DNA from: Chloroflexi bacterium OHK40
Lineage (GTDB): Bacteria > Chloroflexota > Chloroflexia > Chloroflexales > Chloroflexaceae
Direction of reading: 5' to 3'
DNA length: 48,345 nt
Assembly: GCA_004367505.1 (NCBI GenBank)
Contig: SFCB01000269.1
Location: forward strand, 1 to 48,345
Shown: positions 1-48,345 of the stretch, in pieces
How positions within the stretch are numbered: the first letter of the stretch is position 1
Layout of the letters: each line of letters opens with the position of its first letter
Position numbers and translations under genes: made by a program
Notes under the pieces: model-generated
Seen by the model: the letters and a program-made list of their open reading frames with translations, nothing else
Told to the model about the DNA's origin: nothing
The model's database searches: none

Positions 1-178
1 AGGCCGGGGGGCGGGGGACAGGGGACGGGGACCCGGGCGCAGCGCTGGCGCTGTCAAGCACTCGGGTGCGCAACCCACTCCACGCAGGCGGTGGCGCTGC
101 GACGCCAGCAGGAGTATAACCGGGGCAGGCAACTGGTCCCGATGGCCACCCACACGTGGTGGCCCTCCTGCGATCCCC

Positions 179-1720
179 GTGGACGATGCTATGCCGCAAC
201 TCCGCCACCCGCTCACCCTGCTCGCCGTCGCCTTTGCCCTTGGCCTCTGCGCAGACCTGCTCTTCTACGGACGGACGCCAGGAATCTCCGCGCCACTCTT
301 CGTTGGCTTGCTGCTCGCCGCCCTGGCCGGGATCGCCCGCGCCGAGGGGCGTCTTCCGCTCACCACACCAGGCGCCAAACGGAGCGTCGTGACGCCGGGC
401 TTGCTAGCGCTGCTCTTCGCGGTCCTGGTGGCGGTGCGGGCTTCGCCGCTGCTCACGGTGATGAACATCCTGGCGGCTCTGGGGCTGCTGCTACTGCACG
501 CTGGCCTCTACCGCGCCGCGCCACTCAGTCGGCTCGCTGGCTGGCGAGTGGGCCTCGGCACGGCGCGGGCCGCTCTGGTGGCCACACTGCTCCCCGCGCC
601 CCTCGCCCTCCAGCAGGCCGGACGCCTGAGCAACCTGCGCAACCGTGGCCAGGCGTTCCTGGTGGTGGGCCGTGGCGTCGCACTCGCCTTGCCGGTGCTT
701 CTGATCTTTACCGGCCTGCTCACGATGGCCGACAGCATCTTCGCGAGCTATGTAGCCGACGTGCTCACCCTCCGCCCGCCCTTCGATCTCGGCAGTGCCA
801 TCGGGCACATCGCGCTGATCGCCACTGTCGCCTGGGCCGTGTGTGGCGGCCTCCTGGTGGCGTTGGACGATCATCCGGTCGGCTCGCTCCTCGGCCCGCC
901 CGTGGCTGAACTGCCTGCCGAGGGCGAGACGCAGCGCCTGAGGCCCGCTGTGTCGCTCCGCGTGCTCGGCCCTGGCGAGGGGCTGACCGTGCTCGTACTC
1001 GTGGACATGCTCTTCGCCGCCTTCATGCTTGTGCAGGGCACCTATCTCTTCGGGGGGCACGACACTCTGGAGCGCACGGGGATGACCTTCGCCACCTATG
1101 CCCGGCGCGGATTTTTTGAACTGGTCACGGTGGCATGCCTCGCCCTCGCCCTGCTCTGGGCCGCCGATCTCATCACGCGGCGCGAGCGTCCGTGGCAGCG
1201 CCGGGCCTTTGTGGCGGCCAGCGCCGTGATGGTAGTGCTAGTGCTGGGGATGCTCGCCTCAGCCGCGCTGCGCATGTGGCTCTACGAGCAAGCCTACGGC
1301 TTCACGCTGCTGCGCCTGCTCACCCACACCTGGATGATCTGGCTCGCCTGCGTGCTGCTGCTCTTCCTCGTGGCCCTCGTGCGCGAGCGGCCCCGCTGGT
1401 TCACCATGGGCGTGCCAGCGGCGGCGGTAGCCTACCTGCTGGCGCTCAACCTGCTCAACCCGGACGCCATGATCGTGCGCGAGAACCTGGCCCGCTACCA
1501 CGCAACCGGCGACCTGGACGGGGCCTATCTCACGACGCTCTCCGCTGACGCCGTACCAGCCCTCGTCGCGGCTCTACCAGCGCTCGGCGAGCACCGCACT
1601 ACCGTCGAAGCGCACCTGCGCGCGCGGCGCACCGCCCTCGAGACCACGGCTGCCCGCGATGGCTTGCCTGGCTGGAACCTCGGGCGGGCACGGGCGCTCG
1701 GCGCGCTCCAGCGCCTGTAA
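179..1720 (+). CDS. DUF4173-type polytopic membrane protein
   Basis: Predicted 513-residue integral membrane protein with about a dozen hydrophobic helices spread over its whole length. The segment near residues 78-100 (VAVRASPLLTVMNILAALGL) and the region around 'RRGFFELVTVACLALALLWAADL' in the middle match the style of the DUF4153/DUF4173 family. Members are membrane proteins of unknown function, often near sensors or cell-envelope genes. The C-terminal ~80 residues are soluble and look helical (NPDAMIVRENLARYHATGDLDGAYL onwards). The start is uncertain: GTG at 179 or ATG at 191, neither with a strong ribosome-binding site. It converges on the downstream glycosidase gene. The family call is from memory of the pattern; the function is unknown. 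Confidence 0.75.
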   Translation: MDDAMPQLRHPLTLLAVAFALGLCADLLFYGRTPGISAPLFVGLLLAALAGIARAEGRLPLTTPGAKRSVVTPGLLALLFAVLVAVRASPLLTVMNILAALGLLLLHAGLYRAAPLSRLAGWRVGLGTARAALVATLLPAPLALQQAGRLSNLRNRGQAFLVVGRGVALALPVLLIFTGLLTMADSIFASYVADVLTLRPPFDLGSAIGHIALIATVAWAVCGGLLVALDDHPVGSLLGPPVAELPAEGETQRLRPAVSLRVLGPGEGLTVLVLVDMLFAAFMLVQGTYLFGGHDTLERTGMTFATYARRGFFELVTVACLALALLWAADLITRRERPWQRRAFVAASAVMVVLVLGMLASAALRMWLYEQAYGFTLLRLLTHTWMIWLACVLLLFLVALVRERPRWFTMGVPAAAVAYLLALNLLNPDAMIVRENLARYHATGDLDGAYLTTLSADAVPALVAALPALGEHRTTVEAHLRARRTALETTAARDGLPGWNLGRARALGALQRL

Positions 1721-1839
1721 TGCCGAGCCCGCGAACGTCCCGGTGGGGGCTAGCGACCACGACCAGGAAGGTGGCTTGCCTGGCCACCCAGCGCGCGGTG
1801 CATCGCATCCTTTGCGGCACACTGGCACCCAGGGCAGAC

Positions 1840-3765
1840 TCAGGGTTTCAGCTCGGCCCCGAGCCGGCTAAGCTGCACACGACTGGAGGCAGGCAACTCG
1901 GGGTGCTCCTCAAAACGGCTACGCTCGAAATACTGGACGGTCAGGAGGCGGCCACCTTCTACCAACTCCTGCGCCGGCTCGCTGATCGGGTAGCCAAAGA
2001 CGGACAGACCGCCATTGCGCTCCCAGAAGGCCCGGAAGGGCGGGCAGAGGCTGTGCCCGGTCTCGGGGAAGTAGCGGCAGCCCTGGGCTGGTGGGCCACT
2101 CACGGTGGGCAGGCTGCGCCAATCCACACCACGGCGGGCGAGAGCCTCGACGCCGAGGAGGCCGCTCAGCACATCGTTGGGCGGAGCGTTCTCGGGGTGG
2201 AGCTCCAGGCGGTTGCGCTCGAACCACTGCACGCGCCTGTCGCGCCCATCGGCGCCACGCTCAACCCGCTCGGGCCCGAGCGGCAGGCCCAGGACAGCCA
2301 GCCCGCCGCCCCGCTCCCAGGCTCGCAGGAAGGGGTCGCGCACCGTGTGGCCAGTCTCGGCGAAGGCGCGGGCACGGCCGGCCTGCTGCCGCACGTAGAT
2401 CGGTCGCTCGCCGAGATTGAGGCGGACGCTCCGGCCCGCGAGTGACTCCTCAGCGCCATCGCGCTGCACGAGGGCGGCGTTGAGGCCAGCAGTAAGCGGG
2501 AGCTCGAGCGTCCGGGCGCCCCGGAGACTCCAGAGCACGTCCACCGTACCGCCTTCGGGCAAGGCGAAGCGGTAGTTCGCCACCGATCCGGGCTGGTGGA
2601 GCGGCCCGGTGCCCTGGTAGCGAGCGAACTGGAGCTGGGCGACCATCGTGCCGTACGCCAGGTAGGCCAGCTTAGGGCTCAGCGAGTCGTTGAGAATGGC
2701 GGCGGGTCCCCAGGGCTGCTGAGCGCCACCGAACTTGTCCTCAAGCTGGAAGTAGCTCACGTGGGCGACGCCGGCTGCGGCGGCGAGCACGAAGGTGCGC
2801 ACCAGATAGTCGGCCTGCTGCTCCTCACTCTTGGCAAACTGGGGCGCGCAGGCGCCGCCGCAGGTGCTCCAGCCCACCTCGGTAACCCACAGCGGTTTCC
2901 CCCCCCCCCGGGCGGCCAGCCAGCGCTGGGCCAGCGCGATACGGCCGGGGACAGTCACATCGAAGCGCTCGATCGGATTGATCAGGCTCGGATCGTCCGG
3001 GGCGTGATCGATCAGCCAGGGGTGGATGGAGAGCACATCGAAACTGTTCCATCCGGCGAGCTCAACCACCCGGTCCATAAAGGCGCCCTGACCCACCCCA
3101 TCGAAGACATAGACCCCACCGTTCAGCACCGTGGCGCTCGGGTCGGCACGCTTGATCGCATCGTAGGCCTTGCGGAGCATGAGCGCATAAGCCCCCGGGT
3201 CGGCCCTGGGGAGCCAGGTGCCATCCATGTCGGGCTCGTTCCAGATCTCCCAGGCGGCCACCCGGGGTGAACCGGGCGCGTCACGGTAGCCGTCGCCATC
3301 GTAGCGCTCCACCACACGGGCGGCCCAGTCGGCGTAGGCATCCATACTGGTCGGCGCACACCAGTATTCGGGCTGGCCGGTATCGAGCGCGTAGCGGACA
3401 CAACCCGGGTCACGGTACTCCTTCGGGGTGGTCAGCAGCATCCCGACGATCCCGATGCCCGCGTCGGCGAGCATGCCGATGCGCCGATCGTAGAAGCGAT
3501 TCTCATCCTCGCGGCCCCAGCAGGCCCAGCAGATCTCCTCGCGGGTCCAGCGTGCGCCGATCGCGCCAGCCATGGCAACGAGGGCGGCAGCCTCGGCATC
3601 GCTACGCTCGCGGCCGGTCACATACATATTGAGCCCGAACAGTGTCGGCGGGCTCGGGGGCTGGCGCATGGCTGCGGTGGCGGGCCTGGCGACAGGAGGG
3701 AGCAGGGTAGCGAGGAGCAGAAGGAGCGTCGCGGCGAGCAGGCGAGTACGGGTGCGATAACTCAT
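1840..3765 (-). CDS. Secreted clan GH-A (GH5/GH39-like) glycoside hydrolase with duplicated C-terminal module
   Basis: A 641-residue exported protein. Residues 1-33 form a signal peptide (SYRTRTRL, a long Leu-rich core, then a PATAA cleavage region). Residues 40-390 resemble a (beta/alpha)8 glycosidase: the NEP motif at 176-178 gives the likely acid/base Glu177, and 'WVTEVGWS' gives the likely nucleophile Glu296, the arrangement of clan GH-A. The last ~170 residues hold two copies of a module reading 'F.ETGH....PF...WER.GGL.V.G.P', then a 'V.(W/Y)FER.R.E.HPE' block. This repeat probably binds cell wall or carbohydrate. The ATG at 3765 is chosen because it begins the signal peptide; upstream in-frame codons lack one. 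A TACAAT -10-like box lies at 3814-3819. The substrate cannot be read from sequence. Confidence 0.8.
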   Translation of the reverse strand: MSYRTRTRLLAATLLLLLATLLPPVARPATAAMRQPPSPPTLFGLNMYVTGRERSDAEAAALVAMAGAIGARWTREEICWACWGREDENRFYDRRIGMLADAGIGIVGMLLTTPKEYRDPGCVRYALDTGQPEYWCAPTSMDAYADWAARVVERYDGDGYRDAPGSPRVAAWEIWNEPDMDGTWLPRADPGAYALMLRKAYDAIKRADPSATVLNGGVYVFDGVGQGAFMDRVVELAGWNSFDVLSIHPWLIDHAPDDPSLINPIERFDVTVPGRIALAQRWLAARGGGKPLWVTEVGWSTCGGACAPQFAKSEEQQADYLVRTFVLAAAAGVAHVSYFQLEDKFGGAQQPWGPAAILNDSLSPKLAYLAYGTMVAQLQFARYQGTGPLHQPGSVANYRFALPEGGTVDVLWSLRGARTLELPLTAGLNAALVQRDGAEESLAGRSVRLNLGERPIYVRQQAGRARAFAETGHTVRDPFLRAWERGGGLAVLGLPLGPERVERGADGRDRRVQWFERNRLELHPENAPPNDVLSGLLGVEALARRGVDWRSLPTVSGPPAQGCRYFPETGHSLCPPFRAFWERNGGLSVFGYPISEPAQELVEGGRLLTVQYFERSRFEEHPELPASSRVQLSRLGAELKP

Positions 3766-3813
3766 CGATCCTGTGGGGTGGTACAGATGGGCGGCGGCGT
3801 GGTACCGCCGGGG

Positions 3814-3819
3814 ATTGTA
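3814..3819 (-). promoter_or_regulatory. Possible -10 box for the glycosidase gene
   Basis: TACAAT on the minus strand, about 50 nt upstream of the ATG at 3765. No good -35 box is seen at 16-18 bp, so this is a weak call. Confidence 0.3.
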
Positions 3820-3889
3820 CCATAGGCGCACGCCGCCGCACGGTTCCTACCATTCCAATCAGGGCGGAGGCGTAGTGCGGCAATCCTGA

Positions 3890-5761
3890 TTAACCGCCGG
3901 TACCGCGCACGTAGATGTCGGGCCAGGGTTTAAAAACCGTGGGGAAGGTATCCTGGGCGATCACCTGGTCACCCACACGCACAGTGCGAACGACCTCAAC
4001 CGAAATTCCGCCCCGGGCAGTGTCGCTCTTGCGCAGGTAGCCCCGGGGGTAGGTCGGATCGTCGACATACACTGGCCGGGTGGGCGCGGGTGTACGCTCG
4101 ATCACACGGTGATCGTAGGTCACGTTGCGGCCCGTGGGCGCGCCATAGAGCGCCACCGTGAGCCGCTGGCTCTGGAGATCCACATAGCTCTCCATCAGCA
4201 ACCAGCCGCCCGTATCATTGGTGAAGCGCATATCGTTATAGGGCGTAAAGATCGCCGCATCGAGGCCCGGGGGCTCGCCGAGCTCCTCGTACCAGCCGAT
4301 CCGGAAGGCGTGCTCGTGGCGCTCCGTGATCGGCAAGCCAGCAAAGAAGGCGGCGCGGAACACCGTCGTAGAGACCTGGCAGAGGCCGCCGCCCCACTCC
4401 TTCTGGGTTCGGTTATCGATGATCGCGTAGCCTTCCACAAAGCCGTGCTCAGCCGTCACTTCACCCAACTGCGCGTTGAACGAGAAGCTCCCGCCCGGTG
4501 GGATGAGCACGCCGTGCATGCGCCGTGCGCCAGCGGAGATATTGGTGATCCGGTACTGTTCAGAGTTCGCGAAGGAGCTCACGCCCACCCCGATCGGGCT
4601 GGTGATGCCGAGAGTGGCGAGATTGGCCTCAGTCACCGGGGGCGGGATCGGCTCCAGGGGCAGGTCGATCGTGCGCGGGGCACCGTAGAGGGCGGCGCTC
4701 ACCAGCGCGAGGGCCTGGTCGGCATCGAGGCCACGGCCAGGCTGACCCGGCTCGGCGATCAGCAGGGCGCCGTCGTTCCAGGCCACCCGGGGCAGGGTAC
4801 CCTCCTCGCGCACGGCGGCGGCCACGGGGAGCAGCGCCGCGCGGATCCCGCTCTGGTCAACGCTCACGGTGATCGTCGGAGAGCCATCGGCGGCCAGTAC
4901 GCGCCGGAGCGTCACCCACTCGGCGATCTGCTCCGGGGTGAGCTCCCAGCGGCAACCCTGGGCGCAGCCGCCACTGCTCCCGGTGAGCACCACCGGGCCG
5001 CCAAGGATCGTGCGTAACTCCTCAACCGCCGGTGCAACCGCCGCATCGCGCAGACGCGGCTCGAGCGCCCGCGTGCGCAGCTCAACTGGCGTACGTTCCA
5101 GGCCCTGCAACGCCGCCGTCAGATCCTGGAGCGTCTGATCAACAAGCACCTGGGTGCCCCAACGCTCCGGCTCCACGAGCACCTGGCCCCCGGCGAGCCA
5201 TACGGCAGCATCGGCGGGAGGCGCCTCAACCGAGGCCGCGATCCCGAGCAGATAGCGCTGAAGGGCGCGCTGGTCAACCTCCAGACGCAGTGGCAGGTCG
5301 AACCCCTGCTCCCAGACGGCAGCGGCGACGCGCAGGTTTGAGGCGCGGGTATCACCTCTGCCCACAGCGAAGGCGGCGGTGAGGGCTTCATCAATGGCGA
5401 GGCGAACACCAAGATCCTCGGCACTGGGGCGCCACGTCTGCCCACCGTAGCGAAGCTCGACCGGGCTGTAGAGGAACTCGCCGTAGCGGCGCTCAAGGCT
5501 ACGGCGGGCCTGCTCCAGCGTCAGGCCACCTAGCGGCACACCGCGCACGCTGATATTCGGGTAGATACGGCGGGCAAGCTCGCGCTCGACCAGGAGCACC
5601 CCCAGGAGCCCGATCACAGCCAGGGTAGCCAGAAAGGCGAGGACGACGATCAGCCACTCAAAGAGGCTCCGGGCAGGCCGGCGCCGGCGTGGCGCCAGGT
5701 CGGCCAGGGCCTCGTCGAGGGCTCTGTCGTGAGCTGAGGTTGACACAGGATGCTCACGCAT
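3890..5761 (-). CDS. VanW family protein with peptidoglycan-binding-like domains
   Basis: A 623-residue protein. An N-terminal cytoplasmic stretch of ~33 residues precedes one transmembrane helix (residues ~34-58), so most of the protein is outside the membrane. Residues ~70-330 contain two PG_binding_4-like units (for example 'ISVRGVPLGGLTLEQARRSL', the typical VanW-protein opening). Residues ~385-515 are the VanW domain, with the hallmark 'GGGLCQVSTTVF' and 'ERHEHAFRIGWYE' blocks. The last ~70 residues ('ISVEVVRTVRVGDQVIAQDTF') resemble a G5-like domain. VanW proteins are linked to the cell envelope, but their biochemical role is unsettled. The gene is monocistronic with its own promoter at 5802-5831. 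Confidence 0.88.
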   Translation of the reverse strand: MREHPVSTSAHDRALDEALADLAPRRRRPARSLFEWLIVVLAFLATLAVIGLLGVLLVERELARRIYPNISVRGVPLGGLTLEQARRSLERRYGEFLYSPVELRYGGQTWRPSAEDLGVRLAIDEALTAAFAVGRGDTRASNLRVAAAVWEQGFDLPLRLEVDQRALQRYLLGIAASVEAPPADAAVWLAGGQVLVEPERWGTQVLVDQTLQDLTAALQGLERTPVELRTRALEPRLRDAAVAPAVEELRTILGGPVVLTGSSGGCAQGCRWELTPEQIAEWVTLRRVLAADGSPTITVSVDQSGIRAALLPVAAAVREEGTLPRVAWNDGALLIAEPGQPGRGLDADQALALVSAALYGAPRTIDLPLEPIPPPVTEANLATLGITSPIGVGVSSFANSEQYRITNISAGARRMHGVLIPPGGSFSFNAQLGEVTAEHGFVEGYAIIDNRTQKEWGGGLCQVSTTVFRAAFFAGLPITERHEHAFRIGWYEELGEPPGLDAAIFTPYNDMRFTNDTGGWLLMESYVDLQSQRLTVALYGAPTGRNVTYDHRVIERTPAPTRPVYVDDPTYPRGYLRKSDTARGGISVEVVRTVRVGDQVIAQDTFPTVFKPWPDIYVRGTGG

Positions 5762-5801
5762 GGCCTGCTCGGGCCTACTACAATCGGTTCCCTTTAGGCG
5801 G

Positions 5802-5831
5802 AGTGTACACTGCCGGCTTCGTCGCTGTCAA
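5802..5831 (-). promoter_or_regulatory. Promoter of the VanW gene
   Basis: Minus-strand -35 TTGACA at 5826-5831, an 18-bp spacer, and -10 TACACT at 5802-5807. Predicted transcription start near 5795, about 35 nt before the ATG at 5761. Confidence 0.6.
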
Positions 5832-5847
5832 GCGTTTCCTGCCATAA

Positions 5848-5866
5848 GGGTGTGACGGATGTTCCT
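5848..5866 (+). repeat. Solo end of the 150-bp inverted-repeat element
   Basis: These 19 bases are identical to the inward-reading right end of the element at 6840-6989 (GGGTGTGACGGAT followed by GTTCCT). No matching second end or flanking direct repeat was found, so it looks like a decayed or partial copy. Confidence 0.65.
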
Positions 5867-6108
5867 ACGCCCCCGCGCACCGTGACACGACAGCGTACGG
5901 CTAGCGTGAGGCGACGCCCGGGGCGCGGAAACGCGCGGCGCGAGGGAGGCGACGCCCGCCTGCGCAGGCACCCGCAGCGGGGCGGCCCAGGGCGGGCAGA
6001 ACGCTACAGCACACCCGGGGGGCTGGCGCCCCTTGGCCCCAAGCGTGTGCCAGATAGCCCCGTTCCCTGTCCCCTGTCATAACGGGCGAGTTGGAGCTGT
6101 CAGCCTGG

Positions 6109-6786
6109 TTACAGGTGCGTTCCGGCGGAGCCCGCCAGTTCGCTCAGCGCAGCCTGCACCTCAGCGCGCGAGAGGCCACCGGCGGCGAGCGCATCATCGT
6201 CGAGCGCGAGGAGCCGCCGGTAGAACGCCACACCGGCATCGCGGAGGCTGCCATCTTCGGGGGCATCGGCGAGCATGGTGAAGAGCGTATCCTCGGCACG
6301 GGCATAAGCACCCTCACGCTCGTAGAGCTGGAAGAGCGCGGCGCTGGTGCGAACGGGGAGAGCATAGCCCTGAAGCAGTTCGAGCAGGTGGGCGCGTGGC
6401 GGCGCGAAGGGGAGCAACACAGTGCCCGTATCGGGAGCGAGCTCGGCTTCGAGCAAGAGCTGGAGCGCGAGCAGGGCCCGTGGCGCAACGAACTGCTGGT
6501 CGCCCTGGGCCTCGTAGATCGCGGCCTCGGCATGGAAGATAGCGGCGACATAGGCGGCGAGCTCACGCCAGGAGCCTTCGCGGTCGGCGAAGCGAATGAG
6601 CGCGAGGATCTCGCGCTCGGAGCGCTGGGCGAGGGCCTCGGAGCCGACGCCAAGGGCATTGCGGAGGGCCTCGTCGGTGGCGAGGAGCGCCAGGGGGTAG
6701 CGGCCCTCCTGGCGCAGCCCGGCGATATACGCGATGACCTGGCCGAAGCGCCGGATCATCCGCATGATGTAGTCGTCGCGGTACAT
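6109..6786 (-). CDS. DUF6483 family protein
   Basis: A 225-residue soluble protein beginning MYRDDYIMRMIRRFGQ, the conserved opening of DUF6483 proteins, whose function is unknown. The rest is all-helical, with repeated 'R..ALL.L..LYEREGAYARAEDTLF' patterns reminiscent of TPR-like helical pairs. There is no signal peptide or membrane segment. No Shine-Dalgarno sequence precedes the ATG. A TTGACA-17 bp-TAGGGT promoter (6793-6821) would start transcription at or within a base or two of the ATG, so the mRNA is probably leaderless. The inverted-repeat element at 6840-6989 is inserted just upstream of the promoter. Confidence 0.75.
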   Translation of the reverse strand: MYRDDYIMRMIRRFGQVIAYIAGLRQEGRYPLALLATDEALRNALGVGSEALAQRSEREILALIRFADREGSWRELAAYVAAIFHAEAAIYEAQGDQQFVAPRALLALQLLLEAELAPDTGTVLLPFAPPRAHLLELLQGYALPVRTSAALFQLYEREGAYARAEDTLFTMLADAPEDGSLRDAGVAFYRRLLALDDDALAAGGLSRAEVQAALSELAGSAGTHL

Positions 6787-6792
6787 ACAGAC

Positions 6793-6821
6793 ACCCTACC
6801 CCGGAACGGGCAGGGTGTCAA
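6793..6821 (-). promoter_or_regulatory. Promoter giving a probably leaderless DUF6483 mRNA
   Basis: Minus-strand -35 TTGACA at 6816-6821, a 17-bp spacer, and -10 TAGGGT at 6793-6798. The -10 box ends 7 nt before the ATG (6786-6784), which leaves no room for a ribosome-binding site. Confidence 0.55.
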
Positions 6822-6830
6822 CGCCAGGTG

Positions 6831-6839
6831 CTACCCGCC
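6831..6839 (+). repeat. Target-site duplication, left copy
   Basis: CTACCCGCC, repeated exactly at 6990-6998 on the other side of the inverted-repeat element. Confidence 0.75.
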
Positions 6840-6989
6840 GGGTGTGACGGATCTCTCCGCATAAACCGGCGGTCTCACCTATCCAATCAGAACATGCCCC
6901 CGCGCAAGCGGGGGGGCATGCCTTTGCGCAAGCGGGGAGAAGCGGCTTCAGCGCCACCGCACGCGGGTGCAGGAACATCCGTCACACCC
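6840..6989. mobile_element. MITE-like element: 13-bp perfect terminal inverted repeats, 150 bp
   Basis: The left end GGGTGTGACGGAT (6840-6852) and right end ATCCGTCACACCC (6977-6989) are perfect inverted repeats. Immediately outside them the 9-bp sequence CTACCCGCC is directly repeated at 6831-6839 and 6990-6998, as expected for a target-site duplication. The interior has no coding capacity. It carries a hairpin with a GCAA loop (6893-6920, arms CATGCCCCCGC and GCGGGGGGGCATG, two unpaired G) and a second GCGCAAGCGGGG motif. A short non-autonomous element mobilised by a transposase elsewhere is the simplest reading. A 9-bp duplication is compatible with several IS families, so none is named. 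Confidence 0.8.
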
Positions 6990-6998
6990 CTACCCGCC
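6990..6998 (+). repeat. Target-site duplication, right copy
   Basis: CTACCCGCC, the partner of 6831-6839. Confidence 0.75.
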
Positions 6999-7369
6999 CC
7001 GCTGGCGGCGACGTAGCTGCCAGCGCCAGACAACACTGCGGCCCTGTTGGGGGCGCAGCGTGGTGTCGTCGTCATCGTGGCCGGCCTGGCGGTTGCCGCT
7101 CGCCCGCCCGAACGGCCCATCCGGCCGCTCGGCTGAGCGCTCGGCGTGCTGCTGATCCTGACGGCGCAGCAGCGTCTCCCCGGGGACATCAGGCATGGAG
7201 AACGCTCCCTCTCTCCTTCGCTCCACCAGTACGCCAACATGAACGCGCTGGCGCAGTGGAGCGATACATACCTGAACAAAGTGTCATACGCGAAGCGGCG
7301 GGGGCAGGCACAGCGTGGAAAGTGTAGTATCATAGCGGTGCAGAGTGATGCTACAAGGAGGTTGCGCAG

Positions 7370-8128
7370 ATGGCCCCGCAGTTCAGTGGGAAGGTGGCCC
7401 TGGTGACGGGCGCGGGCGCGGGCATCGGGCGGGCAACGGCCCTCGCCTTCGCGCGCCACGGCGCCAAGGTGGTCGTCGCCGATGTGGCCGAGGCAGCCGG
7501 CGAGGAGACGGCGGCGCTGGCCCGGGCCGAAAATACCGATGCCTTCTTCATGCGTGCCGATGTCTCACAGCGCGCCGATGTAGAGGCGTTGGTAGCCGCG
7601 GTGGTGGACACCTATGGCCGCCTCGACTTTGCCCACAACAACGCGGGCATCGAGGGCGCACAGGCGATGCTGGCCGACTATCCCGAAGAGAGCTGGGATC
7701 GGGTGATCGGCATCAACCTGAAGGGCGTCTGGCTGTGCATGAAGTATGAGCTCAAGCAGATGCTCCGGCAGGGCGGCGGCGCGATCGTGAATACCTCCTC
7801 GGTGGCTGGCCTCACCGGATCGCGCGGCGTCTCGGCGTATGTGGCGAGCAAGCACGGCATCGTGGGCCTCACGAAGGCCGCAGCCTTGGAGTATGCCCGC
7901 AACGGCATCCGGGTGAATGCCGTGGCCCCCGGCACCATCCACACGTCGATGATCGACCGCTTTACCGGCGGCGATGAGCGAATCCTGGCGCAGTTTGCCG
8001 ACGGCGAGCCCGTGGGCCGCCTCGGCACCCCCGATGAAGTCGCCAACGCGGTGGTCTGGCTCTGCTCCGACAGCGCCTCGTTCGTGACCGGAGCGGTGCT
8101 GGCCGTGGACGGTGGGCGCCTGGCGTAA
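7370..8128 (+). CDS. SDR family NAD(P)-dependent oxidoreductase
   Basis: A 252-residue classical short-chain dehydrogenase. Visible motifs are the dinucleotide-binding TGAGAGIG (13-20), NNAG (90-93), the catalytic Ser in 'NTSSVAG' (~143), and the Tyr157-xxx-Lys161 pair in 'AYVASK'. The C-terminal end 'SFVTGAVLAVDGGRLA' is typical of the glucose-1-dehydrogenase/FabG-like branch. An acidic residue after the second strand ('VVVADVAE', Asp38) favours NAD over NADP. The ATG at 7370 has a good AAGGAGG ribosome-binding site. It reads away from the DUF6483 gene and precedes the alkyltransferase-like gene in the same direction. The substrate is not predictable. Confidence 0.92.
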   Translation: MAPQFSGKVALVTGAGAGIGRATALAFARHGAKVVVADVAEAAGEETAALARAENTDAFFMRADVSQRADVEALVAAVVDTYGRLDFAHNNAGIEGAQAMLADYPEESWDRVIGINLKGVWLCMKYELKQMLRQGGGAIVNTSSVAGLTGSRGVSAYVASKHGIVGLTKAAALEYARNGIRVNAVAPGTIHTSMIDRFTGGDERILAQFADGEPVGRLGTPDEVANAVVWLCSDSASFVTGAVLAVDGGRLA

Positions 8129-8226
8129 ATCCTCTGCCGATCGGCGGATCGTATGGGGCCGGTTCGGAGCGCGCTTCGTCCGTCCATGGTGCCGAGGGCA
8201 GGGGTGTTCCCGATGAGTGGCGCGCG

Positions 8227-8583
8227 ATGGCAGCGGCAGGAGAGGCGTTGAGCGCCCCGGGGAGCTATGAGGCGATCTACGCAGTCGTGCGGCGCATTCC
8301 GCCCGGGCGCGTGTGCAATTATGGCCGCGTCGCGGCGCTGGCAGGCTACCCGAATCACGCCCGCCTGGTGGGGTATGCCCTCCACGCGCTGCGCACTGGC
8401 CCCGGTGCTGAGGTGCCATGGTGGCGCGTCATCAACCGCCAGGGCTATATCTCGAACGCCTACGAGCCGGCCCTCCAGCGCGCGTTGCTTGAGGCCGAGG
8501 GTGTAGCGGTGGATGACCGCGAGCGGGTCGATCTCGCCCGCTATCTGTGGGAGGGCGATGAGAGCGTGCCTGAGCACGGTTGA
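8227..8583 (+). CDS. Alkyltransferase-like (ATL) protein, MGMT fold without the active-site Cys
   Basis: A 118-residue protein of the MGMT DNA-binding superfamily. The 'IPPGRVCNYGRVAALAGYP' block, 'ARLVGYAL' (Arg46 as the base-flipping finger) and 'VPWWRVIN' (63-70) align with the MGMT core. Where MGMT has PCHRV, this protein has PWWRV, so Trp65 replaces the alkyl-accepting Cys. ATL proteins bind O6-alkylguanine without removing the alkyl group and hand the lesion to nucleotide excision repair; that is known of the family. The start is taken as the ATG at 8227, although no clear ribosome-binding site precedes it. It converges on the methyltransferase gene ending at 8673. Confidence 0.85.
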   Translation: MAAAGEALSAPGSYEAIYAVVRRIPPGRVCNYGRVAALAGYPNHARLVGYALHALRTGPGAEVPWWRVINRQGYISNAYEPALQRALLEAEGVAVDDRERVDLARYLWEGDESVPEHG

Positions 8584-8610
8584 GCGGTCAACGGCGGGCG
8601 GAGCACATCT

Positions 8611-8649
8611 GAACACCATCCGCTCCCGGTTCTCCGCTTCCTGGTGTTC
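8611..8649. terminator. Inverted repeat between convergent genes
   Basis: GAACACCA (8611-8618) and TGGTGTTC (8642-8649) form an 8-bp stem with a 23-nt loop between the two converging stop codons. There is no U-run, so it is at most a weak bidirectional terminator. Confidence 0.3.
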
Positions 8650-8672
8650 GGTTCTCGCGCTCGCCGTTCGCC

Positions 8673-9482
8673 TCAGCGGCGCCGGAGCTCGACCAGATAG
8701 TGGTCCGCCAGCCAGGGCAAAGGCGGCACTCCCTCCATCAGCCGCTCGAACCGATGGAGTGCCCAGGTGAGCCCTGGCCGCCCGCGAGCCCATTCCTCAA
8801 CGTAGCTGGGAGGCAGCAAGGCCCCAATGGCGCTCACGCGAACCGGGGTGAACCACGGCCCGTACGCCCTCCGCAGCGCCCCGATCGAGGGGTAGGTGAT
8901 CGTCAGGTCGCGCCAGCGCACCCCGCCCGACCGCAGCCGACGCAGCGCCTTGCGTGGCTCGCCCCGCCCGAGATACCAGCCCCACTCCCAGGGCACCAGC
9001 GGGCCCATCACACAGAGCAGCGCCGGGGCTCCGGGCCGCAGCAGCCGCGCCAGGCCCGCCGCGAGGCCCCGCTGGTCGGCCACGCAGTTCAGCCCGCCGA
9101 AGTTCGCGAGCGCGCCATCGAAGGGCGCCCCGGTGAACAACTCCAGCGCCTCTGGCTGCGCAAGTTCATGCAGGTCGAGCCGGGCGACATGCACAGAAGC
9201 CCCGAGCCCGGACGCCGCTACCTTGGCCCGCGCCACCGCCAGCATCCCCTCCGATACATCGGTGGCGATCACGCGCACGCCGCGACGGCCGAGGTACACC
9301 GCATCCTCGCCGGTGCCACAACTCAGCTCGAGCACCCGATCGCCCGGCGCGAATGCCGTGTCCAGATGGCGCCAGACGGCCTGACGCATCAGGCGCCCGA
9401 TCAGGCTCCGCGTGAAACGATCGTCGTAACCCGGCGCCATCAGGTCGAAGGGCGACGCCGGCTGATCGGTCGCGCCGCTCAC
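8673..9482 (-). CDS. Class I SAM-dependent methyltransferase, last gene of the glycan operon
   Basis: A 269-residue Rossmann-fold methyltransferase. Motif I is 'VLELSCGTGED' (~50-60), followed by 'VIATDVSEGML' (motif II, SAM ribose-binding acidic residue) and 'FDGALANFGGLNCV' (post-II). The GTG start at 9482 overlaps the TGA of the upstream radical SAM gene in a GTGA tetranucleotide, which indicates translational coupling and fixes the start. It closes the 13-gene run. The acceptor is unknown. Position suggests it methylates a product of the radical SAM/glycan pathway. Confidence 0.85.
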   Translation of the reverse strand: MSGATDQPASPFDLMAPGYDDRFTRSLIGRLMRQAVWRHLDTAFAPGDRVLELSCGTGEDAVYLGRRGVRVIATDVSEGMLAVARAKVAASGLGASVHVARLDLHELAQPEALELFTGAPFDGALANFGGLNCVADQRGLAAGLARLLRPGAPALLCVMGPLVPWEWGWYLGRGEPRKALRRLRSGGVRWRDLTITYPSIGALRRAYGPWFTPVRVSAIGALLPPSYVEEWARGRPGLTWALHRFERLMEGVPPLPWLADHYLVELRRR

Positions 9483-10867
9483 GCCTCCACCTCGTCGGCG
9501 CTCGCAAGCAGCGCGGCCCTGGCCGTGGCGGCGGCGGCATACTTCTCGGCAGCGGCAGCCGGATCGCTCGCCTCCAGCCGGAAGCCGGCCACCTCGTTGC
9601 GCAGCCACTGGTCGGCGAAGCGGTAGTAGCGGCGCGAGTGGCGCCCCCGCACCACGTAGTCCCGGTCGGTGGCCTGCACCCATGCTTTGCCCAGCTCGAT
9701 CTGCTGCTCGATGGCCTGGTAGTAGGGAGTGTTCTTGATCGGGTAGGCAACGGTGGTAAAGAAGATGTTCGGGTTGGCTTTCTTGACGTGGTCGATGGTG
9801 GCCTCGATATCTTCGAGGGTCTCGCCATCGTAGCCCCACATCAGGAACATGCCCACTTCGATCCCGTGCTTCTGGGCCATCTTCGTCGCCCACTGCACCT
9901 GCTCCACCTTCACCCCACGCTGCATCGCGTCGAGGATGCGCTGGCTGCCGCTCTCGGAGCCGATCCAGATCCGGTAGCAGCCCATCTCGGCCAGCGTGGC
10001 GAGCACCTCCTCCTTCATCATCCGGTCGGCGCGCGAGATCGTCTCGAAGGGCAGCCTGAGATTGCGGCGCTTCAGCTCGGCCGCGTAGTCGTAGAGCCAT
10101 TTGTGGCTGATGGTAAACACATCGTCGGCATACCAGACCTGCTCGGGCCGGTAGCGCTCGGCGATGTGCTGCACCTCGGCGGCGGTGTCGAGGGGGCTAC
10201 GGCGACGGTGGGAGTAGCCGAAGACGGCATGGGAGCACCATTTACACTTGTAGGGGCAGCCACGAGCGGTGATCAGGTTGACGCTGCCCATACCGTGATG
10301 GGTACGCCAGATCTCGACGTAGCGCTCAATCGCGATCTGCTCCCGGTCGGGCCAGGGGATGCTATCGATATCGGCGATCTGCGGACGCTCAGGGTTGTAC
10401 TGGGTCAGCCCGAGCTCGTCGCGGAAGATGACGCCCTGAATGCCGTGGAGCCGGTGAGGACCCCGCCGGGCCAGGGCCGGGATGAGCTCGCTGAGGGTCT
10501 GCTCGCCCTCGCCGACCACCACAACATCGGCGCCGTGGTCGAGGTATTGCTCGGGGTAGTTGGCGCTCTCAGGCCCACCCACTACCACCGTCCAGCCACG
10601 GCGCCGGGCCTCGCCCATGATCCAGACGACATTGCCGCGCGTGATCAGGTTGGTGTAGATGCCGAGCACGCCCCGCCCTGCGCTCAGCCGCGCGAGCAGC
10701 GCCTCACGATTGCTGAAGGTCGTGTCGAAGAGCTCGACGGCAAAGCCCTCGCGGCGGAGCCATGCCGAGATGTAGAGCAGCCCGAGCGGCGGGTAGGGCT
10801 TCATAATCTGCTGCTCTTTTTCGTCCTCCCAGAGGAAGTAGCCGTGGGTGAGAAGGATATCCGTCAT
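9479..10867 (-). CDS. B12-binding-domain radical SAM enzyme (second of a tandem pair)
   Basis: A 462-residue protein. The N-terminal ~140 residues have the cobalamin-binding Rossmann architecture ('YPPLGLLYISAWLRREGFAVELFD', 'VVVGGPESANYPEQYLDHGADVVVVGEGE'), without a DxHxxG motif, as is common for this class. The radical SAM core starts with Cys204-xxx-Cys208-xx-Cys211 in 'RGCPYKCKWC', which binds the [4Fe-4S] cluster. 'WYADDVFTISHKWLYD' and 'IGSESGSQRILDAMQRGV' are standard for the B12-rSAM group. Such enzymes carry out methylations or rearrangements at unactivated carbon. It is paralogous to the gene starting at 12554 and coupled to the methyltransferase after it. Confidence 0.9.
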   Translation of the reverse strand: MTDILLTHGYFLWEDEKEQQIMKPYPPLGLLYISAWLRREGFAVELFDTTFSNREALLARLSAGRGVLGIYTNLITRGNVVWIMGEARRRGWTVVVGGPESANYPEQYLDHGADVVVVGEGEQTLSELIPALARRGPHRLHGIQGVIFRDELGLTQYNPERPQIADIDSIPWPDREQIAIERYVEIWRTHHGMGSVNLITARGCPYKCKWCSHAVFGYSHRRRSPLDTAAEVQHIAERYRPEQVWYADDVFTISHKWLYDYAAELKRRNLRLPFETISRADRMMKEEVLATLAEMGCYRIWIGSESGSQRILDAMQRGVKVEQVQWATKMAQKHGIEVGMFLMWGYDGETLEDIEATIDHVKKANPNIFFTTVAYPIKNTPYYQAIEQQIELGKAWVQATDRDYVVRGRHSRRYYRFADQWLRNEVAGFRLEASDPAAAAEKYAAAATARAALLASADEVEA

Positions 10868-10890
10868 CAGGTTGCCTCCATGTCAGATGG

Positions 10891-10906
10891 TTGCGGAGCA
10901 CCGCAA
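10891..10906. other. Small hairpin in the rSAM-rSAM spacer
   Basis: TTGCGG (10891-10896) and CCGCAA (10901-10906) flank an AGCA loop, just upstream of the second radical SAM gene. The role is unknown. Confidence 0.35.
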
Positions 10907-10970
10907 GGCCAGGGTGCGATAGGTAAGCCGCAGCGCGCTCCAGGCGTCCAACCGCGTGCGGTGGCGCCCG

Positions 10971-12554
10971 TCAGTTATGCTCCTTGCTCAGATCGGGCGC
11001 GGCGAGCCGCAGGTAGCCCTTGCGGATCACCGTGGGCGCCTCGCTGCGCTCGCTCACCTCGAGCTGGCCGAGTTTGAACCAGTGATCGGCGAGCTCGGCC
11101 ACGGCGCTCGCGAGCGATTCGAGCGCGGCAGGATCGGCCCGCTGCCCCGCTGGCGCTCCAGCCTCCGCGCGGCAGGCGGCGAGGAGTTGCCGCACCTCCA
11201 GCTCGCGGTGCAGCAGCCGGTGCAGGTGCCGGTAGAAGGGAGAGCGATAGGTCCCCTGGAACATCATCGCCAGGTCGCCGCTGTCGGTCCAGTTGGTCTT
11301 ACTCCCGAGCTGCTCGTGGACGAGCTGGTGGAACCTGGTGCCCGGCAGCGGGTAACTCACGCTCACCCCGATGTTGTCGGGCAGGGCAGTGCGCACCAGG
11401 CGCACCGTTGCGAGAATGTCTTCGAACTGCTCGCCAGGGTAGCCGAACTGAATGAAGAAGCAGGCCCGGATGCCCGCCCGGCGCAGGCGCTCACGGGCAG
11501 CAAGGATCTCCTCGACGGTGATGCCCTTGTCCATGGCGTCGAGGATCTTCTGGCTGCCACTCTCGGCGCCCATCCAGACCTCCACGCAGCCGGCCCGGCG
11601 CAGCCCCTCGACCGCCTCGTCGGTCATCAGGTCGGCCCGCGACTGGATCATAAACGGCACGGCCGCATCGCGCGCGGCCACTTCGCGCCCGAAATCGGCC
11701 ACCCACCGGGGCCGCAGGCCGAAGATGTCGTCCGCGAACCAGATGTGGTCTGGCCGGTAGGTGGCCTTGAGGTAGGCCAACTCATCGGCGACGTTCGCGG
11801 GTGAGCGCATGGCGTAGCGCTGGCCCCAGATCGGCTTTGCGCACCAGTTGCAGTGGAACGGGCAGCCACGGGTGCTGACCATGTTCAGGCTGAAGTAGCC
11901 ATGGGCGCCGATCCAGGCCGCGCGGTAGCGCTCGATCTCAACGAGATCCCACGCCGGGATGGGGAAGACATCCGGCTGGCGCTCGACGGAGCGCTTCGCG
12001 GTGTAGCGCACGCGGCCAGGCGCGTCTGGCTCCGGCAGGACGAGGCCGGCGATCTGCGCGAGCGCGTTGAGGAGCGCGGGCGCATCGGCACGCTCGCGGT
12101 ACTCGCCAGGCTGCCGGCCCAGCAGCAACTCCACAACCTCCCGCAGCGTATGGTCGGGCTCGCCAACGAGGGCCGCCAGGGCGCCCTGGTCCAGATAAAG
12201 TTCGGGGTGGTCACTCACATCGGCACCGCTCACCAGCACCGTGGCGCCGGCCTCACGGGCCATCCTGATCATCGTCAGGGCGGCCTCGCGCATCCGGGTG
12301 AGGCACATCTTGCTGAGAAAGTTGAAGTTATCCTCGTAGATGGCCACAATCCGGGGCTGGTGGCGCTGCAACGCGGCGGCGAACTCGTGCTCGCCCTCGG
12401 CCAGCATGGCATCGAAGAGCGCCACACGGTAGCCGGCCATCCGCAGCACGCTCGCCGCGTAGAGCGTGGCCAACGGTGGGTAGGGTCGCATCTTCTCGGT
12501 CTGCTTCGGGTCGAAGGCCAGAAAGTACGAATGAGCCAGCAGTACGTCGGTCAT
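10971..12554 (-). CDS. B12-binding-domain radical SAM enzyme (first of a tandem pair)
   Basis: A 527-residue protein with the same layout as its downstream neighbour. The B12-binding-like domain is at ~1-145 ('PYPPLATLYAASVLRMAGYRVALFD', 'ATVLVSGADVSDHPELYLDQGALAALVGE'). The radical SAM core has Cys231-xxx-Cys235-xx-Cys238 in 'RGCPFHCNWC', then 'IWFADDIFGLRPRWV' and 'MGAESGSQKILDAMDKGI'. The C-terminal ~120 residues differ from the neighbour and may set substrate choice. The ATG at 12554 is preferred over TTG at 12557 because GAGGAGGG lies about 4 nt upstream of it. The substrate is unknown; the surrounding glycosyltransferases suggest a sugar or lipid carrier. Confidence 0.9.
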   Translation of the reverse strand: MTDVLLAHSYFLAFDPKQTEKMRPYPPLATLYAASVLRMAGYRVALFDAMLAEGEHEFAAALQRHQPRIVAIYEDNFNFLSKMCLTRMREAALTMIRMAREAGATVLVSGADVSDHPELYLDQGALAALVGEPDHTLREVVELLLGRQPGEYRERADAPALLNALAQIAGLVLPEPDAPGRVRYTAKRSVERQPDVFPIPAWDLVEIERYRAAWIGAHGYFSLNMVSTRGCPFHCNWCAKPIWGQRYAMRSPANVADELAYLKATYRPDHIWFADDIFGLRPRWVADFGREVAARDAAVPFMIQSRADLMTDEAVEGLRRAGCVEVWMGAESGSQKILDAMDKGITVEEILAARERLRRAGIRACFFIQFGYPGEQFEDILATVRLVRTALPDNIGVSVSYPLPGTRFHQLVHEQLGSKTNWTDSGDLAMMFQGTYRSPFYRHLHRLLHRELEVRQLLAACRAEAGAPAGQRADPAALESLASAVAELADHWFKLGQLEVSERSEAPTVIRKGYLRLAAPDLSKEHN

Positions 12555-12583
12555 CAACCCTCCTCAACTTTGTCCGGTTGTCG

Positions 12584-14479
12584 TCAACCGAAGTAGGAGC
12601 CATGCACGCGCAGCAGCGCTGCGGCGGCGAAGGCCAGCCAGAAGCCGAGCCAGAGCAGCAACGCTCCGTGGCGCCGGCCAGGCGGGGCAAGATACGCAAC
12701 GCCGAGCGCGAGCAGCAACGCGACCGCCGGCAGGATCGGCAGCAGGTAGCGGCCCTGCTGGATGTACTGGGCGTCGATCAGCGCGTTGAGCGCCAGCGGC
12801 AGCAGTGCCAGCGGAACGAGGGCGAGCAGCGCCCCGAGCGGGGCACGCCGCGCCCGCCCCATGGCGAGCGCGGCCAGCGCGCCTGCCAGGCCAATCACGC
12901 AGAGGCCGCCCAGGGCCCAGGCCCAGAGCGACCCACGCACGAGAGGGATGTGCAGCCACCCGAAGTGACCCCAGAAGCTAGTGAAGAGCCAGGTGGCCCA
13001 CTCGCCAACGGGCATGCCCCACTGGAGCCTGGCCCCTTGCAGCAGCCAGATCAGCTCCTCGACCCGCAGGTAGCGCACGGCAGGGTACAGCGGCGAGTCG
13101 GGGCGCAGGGCGGGCCGCGCCAGCGACCCGTTGGCCACGAGGTTGCCCGGCAAGCCGACCCCCTGAGCCCAGATGTTGCTCACATAGAGGCGCCCGCTGT
13201 CGGCCACGATCCCGAGGCGCACGTCGTGGGCGTAGGCAGCCACGGAGGCGGCGATCTCGGCGCGCACCCCTTCGGGACCGGGAACACTGAACCGGTGCTC
13301 CTGGCGCCGCTCGCCGGTGTAGATCACCAGGCGCCCGCTGGCAGGGCCATGGCTCCAGACCAGCGCGCCAGCCCGCACGATGTTGTTGCGCAGGTAGACG
13401 GTGGCGACATCGGGGAGCACCTGCAGTGCCTCGCCGCCACTCTCGACGACCAGGGCGTAGCCGCCCCTGGCGGCAGCCACCCGTGGCGCGGGGGTGAGCG
13501 TGCGGGCATCGGCCCAGCGGGCCGCCGTGGCCCAGGCGAACTGCCCGCTCAGCCAGAGCCCGGCGATCAGCGGCAGACCGGCTCCGAGCAGCGCCGCCAG
13601 GCCCCGCCGGCGCCACGCCCCCGGACCAGCCGCAGCGCCGAGCCGGAGCAGCCAGATCCCCCCCAGGCCAGCGCCGAGCAGCGCGTACGGGAGCACGGTG
13701 CGCTTGACGCCGAGGCTCAGCCCGGCCAGGAGGCCGAAGAGCAGCAGATCGCGCCGGCGCAGCCCGGAGCTCACGGCGCGTACGAGCAGCAGGCAGAGCA
13801 CAGCGCCCAGCGCATTAGCCAGCGCGTCGTTGGTCATGGCCGCGCCGATGGCGGCTGCCATCGGTTGGAGCGCCACCAGAGCGGCGGCGGCCAGTGGAAT
13901 GAAGGCCTGGCCATGGGTGTCGGTCAGCAGGTGCTGCCCCGCCAGGTAGGTGCAGGCCACGGCGATGGGGAGGAGCAGCGCGTTAAGCGCTCGCAGCAGG
14001 TAGAGCTGGGCCTCGATGCTCCACCCACCCGTGAGACGGAGCGGAAGGGCGGCCAGCACAAAGTAGAAGGGTGGGTCGCCACCCACCTGGCGGGGCATGT
14101 GGAAGAGCGCACTGGCCTCGGCAAGCGTGATCGGGAGCGGCGCCGGGGTGACGCCCAGAAGGTGATCGTAGAAGCTGGCGCGCGCCATCGACTCCGTGAT
14201 CCGCCGCTCGAGCGCCGGGCTGTGATCCCAGCGCGTGGGGATCCGCCCGAGCTCGGCGGTGAGCCCGGCAAACTCGAAGAGCATGGGCTCGTCGGGCGCC
14301 TGCCAGGGTGGCACGCCCAGGGCGTAGATCAACCCGTGGCACAGGCCGATCAGCATGAGCAGGGCCAGGTGGATTGTCGTTCGGCGCTTGTCCATCATCG
14401 CCTGTTCGTGGCCTGTCTCCGGGAGCGAACCGCTGGCCAACGGCCCGGTGACGCCCCTGCGGGCCTCGCTCCCGCTCAT
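12584..14479 (-). CDS. GT-C type membrane glycosyltransferase-like protein (DUF2142/PMT-like)
   Basis: A 631-residue polytopic protein with about 11-13 transmembrane helices. The first outer loop contains 'PPWQAPDEPMLFEF' (Asp63-Glu64), the acidic pair expected in GT-C/DUF2142 and PMT-like enzymes, which transfer sugars from polyprenyl-phosphate donors outside the membrane. A large soluble segment (residues ~335-490, 'GEALQVLPDVATVYLRNN' onward) is inserted between helices and looks like a beta-rich extracytoplasmic domain. The start is uncertain: ATG at 14479, or the pair of ATGs at 14398/14395, where the more typical N-terminus MMDKRRTTIHLALLML begins. It lies 20 bp after the HprK-like gene. 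Confidence 0.75.
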   Translation of the reverse strand: MSGSEARRGVTGPLASGSLPETGHEQAMMDKRRTTIHLALLMLIGLCHGLIYALGVPPWQAPDEPMLFEFAGLTAELGRIPTRWDHSPALERRITESMARASFYDHLLGVTPAPLPITLAEASALFHMPRQVGGDPPFYFVLAALPLRLTGGWSIEAQLYLLRALNALLLPIAVACTYLAGQHLLTDTHGQAFIPLAAAALVALQPMAAAIGAAMTNDALANALGAVLCLLLVRAVSSGLRRRDLLLFGLLAGLSLGVKRTVLPYALLGAGLGGIWLLRLGAAAGPGAWRRRGLAALLGAGLPLIAGLWLSGQFAWATAARWADARTLTPAPRVAAARGGYALVVESGGEALQVLPDVATVYLRNNIVRAGALVWSHGPASGRLVIYTGERRQEHRFSVPGPEGVRAEIAASVAAYAHDVRLGIVADSGRLYVSNIWAQGVGLPGNLVANGSLARPALRPDSPLYPAVRYLRVEELIWLLQGARLQWGMPVGEWATWLFTSFWGHFGWLHIPLVRGSLWAWALGGLCVIGLAGALAALAMGRARRAPLGALLALVPLALLPLALNALIDAQYIQQGRYLLPILPAVALLLALGVAYLAPPGRRHGALLLWLGFWLAFAAAALLRVHGSYFG

Positions 14480-14499
14480 CGCCAGGCAACCAGAGCCCC

Positions 14500-15498
14500 C
14501 TAGCTGTCGGTCAGGTGCTTCAGGAGGGTCACGGCAGTGCCCGGGTCACTACCGACACGCAGCCGGTAGGCGCCGCTGGCGGCAAGCGCTGCGGCCACGG
14601 TCGGGGCCTGGTCGCGCAGCAAATCAAACCCTGGTTCCCGCGGGTCACTCAGGGCGGCTGCCGCCTCGACCGCCGGGAGCGGTTCGAGCCGGCTGGCCTG
14701 CCCGGAGGAGCGCTCGACAAAGCAGAGGGCGACGCGCTCGGCATGGGTCACCAGCCGCTCCGAGCCGAGGGCGCTCACGTCCACCGTGAGTTTCAGCTTG
14801 CCATTGGCCAGCATGCGGGGCTCGATCCCGGCCAGCTCGGGGAAGAAGCGCGGCGCGTCTGGCAGCAGGTGGATCGGGCCTGGGTGCCCCCAGACGCGCA
14901 GGCCACGGGCCAGGCTCACGCAGACGGTATCTTCGGCAAGCAGGCTGAAGCCAGCGCGCACACAGGCGTAGCAGAGGGTTGATTTGCCGGCCATACTGGC
15001 CCCGACGAGCAGGACGGCCCGCCCGTTGCGCACCACACCGGCGGCATGCACGGGCGTCCGATCGCGCATGTTCACGAGCAGGAAGCCCAGGCACTCCAGG
15101 ACGTTCCGGCGCAAACTGGCCTCGTCGGCGGCCAGGGCGGGGGTTACAAAGGCCAGCGCGTAACCGTGATCAAGCTGGGCTGTCAGCACGCTGGCGCCCG
15201 CAGCAGCCAGGAAGGTGCGGCCATGGGCCCGGAAGACGAAGCGCTCGTCGTGGGCCAGGGGTAGGCCGGCGGAGCCAGGCAGGTGGACGACCACATCAAC
15301 CCGTGCGGCCGGGCCAGCGTCGATGAGCGCCGGGGGAAGCTGGCGCCAGCGCTGGAAGGCGCTGGCGGCGGTCGCGATCACAGCCGCACTGTTGCTGCGA
15401 TAGACCACGGGAACACCGAGCAGCGGCACCTCCAGCACTTCATCGAGGGGCGCGCTCTGGCCGAGCAGATCGGCTGCGGGAGCGAAGGATGTCCTCAT
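14500..15498 (-). CDS. HprK-like P-loop protein
   Basis: A 332-residue protein. Its C-terminal half resembles the HPr kinase/phosphorylase fold: 'HAAGVVRNGRAVLLVGASMAGKST' with Walker A GASMAGKST at 166-174, then 'LLAEDTVCVS' (~187), the Walker B-like strand of HprK proteins. The N-terminal ~140 residues are unlike classical HprK. HprK-related proteins of this kind are known from polysaccharide and RiPP loci, where their targets are unclear. No HPr gene is visible here. Its ATG overlaps the stop of the preceding methyltransferase (ATGA), so the two are translationally coupled. Phosphorylation of a sugar, lipid or small carrier is inference only. Confidence 0.75.
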   Translation of the reverse strand: MRTSFAPAADLLGQSAPLDEVLEVPLLGVPVVYRSNSAAVIATAASAFQRWRQLPPALIDAGPAARVDVVVHLPGSAGLPLAHDERFVFRAHGRTFLAAAGASVLTAQLDHGYALAFVTPALAADEASLRRNVLECLGFLLVNMRDRTPVHAAGVVRNGRAVLLVGASMAGKSTLCYACVRAGFSLLAEDTVCVSLARGLRVWGHPGPIHLLPDAPRFFPELAGIEPRMLANGKLKLTVDVSALGSERLVTHAERVALCFVERSSGQASRLEPLPAVEAAAALSDPREPGFDLLRDQAPTVAAALAASGAYRLRVGSDPGTAVTLLKHLTDS

Positions 15499-16337
15499 AG
15501 CGTTCCGGTAACCAGCGTAAAGGTCTGGATATAGTGGAAGTCGGGGCGTCGCAGGCAGAACGTCGCACTCGCCGGGTCACACAGGGCGGCCAGCGCGGCC
15601 CAATCATCGGGATCGAGGTAGGGGCGCAGGTGATCGCCCCAGTAGCCCCGGAAGAGCGCCTCCACGAGGTAGGCCTCGTCGGCCGGGGCTAGCGGGGCCA
15701 CCCGTTCTACCACCACCGTCTGTGGGCGCACCTGCCGCAGACCCGCGCCGCGCAGCAGCCCGACGAGCGCGCGAATGGCTGTAGTGTCGGCCTCGCGGAG
15801 GCCGTACTTGTCGCGGTAGTAGGCGCGGTTGGCCTCAGTGGCCACCCGCTCGAGCCGGGCATCCCAGGCGAAGACCATCTCGGGGAGCAGGTGGCTCTGG
15901 CCAAGGGCGAGCCGCCCACCGGGTCGCAGAAGCCCGGCGAGCGTCCGGGCGGCACCGAGCGGCTCGCGCAGGTGGTTGATCGTATTCACGCACCAGACGA
16001 GGTCGAAGCTGCCGGGGCGCAGCGGCGGGCGGGCGATATCGGCCTGGAGCACCACGGCGGCGCCGCCTGCGGCCCGGGCGATGCGCGTGTGGGCCGTGGC
16101 GAGGTCGATGCCCAGCGCCATGCCGCCGGGCGCCACTCGCTCGGCCAGCCAGAGGGTCGTGGAACCCACGCCGCAGCCGGCGTCCAGGGCCTGCTGGCCG
16201 CTCCGCAGGCCAAGGCCGTCGATCAGGGCGCGCAACTCGGGCTCCGCAAAGGCGTTGAAGAGCTGGAGCTTGCGGCCATAGTTGCGCTCGGGCGTGTCGC
16301 CGAGGAGGCCCGGCGGTGCTGGTGGAGCTGTTGTCAT
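15495..16337 (-). CDS. Class I SAM-dependent methyltransferase
   Basis: A 280-residue methyltransferase. Motif I is 'ALDAGCGVGSTTLWLAERV' (~50-68), motif II 'ALGIDLATAHTRIAR', and 'FDLVWCVNTINHLREPLGAARTLAGLLRPGGRLAL' supplies motifs III-IV. The ATG at 16337 overlaps the stop of the GT87 gene in ATGA, which fixes this start over longer in-frame alternatives reaching into the GT87 gene. Its own stop overlaps the start of the HprK-like gene. UbiE/sterol-like methyltransferases have this layout, but in this context O- or C-methylation of a sugar or polyprenol intermediate is as likely. Confidence 0.88.
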   Translation of the reverse strand: MTTAPPAPPGLLGDTPERNYGRKLQLFNAFAEPELRALIDGLGLRSGQQALDAGCGVGSTTLWLAERVAPGGMALGIDLATAHTRIARAAGGAAVVLQADIARPPLRPGSFDLVWCVNTINHLREPLGAARTLAGLLRPGGRLALGQSHLLPEMVFAWDARLERVATEANRAYYRDKYGLREADTTAIRALVGLLRGAGLRQVRPQTVVVERVAPLAPADEAYLVEALFRGYWGDHLRPYLDPDDWAALAALCDPASATFCLRRPDFHYIQTFTLVTGTL

Positions 16338-17716
16338 GGTGCTGGTGGGGGTTCTGAGCGCGGTGCCGGGTGAGCCGGCCAGCAGATGAAGGCGCCCCAG
16401 AGCAGGAGCGCGCCGTAAAGGCGCGGGTAGGCCAGGAGCGCCCGCGGCCAGCCGGCCCACGCGGCATTGTCGAGAAAATAGTTTGGCGTCAGCATCAAGG
16501 CGGCGCCGATCCCGGCGAGCAGCAGCGCCAGGCGCGGGCCCCTGGCCCGATCGATGCCTGTGGCGCCACCCGGGACAGCCTGCCGAACGGCCACCTGTTC
16601 TGCCCGCCCCTGCATGCTCTGTGGGGAAAGGACCCCAGCCAGCACGTCCTTGTGTGCGAGGAGCAGGGCGACGAAGAAAGGCGTGAGCAGCATCACGTAG
16701 TGGTGCTGCTCGCCGGCCGGCTGGGTAGGGACCACGAGACAGAGCATCGCGGCGCCGGCGAGCAACCGTGGCCGGCGCCGCGCACCGGCCAGCGTCGGGA
16801 CGAGCAGCGCGGCTGTGGCGGCAATCCAGAGCGCCGTGGCGATCCCGGGCGCGTGGAGCAGCGGCGCGGGAGTGTACGCGGCATCGAAGACGAAGAGCTG
16901 GCGTAGCAGGCTGGTGAGTGTCTGCAGGGCCGTCACCCCGAAGACCGGGTTCGCGGCCAGGTCACCTACCCGCCCGAAGAGATAAGCCTGCCAGGTGCCG
17001 ACCCCGACCAGCGGGAGCGTGCCCATAAAGCCGGCGCCGGCGAGGGCGGCAGCCCAGAACAGGGCACGCCAACGGCCAGCCACCAGGAGCAAGAGCCAGA
17101 GTGGCGCGCCAGCCAGCTTGGCGAGGGCCAGCAGCGCCAGCGCGGCGCCGCAGAGCCAGTCGCGTCCGCTCACGAAGCCGTAGAGCCATACGGCGTACCA
17201 GAGCGCCATCAGAGTATGCACCTGGGCGTAGCGCAGCTCGGCGTGCAGCGGCCGAAAGAGCGCAACGAGGAGCAACATCAGCGCAACCGTCGCCAGCGTG
17301 GCGCGCCCACCGAGGCTGGCCGCCGAGCGCGCTGCCAGCACACCGATCAGCAGGAGCCAGAGCAGATCCAGCGCCAGCCAGGAGGCCCGGGCCACGGCGG
17401 GCGGGAGCCAGGCCACGGGCAGCATCAGCAGAGCCATGGTTGGGGGCTGATGGCCGTAGATGTCGTTGCGCAGACCCAGCGCCCGCTCCCGCTCCTGAAA
17501 CCACGCGTTGTCGTAGATACGCGCGTCGAGCTCGCCGCTCACCACCAGCCGGGCCGCAGTGTAGTACGAGGCAAAGCCGAAGCTGTCGAACCCGACGGCA
17601 GGCAGCAGCACGCGCGCAAAGAACCACGCCGTCGCTACCATGGCCAGCGCCCAGAGCAGGATGGTACCTGGCGGCCGGCTCAGGCGCCGGGCAACCGTGC
17701 GCGCCGCACTACTCAT
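16334..17716 (-). CDS. GT87 family membrane glycosyltransferase (DUF2029)
   Basis: A 460-residue polytopic protein with about 10-12 helices. The first external loop 'GFDSFGFASYYTAARLVVSGELDARIYD' (Asp44 as presumed catalytic base) followed by 'GHQPPTMALLMLPVAWLP' is the signature of GT87 enzymes, which use polyprenyl-phosphate-mannose-type donors. This places at least one sugar-transfer step outside the membrane. The start ATG at 17716 overlaps the MBL gene's stop by 8 bp. Family assignment is good; the sugar is unknown. Confidence 0.85.
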   Translation of the reverse strand: MSSAARTVARRLSRPPGTILLWALAMVATAWFFARVLLPAVGFDSFGFASYYTAARLVVSGELDARIYDNAWFQERERALGLRNDIYGHQPPTMALLMLPVAWLPPAVARASWLALDLLWLLLIGVLAARSAASLGGRATLATVALMLLLVALFRPLHAELRYAQVHTLMALWYAVWLYGFVSGRDWLCGAALALLALAKLAGAPLWLLLLVAGRWRALFWAAALAGAGFMGTLPLVGVGTWQAYLFGRVGDLAANPVFGVTALQTLTSLLRQLFVFDAAYTPAPLLHAPGIATALWIAATAALLVPTLAGARRRPRLLAGAAMLCLVVPTQPAGEQHHYVMLLTPFFVALLLAHKDVLAGVLSPQSMQGRAEQVAVRQAVPGGATGIDRARGPRLALLLAGIGAALMLTPNYFLDNAAWAGWPRALLAYPRLYGALLLWGAFICWPAHPAPRSEPPPAP

Positions 17717-18590
17717 CGATCAGCCCCTCCTGGACCCAGCCTACGCGCGCCGGGTCGGCCTGGCCGCCCAGTTCGATGTAGACGCTCTCGATGTTCAGCC
17801 GGTGGGGAGCAGCATTCGCCGCCGGTTCGCGAAAGAGCATGCCAGCGCACCGCTCCACCGCCATCTCCAGGCTCCCACCCGCCCGCAGCACCGCAGCCAC
17901 GCGCTCCCGAAGCTCGGCAAGGTAGGCCCGGTCCGCGCTGAGGCGCTCCACAATCGCAGTCGGATCGTCGGTCGGGTTGCCATGGCCGGGCACCAGCGCG
18001 CGCATGGGGAGCCTGGCCAGCCGGGCCAGGCTCTGCTCGTAGGCGTCGAGGCTATCGCTCACAAAGGGGATCTCCACGTCGCTGAGGGTATCGGCGGCCC
18101 AGAGCGCGCCACTGGCCGGCTCAAAAAGCGCCAGCTGGTCGGCCGCGTGCCCGGGGATGTGGATTGCCTGGAAGGCCAGGTCGCCAACTGTCAGGCTGGC
18201 GCCGTCGCCGAGCAGCGTCGTGATCACCGGGGGCGTGAAGGGCGCCTCGCGTCCATAGCCGAAGCGCTGCTCCCAACGGCCGATCATTCGCAGCGTGGGC
18301 TCCTGCTGAGCGGCAAGTGTGGCGGCGAAGCTGGTGTGGGCGGCTACCGGCACGCCGGGGAGGCGCTCGGGTCCGAGGATGTGATCCCAGTGGCTATGCG
18401 TGAGCAGCACCAGCTCGACACGCGCGCCCAGGCTGGCCGCCAGATCGGCTGCTGCGGCGACATCATCGGGGTGCGGGCCGGGATCGATCAGCGCGGCGGA
18501 GCCGGCGCTGACGATCAGGCCGGCGTTGTAGTGCATCGATCGGCTCGGCAGAACCCACAGGCTGGCGTTGAGCTTTATCGGCCCTGGCAT
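17709..18590 (-). CDS. MBL-fold metallo-hydrolase
   Basis: A 293-residue metallo-beta-lactamase-fold protein. Metal ligands are visible as His65-x-His67-x-Asp69-His70 ('THSHWDH'), His148 ('IPGH'), Asp167 ('WAADTL') and His203 ('VPGHG'), a full dinuclear set of the glyoxalase II-like type. The C-terminal ~80 residues form a helical tail. The ATG at 18590 is chosen (GAGGAG just upstream) over GTG at 18593. It sits mid-operon between glycosyltransferases. A hydrolytic step on a glycan precursor or thioester is possible, but nothing in the sequence names the substrate. Confidence 0.88.
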   Translation of the reverse strand: MPGPIKLNASLWVLPSRSMHYNAGLIVSAGSAALIDPGPHPDDVAAAADLAASLGARVELVLLTHSHWDHILGPERLPGVPVAAHTSFAATLAAQQEPTLRMIGRWEQRFGYGREAPFTPPVITTLLGDGASLTVGDLAFQAIHIPGHAADQLALFEPASGALWAADTLSDVEIPFVSDSLDAYEQSLARLARLPMRALVPGHGNPTDDPTAIVERLSADRAYLAELRERVAAVLRAGGSLEMAVERCAGMLFREPAANAAPHRLNIESVYIELGGQADPARVGWVQEGLIDE

Positions 18591-18641
18591 CACTCTCCTC
18601 CGGTGAAAACCTCAGACTCAGGTCGGCCTGGCGTGGGCGGT

Positions 18642-18674
18642 GGCCGTCCCTGGTGCCGAACGCTACGGACGGCC
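18642..18674. other. Intercistronic hairpin
   Basis: GGCCGTCC (18642-18649) and GGACGGCC (18667-18674) form a perfect 8-bp stem with a 17-nt loop in the 88-bp gap between the GT4 and MBL genes. There is no U-run. It may affect mRNA stability. Confidence 0.4.
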
Positions 18675-18678
18675 CCGA

Positions 18679-19785
18679 TCATCGAGGCGTCCCGTAGAGC
18701 TGCTCAAACTGGCGTGCCGTCCATGCGGCGTCGTGGGCGCGGGCCCATTGCCGGGCGCTTCGGCCAAGGGCCTCGCGGCACGGCGGGTCGGTCAGGGTCA
18801 TCACAATCGCCCGCCCGAGCGCCGCCGGGTCGCCCGGGGGCACGGCAACGGCTGCCTCCGGGGCAAGCTCGGCGACCAGCCCCACCGCTGTGCCGACGGT
18901 GGGGGTAGCGGCCGAGGCGGCTTCGCACACCGCCACGCCCTGGCTTTCGTGGTAGGAGGCCTGGAGGTAGAGGTGAGCACGGCGCGCGAGCGCCAGCGCC
19001 TCGCTGTGAGGGCGCCAGCCGTGGAAGCGTACAGCCTTGCCAAGGCCCAGCCCCGCCGCCAGCCGGTGAGCGGTGCCGTCGAGCACGTCCTGCCCTACCC
19101 AATCCAGCGTGAAGGGCTCAGCGCAACCGGTGCGCGCCCGCAGCTCCCCACGCGCTAGCGCCAGTGCCCGCAGGAGCACCTCAGGACCCTTGACCCGATT
19201 GATACTGGCGACGGTCAGCAACTGCCAGGGCGGGCCAGGTGGCCGCGCGGCCGTAGCACCATCCACGAGCGCCGCGCCCAGCGGCACCAGGCGGGCATCG
19301 CGCCGGCGGGCCAGCAGCGGGCCGAGGGCATAGCGGCTGCCGGCGGTCACCACGTGGGACCGACCGAGGGCCAGGGCCGTGTGCGCGCGCTGCCGGGCAC
19401 TGAGGCGCCCGCCGTAGCCGATCTGCGGCAGCCTCACCAGCTCACCCCCTCCGAGGCTGGCTACCAGCGGCACCCCCAGCGTTGCGCCGGCCAGCAGGCC
19501 GAGGGTGCTGGTGGTGCCGAGCCAGAAGCTATGCAGTAGCTGTGGCTGGAAGCCGCGCAGGCCCCCCAGCAGGCGGGCGAGGCGCCGCCCGAGGGACGCC
19601 CGGCCGAGGCAGACCACCCGGGCGCCGCGCAGCTCGTAACTGGTCGGCGCATCACCTTGCTCAAGGGCGGCAACGAGCAACTCGTGGCGCGTGGCCAGCT
19701 CGCCGATCAGATCGAGGAGCGCCGGGATCACCAGGTGAACCCCGTCCTGGCCGACACCCCCCGGGACGATCAGGGCGATGCGCAT
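18679..19785 (-). CDS. Glycosyltransferase family 4 protein
   Basis: A 368-residue GT-B fold protein. The N-terminal Rossmann half begins MRIALIVPGGVGQDGVHLV. The C-terminal nucleotide-sugar half has 'LLTVASINRVKGPEVLLRALALA', the GT4 donor-binding strand, and 'ESQGVAVCEAASAATPTVGTAVG', the E(x7)E region. It overlaps the upstream GT4 gene by 16 bp. It is cytosolic, with no membrane helices. As a retaining transferase it would add a sugar to a lipid-linked acceptor; donor and acceptor are unknown. Confidence 0.88.
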   Translation of the reverse strand: MRIALIVPGGVGQDGVHLVIPALLDLIGELATRHELLVAALEQGDAPTSYELRGARVVCLGRASLGRRLARLLGGLRGFQPQLLHSFWLGTTSTLGLLAGATLGVPLVASLGGGELVRLPQIGYGGRLSARQRAHTALALGRSHVVTAGSRYALGPLLARRRDARLVPLGAALVDGATAARPPGPPWQLLTVASINRVKGPEVLLRALALARGELRARTGCAEPFTLDWVGQDVLDGTAHRLAAGLGLGKAVRFHGWRPHSEALALARRAHLYLQASYHESQGVAVCEAASAATPTVGTAVGLVAELAPEAAVAVPPGDPAALGRAIVMTLTDPPCREALGRSARQWARAHDAAWTARQFEQLYGTPR

Positions 19786-20909
19786 ACTCGCCTCACAAGA
19801 TCGGCATAGGCGGCGTAGGCAGCGCGGCCCACGGCCTCCCAGCTCAGCACGCGCTCGAAGCGGTCGCGCGCCGCCTCACGCTCACGGTCCAGGTTCCGGC
19901 GCGCCACCGCCACGATTGCGCGCGCGCAGGCCTCGGCATCGCCAGGGGGCCAGTGCGCGCCAACGGCTCCCCCCGTGACTGCGCGAAAGGCGGGGATATC
20001 GGTGATCACTGGCGGCAGGCCACAGGCCAGGGCCTCGATCAGCGCGAAGCCCCCCCCTTCGCGGTGGCTCCCGAGCACGAAGAGGTCGGCTGCGGCGTAA
20101 TAATCGGGGAGCTGGCACTGGGGCAAACGGCCCAGCAGCGCAACCCGTCCGGCCAGATCGGGCTGCGCGATCCGCCGCTGGACGGCCCCAAGGAGCTCTT
20201 CGCTCCCGTAGATCATCGTGAGCCTGGCACCAGGCAGCTGTGGGAGCGCGCGGGCCAGGCCCTCAAGCACCGTGAGTGGGTCCTTCACTGGGTGCAGGCG
20301 CCCAACCCAGAGCAGGGCCGGCTCGCCGGTCAGCCGCACAGGCACCCGCGCTGGCGCCCGCAGGGTTGTGCTGGCTTCGAGCACCGGATACACGGGCTGG
20401 TGAGGGCGAATGATCCCGGCGGCACGCCAGGGCCGGGCCAGCTCCGTCGACGTAAACAGGAAGCCATCAGCTGCGGCGAGCCCGAGGCGGGCCAGGGCCA
20501 GATGTGCAGCCCCGCGAAGCCCGTGGGGTGCGGGCGGATCGCCGGCATGATGCTGCACCACCAGTGCCACCCGTGGGGGCAGGGCTGCCCGCAGCGCGCG
20601 AGCTTGCAGCGGGAAGATCTGCCCCTGAAGATGCGCCACATCCGGGCCAACCGCCGCGACGGCCCGGTGAAGCCGCCGGGGGATGTGCCAGGTACGGGGC
20701 AACTGGCGGCGGCCATCGCGCACGAACTGGTAGCGCACCGACCCGATCTGCATGGCCGTATCGTCGTAAAAGCGCTGCACAACCGTCACCCTGGCGCCTG
20801 CGGCGGCCAGCGCCTCAGCCCAGTCGCGAAGAGCGTAGAAGCGCTCGATCAGCGCGTGGGGGCCGGGCACATGGGCTGGGAGCGGGTAGCTGACGATCGC
20901 GACGTGCAT
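19770..20909 (-). CDS. Glycosyltransferase family 4 protein
   Basis: A 379-residue GT-B protein. Its N-terminus MHVAIVSYPLPAHVPGPHAL resembles glycogen/capsule GT4 enzymes. 'ALLWVGRLHPVKDPLTVLEGLARAL' and 'EGGGFALIEALACGLPPVITDIPAF' are the classic GT4 donor-site motifs, with the catalytic-region Glu pair. It lies 3 bp downstream of the nucleotidyltransferase gene and overlaps the next GT4 gene, so the three are likely co-translated. It probably performs another sugar addition in the same pathway. Confidence 0.9.
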   Translation of the reverse strand: MHVAIVSYPLPAHVPGPHALIERFYALRDWAEALAAAGARVTVVQRFYDDTAMQIGSVRYQFVRDGRRQLPRTWHIPRRLHRAVAAVGPDVAHLQGQIFPLQARALRAALPPRVALVVQHHAGDPPAPHGLRGAAHLALARLGLAAADGFLFTSTELARPWRAAGIIRPHQPVYPVLEASTTLRAPARVPVRLTGEPALLWVGRLHPVKDPLTVLEGLARALPQLPGARLTMIYGSEELLGAVQRRIAQPDLAGRVALLGRLPQCQLPDYYAAADLFVLGSHREGGGFALIEALACGLPPVITDIPAFRAVTGGAVGAHWPPGDAEACARAIVAVARRNLDREREAARDRFERVLSWEAVGRAAYAAYADLVRRVCASP

Positions 20910-20912
20910 AGC

Positions 20913-22175
20913 TTACTCCCGCACGCGCTGGCGCTCACGCCCCAACGCGGCCCGCAGCGCCCATCCGGCGGTATGGCCGGCGTGGCGCGCATAGGCGCCC
21001 GGCAGGCCACCGGCGGCCGAGGGGTAGCGCTGGCGCAACTCGGCGGGTGCCGGCAGTGCCACTCGCAGCAGCGCGCCGAGCCACTCGGCCCCGGGCCGGT
21101 ACCAGGCGAGCTTGAAGGCGGGCGAAGCCTCGCGCCGGTCGCAGAGCGACACCTGGCTGGGCGTCGTGTGGGCCAGCATGGCGCGGAGCGCTGCGGGCGT
21201 CTCGCGGGCCAGTCGCTCGCGCACGATCGGGGGCGCCAACGGGCCAAACAGGCGCTCAGCCAGGGCCAGTGGGGCATAGAGCAGGCGCGCCTCGCCGGCC
21301 CGCAGCGCATCATCGACGAGCCACTCCCAGCCGGCATCGCTCAGGTACGGCGCCACAAGCGCCAGATCGTAGAGCTGCACAGCCCGGAGGCGCCGGTTCA
21401 CAATATTGTGGCAGGTGTGGATCAGCAGGTGCAGCAGCAGCGCCTCGGGAGCCGGGGCCAGGCCAACGGCACCCCCAAACGCGCGCTCGCTGGCACCCGC
21501 CCGGAGCGCGGGGGTAATATCGTAGGCGATCGCGCGGAGCCGCTCGCCGACCGCAGTATGCACCTCGACCCCACGGGGGTTATCGGGGTGCTCACCATCC
21601 CAGGAGACCACCCGGGGCTCGCCGCGGATGTACACACGGTGGCGGGGCGTCTGCTCGCCAGGCCGATAGCCGAGTGCCAGCATCACGCGGTGGAGCCGCT
21701 CCACCGCTTCGGGGCGCACGAGCAGATCCAGGTCGGCCATGGGGCGCAAGGCCGGGTCGGGGTAGTAGTGCTCCACAAGCACGGCCCCCTTGAGCGGGAG
21801 CAACTCGACTCCGGCATGGGCCGCCCCATCCAGGATCGCGGCAAGGTCAGCCCGCATCAGTGCGACTCGTTGCCCATTCAGGGCCAGTTGCTCGGCGCAG
21901 TAGGCGCGCAACTCGGGCGCGAGGGCCAGCCATGCGGCGGTGCCTTCCAGGCGCGCGGCGAGCAGCGGGGCAACACCATGGACCAGGGCGGCACGGCGGG
22001 CGTCCGCCCACTCCCCCAGGCCCCAGGCGGCTGTCTCGCGTGAGATCCTGGTGGCGGCATCAGCACCCAGCCACGCGACCACTGCATCGGCCACACCAGG
22101 AGCCGGCGAAGCACCCCTCAGCGCCTCGGGCCCAGGACTGACCTCAACCTCATGCATTGCGAGATTTTCAGACAC
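20913..22175 (-). CDS. PF14907-type nucleotidyltransferase family protein
   Basis: A 420-residue protein with the polymerase-beta-like fold of the 'uncharacterised nucleotidyltransferase' family: 'PLKGAVLVEHYYPDPALRPMADLDLLV' has PLKGA at 127-131 and the metal-binding DLDLLV at 148-153. The C-terminal ~250 residues are helical, with 'LLHLLIHTCHN'. Family members occur in polysaccharide and RiPP loci, often near HprK-like proteins, as here; their reaction is not settled. No ATG has a ribosome-binding site. GTG at 22175 follows GAGAGG at 8 nt, so it is preferred over TTG at 22193 or ATG at 22157. Confidence 0.78.
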   Translation of the reverse strand: MSENLAMHEVEVSPGPEALRGASPAPGVADAVVAWLGADAATRISRETAAWGLGEWADARRAALVHGVAPLLAARLEGTAAWLALAPELRAYCAEQLALNGQRVALMRADLAAILDGAAHAGVELLPLKGAVLVEHYYPDPALRPMADLDLLVRPEAVERLHRVMLALGYRPGEQTPRHRVYIRGEPRVVSWDGEHPDNPRGVEVHTAVGERLRAIAYDITPALRAGASERAFGGAVGLAPAPEALLLHLLIHTCHNIVNRRLRAVQLYDLALVAPYLSDAGWEWLVDDALRAGEARLLYAPLALAERLFGPLAPPIVRERLARETPAALRAMLAHTTPSQVSLCDRREASPAFKLAWYRPGAEWLGALLRVALPAPAELRQRYPSAAGGLPGAYARHAGHTAGWALRAALGRERQRVRE

Positions 22176-22262
22176 AGCTGTGGCCTCTCTCAACCATCCT
22201 CTTGTCCTACCGGGCAGCCATGCGCCAGAGCGGGCACGAACCGTCGTGCAAGAGCAACGATT

Positions 22263-22313
22263 GAGCCGCGAGCGGAGCGCTCCAGCGCATCAGGACCGCC
22301 CCGCTCGCGGCTC
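22263..22313. other. Large perfect hairpin within the glycan operon
   Basis: GAGCCGCGAGCGG (22263-22275) and CCGCTCGCGGCTC (22301-22313) form a 13-bp perfect stem with a 25-nt loop in the 151-bp gap between a GT4 gene and the nucleotidyltransferase gene. No U-run follows on the minus strand. It could be an mRNA-processing or attenuation point that sets different expression of the upstream and downstream parts of the operon. Confidence 0.6.
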
Positions 22314-22326
22314 CCCGGTTCCCGCA

Positions 22327-23463
22327 TCAGACCGAGGCCAGCCGCCCGGCGGGTTGGGCGGCGGCGACACGATAGACGGCAAGCGTCTCACGGGCGGTGC
22401 GCTGCCACGAGAAGTCCCGGGCCCGTGCCAGGCCAGCGGCCCGCAACCGCCGGCGCAGCCCCTCGTCGGTGAGCAAGCGCTCCAAGCCATCGCGGATCGA
22501 GGCGATATCGCGCGGGTCCACAGTCAGAGCAGCATCGCCAGCCACCTCGGTAAGGGCGGCGGTCGCGGAGATCAGCGTGGGCGTCCCACAAGCCAGCGCC
22601 TCGATCACCGGCAGGCCAAAGCCCTCCGCGAGTGAGGGGAAGGCAAACACATCGGCGGCGCCAAAGATCCCCGGCAGATCGGCGCGCGGCACATAGCCCG
22701 TGAAGATCACGTCCTCGGCGCAGCCGAGCTGGCTAGCCTCGGCGTAGATCGCCCGGTACTGCCACCCGGGCGCCCCGACGAGCACGAGCTGCTGAGCCAC
22801 CAGACCACGGGCGCGCAACGCCCCCCAGGCCCGAATGAGGCGCACGAGATTCTTGCGCGGCTCCAGGGTACCGACAAACAACACGTAGCGCTCGGGCAGG
22901 CCATGCGCGGCGCGAACTCGCCGACGCTCCTCGGCGGAGGTGGGCCGGAAGATCGGCGCCGCCGCCTCGGGGATCACCACCACGCGCTCGGCGGGCACTC
23001 GCAGTAGCCGCACCAGATCGTTGCGCGCAGCGTTCGAGACGGTAATCACCCGGGCGGCGCGGCGGGCCACCAGGGGCACCAGCGGACGCACAAGCAACTG
23101 CTTGCGCAACGGGTGGTGGCGCGGCATCAAACTGAGCGTCATGTCGTGGATCGTCACCACGTAGGGGCACGGGCTATCCAGAGGGCCCAGCGAGTTCGGG
23201 AAATGGCAGAGGTCGGGCCGGGTAGCCCGAAGCTGGCGGGGCAAGAGCAGCTGCATCCAGAGCATGCGGTTGGGGAAGGGGCGCCAGAGATCACGTACAC
23301 GTGGGAGCTGGCCCAGGTGGTCCCGGTGATGCGATCGGTTTGCGAGCAACAGATACTCGTGGGCCTCCTCAGCCGCAGCGAGGCCCTGGAGCAACTCCAG
23401 CGTGTAGGTGCCGATCCCCGAGGGTCGCTCTCCGACGGCGGTGATCTCATAGCCAATTCGCAT
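22327..23463 (-). CDS. Glycosyltransferase family 4 (GT4) protein
   Basis: A 378-residue GT-B protein. 'MRIGYEITAVGERPSGIGTYTLELLQGLA' at the start is typical of GT4 mannosyl/rhamnosyl-type enzymes. 'VLFVGTLEPRKNLVRLIRAWGAL' and 'EGFGLPVIEALACGTPTLIS' are the donor-binding motifs. The ATG at 23463 is chosen because it begins this conserved N-terminus, follows a GGTAAGG-like site, and lies 7 bp after the ligase stop. It is the second gene of the operon. Confidence 0.92.
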   Translation of the reverse strand: MRIGYEITAVGERPSGIGTYTLELLQGLAAAEEAHEYLLLANRSHHRDHLGQLPRVRDLWRPFPNRMLWMQLLLPRQLRATRPDLCHFPNSLGPLDSPCPYVVTIHDMTLSLMPRHHPLRKQLLVRPLVPLVARRAARVITVSNAARNDLVRLLRVPAERVVVIPEAAAPIFRPTSAEERRRVRAAHGLPERYVLFVGTLEPRKNLVRLIRAWGALRARGLVAQQLVLVGAPGWQYRAIYAEASQLGCAEDVIFTGYVPRADLPGIFGAADVFAFPSLAEGFGLPVIEALACGTPTLISATAALTEVAGDAALTVDPRDIASIRDGLERLLTDEGLRRRLRAAGLARARDFSWQRTARETLAVYRVAAAQPAGRLASV

Positions 23464-23470
23464 AAGTGCC

Positions 23471-25291
23471 TTACCCCGATCGTGCGTGCTTCCATGAGTT
23501 CGTGCTCCGGCCCCCACCTGAATCTACGTCTGGTCCTCCGGCACCAGCCCCGCCCAGCATGCCGAGCAGCGTCCAGAACAGCCCGTAGGTCGGGGTGAAG
23601 GCCAGAAACACATCGAGAGCGCCATGGAGCATAAAGGCGGCGACCCCGAGCAGCGCCCCGGCGAGCACGTCGTTCGCCAGCGCGCCACGCGGCAGTGCCT
23701 GCAAGCCCATCCAGAACCCCGCACCAACCATCCCAAGAAAGGCCAGCAGGCCCGCGACCCCGGCCCCGGTGAGCAACTCGAGGTAGAGATTGTTGGTATG
23801 TACGCGGGCATCGAACACCTGGAGCCCGAGGCGCGGGCCGTACACGTGGCGAAAGACATCGGGACCGATCCCGAGCAATGGCCGCTCGCTCCAGAGCTCA
23901 AGCGCCACCAGCCAGAGCTCGCGGCGACCAGGGGGGCCAGGCTGAGGGGCAATCACCCTGGGGGTGCTAGCAGGCTCAGCAGGCGGAGGCGCAACCCCCG
24001 GCGCCGGGCTTCCACCCACCTCCACCGTGAGCCGGGCCGGCGCAACTCCCATCTGGCTGAACCAGCCACGACCGATATACTCGCGCAGGAGATCCCACGC
24101 CAGCACATAGCGCCCCGGTCTGTCCGGCGCCTGCACCGTCGCGGTGAGCGTCACCGTCGCCCCGGGCGCCACGGGATGCGGAAGCTCGGTGCGCACGCCC
24201 TCGAAGCGCACCACCGCCCCGGTCTCCGCATCGAGCCAGTGGTAAGCCAGCCGCACCGGTCGCAATCCCGTGTGCTGCCACGTGAGCCGCCCGTTGTTCG
24301 TAAGGGCAATCGGAACGGCGCGCCGCTCGTTGGGCGCCATTGGTGCCACGGGCGAGGGCTGGTAGATCGCGCCATACCAGCGCGCCACATCGGGCTCGGT
24401 CACCCGCAGCCTGAAGGTCGGGCTGGCAACGGCCAGGCCCAGGCCCAGCGCCGCGAGCCCCGCACCAGCCAGCCCCGCGTAGCGCCCGGCCCTGGGCCCC
24501 AGGGCCCGCCACGCCACCAGCGGCGTGAGTACCAGCAGTGCGCTGGTAGTCAGCAGGGCGGCGCGGCTGTAGGTGAGCAGCGTGGCGAGGAGTAGGAGCG
24601 GGGGCAGCACAAAACGCGCGGCCCTGGCAAGCAGGGAGCGCCCGGCCCACCCCCCGATCGCGACGAGCACGCTCAACGGCAGTAGCGCCTCGAAGTACTG
24701 GGCCGCCGTGTTCGCGTAGCTGAAGGTCGCGCTCAACCGCAGCAGGCCACCCATGTACGTACTCTCGGTCTTGAACGGCGCGAGGGCTGCCATCACGCGC
24801 GGAGCCTCGCTCAGCTCCAGCAGGCCGAGGGCCGCGCTCACACCCGCGCCGCCCAGGAGCGCGCCGGCGAAGAGCCTGGCGCCCCCCATCTGGCGCAGCG
24901 TATCGGCGAGGCAGAGCGCGAAGGCGGCGCCCTGAGCCTGCCGCAGGGCAAATTTCAGCGCCCCGAGGCGCTGCTCGGTCGCCAGTGCGGCGCTCAGCAG
25001 CAACAGGCCCACAACCAGCGCGCTACCGACGAGCAGCCAGCGCGGCAGATCGGGCCATCGCTGCTCAACACCCAGCACCAACGCCCAGAGGCCGAGGGGC
25101 AGCAGCAGCAGCAACTCGACATTGGTGAGCGTGATCGGCCCAGCCGCGAAGCCGGCAGCCAGCTCGAAGGGGAGGGCTGCCAGGGCCAGCGCCAGGCTCG
25201 TGCGCAGCACTGCGCGCAATGGCGACGGAGGTCGTCTGGTCATGCGCTCAGGAACGACGCGGGTCGCCCGTAGACCACCGTGGGTCGGCAT
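23471..25291 (-). CDS. O-antigen ligase-like (Wzy_C) membrane protein with an inserted Ig-like domain
   Basis: A 606-residue polytopic protein with ~11 helices. The core 'LSATFSYANTAAQYFEALLPLSV', 'LLTYSRAALLTTSALL' and the late loop 'RPLLGIGPDVFRHVYGP...VHTNNLYLELLTGAGVAGLL' are the hallmark blocks of O-antigen ligase/polymerase proteins, which join lipid-linked glycans outside the membrane. Between helices, residues ~310-426 form an inserted domain of NBR1/NEW-like Ig style ('LTNNGRLTW' near its start, 'PGRYVLAWDLLREY' and 'GWFSQMGV' near its end), followed by a Pro-rich linker to ~455. It is first in the operon, 20 nt after the predicted transcription start. The start is 25291 or possibly ATG 25243. 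Confidence 0.85.
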   Translation of the reverse strand: MPTHGGLRATRVVPERMTRRPPSPLRAVLRTSLALALAALPFELAAGFAAGPITLTNVELLLLLPLGLWALVLGVEQRWPDLPRWLLVGSALVVGLLLLSAALATEQRLGALKFALRQAQGAAFALCLADTLRQMGGARLFAGALLGGAGVSAALGLLELSEAPRVMAALAPFKTESTYMGGLLRLSATFSYANTAAQYFEALLPLSVLVAIGGWAGRSLLARAARFVLPPLLLLATLLTYSRAALLTTSALLVLTPLVAWRALGPRAGRYAGLAGAGLAALGLGLAVASPTFRLRVTEPDVARWYGAIYQPSPVAPMAPNERRAVPIALTNNGRLTWQHTGLRPVRLAYHWLDAETGAVVRFEGVRTELPHPVAPGATVTLTATVQAPDRPGRYVLAWDLLREYIGRGWFSQMGVAPARLTVEVGGSPAPGVAPPPAEPASTPRVIAPQPGPPGRRELWLVALELWSERPLLGIGPDVFRHVYGPRLGLQVFDARVHTNNLYLELLTGAGVAGLLAFLGMVGAGFWMGLQALPRGALANDVLAGALLGVAAFMLHGALDVFLAFTPTYGLFWTLLGMLGGAGAGGPDVDSGGGRSTNSWKHARSG

Positions 25292-25317
25292 ACTTCAGGG
25301 TTTCGTAGGTACCAGGC

Positions 25318-25346
25318 ATTGTAAGGCCCGTAGACCTGTTTGTCTA
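25318..25346 (-). promoter_or_regulatory. Promoter of the 13-gene glycan operon
   Basis: Minus-strand -35 TAGACA at 25341-25346, a 17-bp spacer, and -10 TACAAT at 25318-25323. Predicted start near 25311, 20 nt before the ligase ATG at 25291. Confidence 0.6.
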
Positions 25347-25666
25347 TCCGACGATTACGCGTAGAGCACACACCACCGCGATGCAATCTCACTACCGCGT
25401 AGAGAACAGTACCTCGCCCTCAGAACGCCGGCGCGCTCCAGCCGCCACCGAACGAGCGGTGCCGCTGGCTCAGGATAGAGTGAGCGACCTGGCCACACGC
25501 TCCGCCATGAGGCTGATCGGGGGCTACGGCTCTCGCGCAGATGCCGCAGGCCGCGTCTGCCGGGGCGCCCTACGCCGCATCCTGATGAAGCGGGGGCCGT
25601 AGGCTGTAACGCCGCCGATACCTCTTCGCCATTGCATCAGATACCAGGAGCACCCTCCGATCTGGT

Positions 25667-25695
25667 TTGACAGAGCCTGGTAGCTCTGCTATAAT
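25667..25695 (+). promoter_or_regulatory. Perfect consensus promoter of rplU-rpmA-rpmE
   Basis: TTGACA at 25667-25672, exactly 17 bp, then TATAAT at 25690-25695: both boxes match the housekeeping consensus. Predicted start about 25702. Confidence 0.85.
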
Positions 25696-25701
25696 CACTG
25701 C

Positions 25702-25809
25702 GGTGTGGGGCGGTCAGGCCGCTCTATTTTCATGTTGTCGACATGTTGTGAAGAAGCGCGCCCCCGCAATAGGCCGGCGCCGGCACAGCCGCCTGTGAGG
25801 AGAAGTGAC
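25702..25809 (+). ncRNA. rplU 5' leader with small hairpins
   Basis: About 108 nt of untranslated leader before the GTG at 25810. It contains CATGT-TGTCG-ACATG near 25731-25745 and a GCGG-TCAGG-CCGC stem near 25711-25724. Autoregulatory leaders are known for L21 operons in Firmicutes; whether this one acts so is inference. Confidence 0.35.
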
Positions 25810-26124
25810 GTGTACGCGATTATTCGAGACCGTGGGATGCAGTATCGTGTCGAGCAGGGCCAGGTGCTCGTGCTCGATCTGCTTGAGGAGGCCACGCCCG
25901 GCAGCCAGATCGAGATCGGTGAGGTGCTGCTGGTAGGTGATGGCGACTCCGTGAAAGTAGGCTCGCCGGTGCTGAGCGGCGCAAAGGTGCGGGCCGAGGT
26001 GCTCGGCGAGGCCATGGGCGAGAAGATCATCGTCTTCCGCTACCGCAACAAGAAGCGCTACCGCCGACGCACGGGCCACCGCCAGCGCTACACCCGGGTC
26101 AAGATCAGCGAGATCGTCGCCTAG
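25810..26124 (+). CDS. rplU: 50S ribosomal protein L21
   Basis: A 104-residue protein beginning (V)YAIIRDRGMQYRVEQGQVLVLD and ending with the basic 'YRNKKRYRRRTGHRQRYTRVKISEIVA', the RNA-binding tail characteristic of L21 (the KRYRRRxGHRQ block). L21 binds 23S rRNA in the large subunit. The GTG at 25810 is the right start: GAGGAG lies 7-8 nt upstream and the N-terminus then matches the family. The upstream frame is open but unconserved. Confidence 0.97.
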   Translation: MYAIIRDRGMQYRVEQGQVLVLDLLEEATPGSQIEIGEVLLVGDGDSVKVGSPVLSGAKVRAEVLGEAMGEKIIVFRYRNKKRYRRRTGHRQRYTRVKISEIVA

Positions 26125-26380
26125 CGGCTTAGCACACCGCCAGCGCCACATGGGGGCGCCCGTGGAAAGTACCCTCAGGGGCGGTTCACCCCGTAGCGTT
26201 GCGCGGACGGAGTACGCATCGCGTGACACGATGACAACGATGCCGGAGCGTCATGGACGGACATAGCGTGCTGCGTCCCGACGTTCCTCATCATGACCGT
26301 GTCAGACCACAAGCGCAAGAACCGCGAACCAGGAAAAAGCGCCTCCGAGGCGCTACAAGATAGGACCAGGGAGTACTGCC

Positions 26381-26665
26381 ATGGCACATAAAAAGGGCGT
26401 CGGCAGCTCGCGCAACGGGCGCGACAGCAAGCCGAAGATGCGCGGCGTCAAGGCCTACGGCGGCGAGCACGTTGTCCCCGGCAATATTATCGTCCGCCAG
26501 ACGGGCACGCGGATCAAGCCGGGCAAGAATGTTGGCCTGGGCCGTGACTATACGCTCTACGCGCTGGTCGAGGGCACGGTAAAGTTCCAGCCGTACTCGC
26601 GCGATCAGAAGATGGTAAGCGTGATCCCGATGTCCCCGGCCGCCGAGGCTGTTGCCGCAGAGTAG
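26381..26665 (+). CDS. rpmA: 50S ribosomal protein L27
   Basis: A 94-residue protein starting [20 protein letters not shown], with the conserved '[39 protein letters not shown]' core. The short N-terminal arm reaches the peptidyl-transferase centre in known ribosomes. There is no cleavable N-terminal extension of the Firmicutes type. It follows rplU as usual, but with a 256-bp gap that holds no gene. Confidence 0.98.
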
Positions 26666-26735
26666 ACGCACGGCCCACAGCCGGGTGGCCCCGCAGAGGC
26701 CCGCCTCTGGCCACCCGTACCAAGGGAGCAACTCA

Positions 26736-27035
26736 GTGAAGCAGGGCATTCACCCGAAGTACACATCCGATGGGATCGTCTGCACGACGTGCGGCACCCA
26801 CTGGAAGATCGGCTCCACCCGCCAGGGATTGCGTGTGGAGATCTGCTCGAACTGCCACCCGTTCTACACCGGCGAGCAGCGGATCGTCGACACCGCCGGC
26901 CAGGTCGATCGCTTCATGAAGCGCCTGAGCGCCGCCCAGGACCGGCAGGCGGCCATGGAGAAGCGCCGTGAGGCTCGGAGCCAGCCGCCCCAGAAGCAGA
27001 GCCTGCTGAAGGAGCTCTACGGCGACGACGCGTGA
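26736..27035 (+). CDS. rpmE: 50S ribosomal protein L31, zinc-binding type
   Basis: A 99-residue protein: 'KQGIHPKYTSDGIVCTTCGTHWKIGST' and 'ICSNCHPFYTGEQRIVDTAGQVDRF'. Cys16, Cys19, Cys37 and Cys40 make the four-Cys zinc site of the C+ form. The ~30-residue C-terminal tail is charged and longer than in the ~70-residue family norm. The start is GTG at 26736, preceded by AAGGGAG. L31 next to L21-L27 is not the common order (obg normally follows rpmA) and is absent from the textbook operon. Confidence 0.95.
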   Translation: MKQGIHPKYTSDGIVCTTCGTHWKIGSTRQGLRVEICSNCHPFYTGEQRIVDTAGQVDRFMKRLSAAQDRQAAMEKRREARSQPPQKQSLLKELYGDDA

Positions 27036-27109
27036 ACGCCAAAGCCCGAGTCGCCGCGCCAGCGCGGTGTAAGCACGCCCGAACCTCAGATCTAGGGCAG
27101 GTTGCCACG

Positions 27110-27164
27110 AAACCTCCTGACGTGCGCATGCGGTGACTACACCCATGCAAAGCGCAGGAGGTTT
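27110..27164 (+). terminator. Stem-loop downstream of rpmE
   Basis: AAACCTCCTG (27110-27119) and CAGGAGGTTT (27155-27164) form a perfect 10-bp stem. The loop has an inner GCATG/CATGC pair (27126-27130, 27144-27148). The tail reads GCTATTT, a weak U-run. It is probably the operon terminator, but the arms contain SD and anti-SD sequences, so another RNA role is possible. Confidence 0.5.
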
Positions 27165-27184
27165 GCTATTTCCGGCAAGCCCTC

Positions 27185-27260
27185 AGGCAAGGGGACAGGA
27201 GAGAGGACCGCGGCAGCCGCAAGCCCCGGATGCGCCCAAACGGTCAAGCGGCCTGAAACC
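27185..27260 (+). repeat. 76-bp dispersed repeat, copy A
   Basis: Aligns without gaps to 46143-46218, with 8 mismatches over 76 bp. A 26-bp block in its second half (27228-27253) is identical in both. Non-coding; lies between the rpmE terminator and the 3' end of the WYL gene. Confidence 0.8.
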
Positions 27261-27264
27261 CACC

Positions 27265-28313
27265 TTACGCCATATCCCGTTCGTAGAGCTGCGCCATGCG
27301 CGCCCCGTGGCTTGCCACCTCGGCCCGTAGCTCATCCGGCGCCAGCACCTCAACATCGGCACCCCAGCCGAGCACCCAGGGCGTGATCTCCCGAACGCTC
27401 CCGATGGTCATCTCTAGCTCACACCCCCCGTCGGGCGTATCGGTGAGCCGCTGGCTCCGGTGCCAGAGGCTCTCGCGCACACGGGGCGCCGCCACACCGT
27501 TAAAGCGGAGCAGTACTGTCACTGCGCCCTCGTCCATCACGCCCCAGGCGCGGGCGAGGAAATCGTACGGGTCGAAGTCGGCCGGAATTTCGTAGGGCTC
27601 ATCGAGCAACTCGGCCGCCTCAACCCGCTCGATCTTGAAGGTGCGGATGGCCCCGCGCAGCCGATCATAGCCGATCACATACGCGGCCGGGGCGCTGCGC
27701 GACACCTCGATCACGTACGGCGCAACCTCGCGCTCCGTGAGCTCACGGTTGGGCGCGCGGTAGCGCAGCCGCACCAGCCGCCGATCGGCCCAGGCCTGCG
27801 TCAGCACCTCCAGGGTGCGGATGTAGGCCGAGCGCACCGGCCGCTCGCGCACGAGCTCGGCCACACGGGCGATGTGGGCGGCAACTGTTCCCGCCGGTAA
27901 ACCTGCAGCGAGCTTGTCCAGGGCGGAGACAATATGGGGGTTGTGCTCGTCGCTGTGGTGCGCGAGCAGACGCGCCGCGAAGAAGAGCGCCACAGCCTCG
28001 TTCAGATTGAGGCGCACGGTGGAGAGATAGGTGCTGCGGTTGATCCCGAAGCGCCCGCTCCCCGCGCAGGCGCCGGTCCCACCGGTGGAGTGGAGAGATA
28101 GGTGCTGCGGTTGATCCCGAAGCGCCCCTCACCCTCCCAGATCGGGACGCCCATCTCCTGCAGCGACTCGAGGTCGCGGTAGATCGTGCGCCGGGCAACG
28201 CCGCAATCCCGGGCGAGCTCGCTCGCGCGAAGGCCCCCCGGGGCGTTGTAGAGCCGGTGCTCGATCCGGCGCAGACGGACGGCCTTACTCTTGATGCGGT
28301 CGTCCTCGGACAC
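27265..28313 (-). pseudogene. WYL-domain HTH transcriptional regulator, broken by a 71-bp duplication
   Basis: Two adjacent minus-strand frames make one protein. The N-terminal DeoR-like HTH runs from GTG 28313 ('RLRRIEHRLYNAPGGLRASELARDCGVARRTIYRDLESL'). The WYL part ('LVRLRYRAPN', 'PAAYVIGYDRLRGAIRTFKIERV') ends at 27265. A 38-bp sequence at 28090-28127 is repeated exactly at 28019-28056; the two are 71 bp apart, which shifts the frame. Deleting 71 bp restores a continuous 978-nt frame (325 residues), the normal size for a WYL regulator. Such proteins repress or activate transcription by sensing a ligand through WYL. It is either a true inactivation, a slippage switch, or an assembly or sequencing error. 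Confidence 0.85.
28019..28127. repeat. Partial tandem duplication, 38-bp copies 71 bp apart
   Basis: Copies at 28019-28056 and 28090-28127 are identical, with 33 bp of unrelated GC-rich sequence (28057-28089) between them. They encode the GRFGINRSTYLST stretch of the WYL regulator twice, in two frames. Confidence 0.9.
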
Positions 28314-28329
28314 GCCCGCACCCTTTGAA

Positions 28330-28521
28330 CTAGATGAAGAACGAGGCGCCGATCATGCCCGCAAGCAGCAGCCCGCCGATCACCGCGATCAGGATGAGGT
28401 CCTGGCGCACATAGGCGTAGTCGCGGCTGTAGTCAGGCGGCTCCAACACACGCGCGGCGCTGGGGCGGCGCTGCGGGCTGCGAACGGGCTGGCGGCGACG
28501 CTGGCTACGAGAACTGGCCAT
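28330..28521 (-). CDS. Small single-pass membrane protein
   Basis: A 63-residue protein: a basic, Arg/Gln/Ser-rich N-terminal half (RSQRRRQPVRSPQRRPSAAR) followed by one transmembrane helix at the C-terminus (LILIAVIGGLLLAGMIGASFFI). Topology is therefore probably N-in, tail-anchored. The ATG at 28521 has AGAGGA at 5 nt; GTG 28524 is less likely. It lies 16 bp upstream of the WYL regulator on the same strand. No family recognised. Confidence 0.6.
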   Translation of the reverse strand: MASSRSQRRRQPVRSPQRRPSAARVLEPPDYSRDYAYVRQDLILIAVIGGLLLAGMIGASFFI

Positions 28522-28588
28522 CACGTTCCTCTATCGATCGGACCGCGCTGAGCGGCCGGTGTGTACGCAGACTCCCGTGATTATACCA

Positions 28589-29476
28589 TCAGTTCGCGGT
28601 CGAGACTCCACCGTTGCCGGAAGCCGCCGTGAGCAGCAGCGCGTTCTGCGATGGGTCATGCAGCAGCAAGCCCTCGGGCAGCGCGATCGGGTGCGGGCCT
28701 GCCTCGCGCACGCGCCGCGCGACGGCCTCCAGGGCCGCGCTGTCGGGCAGTTGGACGGTAAAGCGTCGCAGGCCGGCCGCGTCCGGGGGTGGTGGCGGCG
28801 CGCCGACTCCCGCCCAGGTGTTGAGCCCGAGGTGGTGGTGATAGCCGCCAGCCGCCATAAAGAGCGCGCCAGGGAAGCGTTGCATCAGTGCAAAGCCGAG
28901 CACATCACCATAGAACGCTCGGGTGGCGGCCAGATCGGCGACGTGCAGGTGCACGTGCCCCACAACGGTGCCGGGCGCCAGCCCGCTCCACGGCGTGTCG
29001 TCGAGCTCGCCAAGCAGGCCATCCAGGTCCAGCGGGTCTACCGCCATGCGCACCTCGTGCCCGACCCGAGTCCACTGCTCGCGAGGCCTGTCGGCGTAAA
29101 GCTCCAGGCCGTTACCGTCTGGATCATCGAGGTAGAGTGCCTCACTCACGAGATGATCGGAGGCGCCGGTGAGAGGGTAGCGCGCCTCGGCCAGGCGCGC
29201 CAGCGTCCGCGCAAGCTCGCGCCGGGTTGGCAGCAGCAGCGCCAGGTGGTAGAGGCCAGTGGTGCGGGGCGGCTTGCGCCGGGCGCCAGGCAGTTCGTGC
29301 AGCACGAGCAGCGGCGTCTCACCAGCGGCAAGGACGACGGCCCGGTGATCGCCGGGGCGCTCGCCAACCGCGAGGCCGAGCAGGCCATGGTAGAAAGCCA
29401 GGGAACGCTCCAGGTCGGCCACATGTAACTCAACCGGCCCGAGGGTCAGTTGGGGGGAGATCGCAAAGGGTTCCAT
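28589..29476 (-). CDS. VOC family (catechol 2,3-dioxygenase-like) protein with two domains
   Basis: A 295-residue protein with two vicinal-oxygen-chelate domains (~10-130 and ~165-290). Domain 1 has 'GPVELHVADLERSLAFYHGLLGL', 'GLYHLALLLP' and 'DPDGNGLELYADRP', supplying His-His-Glu metal ligands. Domain 2 repeats the plan with 'GHVHLHVADLAATRAFYGDVLGF' and 'YHHHLGLNTWAG'. This is the layout of CatE/BphC-like extradiol ring-cleaving proteins, although many such genes have other roles. It diverges from purK across a 222-bp gap. Confidence 0.85.
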   Translation of the reverse strand: MEPFAISPQLTLGPVELHVADLERSLAFYHGLLGLAVGERPGDHRAVVLAAGETPLLVLHELPGARRKPPRTTGLYHLALLLPTRRELARTLARLAEARYPLTGASDHLVSEALYLDDPDGNGLELYADRPREQWTRVGHEVRMAVDPLDLDGLLGELDDTPWSGLAPGTVVGHVHLHVADLAATRAFYGDVLGFALMQRFPGALFMAAGGYHHHLGLNTWAGVGAPPPPPDAAGLRRFTVQLPDSAALEAVARRVREAGPHPIALPEGLLLHDPSQNALLLTAASGNGGVSTAN

Positions 29477-29660
29477 AGCTTCGCTCGCTTTCTACCGCCA
29501 GCTCGCGCCCCCGTGGGTCCGTGCGTCGGGGCGCCAGGTGGCCAGGTTGTAGACGCGCAGACCGCGTCTGGCCAGCCGCTCGGGCAATGGGGCTTCGACC
29601 ACAGCTATGATACCTTCACGGCGTACACAGCCGTGTGTACATCCGCGTGAACAGCGCGGC

Positions 29661-29689
29661 TTGCGCGAGCCGCCCGCTGCCAGTATGAT
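29661..29689 (+). promoter_or_regulatory. Promoter giving a probably leaderless purK mRNA
   Basis: TTGCGC at 29661-29666, a 17-bp spacer, and TATGAT at 29684-29689. The -10 box ends 9 nt before the ATG at 29699, and no ribosome-binding site is present. Confidence 0.5.
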
Positions 29690-29698
29690 ACCGCCGCT

Positions 29699-30826
29699 AT
29701 GACACGTGTTGGCATTTTCGGGGGCGGGCAACTCGCCCTGATGCTCACTCAGGCTGCGGCCTCGCTCGGGCTGGAAACGGCCATTTTTGAGCGTGTGCCC
29801 GATAGCCCGGCTGGTCGCTTTACGCATTACGAGGTGGTCGGGGCATGGGAAGACGAGCGCGCGCTCGAGCGCTTCGCCGCACATTGTGATCTCGTAACCC
29901 TCGAGAACGAGTTCGTCGACGCGAGCATCCTTGCGCGCCTCGAAGCCCACGGGATGGCCGTATATCCATCGGCGGCGACACTGGCTGCCGTACAGGACAA
30001 GCTCGTCCAGAAAGAGCGCATGGCCGCCGCCGGGATCGCCGTACCGGCCTTCCGCGCCGTGGCCACCCCCGACGAGGTGCTGGCCGCTGGAACCGCGCTT
30101 GGCTGGCCACTGGTGCTCAAGGCCCGCCGCAATGGCTACGATGGCTACGGCAACGCGAGCCTCAGGAGCCCCGCTGACATCGGCCCTGCCTGGGAGCGCC
30201 TGAACCGTGGCGGGGGGCTGCTGGTAGAGGCCTGGGTGCCCTTCGTCCGCGAGTTGGCAGTGATGGTCGTGCGCGGGCGCGATGGGGCGACCCTGGCCTA
30301 TCCGGTGGTGGAGACCGTCCAGCAGAACCATATCTGCCACCTGGTACGCGCACCGGCGCCTGTGGCACCCACAACGGCCGAAGCCGCCACCACCCTAGCG
30401 CTGCGGGCAGTGGAGGCCGTGGCTGGCGTTGGGGTCTTCGGCGTCGAGCTGTTCGAATTGGCGGATGGGCAGGTGCTCTACAACGAGCTGGCGCCGCGCC
30501 CCCACAACTCGGGGCACTACAGCATTGAAGGCTGCCTCACCTCGCAGTTCGAGAACCACCTGCGGGCCGTCCTGGGCTGGCCCCTGGGCGCAACGGCACT
30601 CCGGGCGCCTGCGGCCGTTATGGTGAATCTCCTGGGGCGGCGGGCGGGGCCTGTGGCGCCCGAGGCGCTGCGCGGGGCCCTGGCCGTCCCAGGTGCGGCG
30701 CTCCACTTCTATGGCAAGCGTGAGAGCCGGGTCGGCCGCAAAATGGGCCATGTAACGGCCCTTGGCGGACATCTGGCCGAGGCCGAGGCGATCGCCCGAC
30801 AGGCGGCGGCACAGGCAGAGCTCTAA
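29699..30826 (+). CDS. purK: 5-(carboxyamino)imidazole ribonucleotide synthase
   Basis: A 375-residue ATP-grasp enzyme that makes N5-CAIR from AIR, ATP and bicarbonate in purine synthesis. '[21 protein letters not shown]' is the N-terminal phosphate-binding loop. '[19 protein letters not shown]' and '[16 protein letters not shown]' form the ATP-grasp core. '[32 protein letters not shown]' holds metal and substrate residues. It is followed 4 bp later by purE, so the two steps are encoded as a pair. Its promoter leaves almost no 5' leader. Confidence 0.96.
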
Positions 30827-30830
30827 GCCA

Positions 30831-31334
30831 ATGACAGCACAGATCGGGATCGTGATGGGCAGCGATAGCGACCTGCCGACCATGCAGGGCGCGATCGACG
30901 TCTGCGTGGAGTTCGGGGTCCCCTACGAGGCGCGTGTGCTCTCCGCCCACCGTACACCGCTCGACATGGTGGAGTACGGGCGCACGGCCCACGAACGCGG
31001 GCTGCGGGTGATCATCGCCGGCGCGGGTGGCGCGGCCCACCTCCCCGGCATGCTGGCCGCCTGCTCGCCGCTCCCCGTCATCGGTGTGCCGGTACCGAGC
31101 AAAGCGCTCAGCGGGCTGGACTCGCTGCTCTCAATCGTGCAGATGCCAGCCGGCGTACCGGTCGCCACCGTCGCGATCGGGGCCGGGCGTAACGCCGGCC
31201 TGCTGGCAGTGCAGATCCTCGCAGTGGGCAATGCTGCGCTGCTCACTCGGATGCTCGCCTACAAGCAGGGGCTAGCCGAGCAGTCCCGCGCGAAGAACGC
31301 GGCTCTCGGCGCCGACACCGCAGCCGGCTCATGA
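30831..31334 (+). CDS. purE: N5-carboxyaminoimidazole ribonucleotide mutase
   Basis: A 167-residue class I PurE that converts N5-CAIR to CAIR, the step after PurK. Signature blocks are '[20 protein letters not shown]', '[15 protein letters not shown]' (catalytic His), '[18 protein letters not shown]' and '[31 protein letters not shown]'. The ATG at 30831 matches the family N-terminus and starts 4 bp after the purK stop; an earlier in-frame start would lie inside purK. Confidence 0.97.
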
Positions 31335-31634
31335 CCATGCCTGCCGTCGTTCGGGATCCGTAGAGCGCAAGCACCAGGAGCCAGGAACCGGAGAACCGCA
31401 AGCGGACGGCGCTCTGACACGTTCGGAAAAGGCTCGCGAGGGGCGCGGCGAGGGGGTCGGTCAGGGTGCCGACGCCCTGCGGTGCGCGCGTCACGCACTG
31501 CCCCAGGAGGCGCGCCACGCGGGTCGCCCCCCGCCGGAAGGCGTTCCCCAAGGGGCAGAGACGCCCGAGCGGCCCCCGGCGTCCCTCCCTGGACGCCCAC
31601 CTGCGCACGCACGACGCAACTGCGCCGAGGTGTC

Positions 31635-31654
31635 GTTCCCGCGCAAGCGGGAAC
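31635..31654. repeat. REP-like palindrome
   Basis: GTTCCCGC, loop GCAA, GCGGGAAC: a perfect 8-bp stem. It resembles the widespread CGTTCCCGCGCAAGCGGGAA family of bacterial extragenic palindromes. The minus strand translates locally as WVPACAGTT, a familiar shadow of such repeats. Confidence 0.7.
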
Positions 31655-31803
31655 CCACCGCACGCGGGAACCCAGCCTCCCTGCGCTCCCGGAGGTACTC
31701 AAGCGCGGTGGTAGCCCCCCCTTGCGCGGGGACGTGCTGGCCTGCACGATGGTACGCCAAACCCGTTGATGGCGCGATCATCGTCCCGGCGTAGAAAGCG
31801 TGG

Positions 31804-31809
31804 TATACT
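31804..31809 (+). promoter_or_regulatory. Likely -10 box of tdk
   Basis: TATACT, 61 nt before the ATG at 31870. No -35 box at normal spacing is obvious. Confidence 0.4.
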
Positions 31810-31869
31810 CGCGCATTCCACGGGAGCCACCCCTGTGCCTGGCGAACTGCTTTGAGGAGGCCCTGACCT

Positions 31870-32451
31870 ATGACCCGTCCAAGTGCTGGCGGCCGTATCG
31901 AGGTGATTTGTGGGTGTATGTATAGCGGAAAGACCGAGGAGTTGATCCGGCGCATGCGGCAGGTGATGATCGCCCGCCAGCCATGCCGGGTCTTTACCCC
32001 CCGGCTCGACACCCGCTACAGCGCGCAGCACGTAGCCAGCCACGCCGGTGCTAGACTGGAGGCGATCCCGGTCAGTTCGATCAAGGAGGTGCTCGCCAGC
32101 GCGGACGACCTGCAAGTCGCCGCGATCGATGAACTGCACTTCCTGGAAGACGCTCCCGACGTCATCCTGGCAGGATGCCAGGCCCTCGCGGATCGTGGGC
32201 TACGGGTGATCGTCGCCGGGCTCGACCAGGACTATCGCGCCGACCCGTTCCCGGGCATGATGCAGCTCATGGCGGTGGCCGAGCAGGTCGATAAACTCTA
32301 CGCGATCTGCGTGCGCTGCGGCGCCTACGCCACCCGCTCCCAGCGCCTGATCGACGGCCGGCCGGCACCAGCTGACGCGCCAACCCTTGTTGTGGGCGGG
32401 CTTGATCTCTACGAGGCCCGCTGCCGGAGCTGCTACGAGCCTGCGCGCTGA
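31870..32451 (+). CDS. tdk: Thymidine kinase
   Basis: A 193-residue type II thymidine kinase of the nucleotide-salvage pathway. The P-loop is '[11 protein letters not shown]' (~15-25). The catalytic Glu88 is in 'IDELHFL'. The zinc site is Cys147-xx-Cys150 and Cys185-xx-Cys188. '[18 protein letters not shown]' is the lasso-adjacent block. The ATG at 31870 follows GAGGAGG at ~9 nt. It converges on pspA across a hairpin. Confidence 0.97.
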
Positions 32452-32462
32452 GCGCCGAACGA

Positions 32463-32507
32463 CGACGACCGGCGGCCCGGTAGCAAACAAGGGATCGCCG
32501 GTCGTCG
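32463..32507. terminator. 12-bp perfect hairpin between tdk and the PspA gene
   Basis: CGACGACCGGCG (32463-32474) and CGCCGGTCGTCG (32496-32507), with a 21-nt loop. It sits between converging stop codons, so it likely stops or stabilises both transcripts; there is no U-run. Confidence 0.55.
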
Positions 32508-32546
32508 GAGGATGGTTGTCGTCTGGAGAGCGCTAGCGCCGAGCGT

Positions 32547-33209
32547 CTACGCCATGCCCATCTTGCGCTTCAGCTCGGCGAGCTCGGAGTCGACCTCGGT
32601 CTGCTGGTCCAGATCCTTAAAGCGCGCCTCAAGGGAACCCTGCTCGAGCCTGGCCATCGCCTCGGCGCGGGCAAGCTCATCATCGACGCGCTCTTCGAGC
32701 TGGTCGAGCTTATCGATGGCGGAGACCCGCCCGACGCTCTGGGCAGTGCGTTGCAGCGCCTCCTGTGTACGGGCGCGGTTCTTCTTGGCGATGATCAACT
32801 CTTTCTTCGCCTTCACCTCGGCGATCCGGGTCTCAAGCTGGACGAGGGCCTCCTGCATCGCGTTGACCTGCTCCTCCTGGGCCGTCTCCTGCTGCTGGTA
32901 CTGCTCGGCCAGCTTCTGCGCCTGCACCTTACGGCTCAGGGCGGCCCGGGCCAACTCCTCGTCGCCGGCGCGCAGGGCGGCCTCGGCCTTCGTCTGCCAC
33001 TGCGTCACCTCGGCAAAACTGGCGATACGGCGCTGCTCGAGTTTCGTCTCATCGGCCATCGCGGCGGCAACGTTGGTGCGCACCTCATAGAGCTCATTGG
33101 TGAGCTGCCGCAGGTACTCATTCGCCATCCGCTCCGGGTCCTCAGCCTGGTCCAGCATGGCGTTCACGTTCGCGCTGATGAGATCCCTGATGCGGCCCAG
33201 GATAGCCAT
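32547..33209 (-). CDS. pspA: PspA/IM30 (ESCRT-III-like) membrane-stress protein
   Basis: A 220-residue, almost wholly helical coiled-coil protein. It begins MAILGRIRDLISANVNAMLDQAEDPERM, the amphipathic N-terminal helix and first block of the PspA/Vipp1 family. The rest is heptad-rich (for example 'RRIASFAEVTQWQTKAEAAL' and 'VQLETRIAEVKAKKELI'). PspA binds and protects the cytoplasmic membrane under stress. The ATG at 33209 has a strong GGGAGGAAG site. A promoter lies at 33290-33318. No pspB/C/F genes are nearby, consistent with a stand-alone PspA. Confidence 0.92.
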   Translation of the reverse strand: MAILGRIRDLISANVNAMLDQAEDPERMANEYLRQLTNELYEVRTNVAAAMADETKLEQRRIASFAEVTQWQTKAEAALRAGDEELARAALSRKVQAQKLAEQYQQQETAQEEQVNAMQEALVQLETRIAEVKAKKELIIAKKNRARTQEALQRTAQSVGRVSAIDKLDQLEERVDDELARAEAMARLEQGSLEARFKDLDQQTEVDSELAELKRKMGMA

Positions 33210-33289
33210 AATCGCTTCCTCCCTTGCGGCTTCTTCACAACTCTGACGACGTCGTCCGGAACCCACTGCGGTCACGCAAGCGCCACGGT

Positions 33290-33318
33290 ATTCTAGCACG
33301 TGGCATGCGCTTCCACAA
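33290..33318 (-). promoter_or_regulatory. Promoter of the PspA gene
   Basis: Minus-strand -35 TTGTGG at 33313-33318, a 17-bp spacer, and -10 TAGAAT at 33290-33295. It would give a leader of about 75 nt. Confidence 0.5.
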
Positions 33319-33440
33319 CGAATCTACGCGGCTAACCGCCAGAGGTTTCAGCTCCCGTACGGCTCGATGGTTCGGGAAGGCGTGGTATGGCCGCAAGCCC
33401 CTTTCCCAAACACCACCCTGCACCCGATCAACACCGGGGT

Positions 33441-33459
33441 GGCGAGCGGCACGCTCGCC
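33441..33459. terminator. Perfect 8-bp hairpin downstream of rsmG
   Basis: GGCGAGCG (33441-33448), loop GCA, CGCTCGCC (33452-33459), about 80 nt past the rsmG stop. There is no U-run; possible transcript 3' end. Confidence 0.4.
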
Positions 33460-33511
33460 AGGGTTCGAGACGACTGACGCTCTGGTGACAGGCGCGGCGT
33501 GCTGTTGCGGC

Positions 33512-33540
33512 GGCCCTGCACCCCTGTACCCTTGCCTTAA
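33512..33540 (-). repeat. Partial third copy of the dispersed repeat, at the rsmG stop codon
   Basis: Read on the minus strand, TAAGGCAAGGGTACAGGGG followed by nine more bases matches 46141-46168 with about two mismatches. In both places it begins inside the TAA stop of a gene. Confidence 0.65.
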
Positions 33541-34253
33541 AGCGGCCGGCGGGCGGGGAGGCCCACGGCGCGGGGGTAGCGCGGGTCGGTCGGGGCAACC
33601 TTGCGCACTACCACGATGGCCCGCGAGTCGAGGCCCGGGAGATCGACGGGCTCGACGCCAAGGAGCTCGCCGCCAAGCAGCGCGATAGCGCGGGCCGCTG
33701 CTGTCGCTTCCTCGTAGGCGGCCGCGCCCTTAGGGGCAAGGAGTCGGCCACCGAGGCGCAGCAGCGGCAGCCCGTACTCAACAAGCACCCGCAGGTCGGC
33801 GACGGCTCGCGCCGTAACCAGATCGTAGCGCTCGCGCTCGTACGGGTTGCGTCCCAGCTCTTCGGCACGCCCGGTGACAATCCGCACCGCATCGAGCTCA
33901 AGCAGGGCAACAACGTGGCGAAGAAAGGCGGTCTTCTTTCCAACCGAGTCGACGAGGGTGAGGGCCAGTTCCGGGCGGAGGATCTTCAATGGGAGGCCAG
34001 GGAAGCCCGCCCCGCTCCCGAGGTCGGCGAGGGTCGCCGGCGGATCGCCCCAGAAGCGCGCGAGGGAGAGTGAATCGAGAAAATGGCGCACGTACACAGC
34101 CTCACGGCTGGTGACGGTCGTCAGGTTTGTGTGGGCATTCCAGGCAACCAGCGCTTCGGCGTAGATGGCAAACTGGGCAAGCTGGCGCTCATCGAGCTGG
34201 AGGCCCCAGGAGTGGGCCGTCGCGCGGAGGAGCTGCTCAGGAGGCACTGGCAT
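33537..34253 (-). CDS. rsmG: 16S rRNA (guanine-527-N7)-methyltransferase RsmG (GidB)
   Basis: A 238-residue Rossmann methyltransferase that modifies G527 of 16S rRNA. Signature blocks are 'WNAHTNLTTVTSREAVYVRHFLDSL', motif I 'LADLGSGAGFPGLPLKI', 'LVDSVGKKTAFLRHVVALL' and 'YDLVTARAVADLRVLVEYGLPLLRLGGRLLAPKG'. The ATG at 34253 matches the family N-terminus and overlaps the 3' end of nadD by 17 bp, so the pair is co-translated. The TAA stop lies within a dispersed repeat. Confidence 0.95.
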   Translation of the reverse strand: MPVPPEQLLRATAHSWGLQLDERQLAQFAIYAEALVAWNAHTNLTTVTSREAVYVRHFLDSLSLARFWGDPPATLADLGSGAGFPGLPLKILRPELALTLVDSVGKKTAFLRHVVALLELDAVRIVTGRAEELGRNPYERERYDLVTARAVADLRVLVEYGLPLLRLGGRLLAPKGAAAYEEATAAARAIALLGGELLGVEPVDLPGLDSRAIVVVRKVAPTDPRYPRAVGLPARRPL

Positions 34254-34857
34254 GGCGGTAGAGGCCGTGTGCGGCAATATAGGCGCGCACCGGCTCGGGC
34301 ACGAGGTAGCGCACGGGGCGATTCTCAGCGATCCGCCGGCGCAGCTCGGTGCTAGAGATGTCGAGGTGAGGGCCAGGGAGGAGCGTAACACGGCCGACAG
34401 CGGCGGGCAAGGCAGCGGCAAGCGAGGGCAGGTGCAGTGTGGTGCCCGGGCGCCCGACAACGGCGATTCGGGCGAGGGCAAGTATGGCGTCGGCGCTCCG
34501 CCAGCGCGGCAGATCGCGGGCAGCATCGGCACCGAGCACGAAGTAGAGCTCAGCAGTGGGGCCGAGGCGCGCAGCCAAGGCCCGTAGGGTATCGATCGTG
34601 TAGGAGGGGGGCGGCCGGCGCAGCTCCAGGTCGTCTACGACGAAGGCGGGATTATCGGCGCAGGCAAGGCGGGCCATGGCGAGGCGATGCTCGGCAGGAG
34701 CCCCCTCAGCGCCCTTGAGTGGCTGGCGTGCCGCCGGGACAACCATGACGCGGCTGAGGCCCAGGGCAACGCGGGCCTCCTCGGCAATAGCGAGATGCCC
34801 GATATGGATCGGATCGAAGGTGCCGCCGTAGATCCCGATGCGTTCGGGCTCCCCCAT
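34237..34857 (-). CDS. nadD: Nicotinate-nucleotide adenylyltransferase
   Basis: A 206-residue adenylyltransferase of NAD synthesis (nicotinate mononucleotide + ATP). 'RIGIYGGTFDPIHIGHLAIAEEA' holds the HxGH motif. 'VLGADAARDLPRW' and 'LDISSTELRRRIAENRPVRYLVPEPVRAYI', with the ISSTxxR motif, complete the active site. The ATG at 34857 has GGAG at 8 nt; a TTG two codons earlier is too close to it. A TATAAT box lies at 34902-34907. The usual partner rsfS is not seen next to it. Confidence 0.96.
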   Translation of the reverse strand: MGEPERIGIYGGTFDPIHIGHLAIAEEARVALGLSRVMVVPAARQPLKGAEGAPAEHRLAMARLACADNPAFVVDDLELRRPPPSYTIDTLRALAARLGPTAELYFVLGADAARDLPRWRSADAILALARIAVVGRPGTTLHLPSLAAALPAAVGRVTLLPGPHLDISSTELRRRIAENRPVRYLVPEPVRAYIAAHGLYRHASAS

Positions 34858-34901
34858 GCTCAACGCTCCACCGCCAGGCTCCGCGATGCCGCACGGTGCG
34901 C

Positions 34902-34907
34902 ATTATA
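34902..34907 (-). promoter_or_regulatory. -10 box for nadD-rsmG
   Basis: A perfect TATAAT on the minus strand, about 45 nt before the nadD ATG. The -35 region is poor (CTCCAC at 17 bp). Confidence 0.5.
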
Positions 34908-34937
34908 CGTGCTCCCGGAGGAGCGTGGAGCGCCTCA

Positions 34938-35252
34938 TCAGGCCGCCTGATCCATTTCACGGGCATCCTGGAAGAGGTGCCACACCATCCAGGAAAGATC
35001 CTGCTGATCGGCGGGATGGAGATCGTTCACGTAGGGGGCGATCAACTCCCGGACATCGCCACGGGGAAGAAAGTAGACCCGGGGACCAAGCGTCTCGTGG
35101 AGCTGCAGAGCGAGCGAGTCGGCGAGGTCGAGCATGTCGCGCTCAGGAAGCCGCTGGCCAGTGCTGTAGCGATACCCAATCATGATGGCGTCTCTGGCTA
35201 AGGCACGGATACGTAACCCTGGATCGTGGGCCCCGAGCGGCGGCTGGGGCAC
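34938..35252 (-). CDS. Hypothetical 104-residue protein
   Basis: A small soluble, helical, acidic protein with 'IMIGYRYSTGQRLPERDMLDLADSLALQL', 'YVNDLHPADQQDLSWMVWHLFQDAREM'. No family was recognised. Codon usage and amino-acid balance look coding. The start is unclear: GTG at 35252 with AGG 8 nt upstream, or ATG at 35183 (IGYRYSTG). It lies 90 bp after the membrane-protein gene and 80 bp before nadD, all minus strand. Confidence 0.6.
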   Translation of the reverse strand: MPQPPLGAHDPGLRIRALARDAIMIGYRYSTGQRLPERDMLDLADSLALQLHETLGPRVYFLPRGDVRELIAPYVNDLHPADQQDLSWMVWHLFQDAREMDQAA

Positions 35253-35342
35253 AACAATGGCCTGACGTCAGCGGCGGCTCCCCATCATCTCGCCCGCGCG
35301 CCGGGCTCGGGGCTTCCGCCAGCAGGGCGCAACAGCTACACG

Positions 35343-36236
35343 CTAACGGCGCCCCCCGTGGCGAGTGGGGCGCTCATCGTAGCCATAGTCGTCGTACTCG
35401 TCAGTGGACTGGGTAGATGCCCGATCACCCTGGCCCGTGCGGCGCGGGAGGAGCGCATTTTCGGTGAGGCTTTCGGAGATATAGTCGAGATAGCCCCGAA
35501 TATCTTCGTTGTCTTCGAGGGAGCCGAAAGGCACCGTTGCGCCGGCAACCGTCCGCACCGACTCGCCAACGTCCCGGAGAGTCGAGTCAATTCCCTTGAC
35601 CAGGCCCCGCATCACCCCCGCCAGCTCTTCCTTCTCCTGCACGGTCAGATTCGCGAAGCCGATCAGGGCCTTTTCCTGCGCTCGGAGCAACGTAGCGCGG
35701 AGAATCGCGATGTCGGCCTGGGTCTGGAGCTCGTAGCGCCGCACCAGATGGGCCTGGCGCACTTGCTCGACCAGCTCCTCGCTCGTCACGGGCGTCCAGA
35801 GCAGCGCCGGGATGATGATGAACCCGATGATACCGATAATTACCTGCTGGAGGACCAGGCCCGTGGAAGCGACCGCCGGCTGTGAACTCCACCACGAGTA
35901 CTGGATCTCGAAGGAGTAGTAAAGCAGGTAGAGCGCCGCGCCAATGATCACGGCGTAGCCCCAGGTACGAGCGTTGATCTTCTGCAGCAGCATCCCCCCC
36001 GGCGACCAGGGGATGAGGAAGGACGTCAGGCTCGGCGGTGCGAGCACCAGGATCGCGGTAAAGGCAATCGCGACGATCTGGTTATCGGTGAGCTGGCTCT
36101 GCACACCCCACCAGTATACGAATGAGCCGCACATCGCGATGAACGCAAGGATGGCCAGAAGCGACTTGGCCGTGAACTGCCACCCACCGCTCCTCCGGCG
36201 CTGCCCGCGCACCATGTCGAGATACCTACTGCTCAC
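35343..36236 (-). CDS. Hypothetical membrane protein with a cytoplasmic helical tail
   Basis: A 297-residue protein. Four hydrophobic segments lie in the first ~150 residues ('SLLAILAFIAMCGSFVYWW', 'IVAIAFTAILVLAPPSL', 'WGYAVIIGAALYLLYY', 'VLQQVIIGIIGFIIIPALLW'). A helical stretch follows ('ELVEQVRQAHLVRRYELQTQ' onward), then an Asp/Tyr/Arg-rich disordered end (DEYDDYGYDERPTRHGGRR). No family recognised. The GTG at 36236 is chosen for its AAGGA site 6 nt upstream. A TTGAGA-17-TATGAT promoter precedes it. Confidence 0.75.
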   Translation of the reverse strand: MSSRYLDMVRGQRRRSGGWQFTAKSLLAILAFIAMCGSFVYWWGVQSQLTDNQIVAIAFTAILVLAPPSLTSFLIPWSPGGMLLQKINARTWGYAVIIGAALYLLYYSFEIQYSWWSSQPAVASTGLVLQQVIIGIIGFIIIPALLWTPVTSEELVEQVRQAHLVRRYELQTQADIAILRATLLRAQEKALIGFANLTVQEKEELAGVMRGLVKGIDSTLRDVGESVRTVAGATVPFGSLEDNEDIRGYLDYISESLTENALLPRRTGQGDRASTQSTDEYDDYGYDERPTRHGGRR

Positions 36237-36283
36237 GGTTGATCCTTCCCGGCCGCAGGGCATGGAGCGCCGCCCCTGACCGT

Positions 36284-36312
36284 ATCATAGCACATCTGTG
36301 CGAATATCTCAA
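36284..36312 (-). promoter_or_regulatory. Promoter of the hypothetical membrane-protein gene
   Basis: Minus-strand -35 TTGAGA at 36307-36312, a 17-bp spacer, and -10 TATGAT at 36284-36289. Leader of about 40 nt. Confidence 0.65.
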
Positions 36313-36519
36313 GGGTGATCTGGCTACGTCGTACAGGAGTGTACGCCCGGTGAGGGCATGGAACTGGCACCAGCGCGCTCGCACCCGCTCGAGCCCGGGA
36401 GTTGTCCCCCGGTGCACCAACCCATAAAGTGATAGCAGCACCTCGGGCGTACGCGCCCGCCGTGCTGCTTGCGGTGTAAGTCGCTGGCTGGAAGGGAGGT
36501 ATCATGCTTGTCGCAGGGC

Positions 36520-37146
36520 CTAGCGCGGCACAACGTCCGGCGTCAAGAAAACATAGGTTTCGATCCAGTCGCTCGCGTAGCCGGCTGCTGCAATGCGCTC
36601 AAGCAGCGCGGGCGAGAGCGCGGTAAGTCCATAGCTTCTGTTGAGCTGATACGGCACTTCAAGCGCCGGCACCCCTTGCCCTCGCACCACAAACTGCGCC
36701 TGGGCCACAAAATCGCCGGTGATCTGGCCAAGGATCACATGGGTCTGGTTCACCGGGTCGAACCACCAGAGCTCACTCCCCGCGCTGTAGTAGGGTTGCA
36801 GATCTCCGAAGACGATTCGATCCTGCTGTTGGGCGCGCCAGCGCTCCTCGTTCGTCAGGGCAGGAGCAGTGGGCAGCACCAACGGTGGAAGCGATGGCAG
36901 CGGCGACGGACTCGGGGCTACGGGCACGGGTGAGGCCGTAGGGGCCGCGGTCGCCGGATCGGGCGCAAGGCTCCCCGGGGCAGACGGGCTGGGAAGTACC
37001 CCGGGCACCGTCCGGGTGCTCAGCGGAGAAGGTAGGGGACTCGGCGGACGAGCGACGGGCGGCTGAGCGCGCTGAAGCGTCTCCATGCAGCCGCTCACTG
37101 TCATCACCAATCCTGCGAGGAGGATAATCCTGCCGGCAAACGCCAT
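36520..37146 (-). CDS. Proline-rich lipoprotein of unknown function
   Basis: A 208-residue exported protein. The signal 'MAFAGRIILLAGLVMTVSGC' ends in a lipobox (VSGC), so Cys20 is the likely acylated residue. Residues ~25-110 are a Pro/Ser/Ala/Thr-rich low-complexity stalk. The C-terminal ~95 residues form a compact domain ('DRIVFGDLQPYYSAGSELWWFDPVNQTHVILGQITGDF' onward). No family recognised. The start follows from the signal peptide; earlier in-frame residues are basic and unlike a signal. Confidence 0.75.
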   Translation of the reverse strand: MAFAGRIILLAGLVMTVSGCMETLQRAQPPVARPPSPLPSPLSTRTVPGVLPSPSAPGSLAPDPATAAPTASPVPVAPSPSPLPSLPPLVLPTAPALTNEERWRAQQQDRIVFGDLQPYYSAGSELWWFDPVNQTHVILGQITGDFVAQAQFVVRGQGVPALEVPYQLNRSYGLTALSPALLERIAAAGYASDWIETYVFLTPDVVPR

Positions 37147-37510
37147 TCCGCTGCGGCACCTCGCGCGCGAGGATGTTCGATCTTGCTGCTGTGGCAGGCG
37201 CTGCACAATTACTCGCTTGCCGGTGCATGGCCCTGCACATGCTCATCGCCTGGATCCGCACCTCGGCACTATCCGGTTGCCACCGTATAGTGTACCACAA
37301 CTTCGATTAACCGAAAGCTAACGAAATAATGACAGGGCAGCAACCAGGCTGGCAGGCGAGGCCGTACGCACGCCGGTAGGAGTCTCTGTTACGTCAACAC
37401 ATGTCAGCGCAAATAGTAGCACGCTGTCGGGATTGTGTCAATAGTTTAGTACCTCGGAAAGGCGCTCGCACGCTGTATGTGGCTTCTAGATTGGCCTGAG
37501 ACTCCGACGT

Positions 37511-37549
37511 TGAAAAGACAAACAGCCCTGCGACACATGGCCGCAGGGC
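37511..37549 (-). terminator. Rho-independent terminator of the DUF4397 gene
   Basis: On the minus strand an 8-bp stem (GCCCTGCG/CGCAGGGC, positions 37542-37549 and 37525-37532) with a 9-nt loop, followed by TGTTTGTCTTTT. It lies 19 bp past the DUF4397 stop at 37568. Confidence 0.8.
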
Positions 37550-37567
37550 GAGCGTGCCAGGCCGTCC

Positions 37568-38371
37568 TTAGAGGGCGGCGCGGCGGCGCAGGGCCAGCGC
37601 CCCGCCAACGAGGACGAGCGCGAGCAGCACCAGCAGGCCCAGAGGCGCCGTGTCACCCTCAGCGGTAGCGGGGAGGGTCGTGGGGCCACCGGTGGCCGGA
37701 GCGGCGGCCGGGGTGGTTACGGCGACCTCAGGGGTGATGCTGGCCACAACGTTGGTCGCGAAGACTGAGTAGATGCGACCCGACTCAACCGCAGTGCCAG
37801 GCAGGTCGATCACGACAGCGCTGGCACCAGCGGGCGTCACCTGGAGATCGTAGCTCCCGGCAGGCACTTCAAGGTAATCGCTGGCATCGGGGAAGGCAAG
37901 ATTGGAGATCAGGGTGTCGCCGCCGGCCACCTTCACATCCACGGCCGGAGCATCGGGCGAGAAGTGATACACCCGCACCTTGGCGTTCCCGGCAGCGGGG
38001 GCGCTCAGGTCGTCCTCAATGATCGTCGGGGCGATACTGGCAAGCTGGCCCGTCGCGGCGATCGTGTACGCCTTGCCGGCCTCAATGGTGGCACTGGCAT
38101 CGATCACGGCCGCGCTCGCCGGCTGACCGGCCGGGGTCACCTGAACCTGGTACGTGCCAGCGGGCAGATCCAGATAGTCGCTGGCCGTGAAGAACTCGAC
38201 ATTGCTCAGGGCGCGGTTCCCATTGACGTACACATCGACCGCCGGGGCATCGGGGGAGGCGTGGAGCACCCGAACCTTGGCAGTACCGCTCTGGGCGAAG
38301 GCGGCCGGGATGATGGCCAGGGCCATGAGCAGCGCGACAGTACTCAGTACGAGCAACTTGCGAACCTTCAC
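37568..38371 (-). CDS. DUF4397 repeat surface protein with C-terminal anchor
   Basis: A 267-residue exported protein: signal peptide (residues 1-26, ending AAFAQS), then two DUF4397 units (~29-120 and ~128-215). Each reads 'KVRVxHxSPDAPAVDVxVxG' at its start and 'DYLxxPAGxYxxQVTPAG' in the middle. The C-terminus is 'LPATAEGDTAPLGLLVLLALVLVGGALALRRR', a membrane helix and positive tail resembling a sorting signal, but with LPATA rather than LPxTG. The domain's role is unknown; it is typical of cell-surface proteins. The start is GTG at 38371 behind GAGGAGG. It has a canonical terminator. Confidence 0.9.
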   Translation of the reverse strand: MKVRKLLVLSTVALLMALAIIPAAFAQSGTAKVRVLHASPDAPAVDVYVNGNRALSNVEFFTASDYLDLPAGTYQVQVTPAGQPASAAVIDASATIEAGKAYTIAATGQLASIAPTIIEDDLSAPAAGNAKVRVYHFSPDAPAVDVKVAGGDTLISNLAFPDASDYLEVPAGSYDLQVTPAGASAVVIDLPGTAVESGRIYSVFATNVVASITPEVAVTTPAAAPATGGPTTLPATAEGDTAPLGLLVLLALVLVGGALALRRRAAL

Positions 38372-38571
38372 CGTGTTCCTCCTCTAAACCGTCTGTGCGT
38401 GGTGACGACGCCCGTGCGCTGCACAATCTTTGCACACGCTGCGGTCACACTGGTTCCTACGCACACCATTGGCGGGTGGATGTATGGTGGAGGGAGGAAG
38501 CGGGGAGGAGCCGCATAGCAACTCGGGGTGAGCTGGGCGCCGGGGTGTCGCCGAGAGCCTGCGGGTGCTGC

Positions 38572-39258
38572 CTAGCCAGCGCCGAAGATCGGCGGGCGCA
38601 CCTTGAGCATGAGCCCGATATCAACAAGGATGTGGAAGAAGACCACCAGCCAGATATCACGGGTAAGCCAGAAGCAGAGGCTCCAGCCAACCACCAGCGC
38701 AACCTCGGCGAACGGTCGGAAACGCCGGATCGCGCGCGCACGCGGCGAGTCGTCCAGATGAGGGGGTAAGACGTGGAGCCAGAAACGAGCGTGGATCAAC
38801 CCACCGTAGACCACGAATAGAGCAATGCCGACTACGAACCCGCCGAGCGCGGCCGATGACGGCGCAACGAGCCCCACGAGCCAGGTGCCCAGCACCTCGC
38901 CAAACCGGTAGACGAGCGCGAACGCCAGTGTCTCGGCAATCCCATTGCCGACGGCAAAAAAAGCCGCCGGGCCGGGGAAGAAGGGGCGCCCATCGTGGCG
39001 AGCCACGAGCGCGTAGAGGATCTGGCTCAGGGCGAAGGATCCGAGCAGGTACAGCACCAGCCACGGACGTTGCAGCGTCGCCGGCACGTTCCATGCGCTG
39101 ATCCAATCCCAGAGGCCAATGACGCCAATGGCCGTGGCGATCAGCCAGTAGCGCGTGATCGCAACCTCGGCGTGCTGTGAACTGGCCTGTTGCCTGGCCA
39201 CCACGGCCGGCGAGAGCTGGCGCTTGAGCGGGGCTTCCACAGGTGGCTCCAGGTTCAT
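38572..39258 (-). CDS. Hypothetical polytopic membrane protein, possibly CPBP-like
   Basis: A 228-residue protein with about six hydrophobic helices. 'FFHILVDIGLML' near the C-terminus is weakly reminiscent of CPBP/ABI intramembrane proteases, but the preceding EExxR motif of that family is absent, so the link is doubtful. The ATG at 39258 begins a clean N-terminus with no strong ribosome-binding site; longer in-frame extensions reach into repeat DNA. A TTGCCA-18-TATACT promoter lies at 39408-39437. It reads in the same direction as the DUF4397 gene. Confidence 0.65.
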   Translation of the reverse strand: MNLEPPVEAPLKRQLSPAVVARQQASSQHAEVAITRYWLIATAIGVIGLWDWISAWNVPATLQRPWLVLYLLGSFALSQILYALVARHDGRPFFPGPAAFFAVGNGIAETLAFALVYRFGEVLGTWLVGLVAPSSAALGGFVVGIALFVVYGGLIHARFWLHVLPPHLDDSPRARAIRRFRPFAEVALVVGWSLCFWLTRDIWLVVFFHILVDIGLMLKVRPPIFGAG

Positions 39259-39407
39259 GCTAGCTACTGATGGCGTAGCCGCACCAGAAACAGCGCGGGC
39301 CAGGCTTTGACGCCTGGCACCAGGGCTGACGTGCGGCGCACCCTGACCCGGGCCTGCGTGGCCCGCAAGTTTCAACAGAAGCACAATCGTTGTTTATATG
39401 CAATAGA

Positions 39408-39437
39408 AGTATAGCATACCTGGGGGATGGCTGGCAA
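39408..39437 (-). promoter_or_regulatory. Promoter of the hypothetical membrane-protein gene at 38572-39258
   Basis: Minus-strand -35 TTGCCA at 39432-39437, an 18-bp spacer, and -10 TATACT at 39408-39413. Leader of about 140 nt. Confidence 0.5.
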
Positions 39438-39461
39438 GTAGGAGCCGAGCGAGTGTGACGT

Positions 39462-39490
39462 CCCATCGTGCAGGCCAGGCCGCCGTGGGC
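39462..39490 (+). repeat. 29-bp dispersed repeat, copy 1
   Basis: Matches 40847-40875 at 28 of 29 positions (core CCCATCGTGCAGGCCAG). A 16-bp inverted-orientation match to its 5' part is at 31737-31752. Confidence 0.75.
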
Positions 39491-39578
39491 GTCAGTACTG
39501 CGGCGCGCACTGGGCACAGGCCGCCACCGGCGACCGCTGGAGCCCGCGCGGACGGGCTTCGCCGCCCCAGAGCCACGC

Positions 39579-39608
39579 GCTTCAGCGCCACGGCACGCGA
39601 GGGTGCAG
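39579..39608 (-). repeat. Relic of the 150-bp inverted-repeat element
   Basis: GCTTCAGCGCCA followed by CGGCACGCGAGGGTGCAG matches 6945-6972 with one mismatch and a 2-bp insertion. The terminal repeat beside it (39609-39624) is diverged. Confidence 0.6.
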
Positions 39609-39713
39609 ACCCATCCGGTGTAACCGGCGAGGGTTGGGCGTCAGTCCTGCTTCTCCACGGCCCGCCCTCGTGGGGCAGGGGCTCGCGCTCACGGCACGCC
39701 CGAGCATACCAAT

Positions 39714-39971
39714 CTAATGCGGTGATTTTGACTGCTCCGCCGGACCATCGGCAGCGGCTTCGTGTCCCTCGGCCGAGCGATGCTCCGACGATGGACGCAG
39801 GCGCGTCCCCCGGGGCACATTCGCGATCACCGCGACCTCGCCCCCTTCGGGCTCATCTCCGCCGTGATGGTCGCCACCATACTCGCTTACCAGGCTCGCC
39901 GCGCGGATACGGCGCTCGTATTCGCGGTTTACCGCAGCGACGAACCGCTGCCAGAAGGGTGCTTCGGCCAT
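39714..39971 (-). CDS. Small hypothetical protein with a strong ribosome-binding site
   Basis: An 85-residue protein beginning MAEAPFWQRFVAAVNREYERRIRAASLV, a plausible amphipathic helix. It then becomes acidic, Gly/Glu-rich and probably disordered. No family recognised. GAGGAG ends a few bases before the ATG at 39971, which supports real translation. It sits among dispersed repeats. Confidence 0.5.
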   Translation of the reverse strand: MAEAPFWQRFVAAVNREYERRIRAASLVSEYGGDHHGGDEPEGGEVAVIANVPRGTRLRPSSEHRSAEGHEAAADGPAEQSKSPH

Positions 39972-40535
39972 ACCTCTCCTCGCCAGTGGACGTATAGCGC
40001 GCTCAGCCGAACCGAGCTCTGAGCAAGGCCCTTCGACGACACGGTGCCTGCTGCACCCCGTGGATGGGACCGCTCGATAGCAACCCCAGCAGAACCAGGC
40101 ACCACCCTACGGCCACGCAGGGCTGGCGGCACAACGCAGCCAGGACTGCTGCTCACACGTGCGCCGCGTTCTGGTCGCCCGCAGTGGTAGGGCCGCTGGA
40201 CGAACCCCGTACGCCCTTGTGAGCGAACGACCCCGTCTGACGGCTCGCGTGAGGCGGTGTGCTACGTCTGGGCAATTATACCAGGCACGACGGCGACCAC
40301 AGCAATGCCGCCACACCGCGCAACGGCGAAGCGTTGCGGGTCCGGCGGCATCTCCGTGGGCGTCTCCCGTGCCATAGATCGCTCTCCCACACGGCGGCGA
40401 GGCATTGTGGGTGCGACGGCTACCCTATGGCATTGGTGGCAGTGCTGAATGATTGCTCAGGCTCGCCGACGCCGACCGGCCCGCCGGCTGCGGGAGCGGG
40501 AGGATGACTCGCGGCGGGGGGCTCGGAACCTGGAG
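39972..40535. other. Gene-free stretch
   Basis: 564 bp without a supported gene, RNA or repeat. The short frames here have skewed Arg/Pro/Ala composition and no ribosome-binding sites. Confidence 0.5.
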
Positions 40536-40700
40536 CTAGGCTGCCTCGCGAAAATACTGCCCGTTAAGCAACTCGTAGATCAGCTCATCCAGGGTTGTTT
40601 CGGCCTCCTGGAAGGTGCGGGCAAAGCCAACGAGCTCACCGTCGAGGTACATCGCGAAGTCCCGCGTCTCCGGATCGTAGATGATCGCTTTCTCGTACAT
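40536..40700 (-). CDS. 54-residue conserved-looking small protein
   Basis: The sequence MYEKAIIYDPETRDFAMYLDGELVGFARTFQEAETTLDELIYELLNGQYFREAA looks like a tight beta-beta-beta-alpha fold: three short strands, then one amphipathic helix. It resembles small proteins I associate with Chloroflexota, though no function is known. The ATG at 40700 has AAAGG 8 nt upstream and follows an excellent promoter (40791-40819), so it is expressed as its own unit. It is soluble, with no cysteines or signal. Confidence 0.8.
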   Translation of the reverse strand: MYEKAIIYDPETRDFAMYLDGELVGFARTFQEAETTLDELIYELLNGQYFREAA

Positions 40701-40790
40701 CTGCGTGGCCTTTCCGGGCTCTGCCCGTGTGTCCTGTTGTCTCGCGGAGGGTCCGTGCGCCCCCCGACCGTACCGGATCGTCCCAGAAGC

Positions 40791-40819
40791 AGTATAGCAC
40801 ATGCGTTCTGTTTTTGCAA
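40791..40819 (-). promoter_or_regulatory. Promoter of the 54-residue protein gene
   Basis: Minus-strand -35 TTGCAA at 40814-40819, a 17-bp spacer, and -10 TATACT at 40791-40796. Leader of about 84 nt. Confidence 0.7.
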
Positions 40820-40846
40820 GAGATCATCCTGGGCCGGGTGTGGCGG

Positions 40847-40875
40847 CCCATCGTGCAGGCCAGCCCGCCGTGGGC
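40847..40875 (+). repeat. 29-bp dispersed repeat, copy 2
   Basis: Matches 39462-39490 at 28 of 29 positions. Confidence 0.75.
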
Positions 40876-41128
40876 CTCGCCGCTACGGTACACGAGGGGA
40901 CCGGGGACAGGGCCAGCCGGCACACGCCTGGGGCAAAGGGGCGCCAGCCTACGGGTGTGCCGTACCATTCTGCCCGCCCGGGCCTCACCACCACGGGAGC
41001 CCGCGCCGGCGGGCTTTGCCCTCCGTCGCCGCGTGGTTCCGCTTCAATACCAGACACAGCGGTTCTCTGAACGCCCGTGGCGAGACCTGACGCTGCACGC
41101 GGGGAGGGCCGATCTGCTGGCGCCATCT

Positions 41129-41157
41129 TTGACAAGGGCCTGGCGCCGGGGTAAGAT
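41129..41157 (+). promoter_or_regulatory. Promoter of the flippase-oxidoreductase pair
   Basis: TTGACA at 41129-41134, a 17-bp spacer, and TAAGAT at 41152-41157. The -10 box overlaps the in-frame ATG at 41156, so that ATG cannot be the start on this transcript. Confidence 0.65.
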
Positions 41158-41197
41158 GTGCCAGTTTACCGATGGCGGGTACGAGGGGGAGGGCAGG

Positions 41198-42256
41198 TTG
41201 CGGAGCTGGAAGTTATGGCTCGGGCTGGTGATCAGCGTTGTGTTTCTCGCCATTGCGCTCCGCGGGCTGGACCTTGAGCACTTCTGGCGCGCCCTCCGGG
41301 AGGCCAACTACTGGTGGCTCCTGCCCGGTATCGGGATCTATGGTGTGACGGTCTGGGTACGAACGTGGCGCTGGCGCTCGATGCTAGAGCCGCTCAAGCC
41401 CATCCCGACGGCACGGCTCTTTCCGGTGGTCGTCATCGGCTACATGGGCAACAACGTGTACCCGGCTCGCGCCGGCGAGCTGCTGCGCAGCTATGTGCTG
41501 CGCCGCAATGAGGGCGTGCCGATCAGCGCTTCGCTGGCAACCGTGGTGCTCGAGCGGCTCTTCGACGGGCTGGTGATGTTGCTCTTCGTCTTTGCGACGC
41601 TCCCGTTCGCGCCACTGCCGCCGGCCTACCGCTGGCTCGTGATCGGCTTCAGCCTGCTTTTTGGCGTAGCCCTGCTGATCTTTATGCTGCTGGCGGCCCG
41701 CCCGGAGCGGATGAGCCGGGCCTACGCCTACGTTGTTGATACGCTGCTCCCCGCTGCCTGGCGCCCACGAGTACATGGCCTCTTCGACCGTTTCGTTACG
41801 GGCCTGCAGTCGCTCCGCAGCCCGCGCGAGATGCTGACGATCCTCGTGACGACGATCCTGATCTGGCTCGGCGAGACGCTGAAGTACTGGTTCGTGATGC
41901 ATGCGTTTCCCTTTGAGGTGAGCTTCCCGGTGCTGATGCTGATGACCGCCGTGGTCAATCTGTTCACGACCATTCCCTCGACACCGGGCTACGTGGGCAC
42001 CTTCGACGCCCCGGGGATCGCCGTGCTCACCCAGTTCGGTGTGCCGCAGGCGATCGCCACTGGCTACACGCTCGTGCTACACGTGGCGCTCTGGCTGCCG
42101 ATTACACTGCTTGGCGCCATCTTTATGCTCCGCGAGAGTATCGGCTGGCGCGATATGGAGCGGGCAGCGACCATCCAGGCGGAGGGTTCCACCCTGGAGT
42201 CCGGCGATGCCCCGGCCCGGGAGAGCGACGAAGTTGCCAGGGGGGTCGCCCCGTGA
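41198..42256 (+). CDS. Lysylphosphatidylglycerol synthase transmembrane/flippase-like protein (UPF0104)
   Basis: A 352-residue polytopic protein with ~8 helices. 'WKLWLGLVISVVFLAIALRGLDLEHFWRAL', 'TWRWRSMLEPLKPIPTARLFPVVVIGYMGNNVYPARAGELLRSYVLRRNEGVPISASLATVVLERLFDGL' (MGNNxxPARxGE motif) and 'TTIPSTPGYVGTFDAPG' are the signature of the LPG_synthase_TM/UPF0104 group, implicated in moving lipids or glycolipids. TTG at 41198, after GGGGGAGGG, is the likely start because the earlier ATG (41156) lies in the promoter -10 box. The stop overlaps the next gene (GTGA). Confidence 0.88.
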   Translation: MRSWKLWLGLVISVVFLAIALRGLDLEHFWRALREANYWWLLPGIGIYGVTVWVRTWRWRSMLEPLKPIPTARLFPVVVIGYMGNNVYPARAGELLRSYVLRRNEGVPISASLATVVLERLFDGLVMLLFVFATLPFAPLPPAYRWLVIGFSLLFGVALLIFMLLAARPERMSRAYAYVVDTLLPAAWRPRVHGLFDRFVTGLQSLRSPREMLTILVTTILIWLGETLKYWFVMHAFPFEVSFPVLMLMTAVVNLFTTIPSTPGYVGTFDAPGIAVLTQFGVPQAIATGYTLVLHVALWLPITLLGAIFMLRESIGWRDMERAATIQAEGSTLESGDAPARESDEVARGVAP

Positions 42257-43638
42257 ATGTGGCGATTGTGGGCGCCGGTGTGGCGGGCCTGGCAGCCGCC
42301 TACGACCTTGCCGGCGCAGGGCACCGGGTGACGATCTACGAGGCCGCACCGGTGGTGGGTGGGCTGGCCTCGGGTTTTCGGGATGCGGCCTGGAGCTGGC
42401 CACTTGAGCGCTTCTACCACCATATCTTCCAGACCGACCAGGCTATCATTGCGCTGACCCACGAGATCGGCTTCGGCGACCGGCTTTTCTTCCGTAGCCC
42501 GATCACGGCCCAGTGGTGGCAGGGGCAGGGCCGCCCGATCTTTGGCGATCTGCCTGCGCTGAGGTTGCCTGGCGGACGGAGTCTCCGCGCGCCGGGCCTG
42601 CTGGGCACGGCTATCCAGACGCTGAACTACCCGGGCCTGAGCCTGCCGAGCCGGCTGCGGATGGGTCTGGTGGCCGCCTATCTCAAGTTTGTGGTGCGGG
42701 ACTGGCGGCCCCTTGAGCGCGAGACGGCTGCGGTATGGACCCGCCGGACAATGGGCGAGCCGGTCTATCAGGCTTTTGTGCGCCCGCTGCTGGAGGGTAA
42801 GTTTGGCCCCCATACCGACGAGGTGAACATGGCCTGGCTCTGGGCCCGCCTGAAGGCTCGCAGCTTTAAGCTCGGCTACTTTGAGGGGGGCTTCCAGGGG
42901 TTCAGCGATGCGCTGCGCGTGGCGGTGGAGCGCAGGGGTGCGCAGGTGCGGCTCTCTTCCCCGGTTGAGCGCGCGGTTCAGCAGGATGACGGCTGGGAGC
43001 TTGTCGCCGGGGGCAGCACCGAGCGCTACGATCAGCTCCTGGTAACCGGTGCGCCAGGCCTGCTGGCGAAGCTGGCCCCCCAGCTCCCCGAGCACTATCT
43101 CGGCAGACTCCGGAAGCTCCACTCGATGGGGGCAGTGGTGCTGACGCTGGCCCTGCGCAGGCCGCTCACCAGGGGGCTCTACTGGGTCAATATGCCCAAG
43201 GACCAGTTCCCCTTCCTGGCGCTGGTGGAGCACACCAACTTCATCGGGCCCGAACACTACGGCGGCGATCATCTGATCTATCTCGGCGATTACCTGGAGC
43301 AGGGGCACGCCTACTTCAGCCTGAGCCACGAAGAGTTGCTGGCCCGCTTCCTACCTTCGCTCAGCCTGGTCAACCCGGCCTTCGAGCCTGGCTGGGTACG
43401 TACGAGCTGGCTCCACCGCGAACCCTACGCGCAGCCGATCGTGCCGGTGGGGCATAGCGCCAGCATTCCGCCACTGCGTACACCACTGCCGGGCCTCTTC
43501 TGGGCGAGTATGAGCCAGGTCTACCCCTGGGATCGCGGCACCAACTTCGCGGTCGAGCTTGGGCGGCGAGTTGCGTCCGAGATGCTCAGCACCGCTCGCA
43601 CGAACGCCAGGAACGCGCCGGTCGGCCAGCCCGGCTGA
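42253..43638 (+). CDS. FAD-dependent oxidoreductase of the protoporphyrinogen oxidase/phytoene desaturase type
   Basis: A 461-residue flavoprotein. 'NVAIVGAGVAGLAAAYDLAGAGHRVTIYEA' is the GxGxxG dinucleotide fold with the acidic end. 'GGLASGF' and 'FYHHIFQTDQAIIALTHEIGF' follow, and the C-terminus 'LFWASMSQVYPWDRGTNFAVELGRRVASEML' is the second FAD-binding block. This is the amine-oxidase/HemG-like superfamily. Proteins of this sort next to flippases and glycosyltransferases are seen in lipid-linked sugar pathways; the role is inferred. It starts with GTG inside the upstream stop (4-bp overlap). Confidence 0.88.
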   Translation: MNVAIVGAGVAGLAAAYDLAGAGHRVTIYEAAPVVGGLASGFRDAAWSWPLERFYHHIFQTDQAIIALTHEIGFGDRLFFRSPITAQWWQGQGRPIFGDLPALRLPGGRSLRAPGLLGTAIQTLNYPGLSLPSRLRMGLVAAYLKFVVRDWRPLERETAAVWTRRTMGEPVYQAFVRPLLEGKFGPHTDEVNMAWLWARLKARSFKLGYFEGGFQGFSDALRVAVERRGAQVRLSSPVERAVQQDDGWELVAGGSTERYDQLLVTGAPGLLAKLAPQLPEHYLGRLRKLHSMGAVVLTLALRRPLTRGLYWVNMPKDQFPFLALVEHTNFIGPEHYGGDHLIYLGDYLEQGHAYFSLSHEELLARFLPSLSLVNPAFEPGWVRTSWLHREPYAQPIVPVGHSASIPPLRTPLPGLFWASMSQVYPWDRGTNFAVELGRRVASEMLSTARTNARNAPVGQPG

Positions 43639-44141
43639 TGCGCCTGGGGCCGACGGCTGTCGCCTGAGTCAGCTCCGCGCCGGAGCACGGGTGCGGGGCC
43701 TGTACACGCCAGTCGAGTGGTCGCCGGCCTGCCCGGGGCTCCCCGCCCAGAGTGTGGCGGAACGTTCTGCGCTTCTGCGATATTGACTCACACTGGCTCC
43801 CGCCCTGACCTTGAAGGACGCATCCACTCACACGGGGCCGGCGGGTCGTCGTCGCCGTCGTCCAGCTCTGGAGCGGCGCATCCGCTCGCGCGGGGGCAGC
43901 GGCCCCTCCGCGTCCCCCACCGATGCACGGGATCAAGGCGGACGTGATATCAGATTGCAGAGGTTGGATTGCCGATTGTCGCGCAAGGCATTCGGGTGCG
44001 CTTTGAGGCGACGCTGCATGCGGAGTCTTCACGTGGAACGGGTAGAACGATCCGTCGCCGAGGGGCGAGCTCCCGCGCATCATGACTCCGTGGCCGAGGG
44101 GGCGCCATTGTCGCCGGCCCGTGACAGATCGGTGCCACCCT

Positions 44142-44173
44142 TGCGCCGCTTGACGGCGCACCGATTGTTGTTT
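44142..44173 (+). terminator. Possible rho-independent terminator
   Basis: A 7-bp GC stem with loop CTTGA (44142-44160), then CCGATTGTTGTTT. It lies ~500 nt past the oxidoreductase stop, so its transcript is uncertain. Confidence 0.35.
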
Positions 44174-44417
44174 ACCATAGGTTAACCTGTCGGCTCGAAG
44201 ATGATAGCGGCGCGGGGGTGCAGCGAGGCTCCCGGCAGTGAGGCGCGCGCCACCCCGTTCGCCGTGGCGTGCTCGGTGTGCCCTGGAAGCACTGAGCCAG
44301 GAAGTCTGGATGCCAGGCCATGGGCCGCAGGCACGTGCCGTAGATCGCGCGGACATCCTGGAAGGATGAGGCCCGGGCGAGGCCGCCGATTGGTACGCGC
44401 AGGAGTAGATTTTTTTC

Positions 44418-44445
44418 TTGACAATCTTGCGTCGCTTGGTATAGT
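44418..44445 (+). promoter_or_regulatory. Promoter of the ECF transporter operon
   Basis: TTGACA at 44418-44423, a 16-bp spacer, and TATAGT at 44440-44445. Predicted start about 44452, 21 nt before the ATG at 44473. A T-run (44411-44416) sits just upstream. Confidence 0.7.
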
Positions 44446-44472
44446 AACTTGCGATACATCTCACGTGCCCCT

Positions 44473-46143
44473 ATGGCAGATAGCGCTCTGACAATCGAGC
44501 AACTGAGCTTCCGCTACCGCACCGCCGAGACGCCCGCGATCAGTGCGATCGATGTGCGCGTAGATGGCGGTGAGGTGTTGCTGATCGCCGGCCCAAGCGG
44601 CTGCGGCAAGAGCACGCTGCTGCGCTGCATCAACGGGCTCATCCCCCGCTCGTACCGTGGGGAGCTGGCAGGCCGGGTGACGATTGCCGGCCAGGCAGTG
44701 GCCGACCTGCCGCTGAGCCGCCTCGCCCGGCTGGTGGGCACGGTGTTGCAGGACCCGGAGAAGCAGATCGTGGCGAGCTATGTGGCTGAGGAGGTAGCCT
44801 TCGGCCCGGAGAACCTGGGCTGGCCACGTTCGCAGGTGCTCGCCGCTGTGGACGCCGCACTGGCAGAGCTTGACATCACCCACCTGCGTGGCCGGGAGAC
44901 CTATCGGCTCTCGGGCGGCGAGAAGCAAAAGGTGGCACTGGCCGGACTACTGGCGATGGAGCCACGGCTGCTGCTGCTGGATGAGCCGCTGGCAAGCCTG
45001 GACCCGCTGGCCGCACAACACGCGCTGGAGGTGATCCGCGCCCAGGCCGACCGGGGGCGCAGCATTGTAGTGGTGGAGCACCGGGTCGATGATGCGCTCT
45101 CGATCGGGCCGGAGCGGGCCATGCTCATGCACGAGGGCCGCCAGGCCTACCTTGGCGCGGCGGCGGGCCTGGCTGCGGTTGCCGATCCCCTGCTGGTGAA
45201 GCTGCCCGCCGATGCGGCGCTGGAGCGTCTGCGTGAGCGGCCCCAGATCGAGGCGCCTGCCCCCCCGGCCCGCAGGGCAGCCGGTGAGCCGCTCGTAGAG
45301 ATCGAGAACGTCGAGTTCCGTTACGGCGACGACGGCCCACCTGTGCTCAAGGGCGTCTCGCTCACGATCCGCAAGGGCGATGTGATCGCGCTGCTTGGCC
45401 CGAACGGGAGCGGCAAATCGACCCTCGTGAAGCATATCGTCGGCCTGAACCGCCCCCAGCGCGGCACGGTGCGGGTGGAGGGCCGCGATACGCGCGCGGC
45501 CACCACCGCCCAACTCGCCCGCAGCGTCGGCTTCGTGTTCCAGAGCCCGACCCACATGCTCTTCGCCCCAACCGTGCGCGAGGAACTGGCTTTCGGGCCG
45601 CGCAACCTTGGCGTGGACCCCGCGACAATCGAGCGCACCACCGCCCACGCCCTGGAGCTGCTGCGGCTGGAGGATCATCTCGAGCGGGCGCCACTCAGCC
45701 TCTCCTTCGGCCAGCAAAAACGTGTGGGCATCGCCGCCGTCCTCGCGATGGAGAGCCGCATCCTGGTGATGGACGAGCCCACCGCCGGGCAGGATTACGC
45801 CAGCTACACCCGATTCATGGATGAGATCGCCAGCCTGGATGCCTTCGACGCGCTGCTCTTCGTCACCCATGATCTCGATCTGGCCCTCAGCTACGCCAAT
45901 CGGGTGCTGCTGTTCAACGACGGCCAGCTGGCCGCCGATGGGACGCCCGAGGACGTGCTGCCCGATACGGCGCTGCTGCGGCGCTGTCATGTGCTCCCCA
46001 CCTCGCTCCTGGAACTGAACCTCCAGTTGCTCCCACAGACCGGGCGCATGCTCGGCCTGCGGCAACTGGCAGCCTACCTGCAGCAAACCGAGGGGGGCGA
46101 CCGAGTCCTGGGCACTACGCCGTCGCAGCGGTACGGCGCGTAA
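44473..46143 (+). CDS. Fused ECF transporter ATPase (EcfA-EcfA')
   Basis: A 556-residue protein with two ABC ATPase domains in one chain. Domain 1 (~7-235): Walker A GPSGCGKST (40-48), signature LSGGE (146-150), Walker B LLLLDE (166-171). Domain 2 (~275-510): Walker A GPNGSGKST (309-317), signature LSFGQ (410-414), Walker B LVMDE (430-434). Its D-loop AGQD replaces the usual SGLD, so the two sites are asymmetric. ECF ATPases power vitamin or metal uptake with an S and a T component, both encoded next. No ribosome-binding site precedes the ATG. It is not certain whether S is dedicated or shared. Confidence 0.93.
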   Translation: MADSALTIEQLSFRYRTAETPAISAIDVRVDGGEVLLIAGPSGCGKSTLLRCINGLIPRSYRGELAGRVTIAGQAVADLPLSRLARLVGTVLQDPEKQIVASYVAEEVAFGPENLGWPRSQVLAAVDAALAELDITHLRGRETYRLSGGEKQKVALAGLLAMEPRLLLLDEPLASLDPLAAQHALEVIRAQADRGRSIVVVEHRVDDALSIGPERAMLMHEGRQAYLGAAAGLAAVADPLLVKLPADAALERLRERPQIEAPAPPARRAAGEPLVEIENVEFRYGDDGPPVLKGVSLTIRKGDVIALLGPNGSGKSTLVKHIVGLNRPQRGTVRVEGRDTRAATTAQLARSVGFVFQSPTHMLFAPTVREELAFGPRNLGVDPATIERTTAHALELLRLEDHLERAPLSLSFGQQKRVGIAAVLAMESRILVMDEPTAGQDYASYTRFMDEIASLDAFDALLFVTHDLDLALSYANRVLLFNDGQLAADGTPEDVLPDTALLRRCHVLPTSLLELNLQLLPQTGRMLGLRQLAAYLQQTEGGDRVLGTTPSQRYGA

Positions 46144-46218
46144 GGCAAGGGTACAGGGGACAGGGCCGAGGCAGCAGCAAGCCCTGGATGCGCCCAAACG
46201 GTCAAGCGGCCCGAAACC
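46143..46218 (+). repeat. 76-bp dispersed repeat, copy B
   Basis: Same length as 27185-27260, 8 mismatches. It starts in the TAA stop of the ATPase gene (46141-46143) and lies in the 162-bp spacer before the S-component gene. Confidence 0.8.
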
Positions 46219-46305
46219 TTGCCTAATGCTGGACGCCGGGACGGCCAGGGCCCGGCACACCGTGAGGGGAACGCGATTACAGATAGGGGACCAAGGAGGA
46301 CGCAC

Positions 46306-47244
46306 ATGCTCACCGGGAACCAGTCGCAGAACAAGTGGGTACGGCCGCTTGTACCGCTGGCGATCATTGTGGTCGCCTCGATCGTGCTGCTCTACATCGG
46401 TGGCTTCATCGCCGCCGCCCAGGGCGCCACCGACGACGCTGCCCTCCCGCTCAGCCGCTGGGGCGGGGTGGTGCTCGCCGCCGCCGCGATCATCTACGGG
46501 CTGTACGTGGGCTTTGCGGACCGGCCGATCTGGCAGATCGGCACCCGCGAGGTGGTCTACATGGCCATCGGCGCGGCGCTGTACGGCGTGCTCTCATGGG
46601 TGACGAACGCGATCTTCCCGCTGCCGTCGATCAGCCTCGTCTCGCTGCGGCCCGCCGTGGTGATCCCCGTCTTCTTCGGGATCGCCTTCGGGCCGGTGGT
46701 CGGATTCTTTAGCGGCTTCGTGGGCAATGTGCTGGGCGATGCACTCACGGGCTGGGGAGTCTACCCGCTCTGGGACGTTGGCAATGGCCTGATGGGCATG
46801 ATCCCGGGCCTGATTGTGGGCTTCAAGAACCGCAAGCAGTCGCTGGACGTGCTGACCTGGGTCGTGGCGGGCATCGCCGTTCTCGCAAGCGTGCTGATGC
46901 TACTCAACGGCGGCTACGAGATGAGCGACTTTAGCGGCAACACCTACACGGCGGGCGGCCTCTTCTGGATCCCGCTGGTCGGCGGCTTACTGGTGGTGGG
47001 GGCGCGCTACCTCTTCGCGCGTGATGTGGATACGGCGGCCGCAGTGGTCTGGGGCGCGCTCGGCGTGATCGTGGGCATTGGCTTCGCCGCCTTCGGCGGG
47101 ATCATCCAGAACGGGACGAGCCCGGCAGCGGCGTTCTTCGGCGAGTTCGTGCCGGCCGCTGGCTCGAACCTGATCAATGTGGTAATCCTGCTCCCGATCC
47201 TGCTGACGGCCTGGAACGCGGCACAGGCGCGTAGCGGCAGGTAG
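46306..47244 (+). CDS. ECF transporter substrate-binding (S) component
   Basis: A 312-residue polytopic protein with ~8 helices, longer than the usual ~180-200-residue S component. The central region 'IGTREVVYMAIGAALYGVLSWVTNAIFPLPSISLVSLRPAVVIPVFFGIAFGPVVGFFSGFVGNVLGDALTGWG' matches S-component style: a first helix, the conserved Pro/Gly-rich 'RPAVVIPVF' and 'GPVVGFFSGFVGNVLGD'. The ATG at 46306 has AAGGAGGA 6 nt upstream. Substrate cannot be read from sequence; no riboswitch or biosynthetic neighbour hints at one. Confidence 0.85.
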   Translation: MLTGNQSQNKWVRPLVPLAIIVVASIVLLYIGGFIAAAQGATDDAALPLSRWGGVVLAAAAIIYGLYVGFADRPIWQIGTREVVYMAIGAALYGVLSWVTNAIFPLPSISLVSLRPAVVIPVFFGIAFGPVVGFFSGFVGNVLGDALTGWGVYPLWDVGNGLMGMIPGLIVGFKNRKQSLDVLTWVVAGIAVLASVLMLLNGGYEMSDFSGNTYTAGGLFWIPLVGGLLVVGARYLFARDVDTAAAVVWGALGVIVGIGFAAFGGIIQNGTSPAAAFFGEFVPAAGSNLINVVILLPILLTAWNAAQARSGR

Positions 47245-47253
47245 AACCGATCG

Positions 47254-47299
47254 CCATGCACCACGCAGGCGCGCTCCGGCGCAATTGCATGGTGCATGG
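47254..47299. other. 10-bp hairpin overlapping the EcfT start region
   Basis: CCATGCACCA (47254-47263) and TGGTGCATGG (47290-47299) with a 26-nt loop. It lies 18 bp before the preferred EcfT ATG and covers an earlier in-frame ATG (47296), so it could sequester it or mark an RNA-processing point. Confidence 0.5.
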
Positions 47300-47316
47300 T
47301 TTCGTTGTGGACTGAC

Positions 47317-48162
47317 ATGCTGATCGCCTGGCGCTACAAAGAACGTGGCACAGCCTACCAGCGCCTGAATCCCCGCGCGCGCCTGCTCGTGATCCTGGCA
47401 CTGCTCTTCGCGATTATCCAGGTGTGGGATCTGCGCGTGCTGCTGGCCTTTTTCGGCTACGCGGCGCTGCAATATGCCGCTGCCCGCCTTACCTGGAACG
47501 AGACGCGGGTTGGCTGGACATTCCTGAGTATCTTTATTACCTTCATCGTCCTACTCACCTTCTTCACCGGGCGCGGGGGCCTCAACGTCTTCAGCGACAC
47601 GACCATCCTCTGGCAGGGTACGATCGGCCCCTTCCCCTTTACCCTGAGCAGCGAGCGGATCGCCTATGGCCTCGCCCAGGCTTTGCGCCTCGTGACCATG
47701 GCCTTGCTGGTGATGGTCTTCCCCTACACCATCCACCCGGCCCGCTACGGCGTGGTCTTCAAGGGCCTGGGGATGAGCGACAAGCTGGCTGTGGCCACCG
47801 ACCTGGCCTTCCGCTTTGTGCCGAGCCTGGCCAACGATTTCAGCACGACGATGGATGCCCAGAAGGCCCGTGGCTACGAGTTAGAGCGGGCAGGGGGTGT
47901 GGTGAAGGCGCTCCGAAATCTGGCGCCGCTGATTGTGCCCGTTACCATCGGCGCGATTATGCGGGGCGAGGAACTGGTGGACGCGATGGACCTGCGGGCC
48001 TTCGGCACTGGCCCCCGTACCTGGTCGGTGGTGCTGGTGATGCGCCCGGTGGACTGGGCCTTTCTGGTGGCCGGGATAGGTGTGTTCGTGGTGATTTCGC
48101 TGCTCAATCTCTTTGTGCCCACGTTCGGGGCGCTCTGGGTGCCGCCATTCCTGATGCCATAA
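47317..48162 (+). CDS. ecfT: ECF transporter transmembrane protein EcfT
   Basis: A 281-residue CbiQ/EcfT-family protein with five to six helices. 'ERGTAYQRLNPRARLLVILALLF' is the family N-terminus. The cytoplasmic coupling motifs are 'DAQKARGYELERAGG' (first Ala-Arg-Gly motif) and 'DAMDLRAFGTG' (a second, variant motif, RAFG), which contact the two ATPase domains. ATG at 47317 (MLIAWRYKERGT) is preferred to ATG 47296. It completes an A-S-T operon. Confidence 0.92.
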   Translation: MLIAWRYKERGTAYQRLNPRARLLVILALLFAIIQVWDLRVLLAFFGYAALQYAAARLTWNETRVGWTFLSIFITFIVLLTFFTGRGGLNVFSDTTILWQGTIGPFPFTLSSERIAYGLAQALRLVTMALLVMVFPYTIHPARYGVVFKGLGMSDKLAVATDLAFRFVPSLANDFSTTMDAQKARGYELERAGGVVKALRNLAPLIVPVTIGAIMRGEELVDAMDLRAFGTGPRTWSVVLVMRPVDWAFLVAGIGVFVVISLLNLFVPTFGALWVPPFLMP

Positions 48163-48323
48163 GGGTGGTGCCGGCGCCCTCGAACCCCATTTCCCCCACT
48201 GCCCCGCTCCCCCCTGGCCTTTTAGGGGCTGACGGTTCCGGCGTGTGATCAGCGATTTGCCGCATCCTGATGGGCGGTGTCCCCCCTCTTCCGCTCTGGG
48301 CCATCCATTACCCATACGTCTTT

Positions 48324-48345
48324 GGATGGCTTTGCAAAGCCATCC
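48324..48345. repeat. Perfect 22-bp palindrome at the window edge
   Basis: GGATGGCTTTG followed by its exact complement, ending at the last base. A second partner, GCCATCCA at 48300-48307, pairs with 48323-48330, so two alternative hairpins are possible. What lies beyond the edge is not visible. Confidence 0.6.

Follow-up and report, generated by a model that had tools for sequence, protein, structure and literature searches.

The known functions of cobalamin radical SAM enzymes are few. The class-1 members, such as MgmA, TsrM, AprD4, OxsB and CysS and the families HpnJ, BchE and TIGR04072, combine a B12-binding domain with a CxxxCxxC radical SAM domain. MoeK5, from the pathway of the phosphoglycolipid moenomycin, is a precedent for the C-methylation of sugar units by radical chemistry. 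GenK is another such precedent (PMC4039129). Ring-forming cobalamin radical SAM enzymes act on hopanoids, lipids, porphyrins, nucleotides and peptides (PMC13142503). Wzx/Wzy-type EPS and O-antigen loci carry a PF04932 protein together with GT4 genes and membrane glycosyltransferases (GTs). In pseudomycoidin biosynthesis the kinase PsmK phosphorylates, after which PsmN, annotated as a nucleotidyltransferase (NTase), adds hexoses to Ser (PMC9266682).

The DNA analyzed here, called the window, is a stretch of 48,345 nucleotides from Chloroflexi bacterium OHK40 (contig C145 of genome G000; 6.93 Mb, estimated by the tool as 100% complete with 3.5% contamination). ORF lists, a codon-model gene caller and Pfam/NCBIfam scans confirmed the 13 co-directional minus-strand genes of the preliminary description, reaching from 25291 down to 8673 (Table 1), and the gene content listed there was supported by Pfam, with the HprK-like protein staying below the Pfam cut-off. 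The run is real and non-random and joins known families in a new combination; it is undescribed as far as searched, as the literature searches returned no description of the locus, in line with the earlier remark that no described locus has this gene set. The three GT4 genes of the run fall within about 5 kb, against a genome density of 63 GT4 genes per 6.93 Mb, and two radical SAM genes stand in tandem where the whole genome gives 15 Radical_SAM matches; such clustering exceeds chance.

Table 1. Genes of the run, in their order from position 25291, and the promoter-like site preceding them.
Feature	Position	Strand	Evidence and remarks
Promoter-like site TAGACA-17-TACAAT	25346-25318	-	10/12 matches; weak; 3 sites found vs 1.2 expected in shuffles
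WzyC, O-antigen ligase/polymerase-like membrane protein with inserted Ig-like stretch	23471..25291	-	PF04932 42.6 bits (cut-off 31.7)
GT4a glycosyltransferase	22327..23463	-	PF00534/PF13439; alternative GTG start 23517
NTP5, PF14907 nucleotidyltransferase-like	20913..22094	-	Pfam 149.6 bits (above gathering score); alternative TTG start 22193
GT4b glycosyltransferase	19770..20909	-	PF00534; homologue in L016 (42%), weak one in L061 (27%)
GT4c glycosyltransferase	18679..19785	-	PF00534; subfamily N-terminal motif VPGG...IPALL..L (shared form VPG...IPAL)
MBL-fold metallohydrolase	17709..18593	-	PF00753 70.5 bits; HSHWDH (HxHxDH) motif
GT87 membrane glycosyltransferase	16334..17716	-	PF09594 57.8 bits; sole other rS1 locus L052 (29%)
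MT1, SAM-dependent methyltransferase	15495..16337	-	PF08241
HprK-like kinase	14500..15498	-	Walker A GASMAGKS; PF07475 24.3 bits (below 33.3)
DUF2142 membrane protein, GT-C-like	12584..14479	-	PF09913 44 bits; also adjoins rS1 in L072
rS1, class-1 cobalamin-binding radical SAM (predicted)	10971..12554	-	PF04055 80.2 bits; PF02310 39.8 bits (cut-off 32.1)
rS2, class-1 cobalamin-binding radical SAM (predicted)	9479..10867	-	PF04055 74.7 bits; PF02310 49.8 bits (cut-off 32.1)
MT2, SAM-dependent methyltransferase	8673..9482	-	PF13649

Overlaps of 4-16 bp, reported before for several junctions, were found at five of them (GT4b/GT4c 16 bp, MBL/GT87 8 bp, and GT87/MT1, MT1/HprK-like and rS2/MT2 4 bp each). 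The widest gaps, GT4a-NTP5 with 232 bp (133 bp with the TTG start), rS1-rS2 with 103 bp and GT4c-MBL with 85 bp, contained no terminator-like sites. The single promoter assumed earlier was not demonstrated: a weak consensus-like site precedes the run, and a second weak promoter-like site was detected at 22193, inside the GT4a-NTP5 gap. Because of this second site and the weakness of the upstream match, transcription of all 13 genes as a single transcript is plausible but unproven. The search for riboswitch control gave zero Rfam matches across the window. Recent acquisition of foreign DNA judged by composition was rejected, since in GC and GC3 the radical SAM genes do not differ from the remainder of the window, and this uniformity does not suggest a chimeric contig. 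A defence system was rejected as well, as PADLOC gave no match save a weak one, at the level of radical SAM, for rS2.

The most solid finding of the analysis is a cassette of rS1, rS2 and MT2 which recurs across phyla and is linked both to glycosyltransferases and to a partner of the NTase type. Both rS1 and rS2 have an N-terminal Rossmann B12-binding domain and a CxxxCxxC radical SAM domain in common with the class-1 enzymes. Unlike the named families, they fall under no NCBIfam equivalog, scoring below the curated cut-offs of HpnJ, BchE, ladderane TIGR04072 and PhpK (best 110.2 vs 360 and 123.6 vs 577.6), and form two separate clades of their own with their own signatures, RGCPxxCNWCAKPIxG for rS1 (87 sequences) and RGCPxxCxWCSHxxxG for rS2 (36 sequences), each kept at the 95% level. 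The nearest named NCBIfam relatives were TIGR04072 (ladderane/lipid), HpnJ and BchE, and the rS1 model (pLDDT 88) was closest to the folds of MgmA, TsrM, AprD4 and OxsB. Since methylases are mixed here with a dehydratase and a ring-contracting enzyme, the reaction type of rS1 is not readable from the fold. Of the C-methylated or rearranged sugars or lipids envisaged in the preliminary description, C-methylation would be one possibility next to ring formation, as the nearest families include both ring-forming enzymes and methylases. GenK and MoeK5, likened to rS1 and rS2 by description, are likewise B12 radical SAM enzymes.

A genome-wide scan yielded 356 rS1 relatives, from which 80 loci were kept and analyzed by gene calling and BLAST. 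The rS2 gene was present in 37 of 89 rS1 loci (window included), mostly downstream and on the same strand, and was mostly followed by MT2. Among relatives the arrangement is rare: the radical SAM pair occurred in one of 60 relatives (G016, same family), and in a sample of 400 genomes of the phylum, window genome included, an rS2 copy of at least 55% identity was found in only eight others. The order of all 13 genes was seen nowhere else in the genomes examined, so that a conserved order in relatives, by which the preliminary description was to be judged, failed for the whole run, but part of its genes recurred jointly in other phyla. The rS1, rS2, MT2, HprK-like and PF14907 genes and two GT4 families recurred jointly in an Acidobacteriota, an Actinomycetota and a gammaproteobacterial genome, the last one without PF14907. 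Seven of the 13 genes (rS1, rS2, MT2, HprK-like, NTP5, GT4b and GT4c) were accompanied by an ABC-2 exporter in locus L016; six were present in L015 and five, with a weak GT4b, in L061. Such partial recurrence in distant bacteria suggests an undescribed pathway to an unusual, probably exported, sugar-containing molecule.

In the rS1 tree (FastTree, local support only), the window protein was placed in the 13-row clade A (support 96) with members from Methylomirabilota, Beta- and Gammaproteobacteria, Acidobacteriota, Planctomycetota, Armatimonadota and Actinomycetota. The 69-row clade C comprised the remaining Chloroflexota, among them G016 and a Roseiflexaceae MAG, with the exception of G175, found in clade A. 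The nearest relative of rS2 was an Acidimicrobiales protein (72%). As the window rS1 belongs to a cross-phylum clade, apart from the clade-C copy of its own family, its horizontal acquisition is likely judging by the tree, in which single placements could reflect misbinning, since several loci are MAG contigs. The two clades differed in partners. Among the 20 loci of clade A and the basal Acidobacteriota, HprK was found in five, NTP5 in four and the family c2 in none; clade C had c2 in 56 of its 69 loci and HprK and NTP5 in none, with Wzy, flippase and GT genes around. Chloroflexota rS1 loci were frequently accompanied by flippase and Wzy genes. A search for c2 in the window genome, run without a positive control, gave zero matches. 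Two signature-defined, GT-linked clades spread over several phyla offer an entry to new surface-glycan or glycolipid chemistry.

In Acidobacteriota, the loci L021, L035, L049, L052 and L137 contained up to five B12 radical SAM genes together with a SPASM radical SAM and an amidohydrolase-family protein, part of such clusters also with a cytochrome c/DUF5777 protein (c25). These multi-rSAM clusters possibly represent a separate pathway. Homologues at the level of the rs3 and rs4 radical SAM families and of the amidohydrolase family c14 were absent from the window genome; as these are common partners elsewhere, the product may differ.

The HprK-like protein scored 36.6 bits against HprK_rel_A (TIGR04352; below 200). 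The GKS of its Walker A motif was kept across nine relatives, and relatives were found in L015, L016, L061, L135 and L137. NTP5 retained invariant G, R, DxD, E and H residues (G103, D121, D123) and occurred together with rS1 in L015, L016 and L021. HprK was located on other contigs of the genomes that carry L013 and L014, in the multi-rSAM clusters L135 and L137, in the latter beside a PF14907 protein. The rS1 partner of clade C, c2 (e.g., L072:9072-10001), is without a Pfam match and is coupled to rS1 by ATGA in about half of the loci, many of them from Chloroflexota. Its model (pLDDT 92.5) predicts a winged-helix-like N-terminal part and an NTase-fold core with a conserved GSLA...DxD motif, the top matches being nucleotidyltransferases (best Z 7.6, best Foldseek E 3e-3). 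Treating c2 and PF14907 as one family was rejected, as hhalign gave a probability of 0.4% with an alignment covering the NTase motif only; by sequence they would be at most distant members of a superfamily. The modelled fold of c2 and its ATGA coupling to rS1 make an NTase-type partner a recurring feature, which is suggestive, not proof, of a replacement of NTP5 by c2. By analogy with PsmK and PsmN, a kinase and NTase-annotated pair comparable by function, the HprK-like protein and NTP5 could together attach a sugar or a nucleotide through a phosphate; unlike that system, the run has no precursor-processing genes.

The link to glycans was evaluated from the surroundings of rS1. The WzyC-GT4a pair adjoins rS1 in L050, L063, L072 and L080, with 57% identity of GT4a to the copy in L072, and the GT4c subfamily adjoins rS1/rS2 in seven loci of four phyla (L015, L016, L061, L113, L115, L117 and L118). 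In two Acidobacteriota loci, a GT4a-type protein and rS1 were fused in one uninterrupted ORF (L051:8747-11539, 930 aa; L088:8756-11539, 927 aa), probably by one fusion event, since the two sequences are close. The fusion and the c2-rS1 coupling make the glycan link testable with two or three proteins. Near rS1 homologues, 56 GT4 places were counted versus 11.2 expected, an approximately 5-fold enrichment that is only indicative because the loci are related and the expectation derives from the density of the window genome alone. GT, Wzy or flippase genes were detected in 51 of the 86 other rS1 loci and no glycan gene in 35; few or none were nearby in the clade-A loci L011, L012 and L026. This context partly supported the glycan reading of the preliminary description. 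Its claim of a complete make-and-join path was not supported: the domain scans detected no initiating phosphoglycosyltransferase, no flippase or ABC exporter and no NDP-sugar enzyme among the 13 proteins. The run thus shares GT4 genes, a PF04932 protein and membrane GTs with Wzx/Wzy-type loci and differs from them in lacking these functions and in having tandem B12 radical SAM enzymes, an HprK-like kinase and PF14907. No MBL homologue was found in other rS1 loci and, as MBL, GT87 and MT1 have almost no counterpart there, some of the 13 genes, these three in particular, may be unrelated passengers.

The preferred reading, given somewhat less than an even chance, is that the 13 genes form an operon for the biosynthesis of a glycoconjugate, placed at the surface or exported, that contains a chemically unusual unit. 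We infer the following path, including each catalytic step, the substrate, the step order, a lipid carrier and the reliance on a flippase not linked to the run. The rS1, rS2 and MT2 enzymes would produce or modify this unit, either by C-methylation or by ring formation or rearrangement at an unactivated carbon. The HprK-like kinase would phosphorylate a hydroxyl, and NTP5 would then nucleotidylate the phosphate or, as in the PsmK/PsmN pair, attach a hexose. The glycan would be extended in the cytosol by GT4a-c and exported by a transporter encoded elsewhere, and outside, GT87/DUF2142 and WzyC would add sugars, polymerise or ligate. A bolder version, put forward quite tentatively and rather unlikely, is a horizontally spread, undescribed system in which the unit made by tandem B12 radical enzymes would be joined to a glycan through a phosphodiester by a kinase and NTase-fold pair, with PF14907 in one clade and c2 in the other.

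Other explanations were weighed against the glycoconjugate operon. The run could comprise two adjacent units merely sharing a transcript or region, an EPS or membrane glycan set (WzyC, the GT4s, GT87 and DUF2142) and a small-molecule or lipid module (HprK-like, rS1, rS2, MT2 and NTP5). This division, a minority possibility that deserves attention, would agree with the Acidobacteriota cassette, which is set amid more B12 radical SAM enzymes, a SPASM radical SAM, an amidohydrolase and methyltransferases, where glycan genes are scarce, and with the lipid and pigment enzymes (HpnJ, BchE, ladderane) being the nearest named families of rS2; the existence of the GT4a-rS1 fusion, the position of GT4c next to the cassette in four phyla and that of NTP5 between GT4a and GT4b in the window argue for one unit instead.

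The same relationships, TIGR04072, HpnJ and BchE, and the action of ring-forming enzymes on hopanoids, lipids and porphyrins (PMC13142503) would be expected if rS1 and rS2 worked like ladderane- or HpnJ-type enzymes and introduced rings or branches into a membrane lipid, with the GTs adding glycolipid head groups. Such a pathway appears improbable, as every such score was far under the curated cut-off, methylases and the aminoglycoside dehydratase AprD4 are among the nearest solved folds, and fatty-acid or isoprenoid genes were not identified in the run. A lasso-type RiPP cluster, in which HprK and PF14907 would phosphorylate and glycosylate the C-terminus, came into consideration through L144 (1455-11589). 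In this lasso-type cluster, from the genome that also carries the rS1 locus L010, HprK-like and PF14907 genes are paired with PqqD, two Asn synthases and an ABC gene, as in the PsmK/PsmN system (PMC9266682). The run gave no PqqD-like match (the best, E 0.084, lay far downstream), nor did the rS1 loci, and neither an Asn synthase nor a protease was present among the 13 genes. With the B1 and C proteins absent, this reading is largely excluded and very improbable.

At its start, the run is divergent from rplU, rpmA and rpmE (ribosomal L21, L27 and L31; 25667-27035, +), which are preceded by a sigma-70 promoter matching the consensus at 12/12 positions, and its end faces a convergent SDR gene (7370-8128, +). 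A large protein encoded at 1840-3627 (-) had no NCBIfam match, and the longer ORF (1840-3831) had no Pfam match. About 3 kb downstream of the run, a VanW/PG_binding_4 gene was located at 3890-5746 (-). In the clade-A genomes G433 and G175, with only two VanW matches each, one VanW gene shares the strand of the HprK-like gene and is no more than about 1.4 kb away from it. VanW genes were mapped at L138:5334-7112 and L139:6429-8165, the gene order in L139 being VanW-GT4c-HprK-GT4b.
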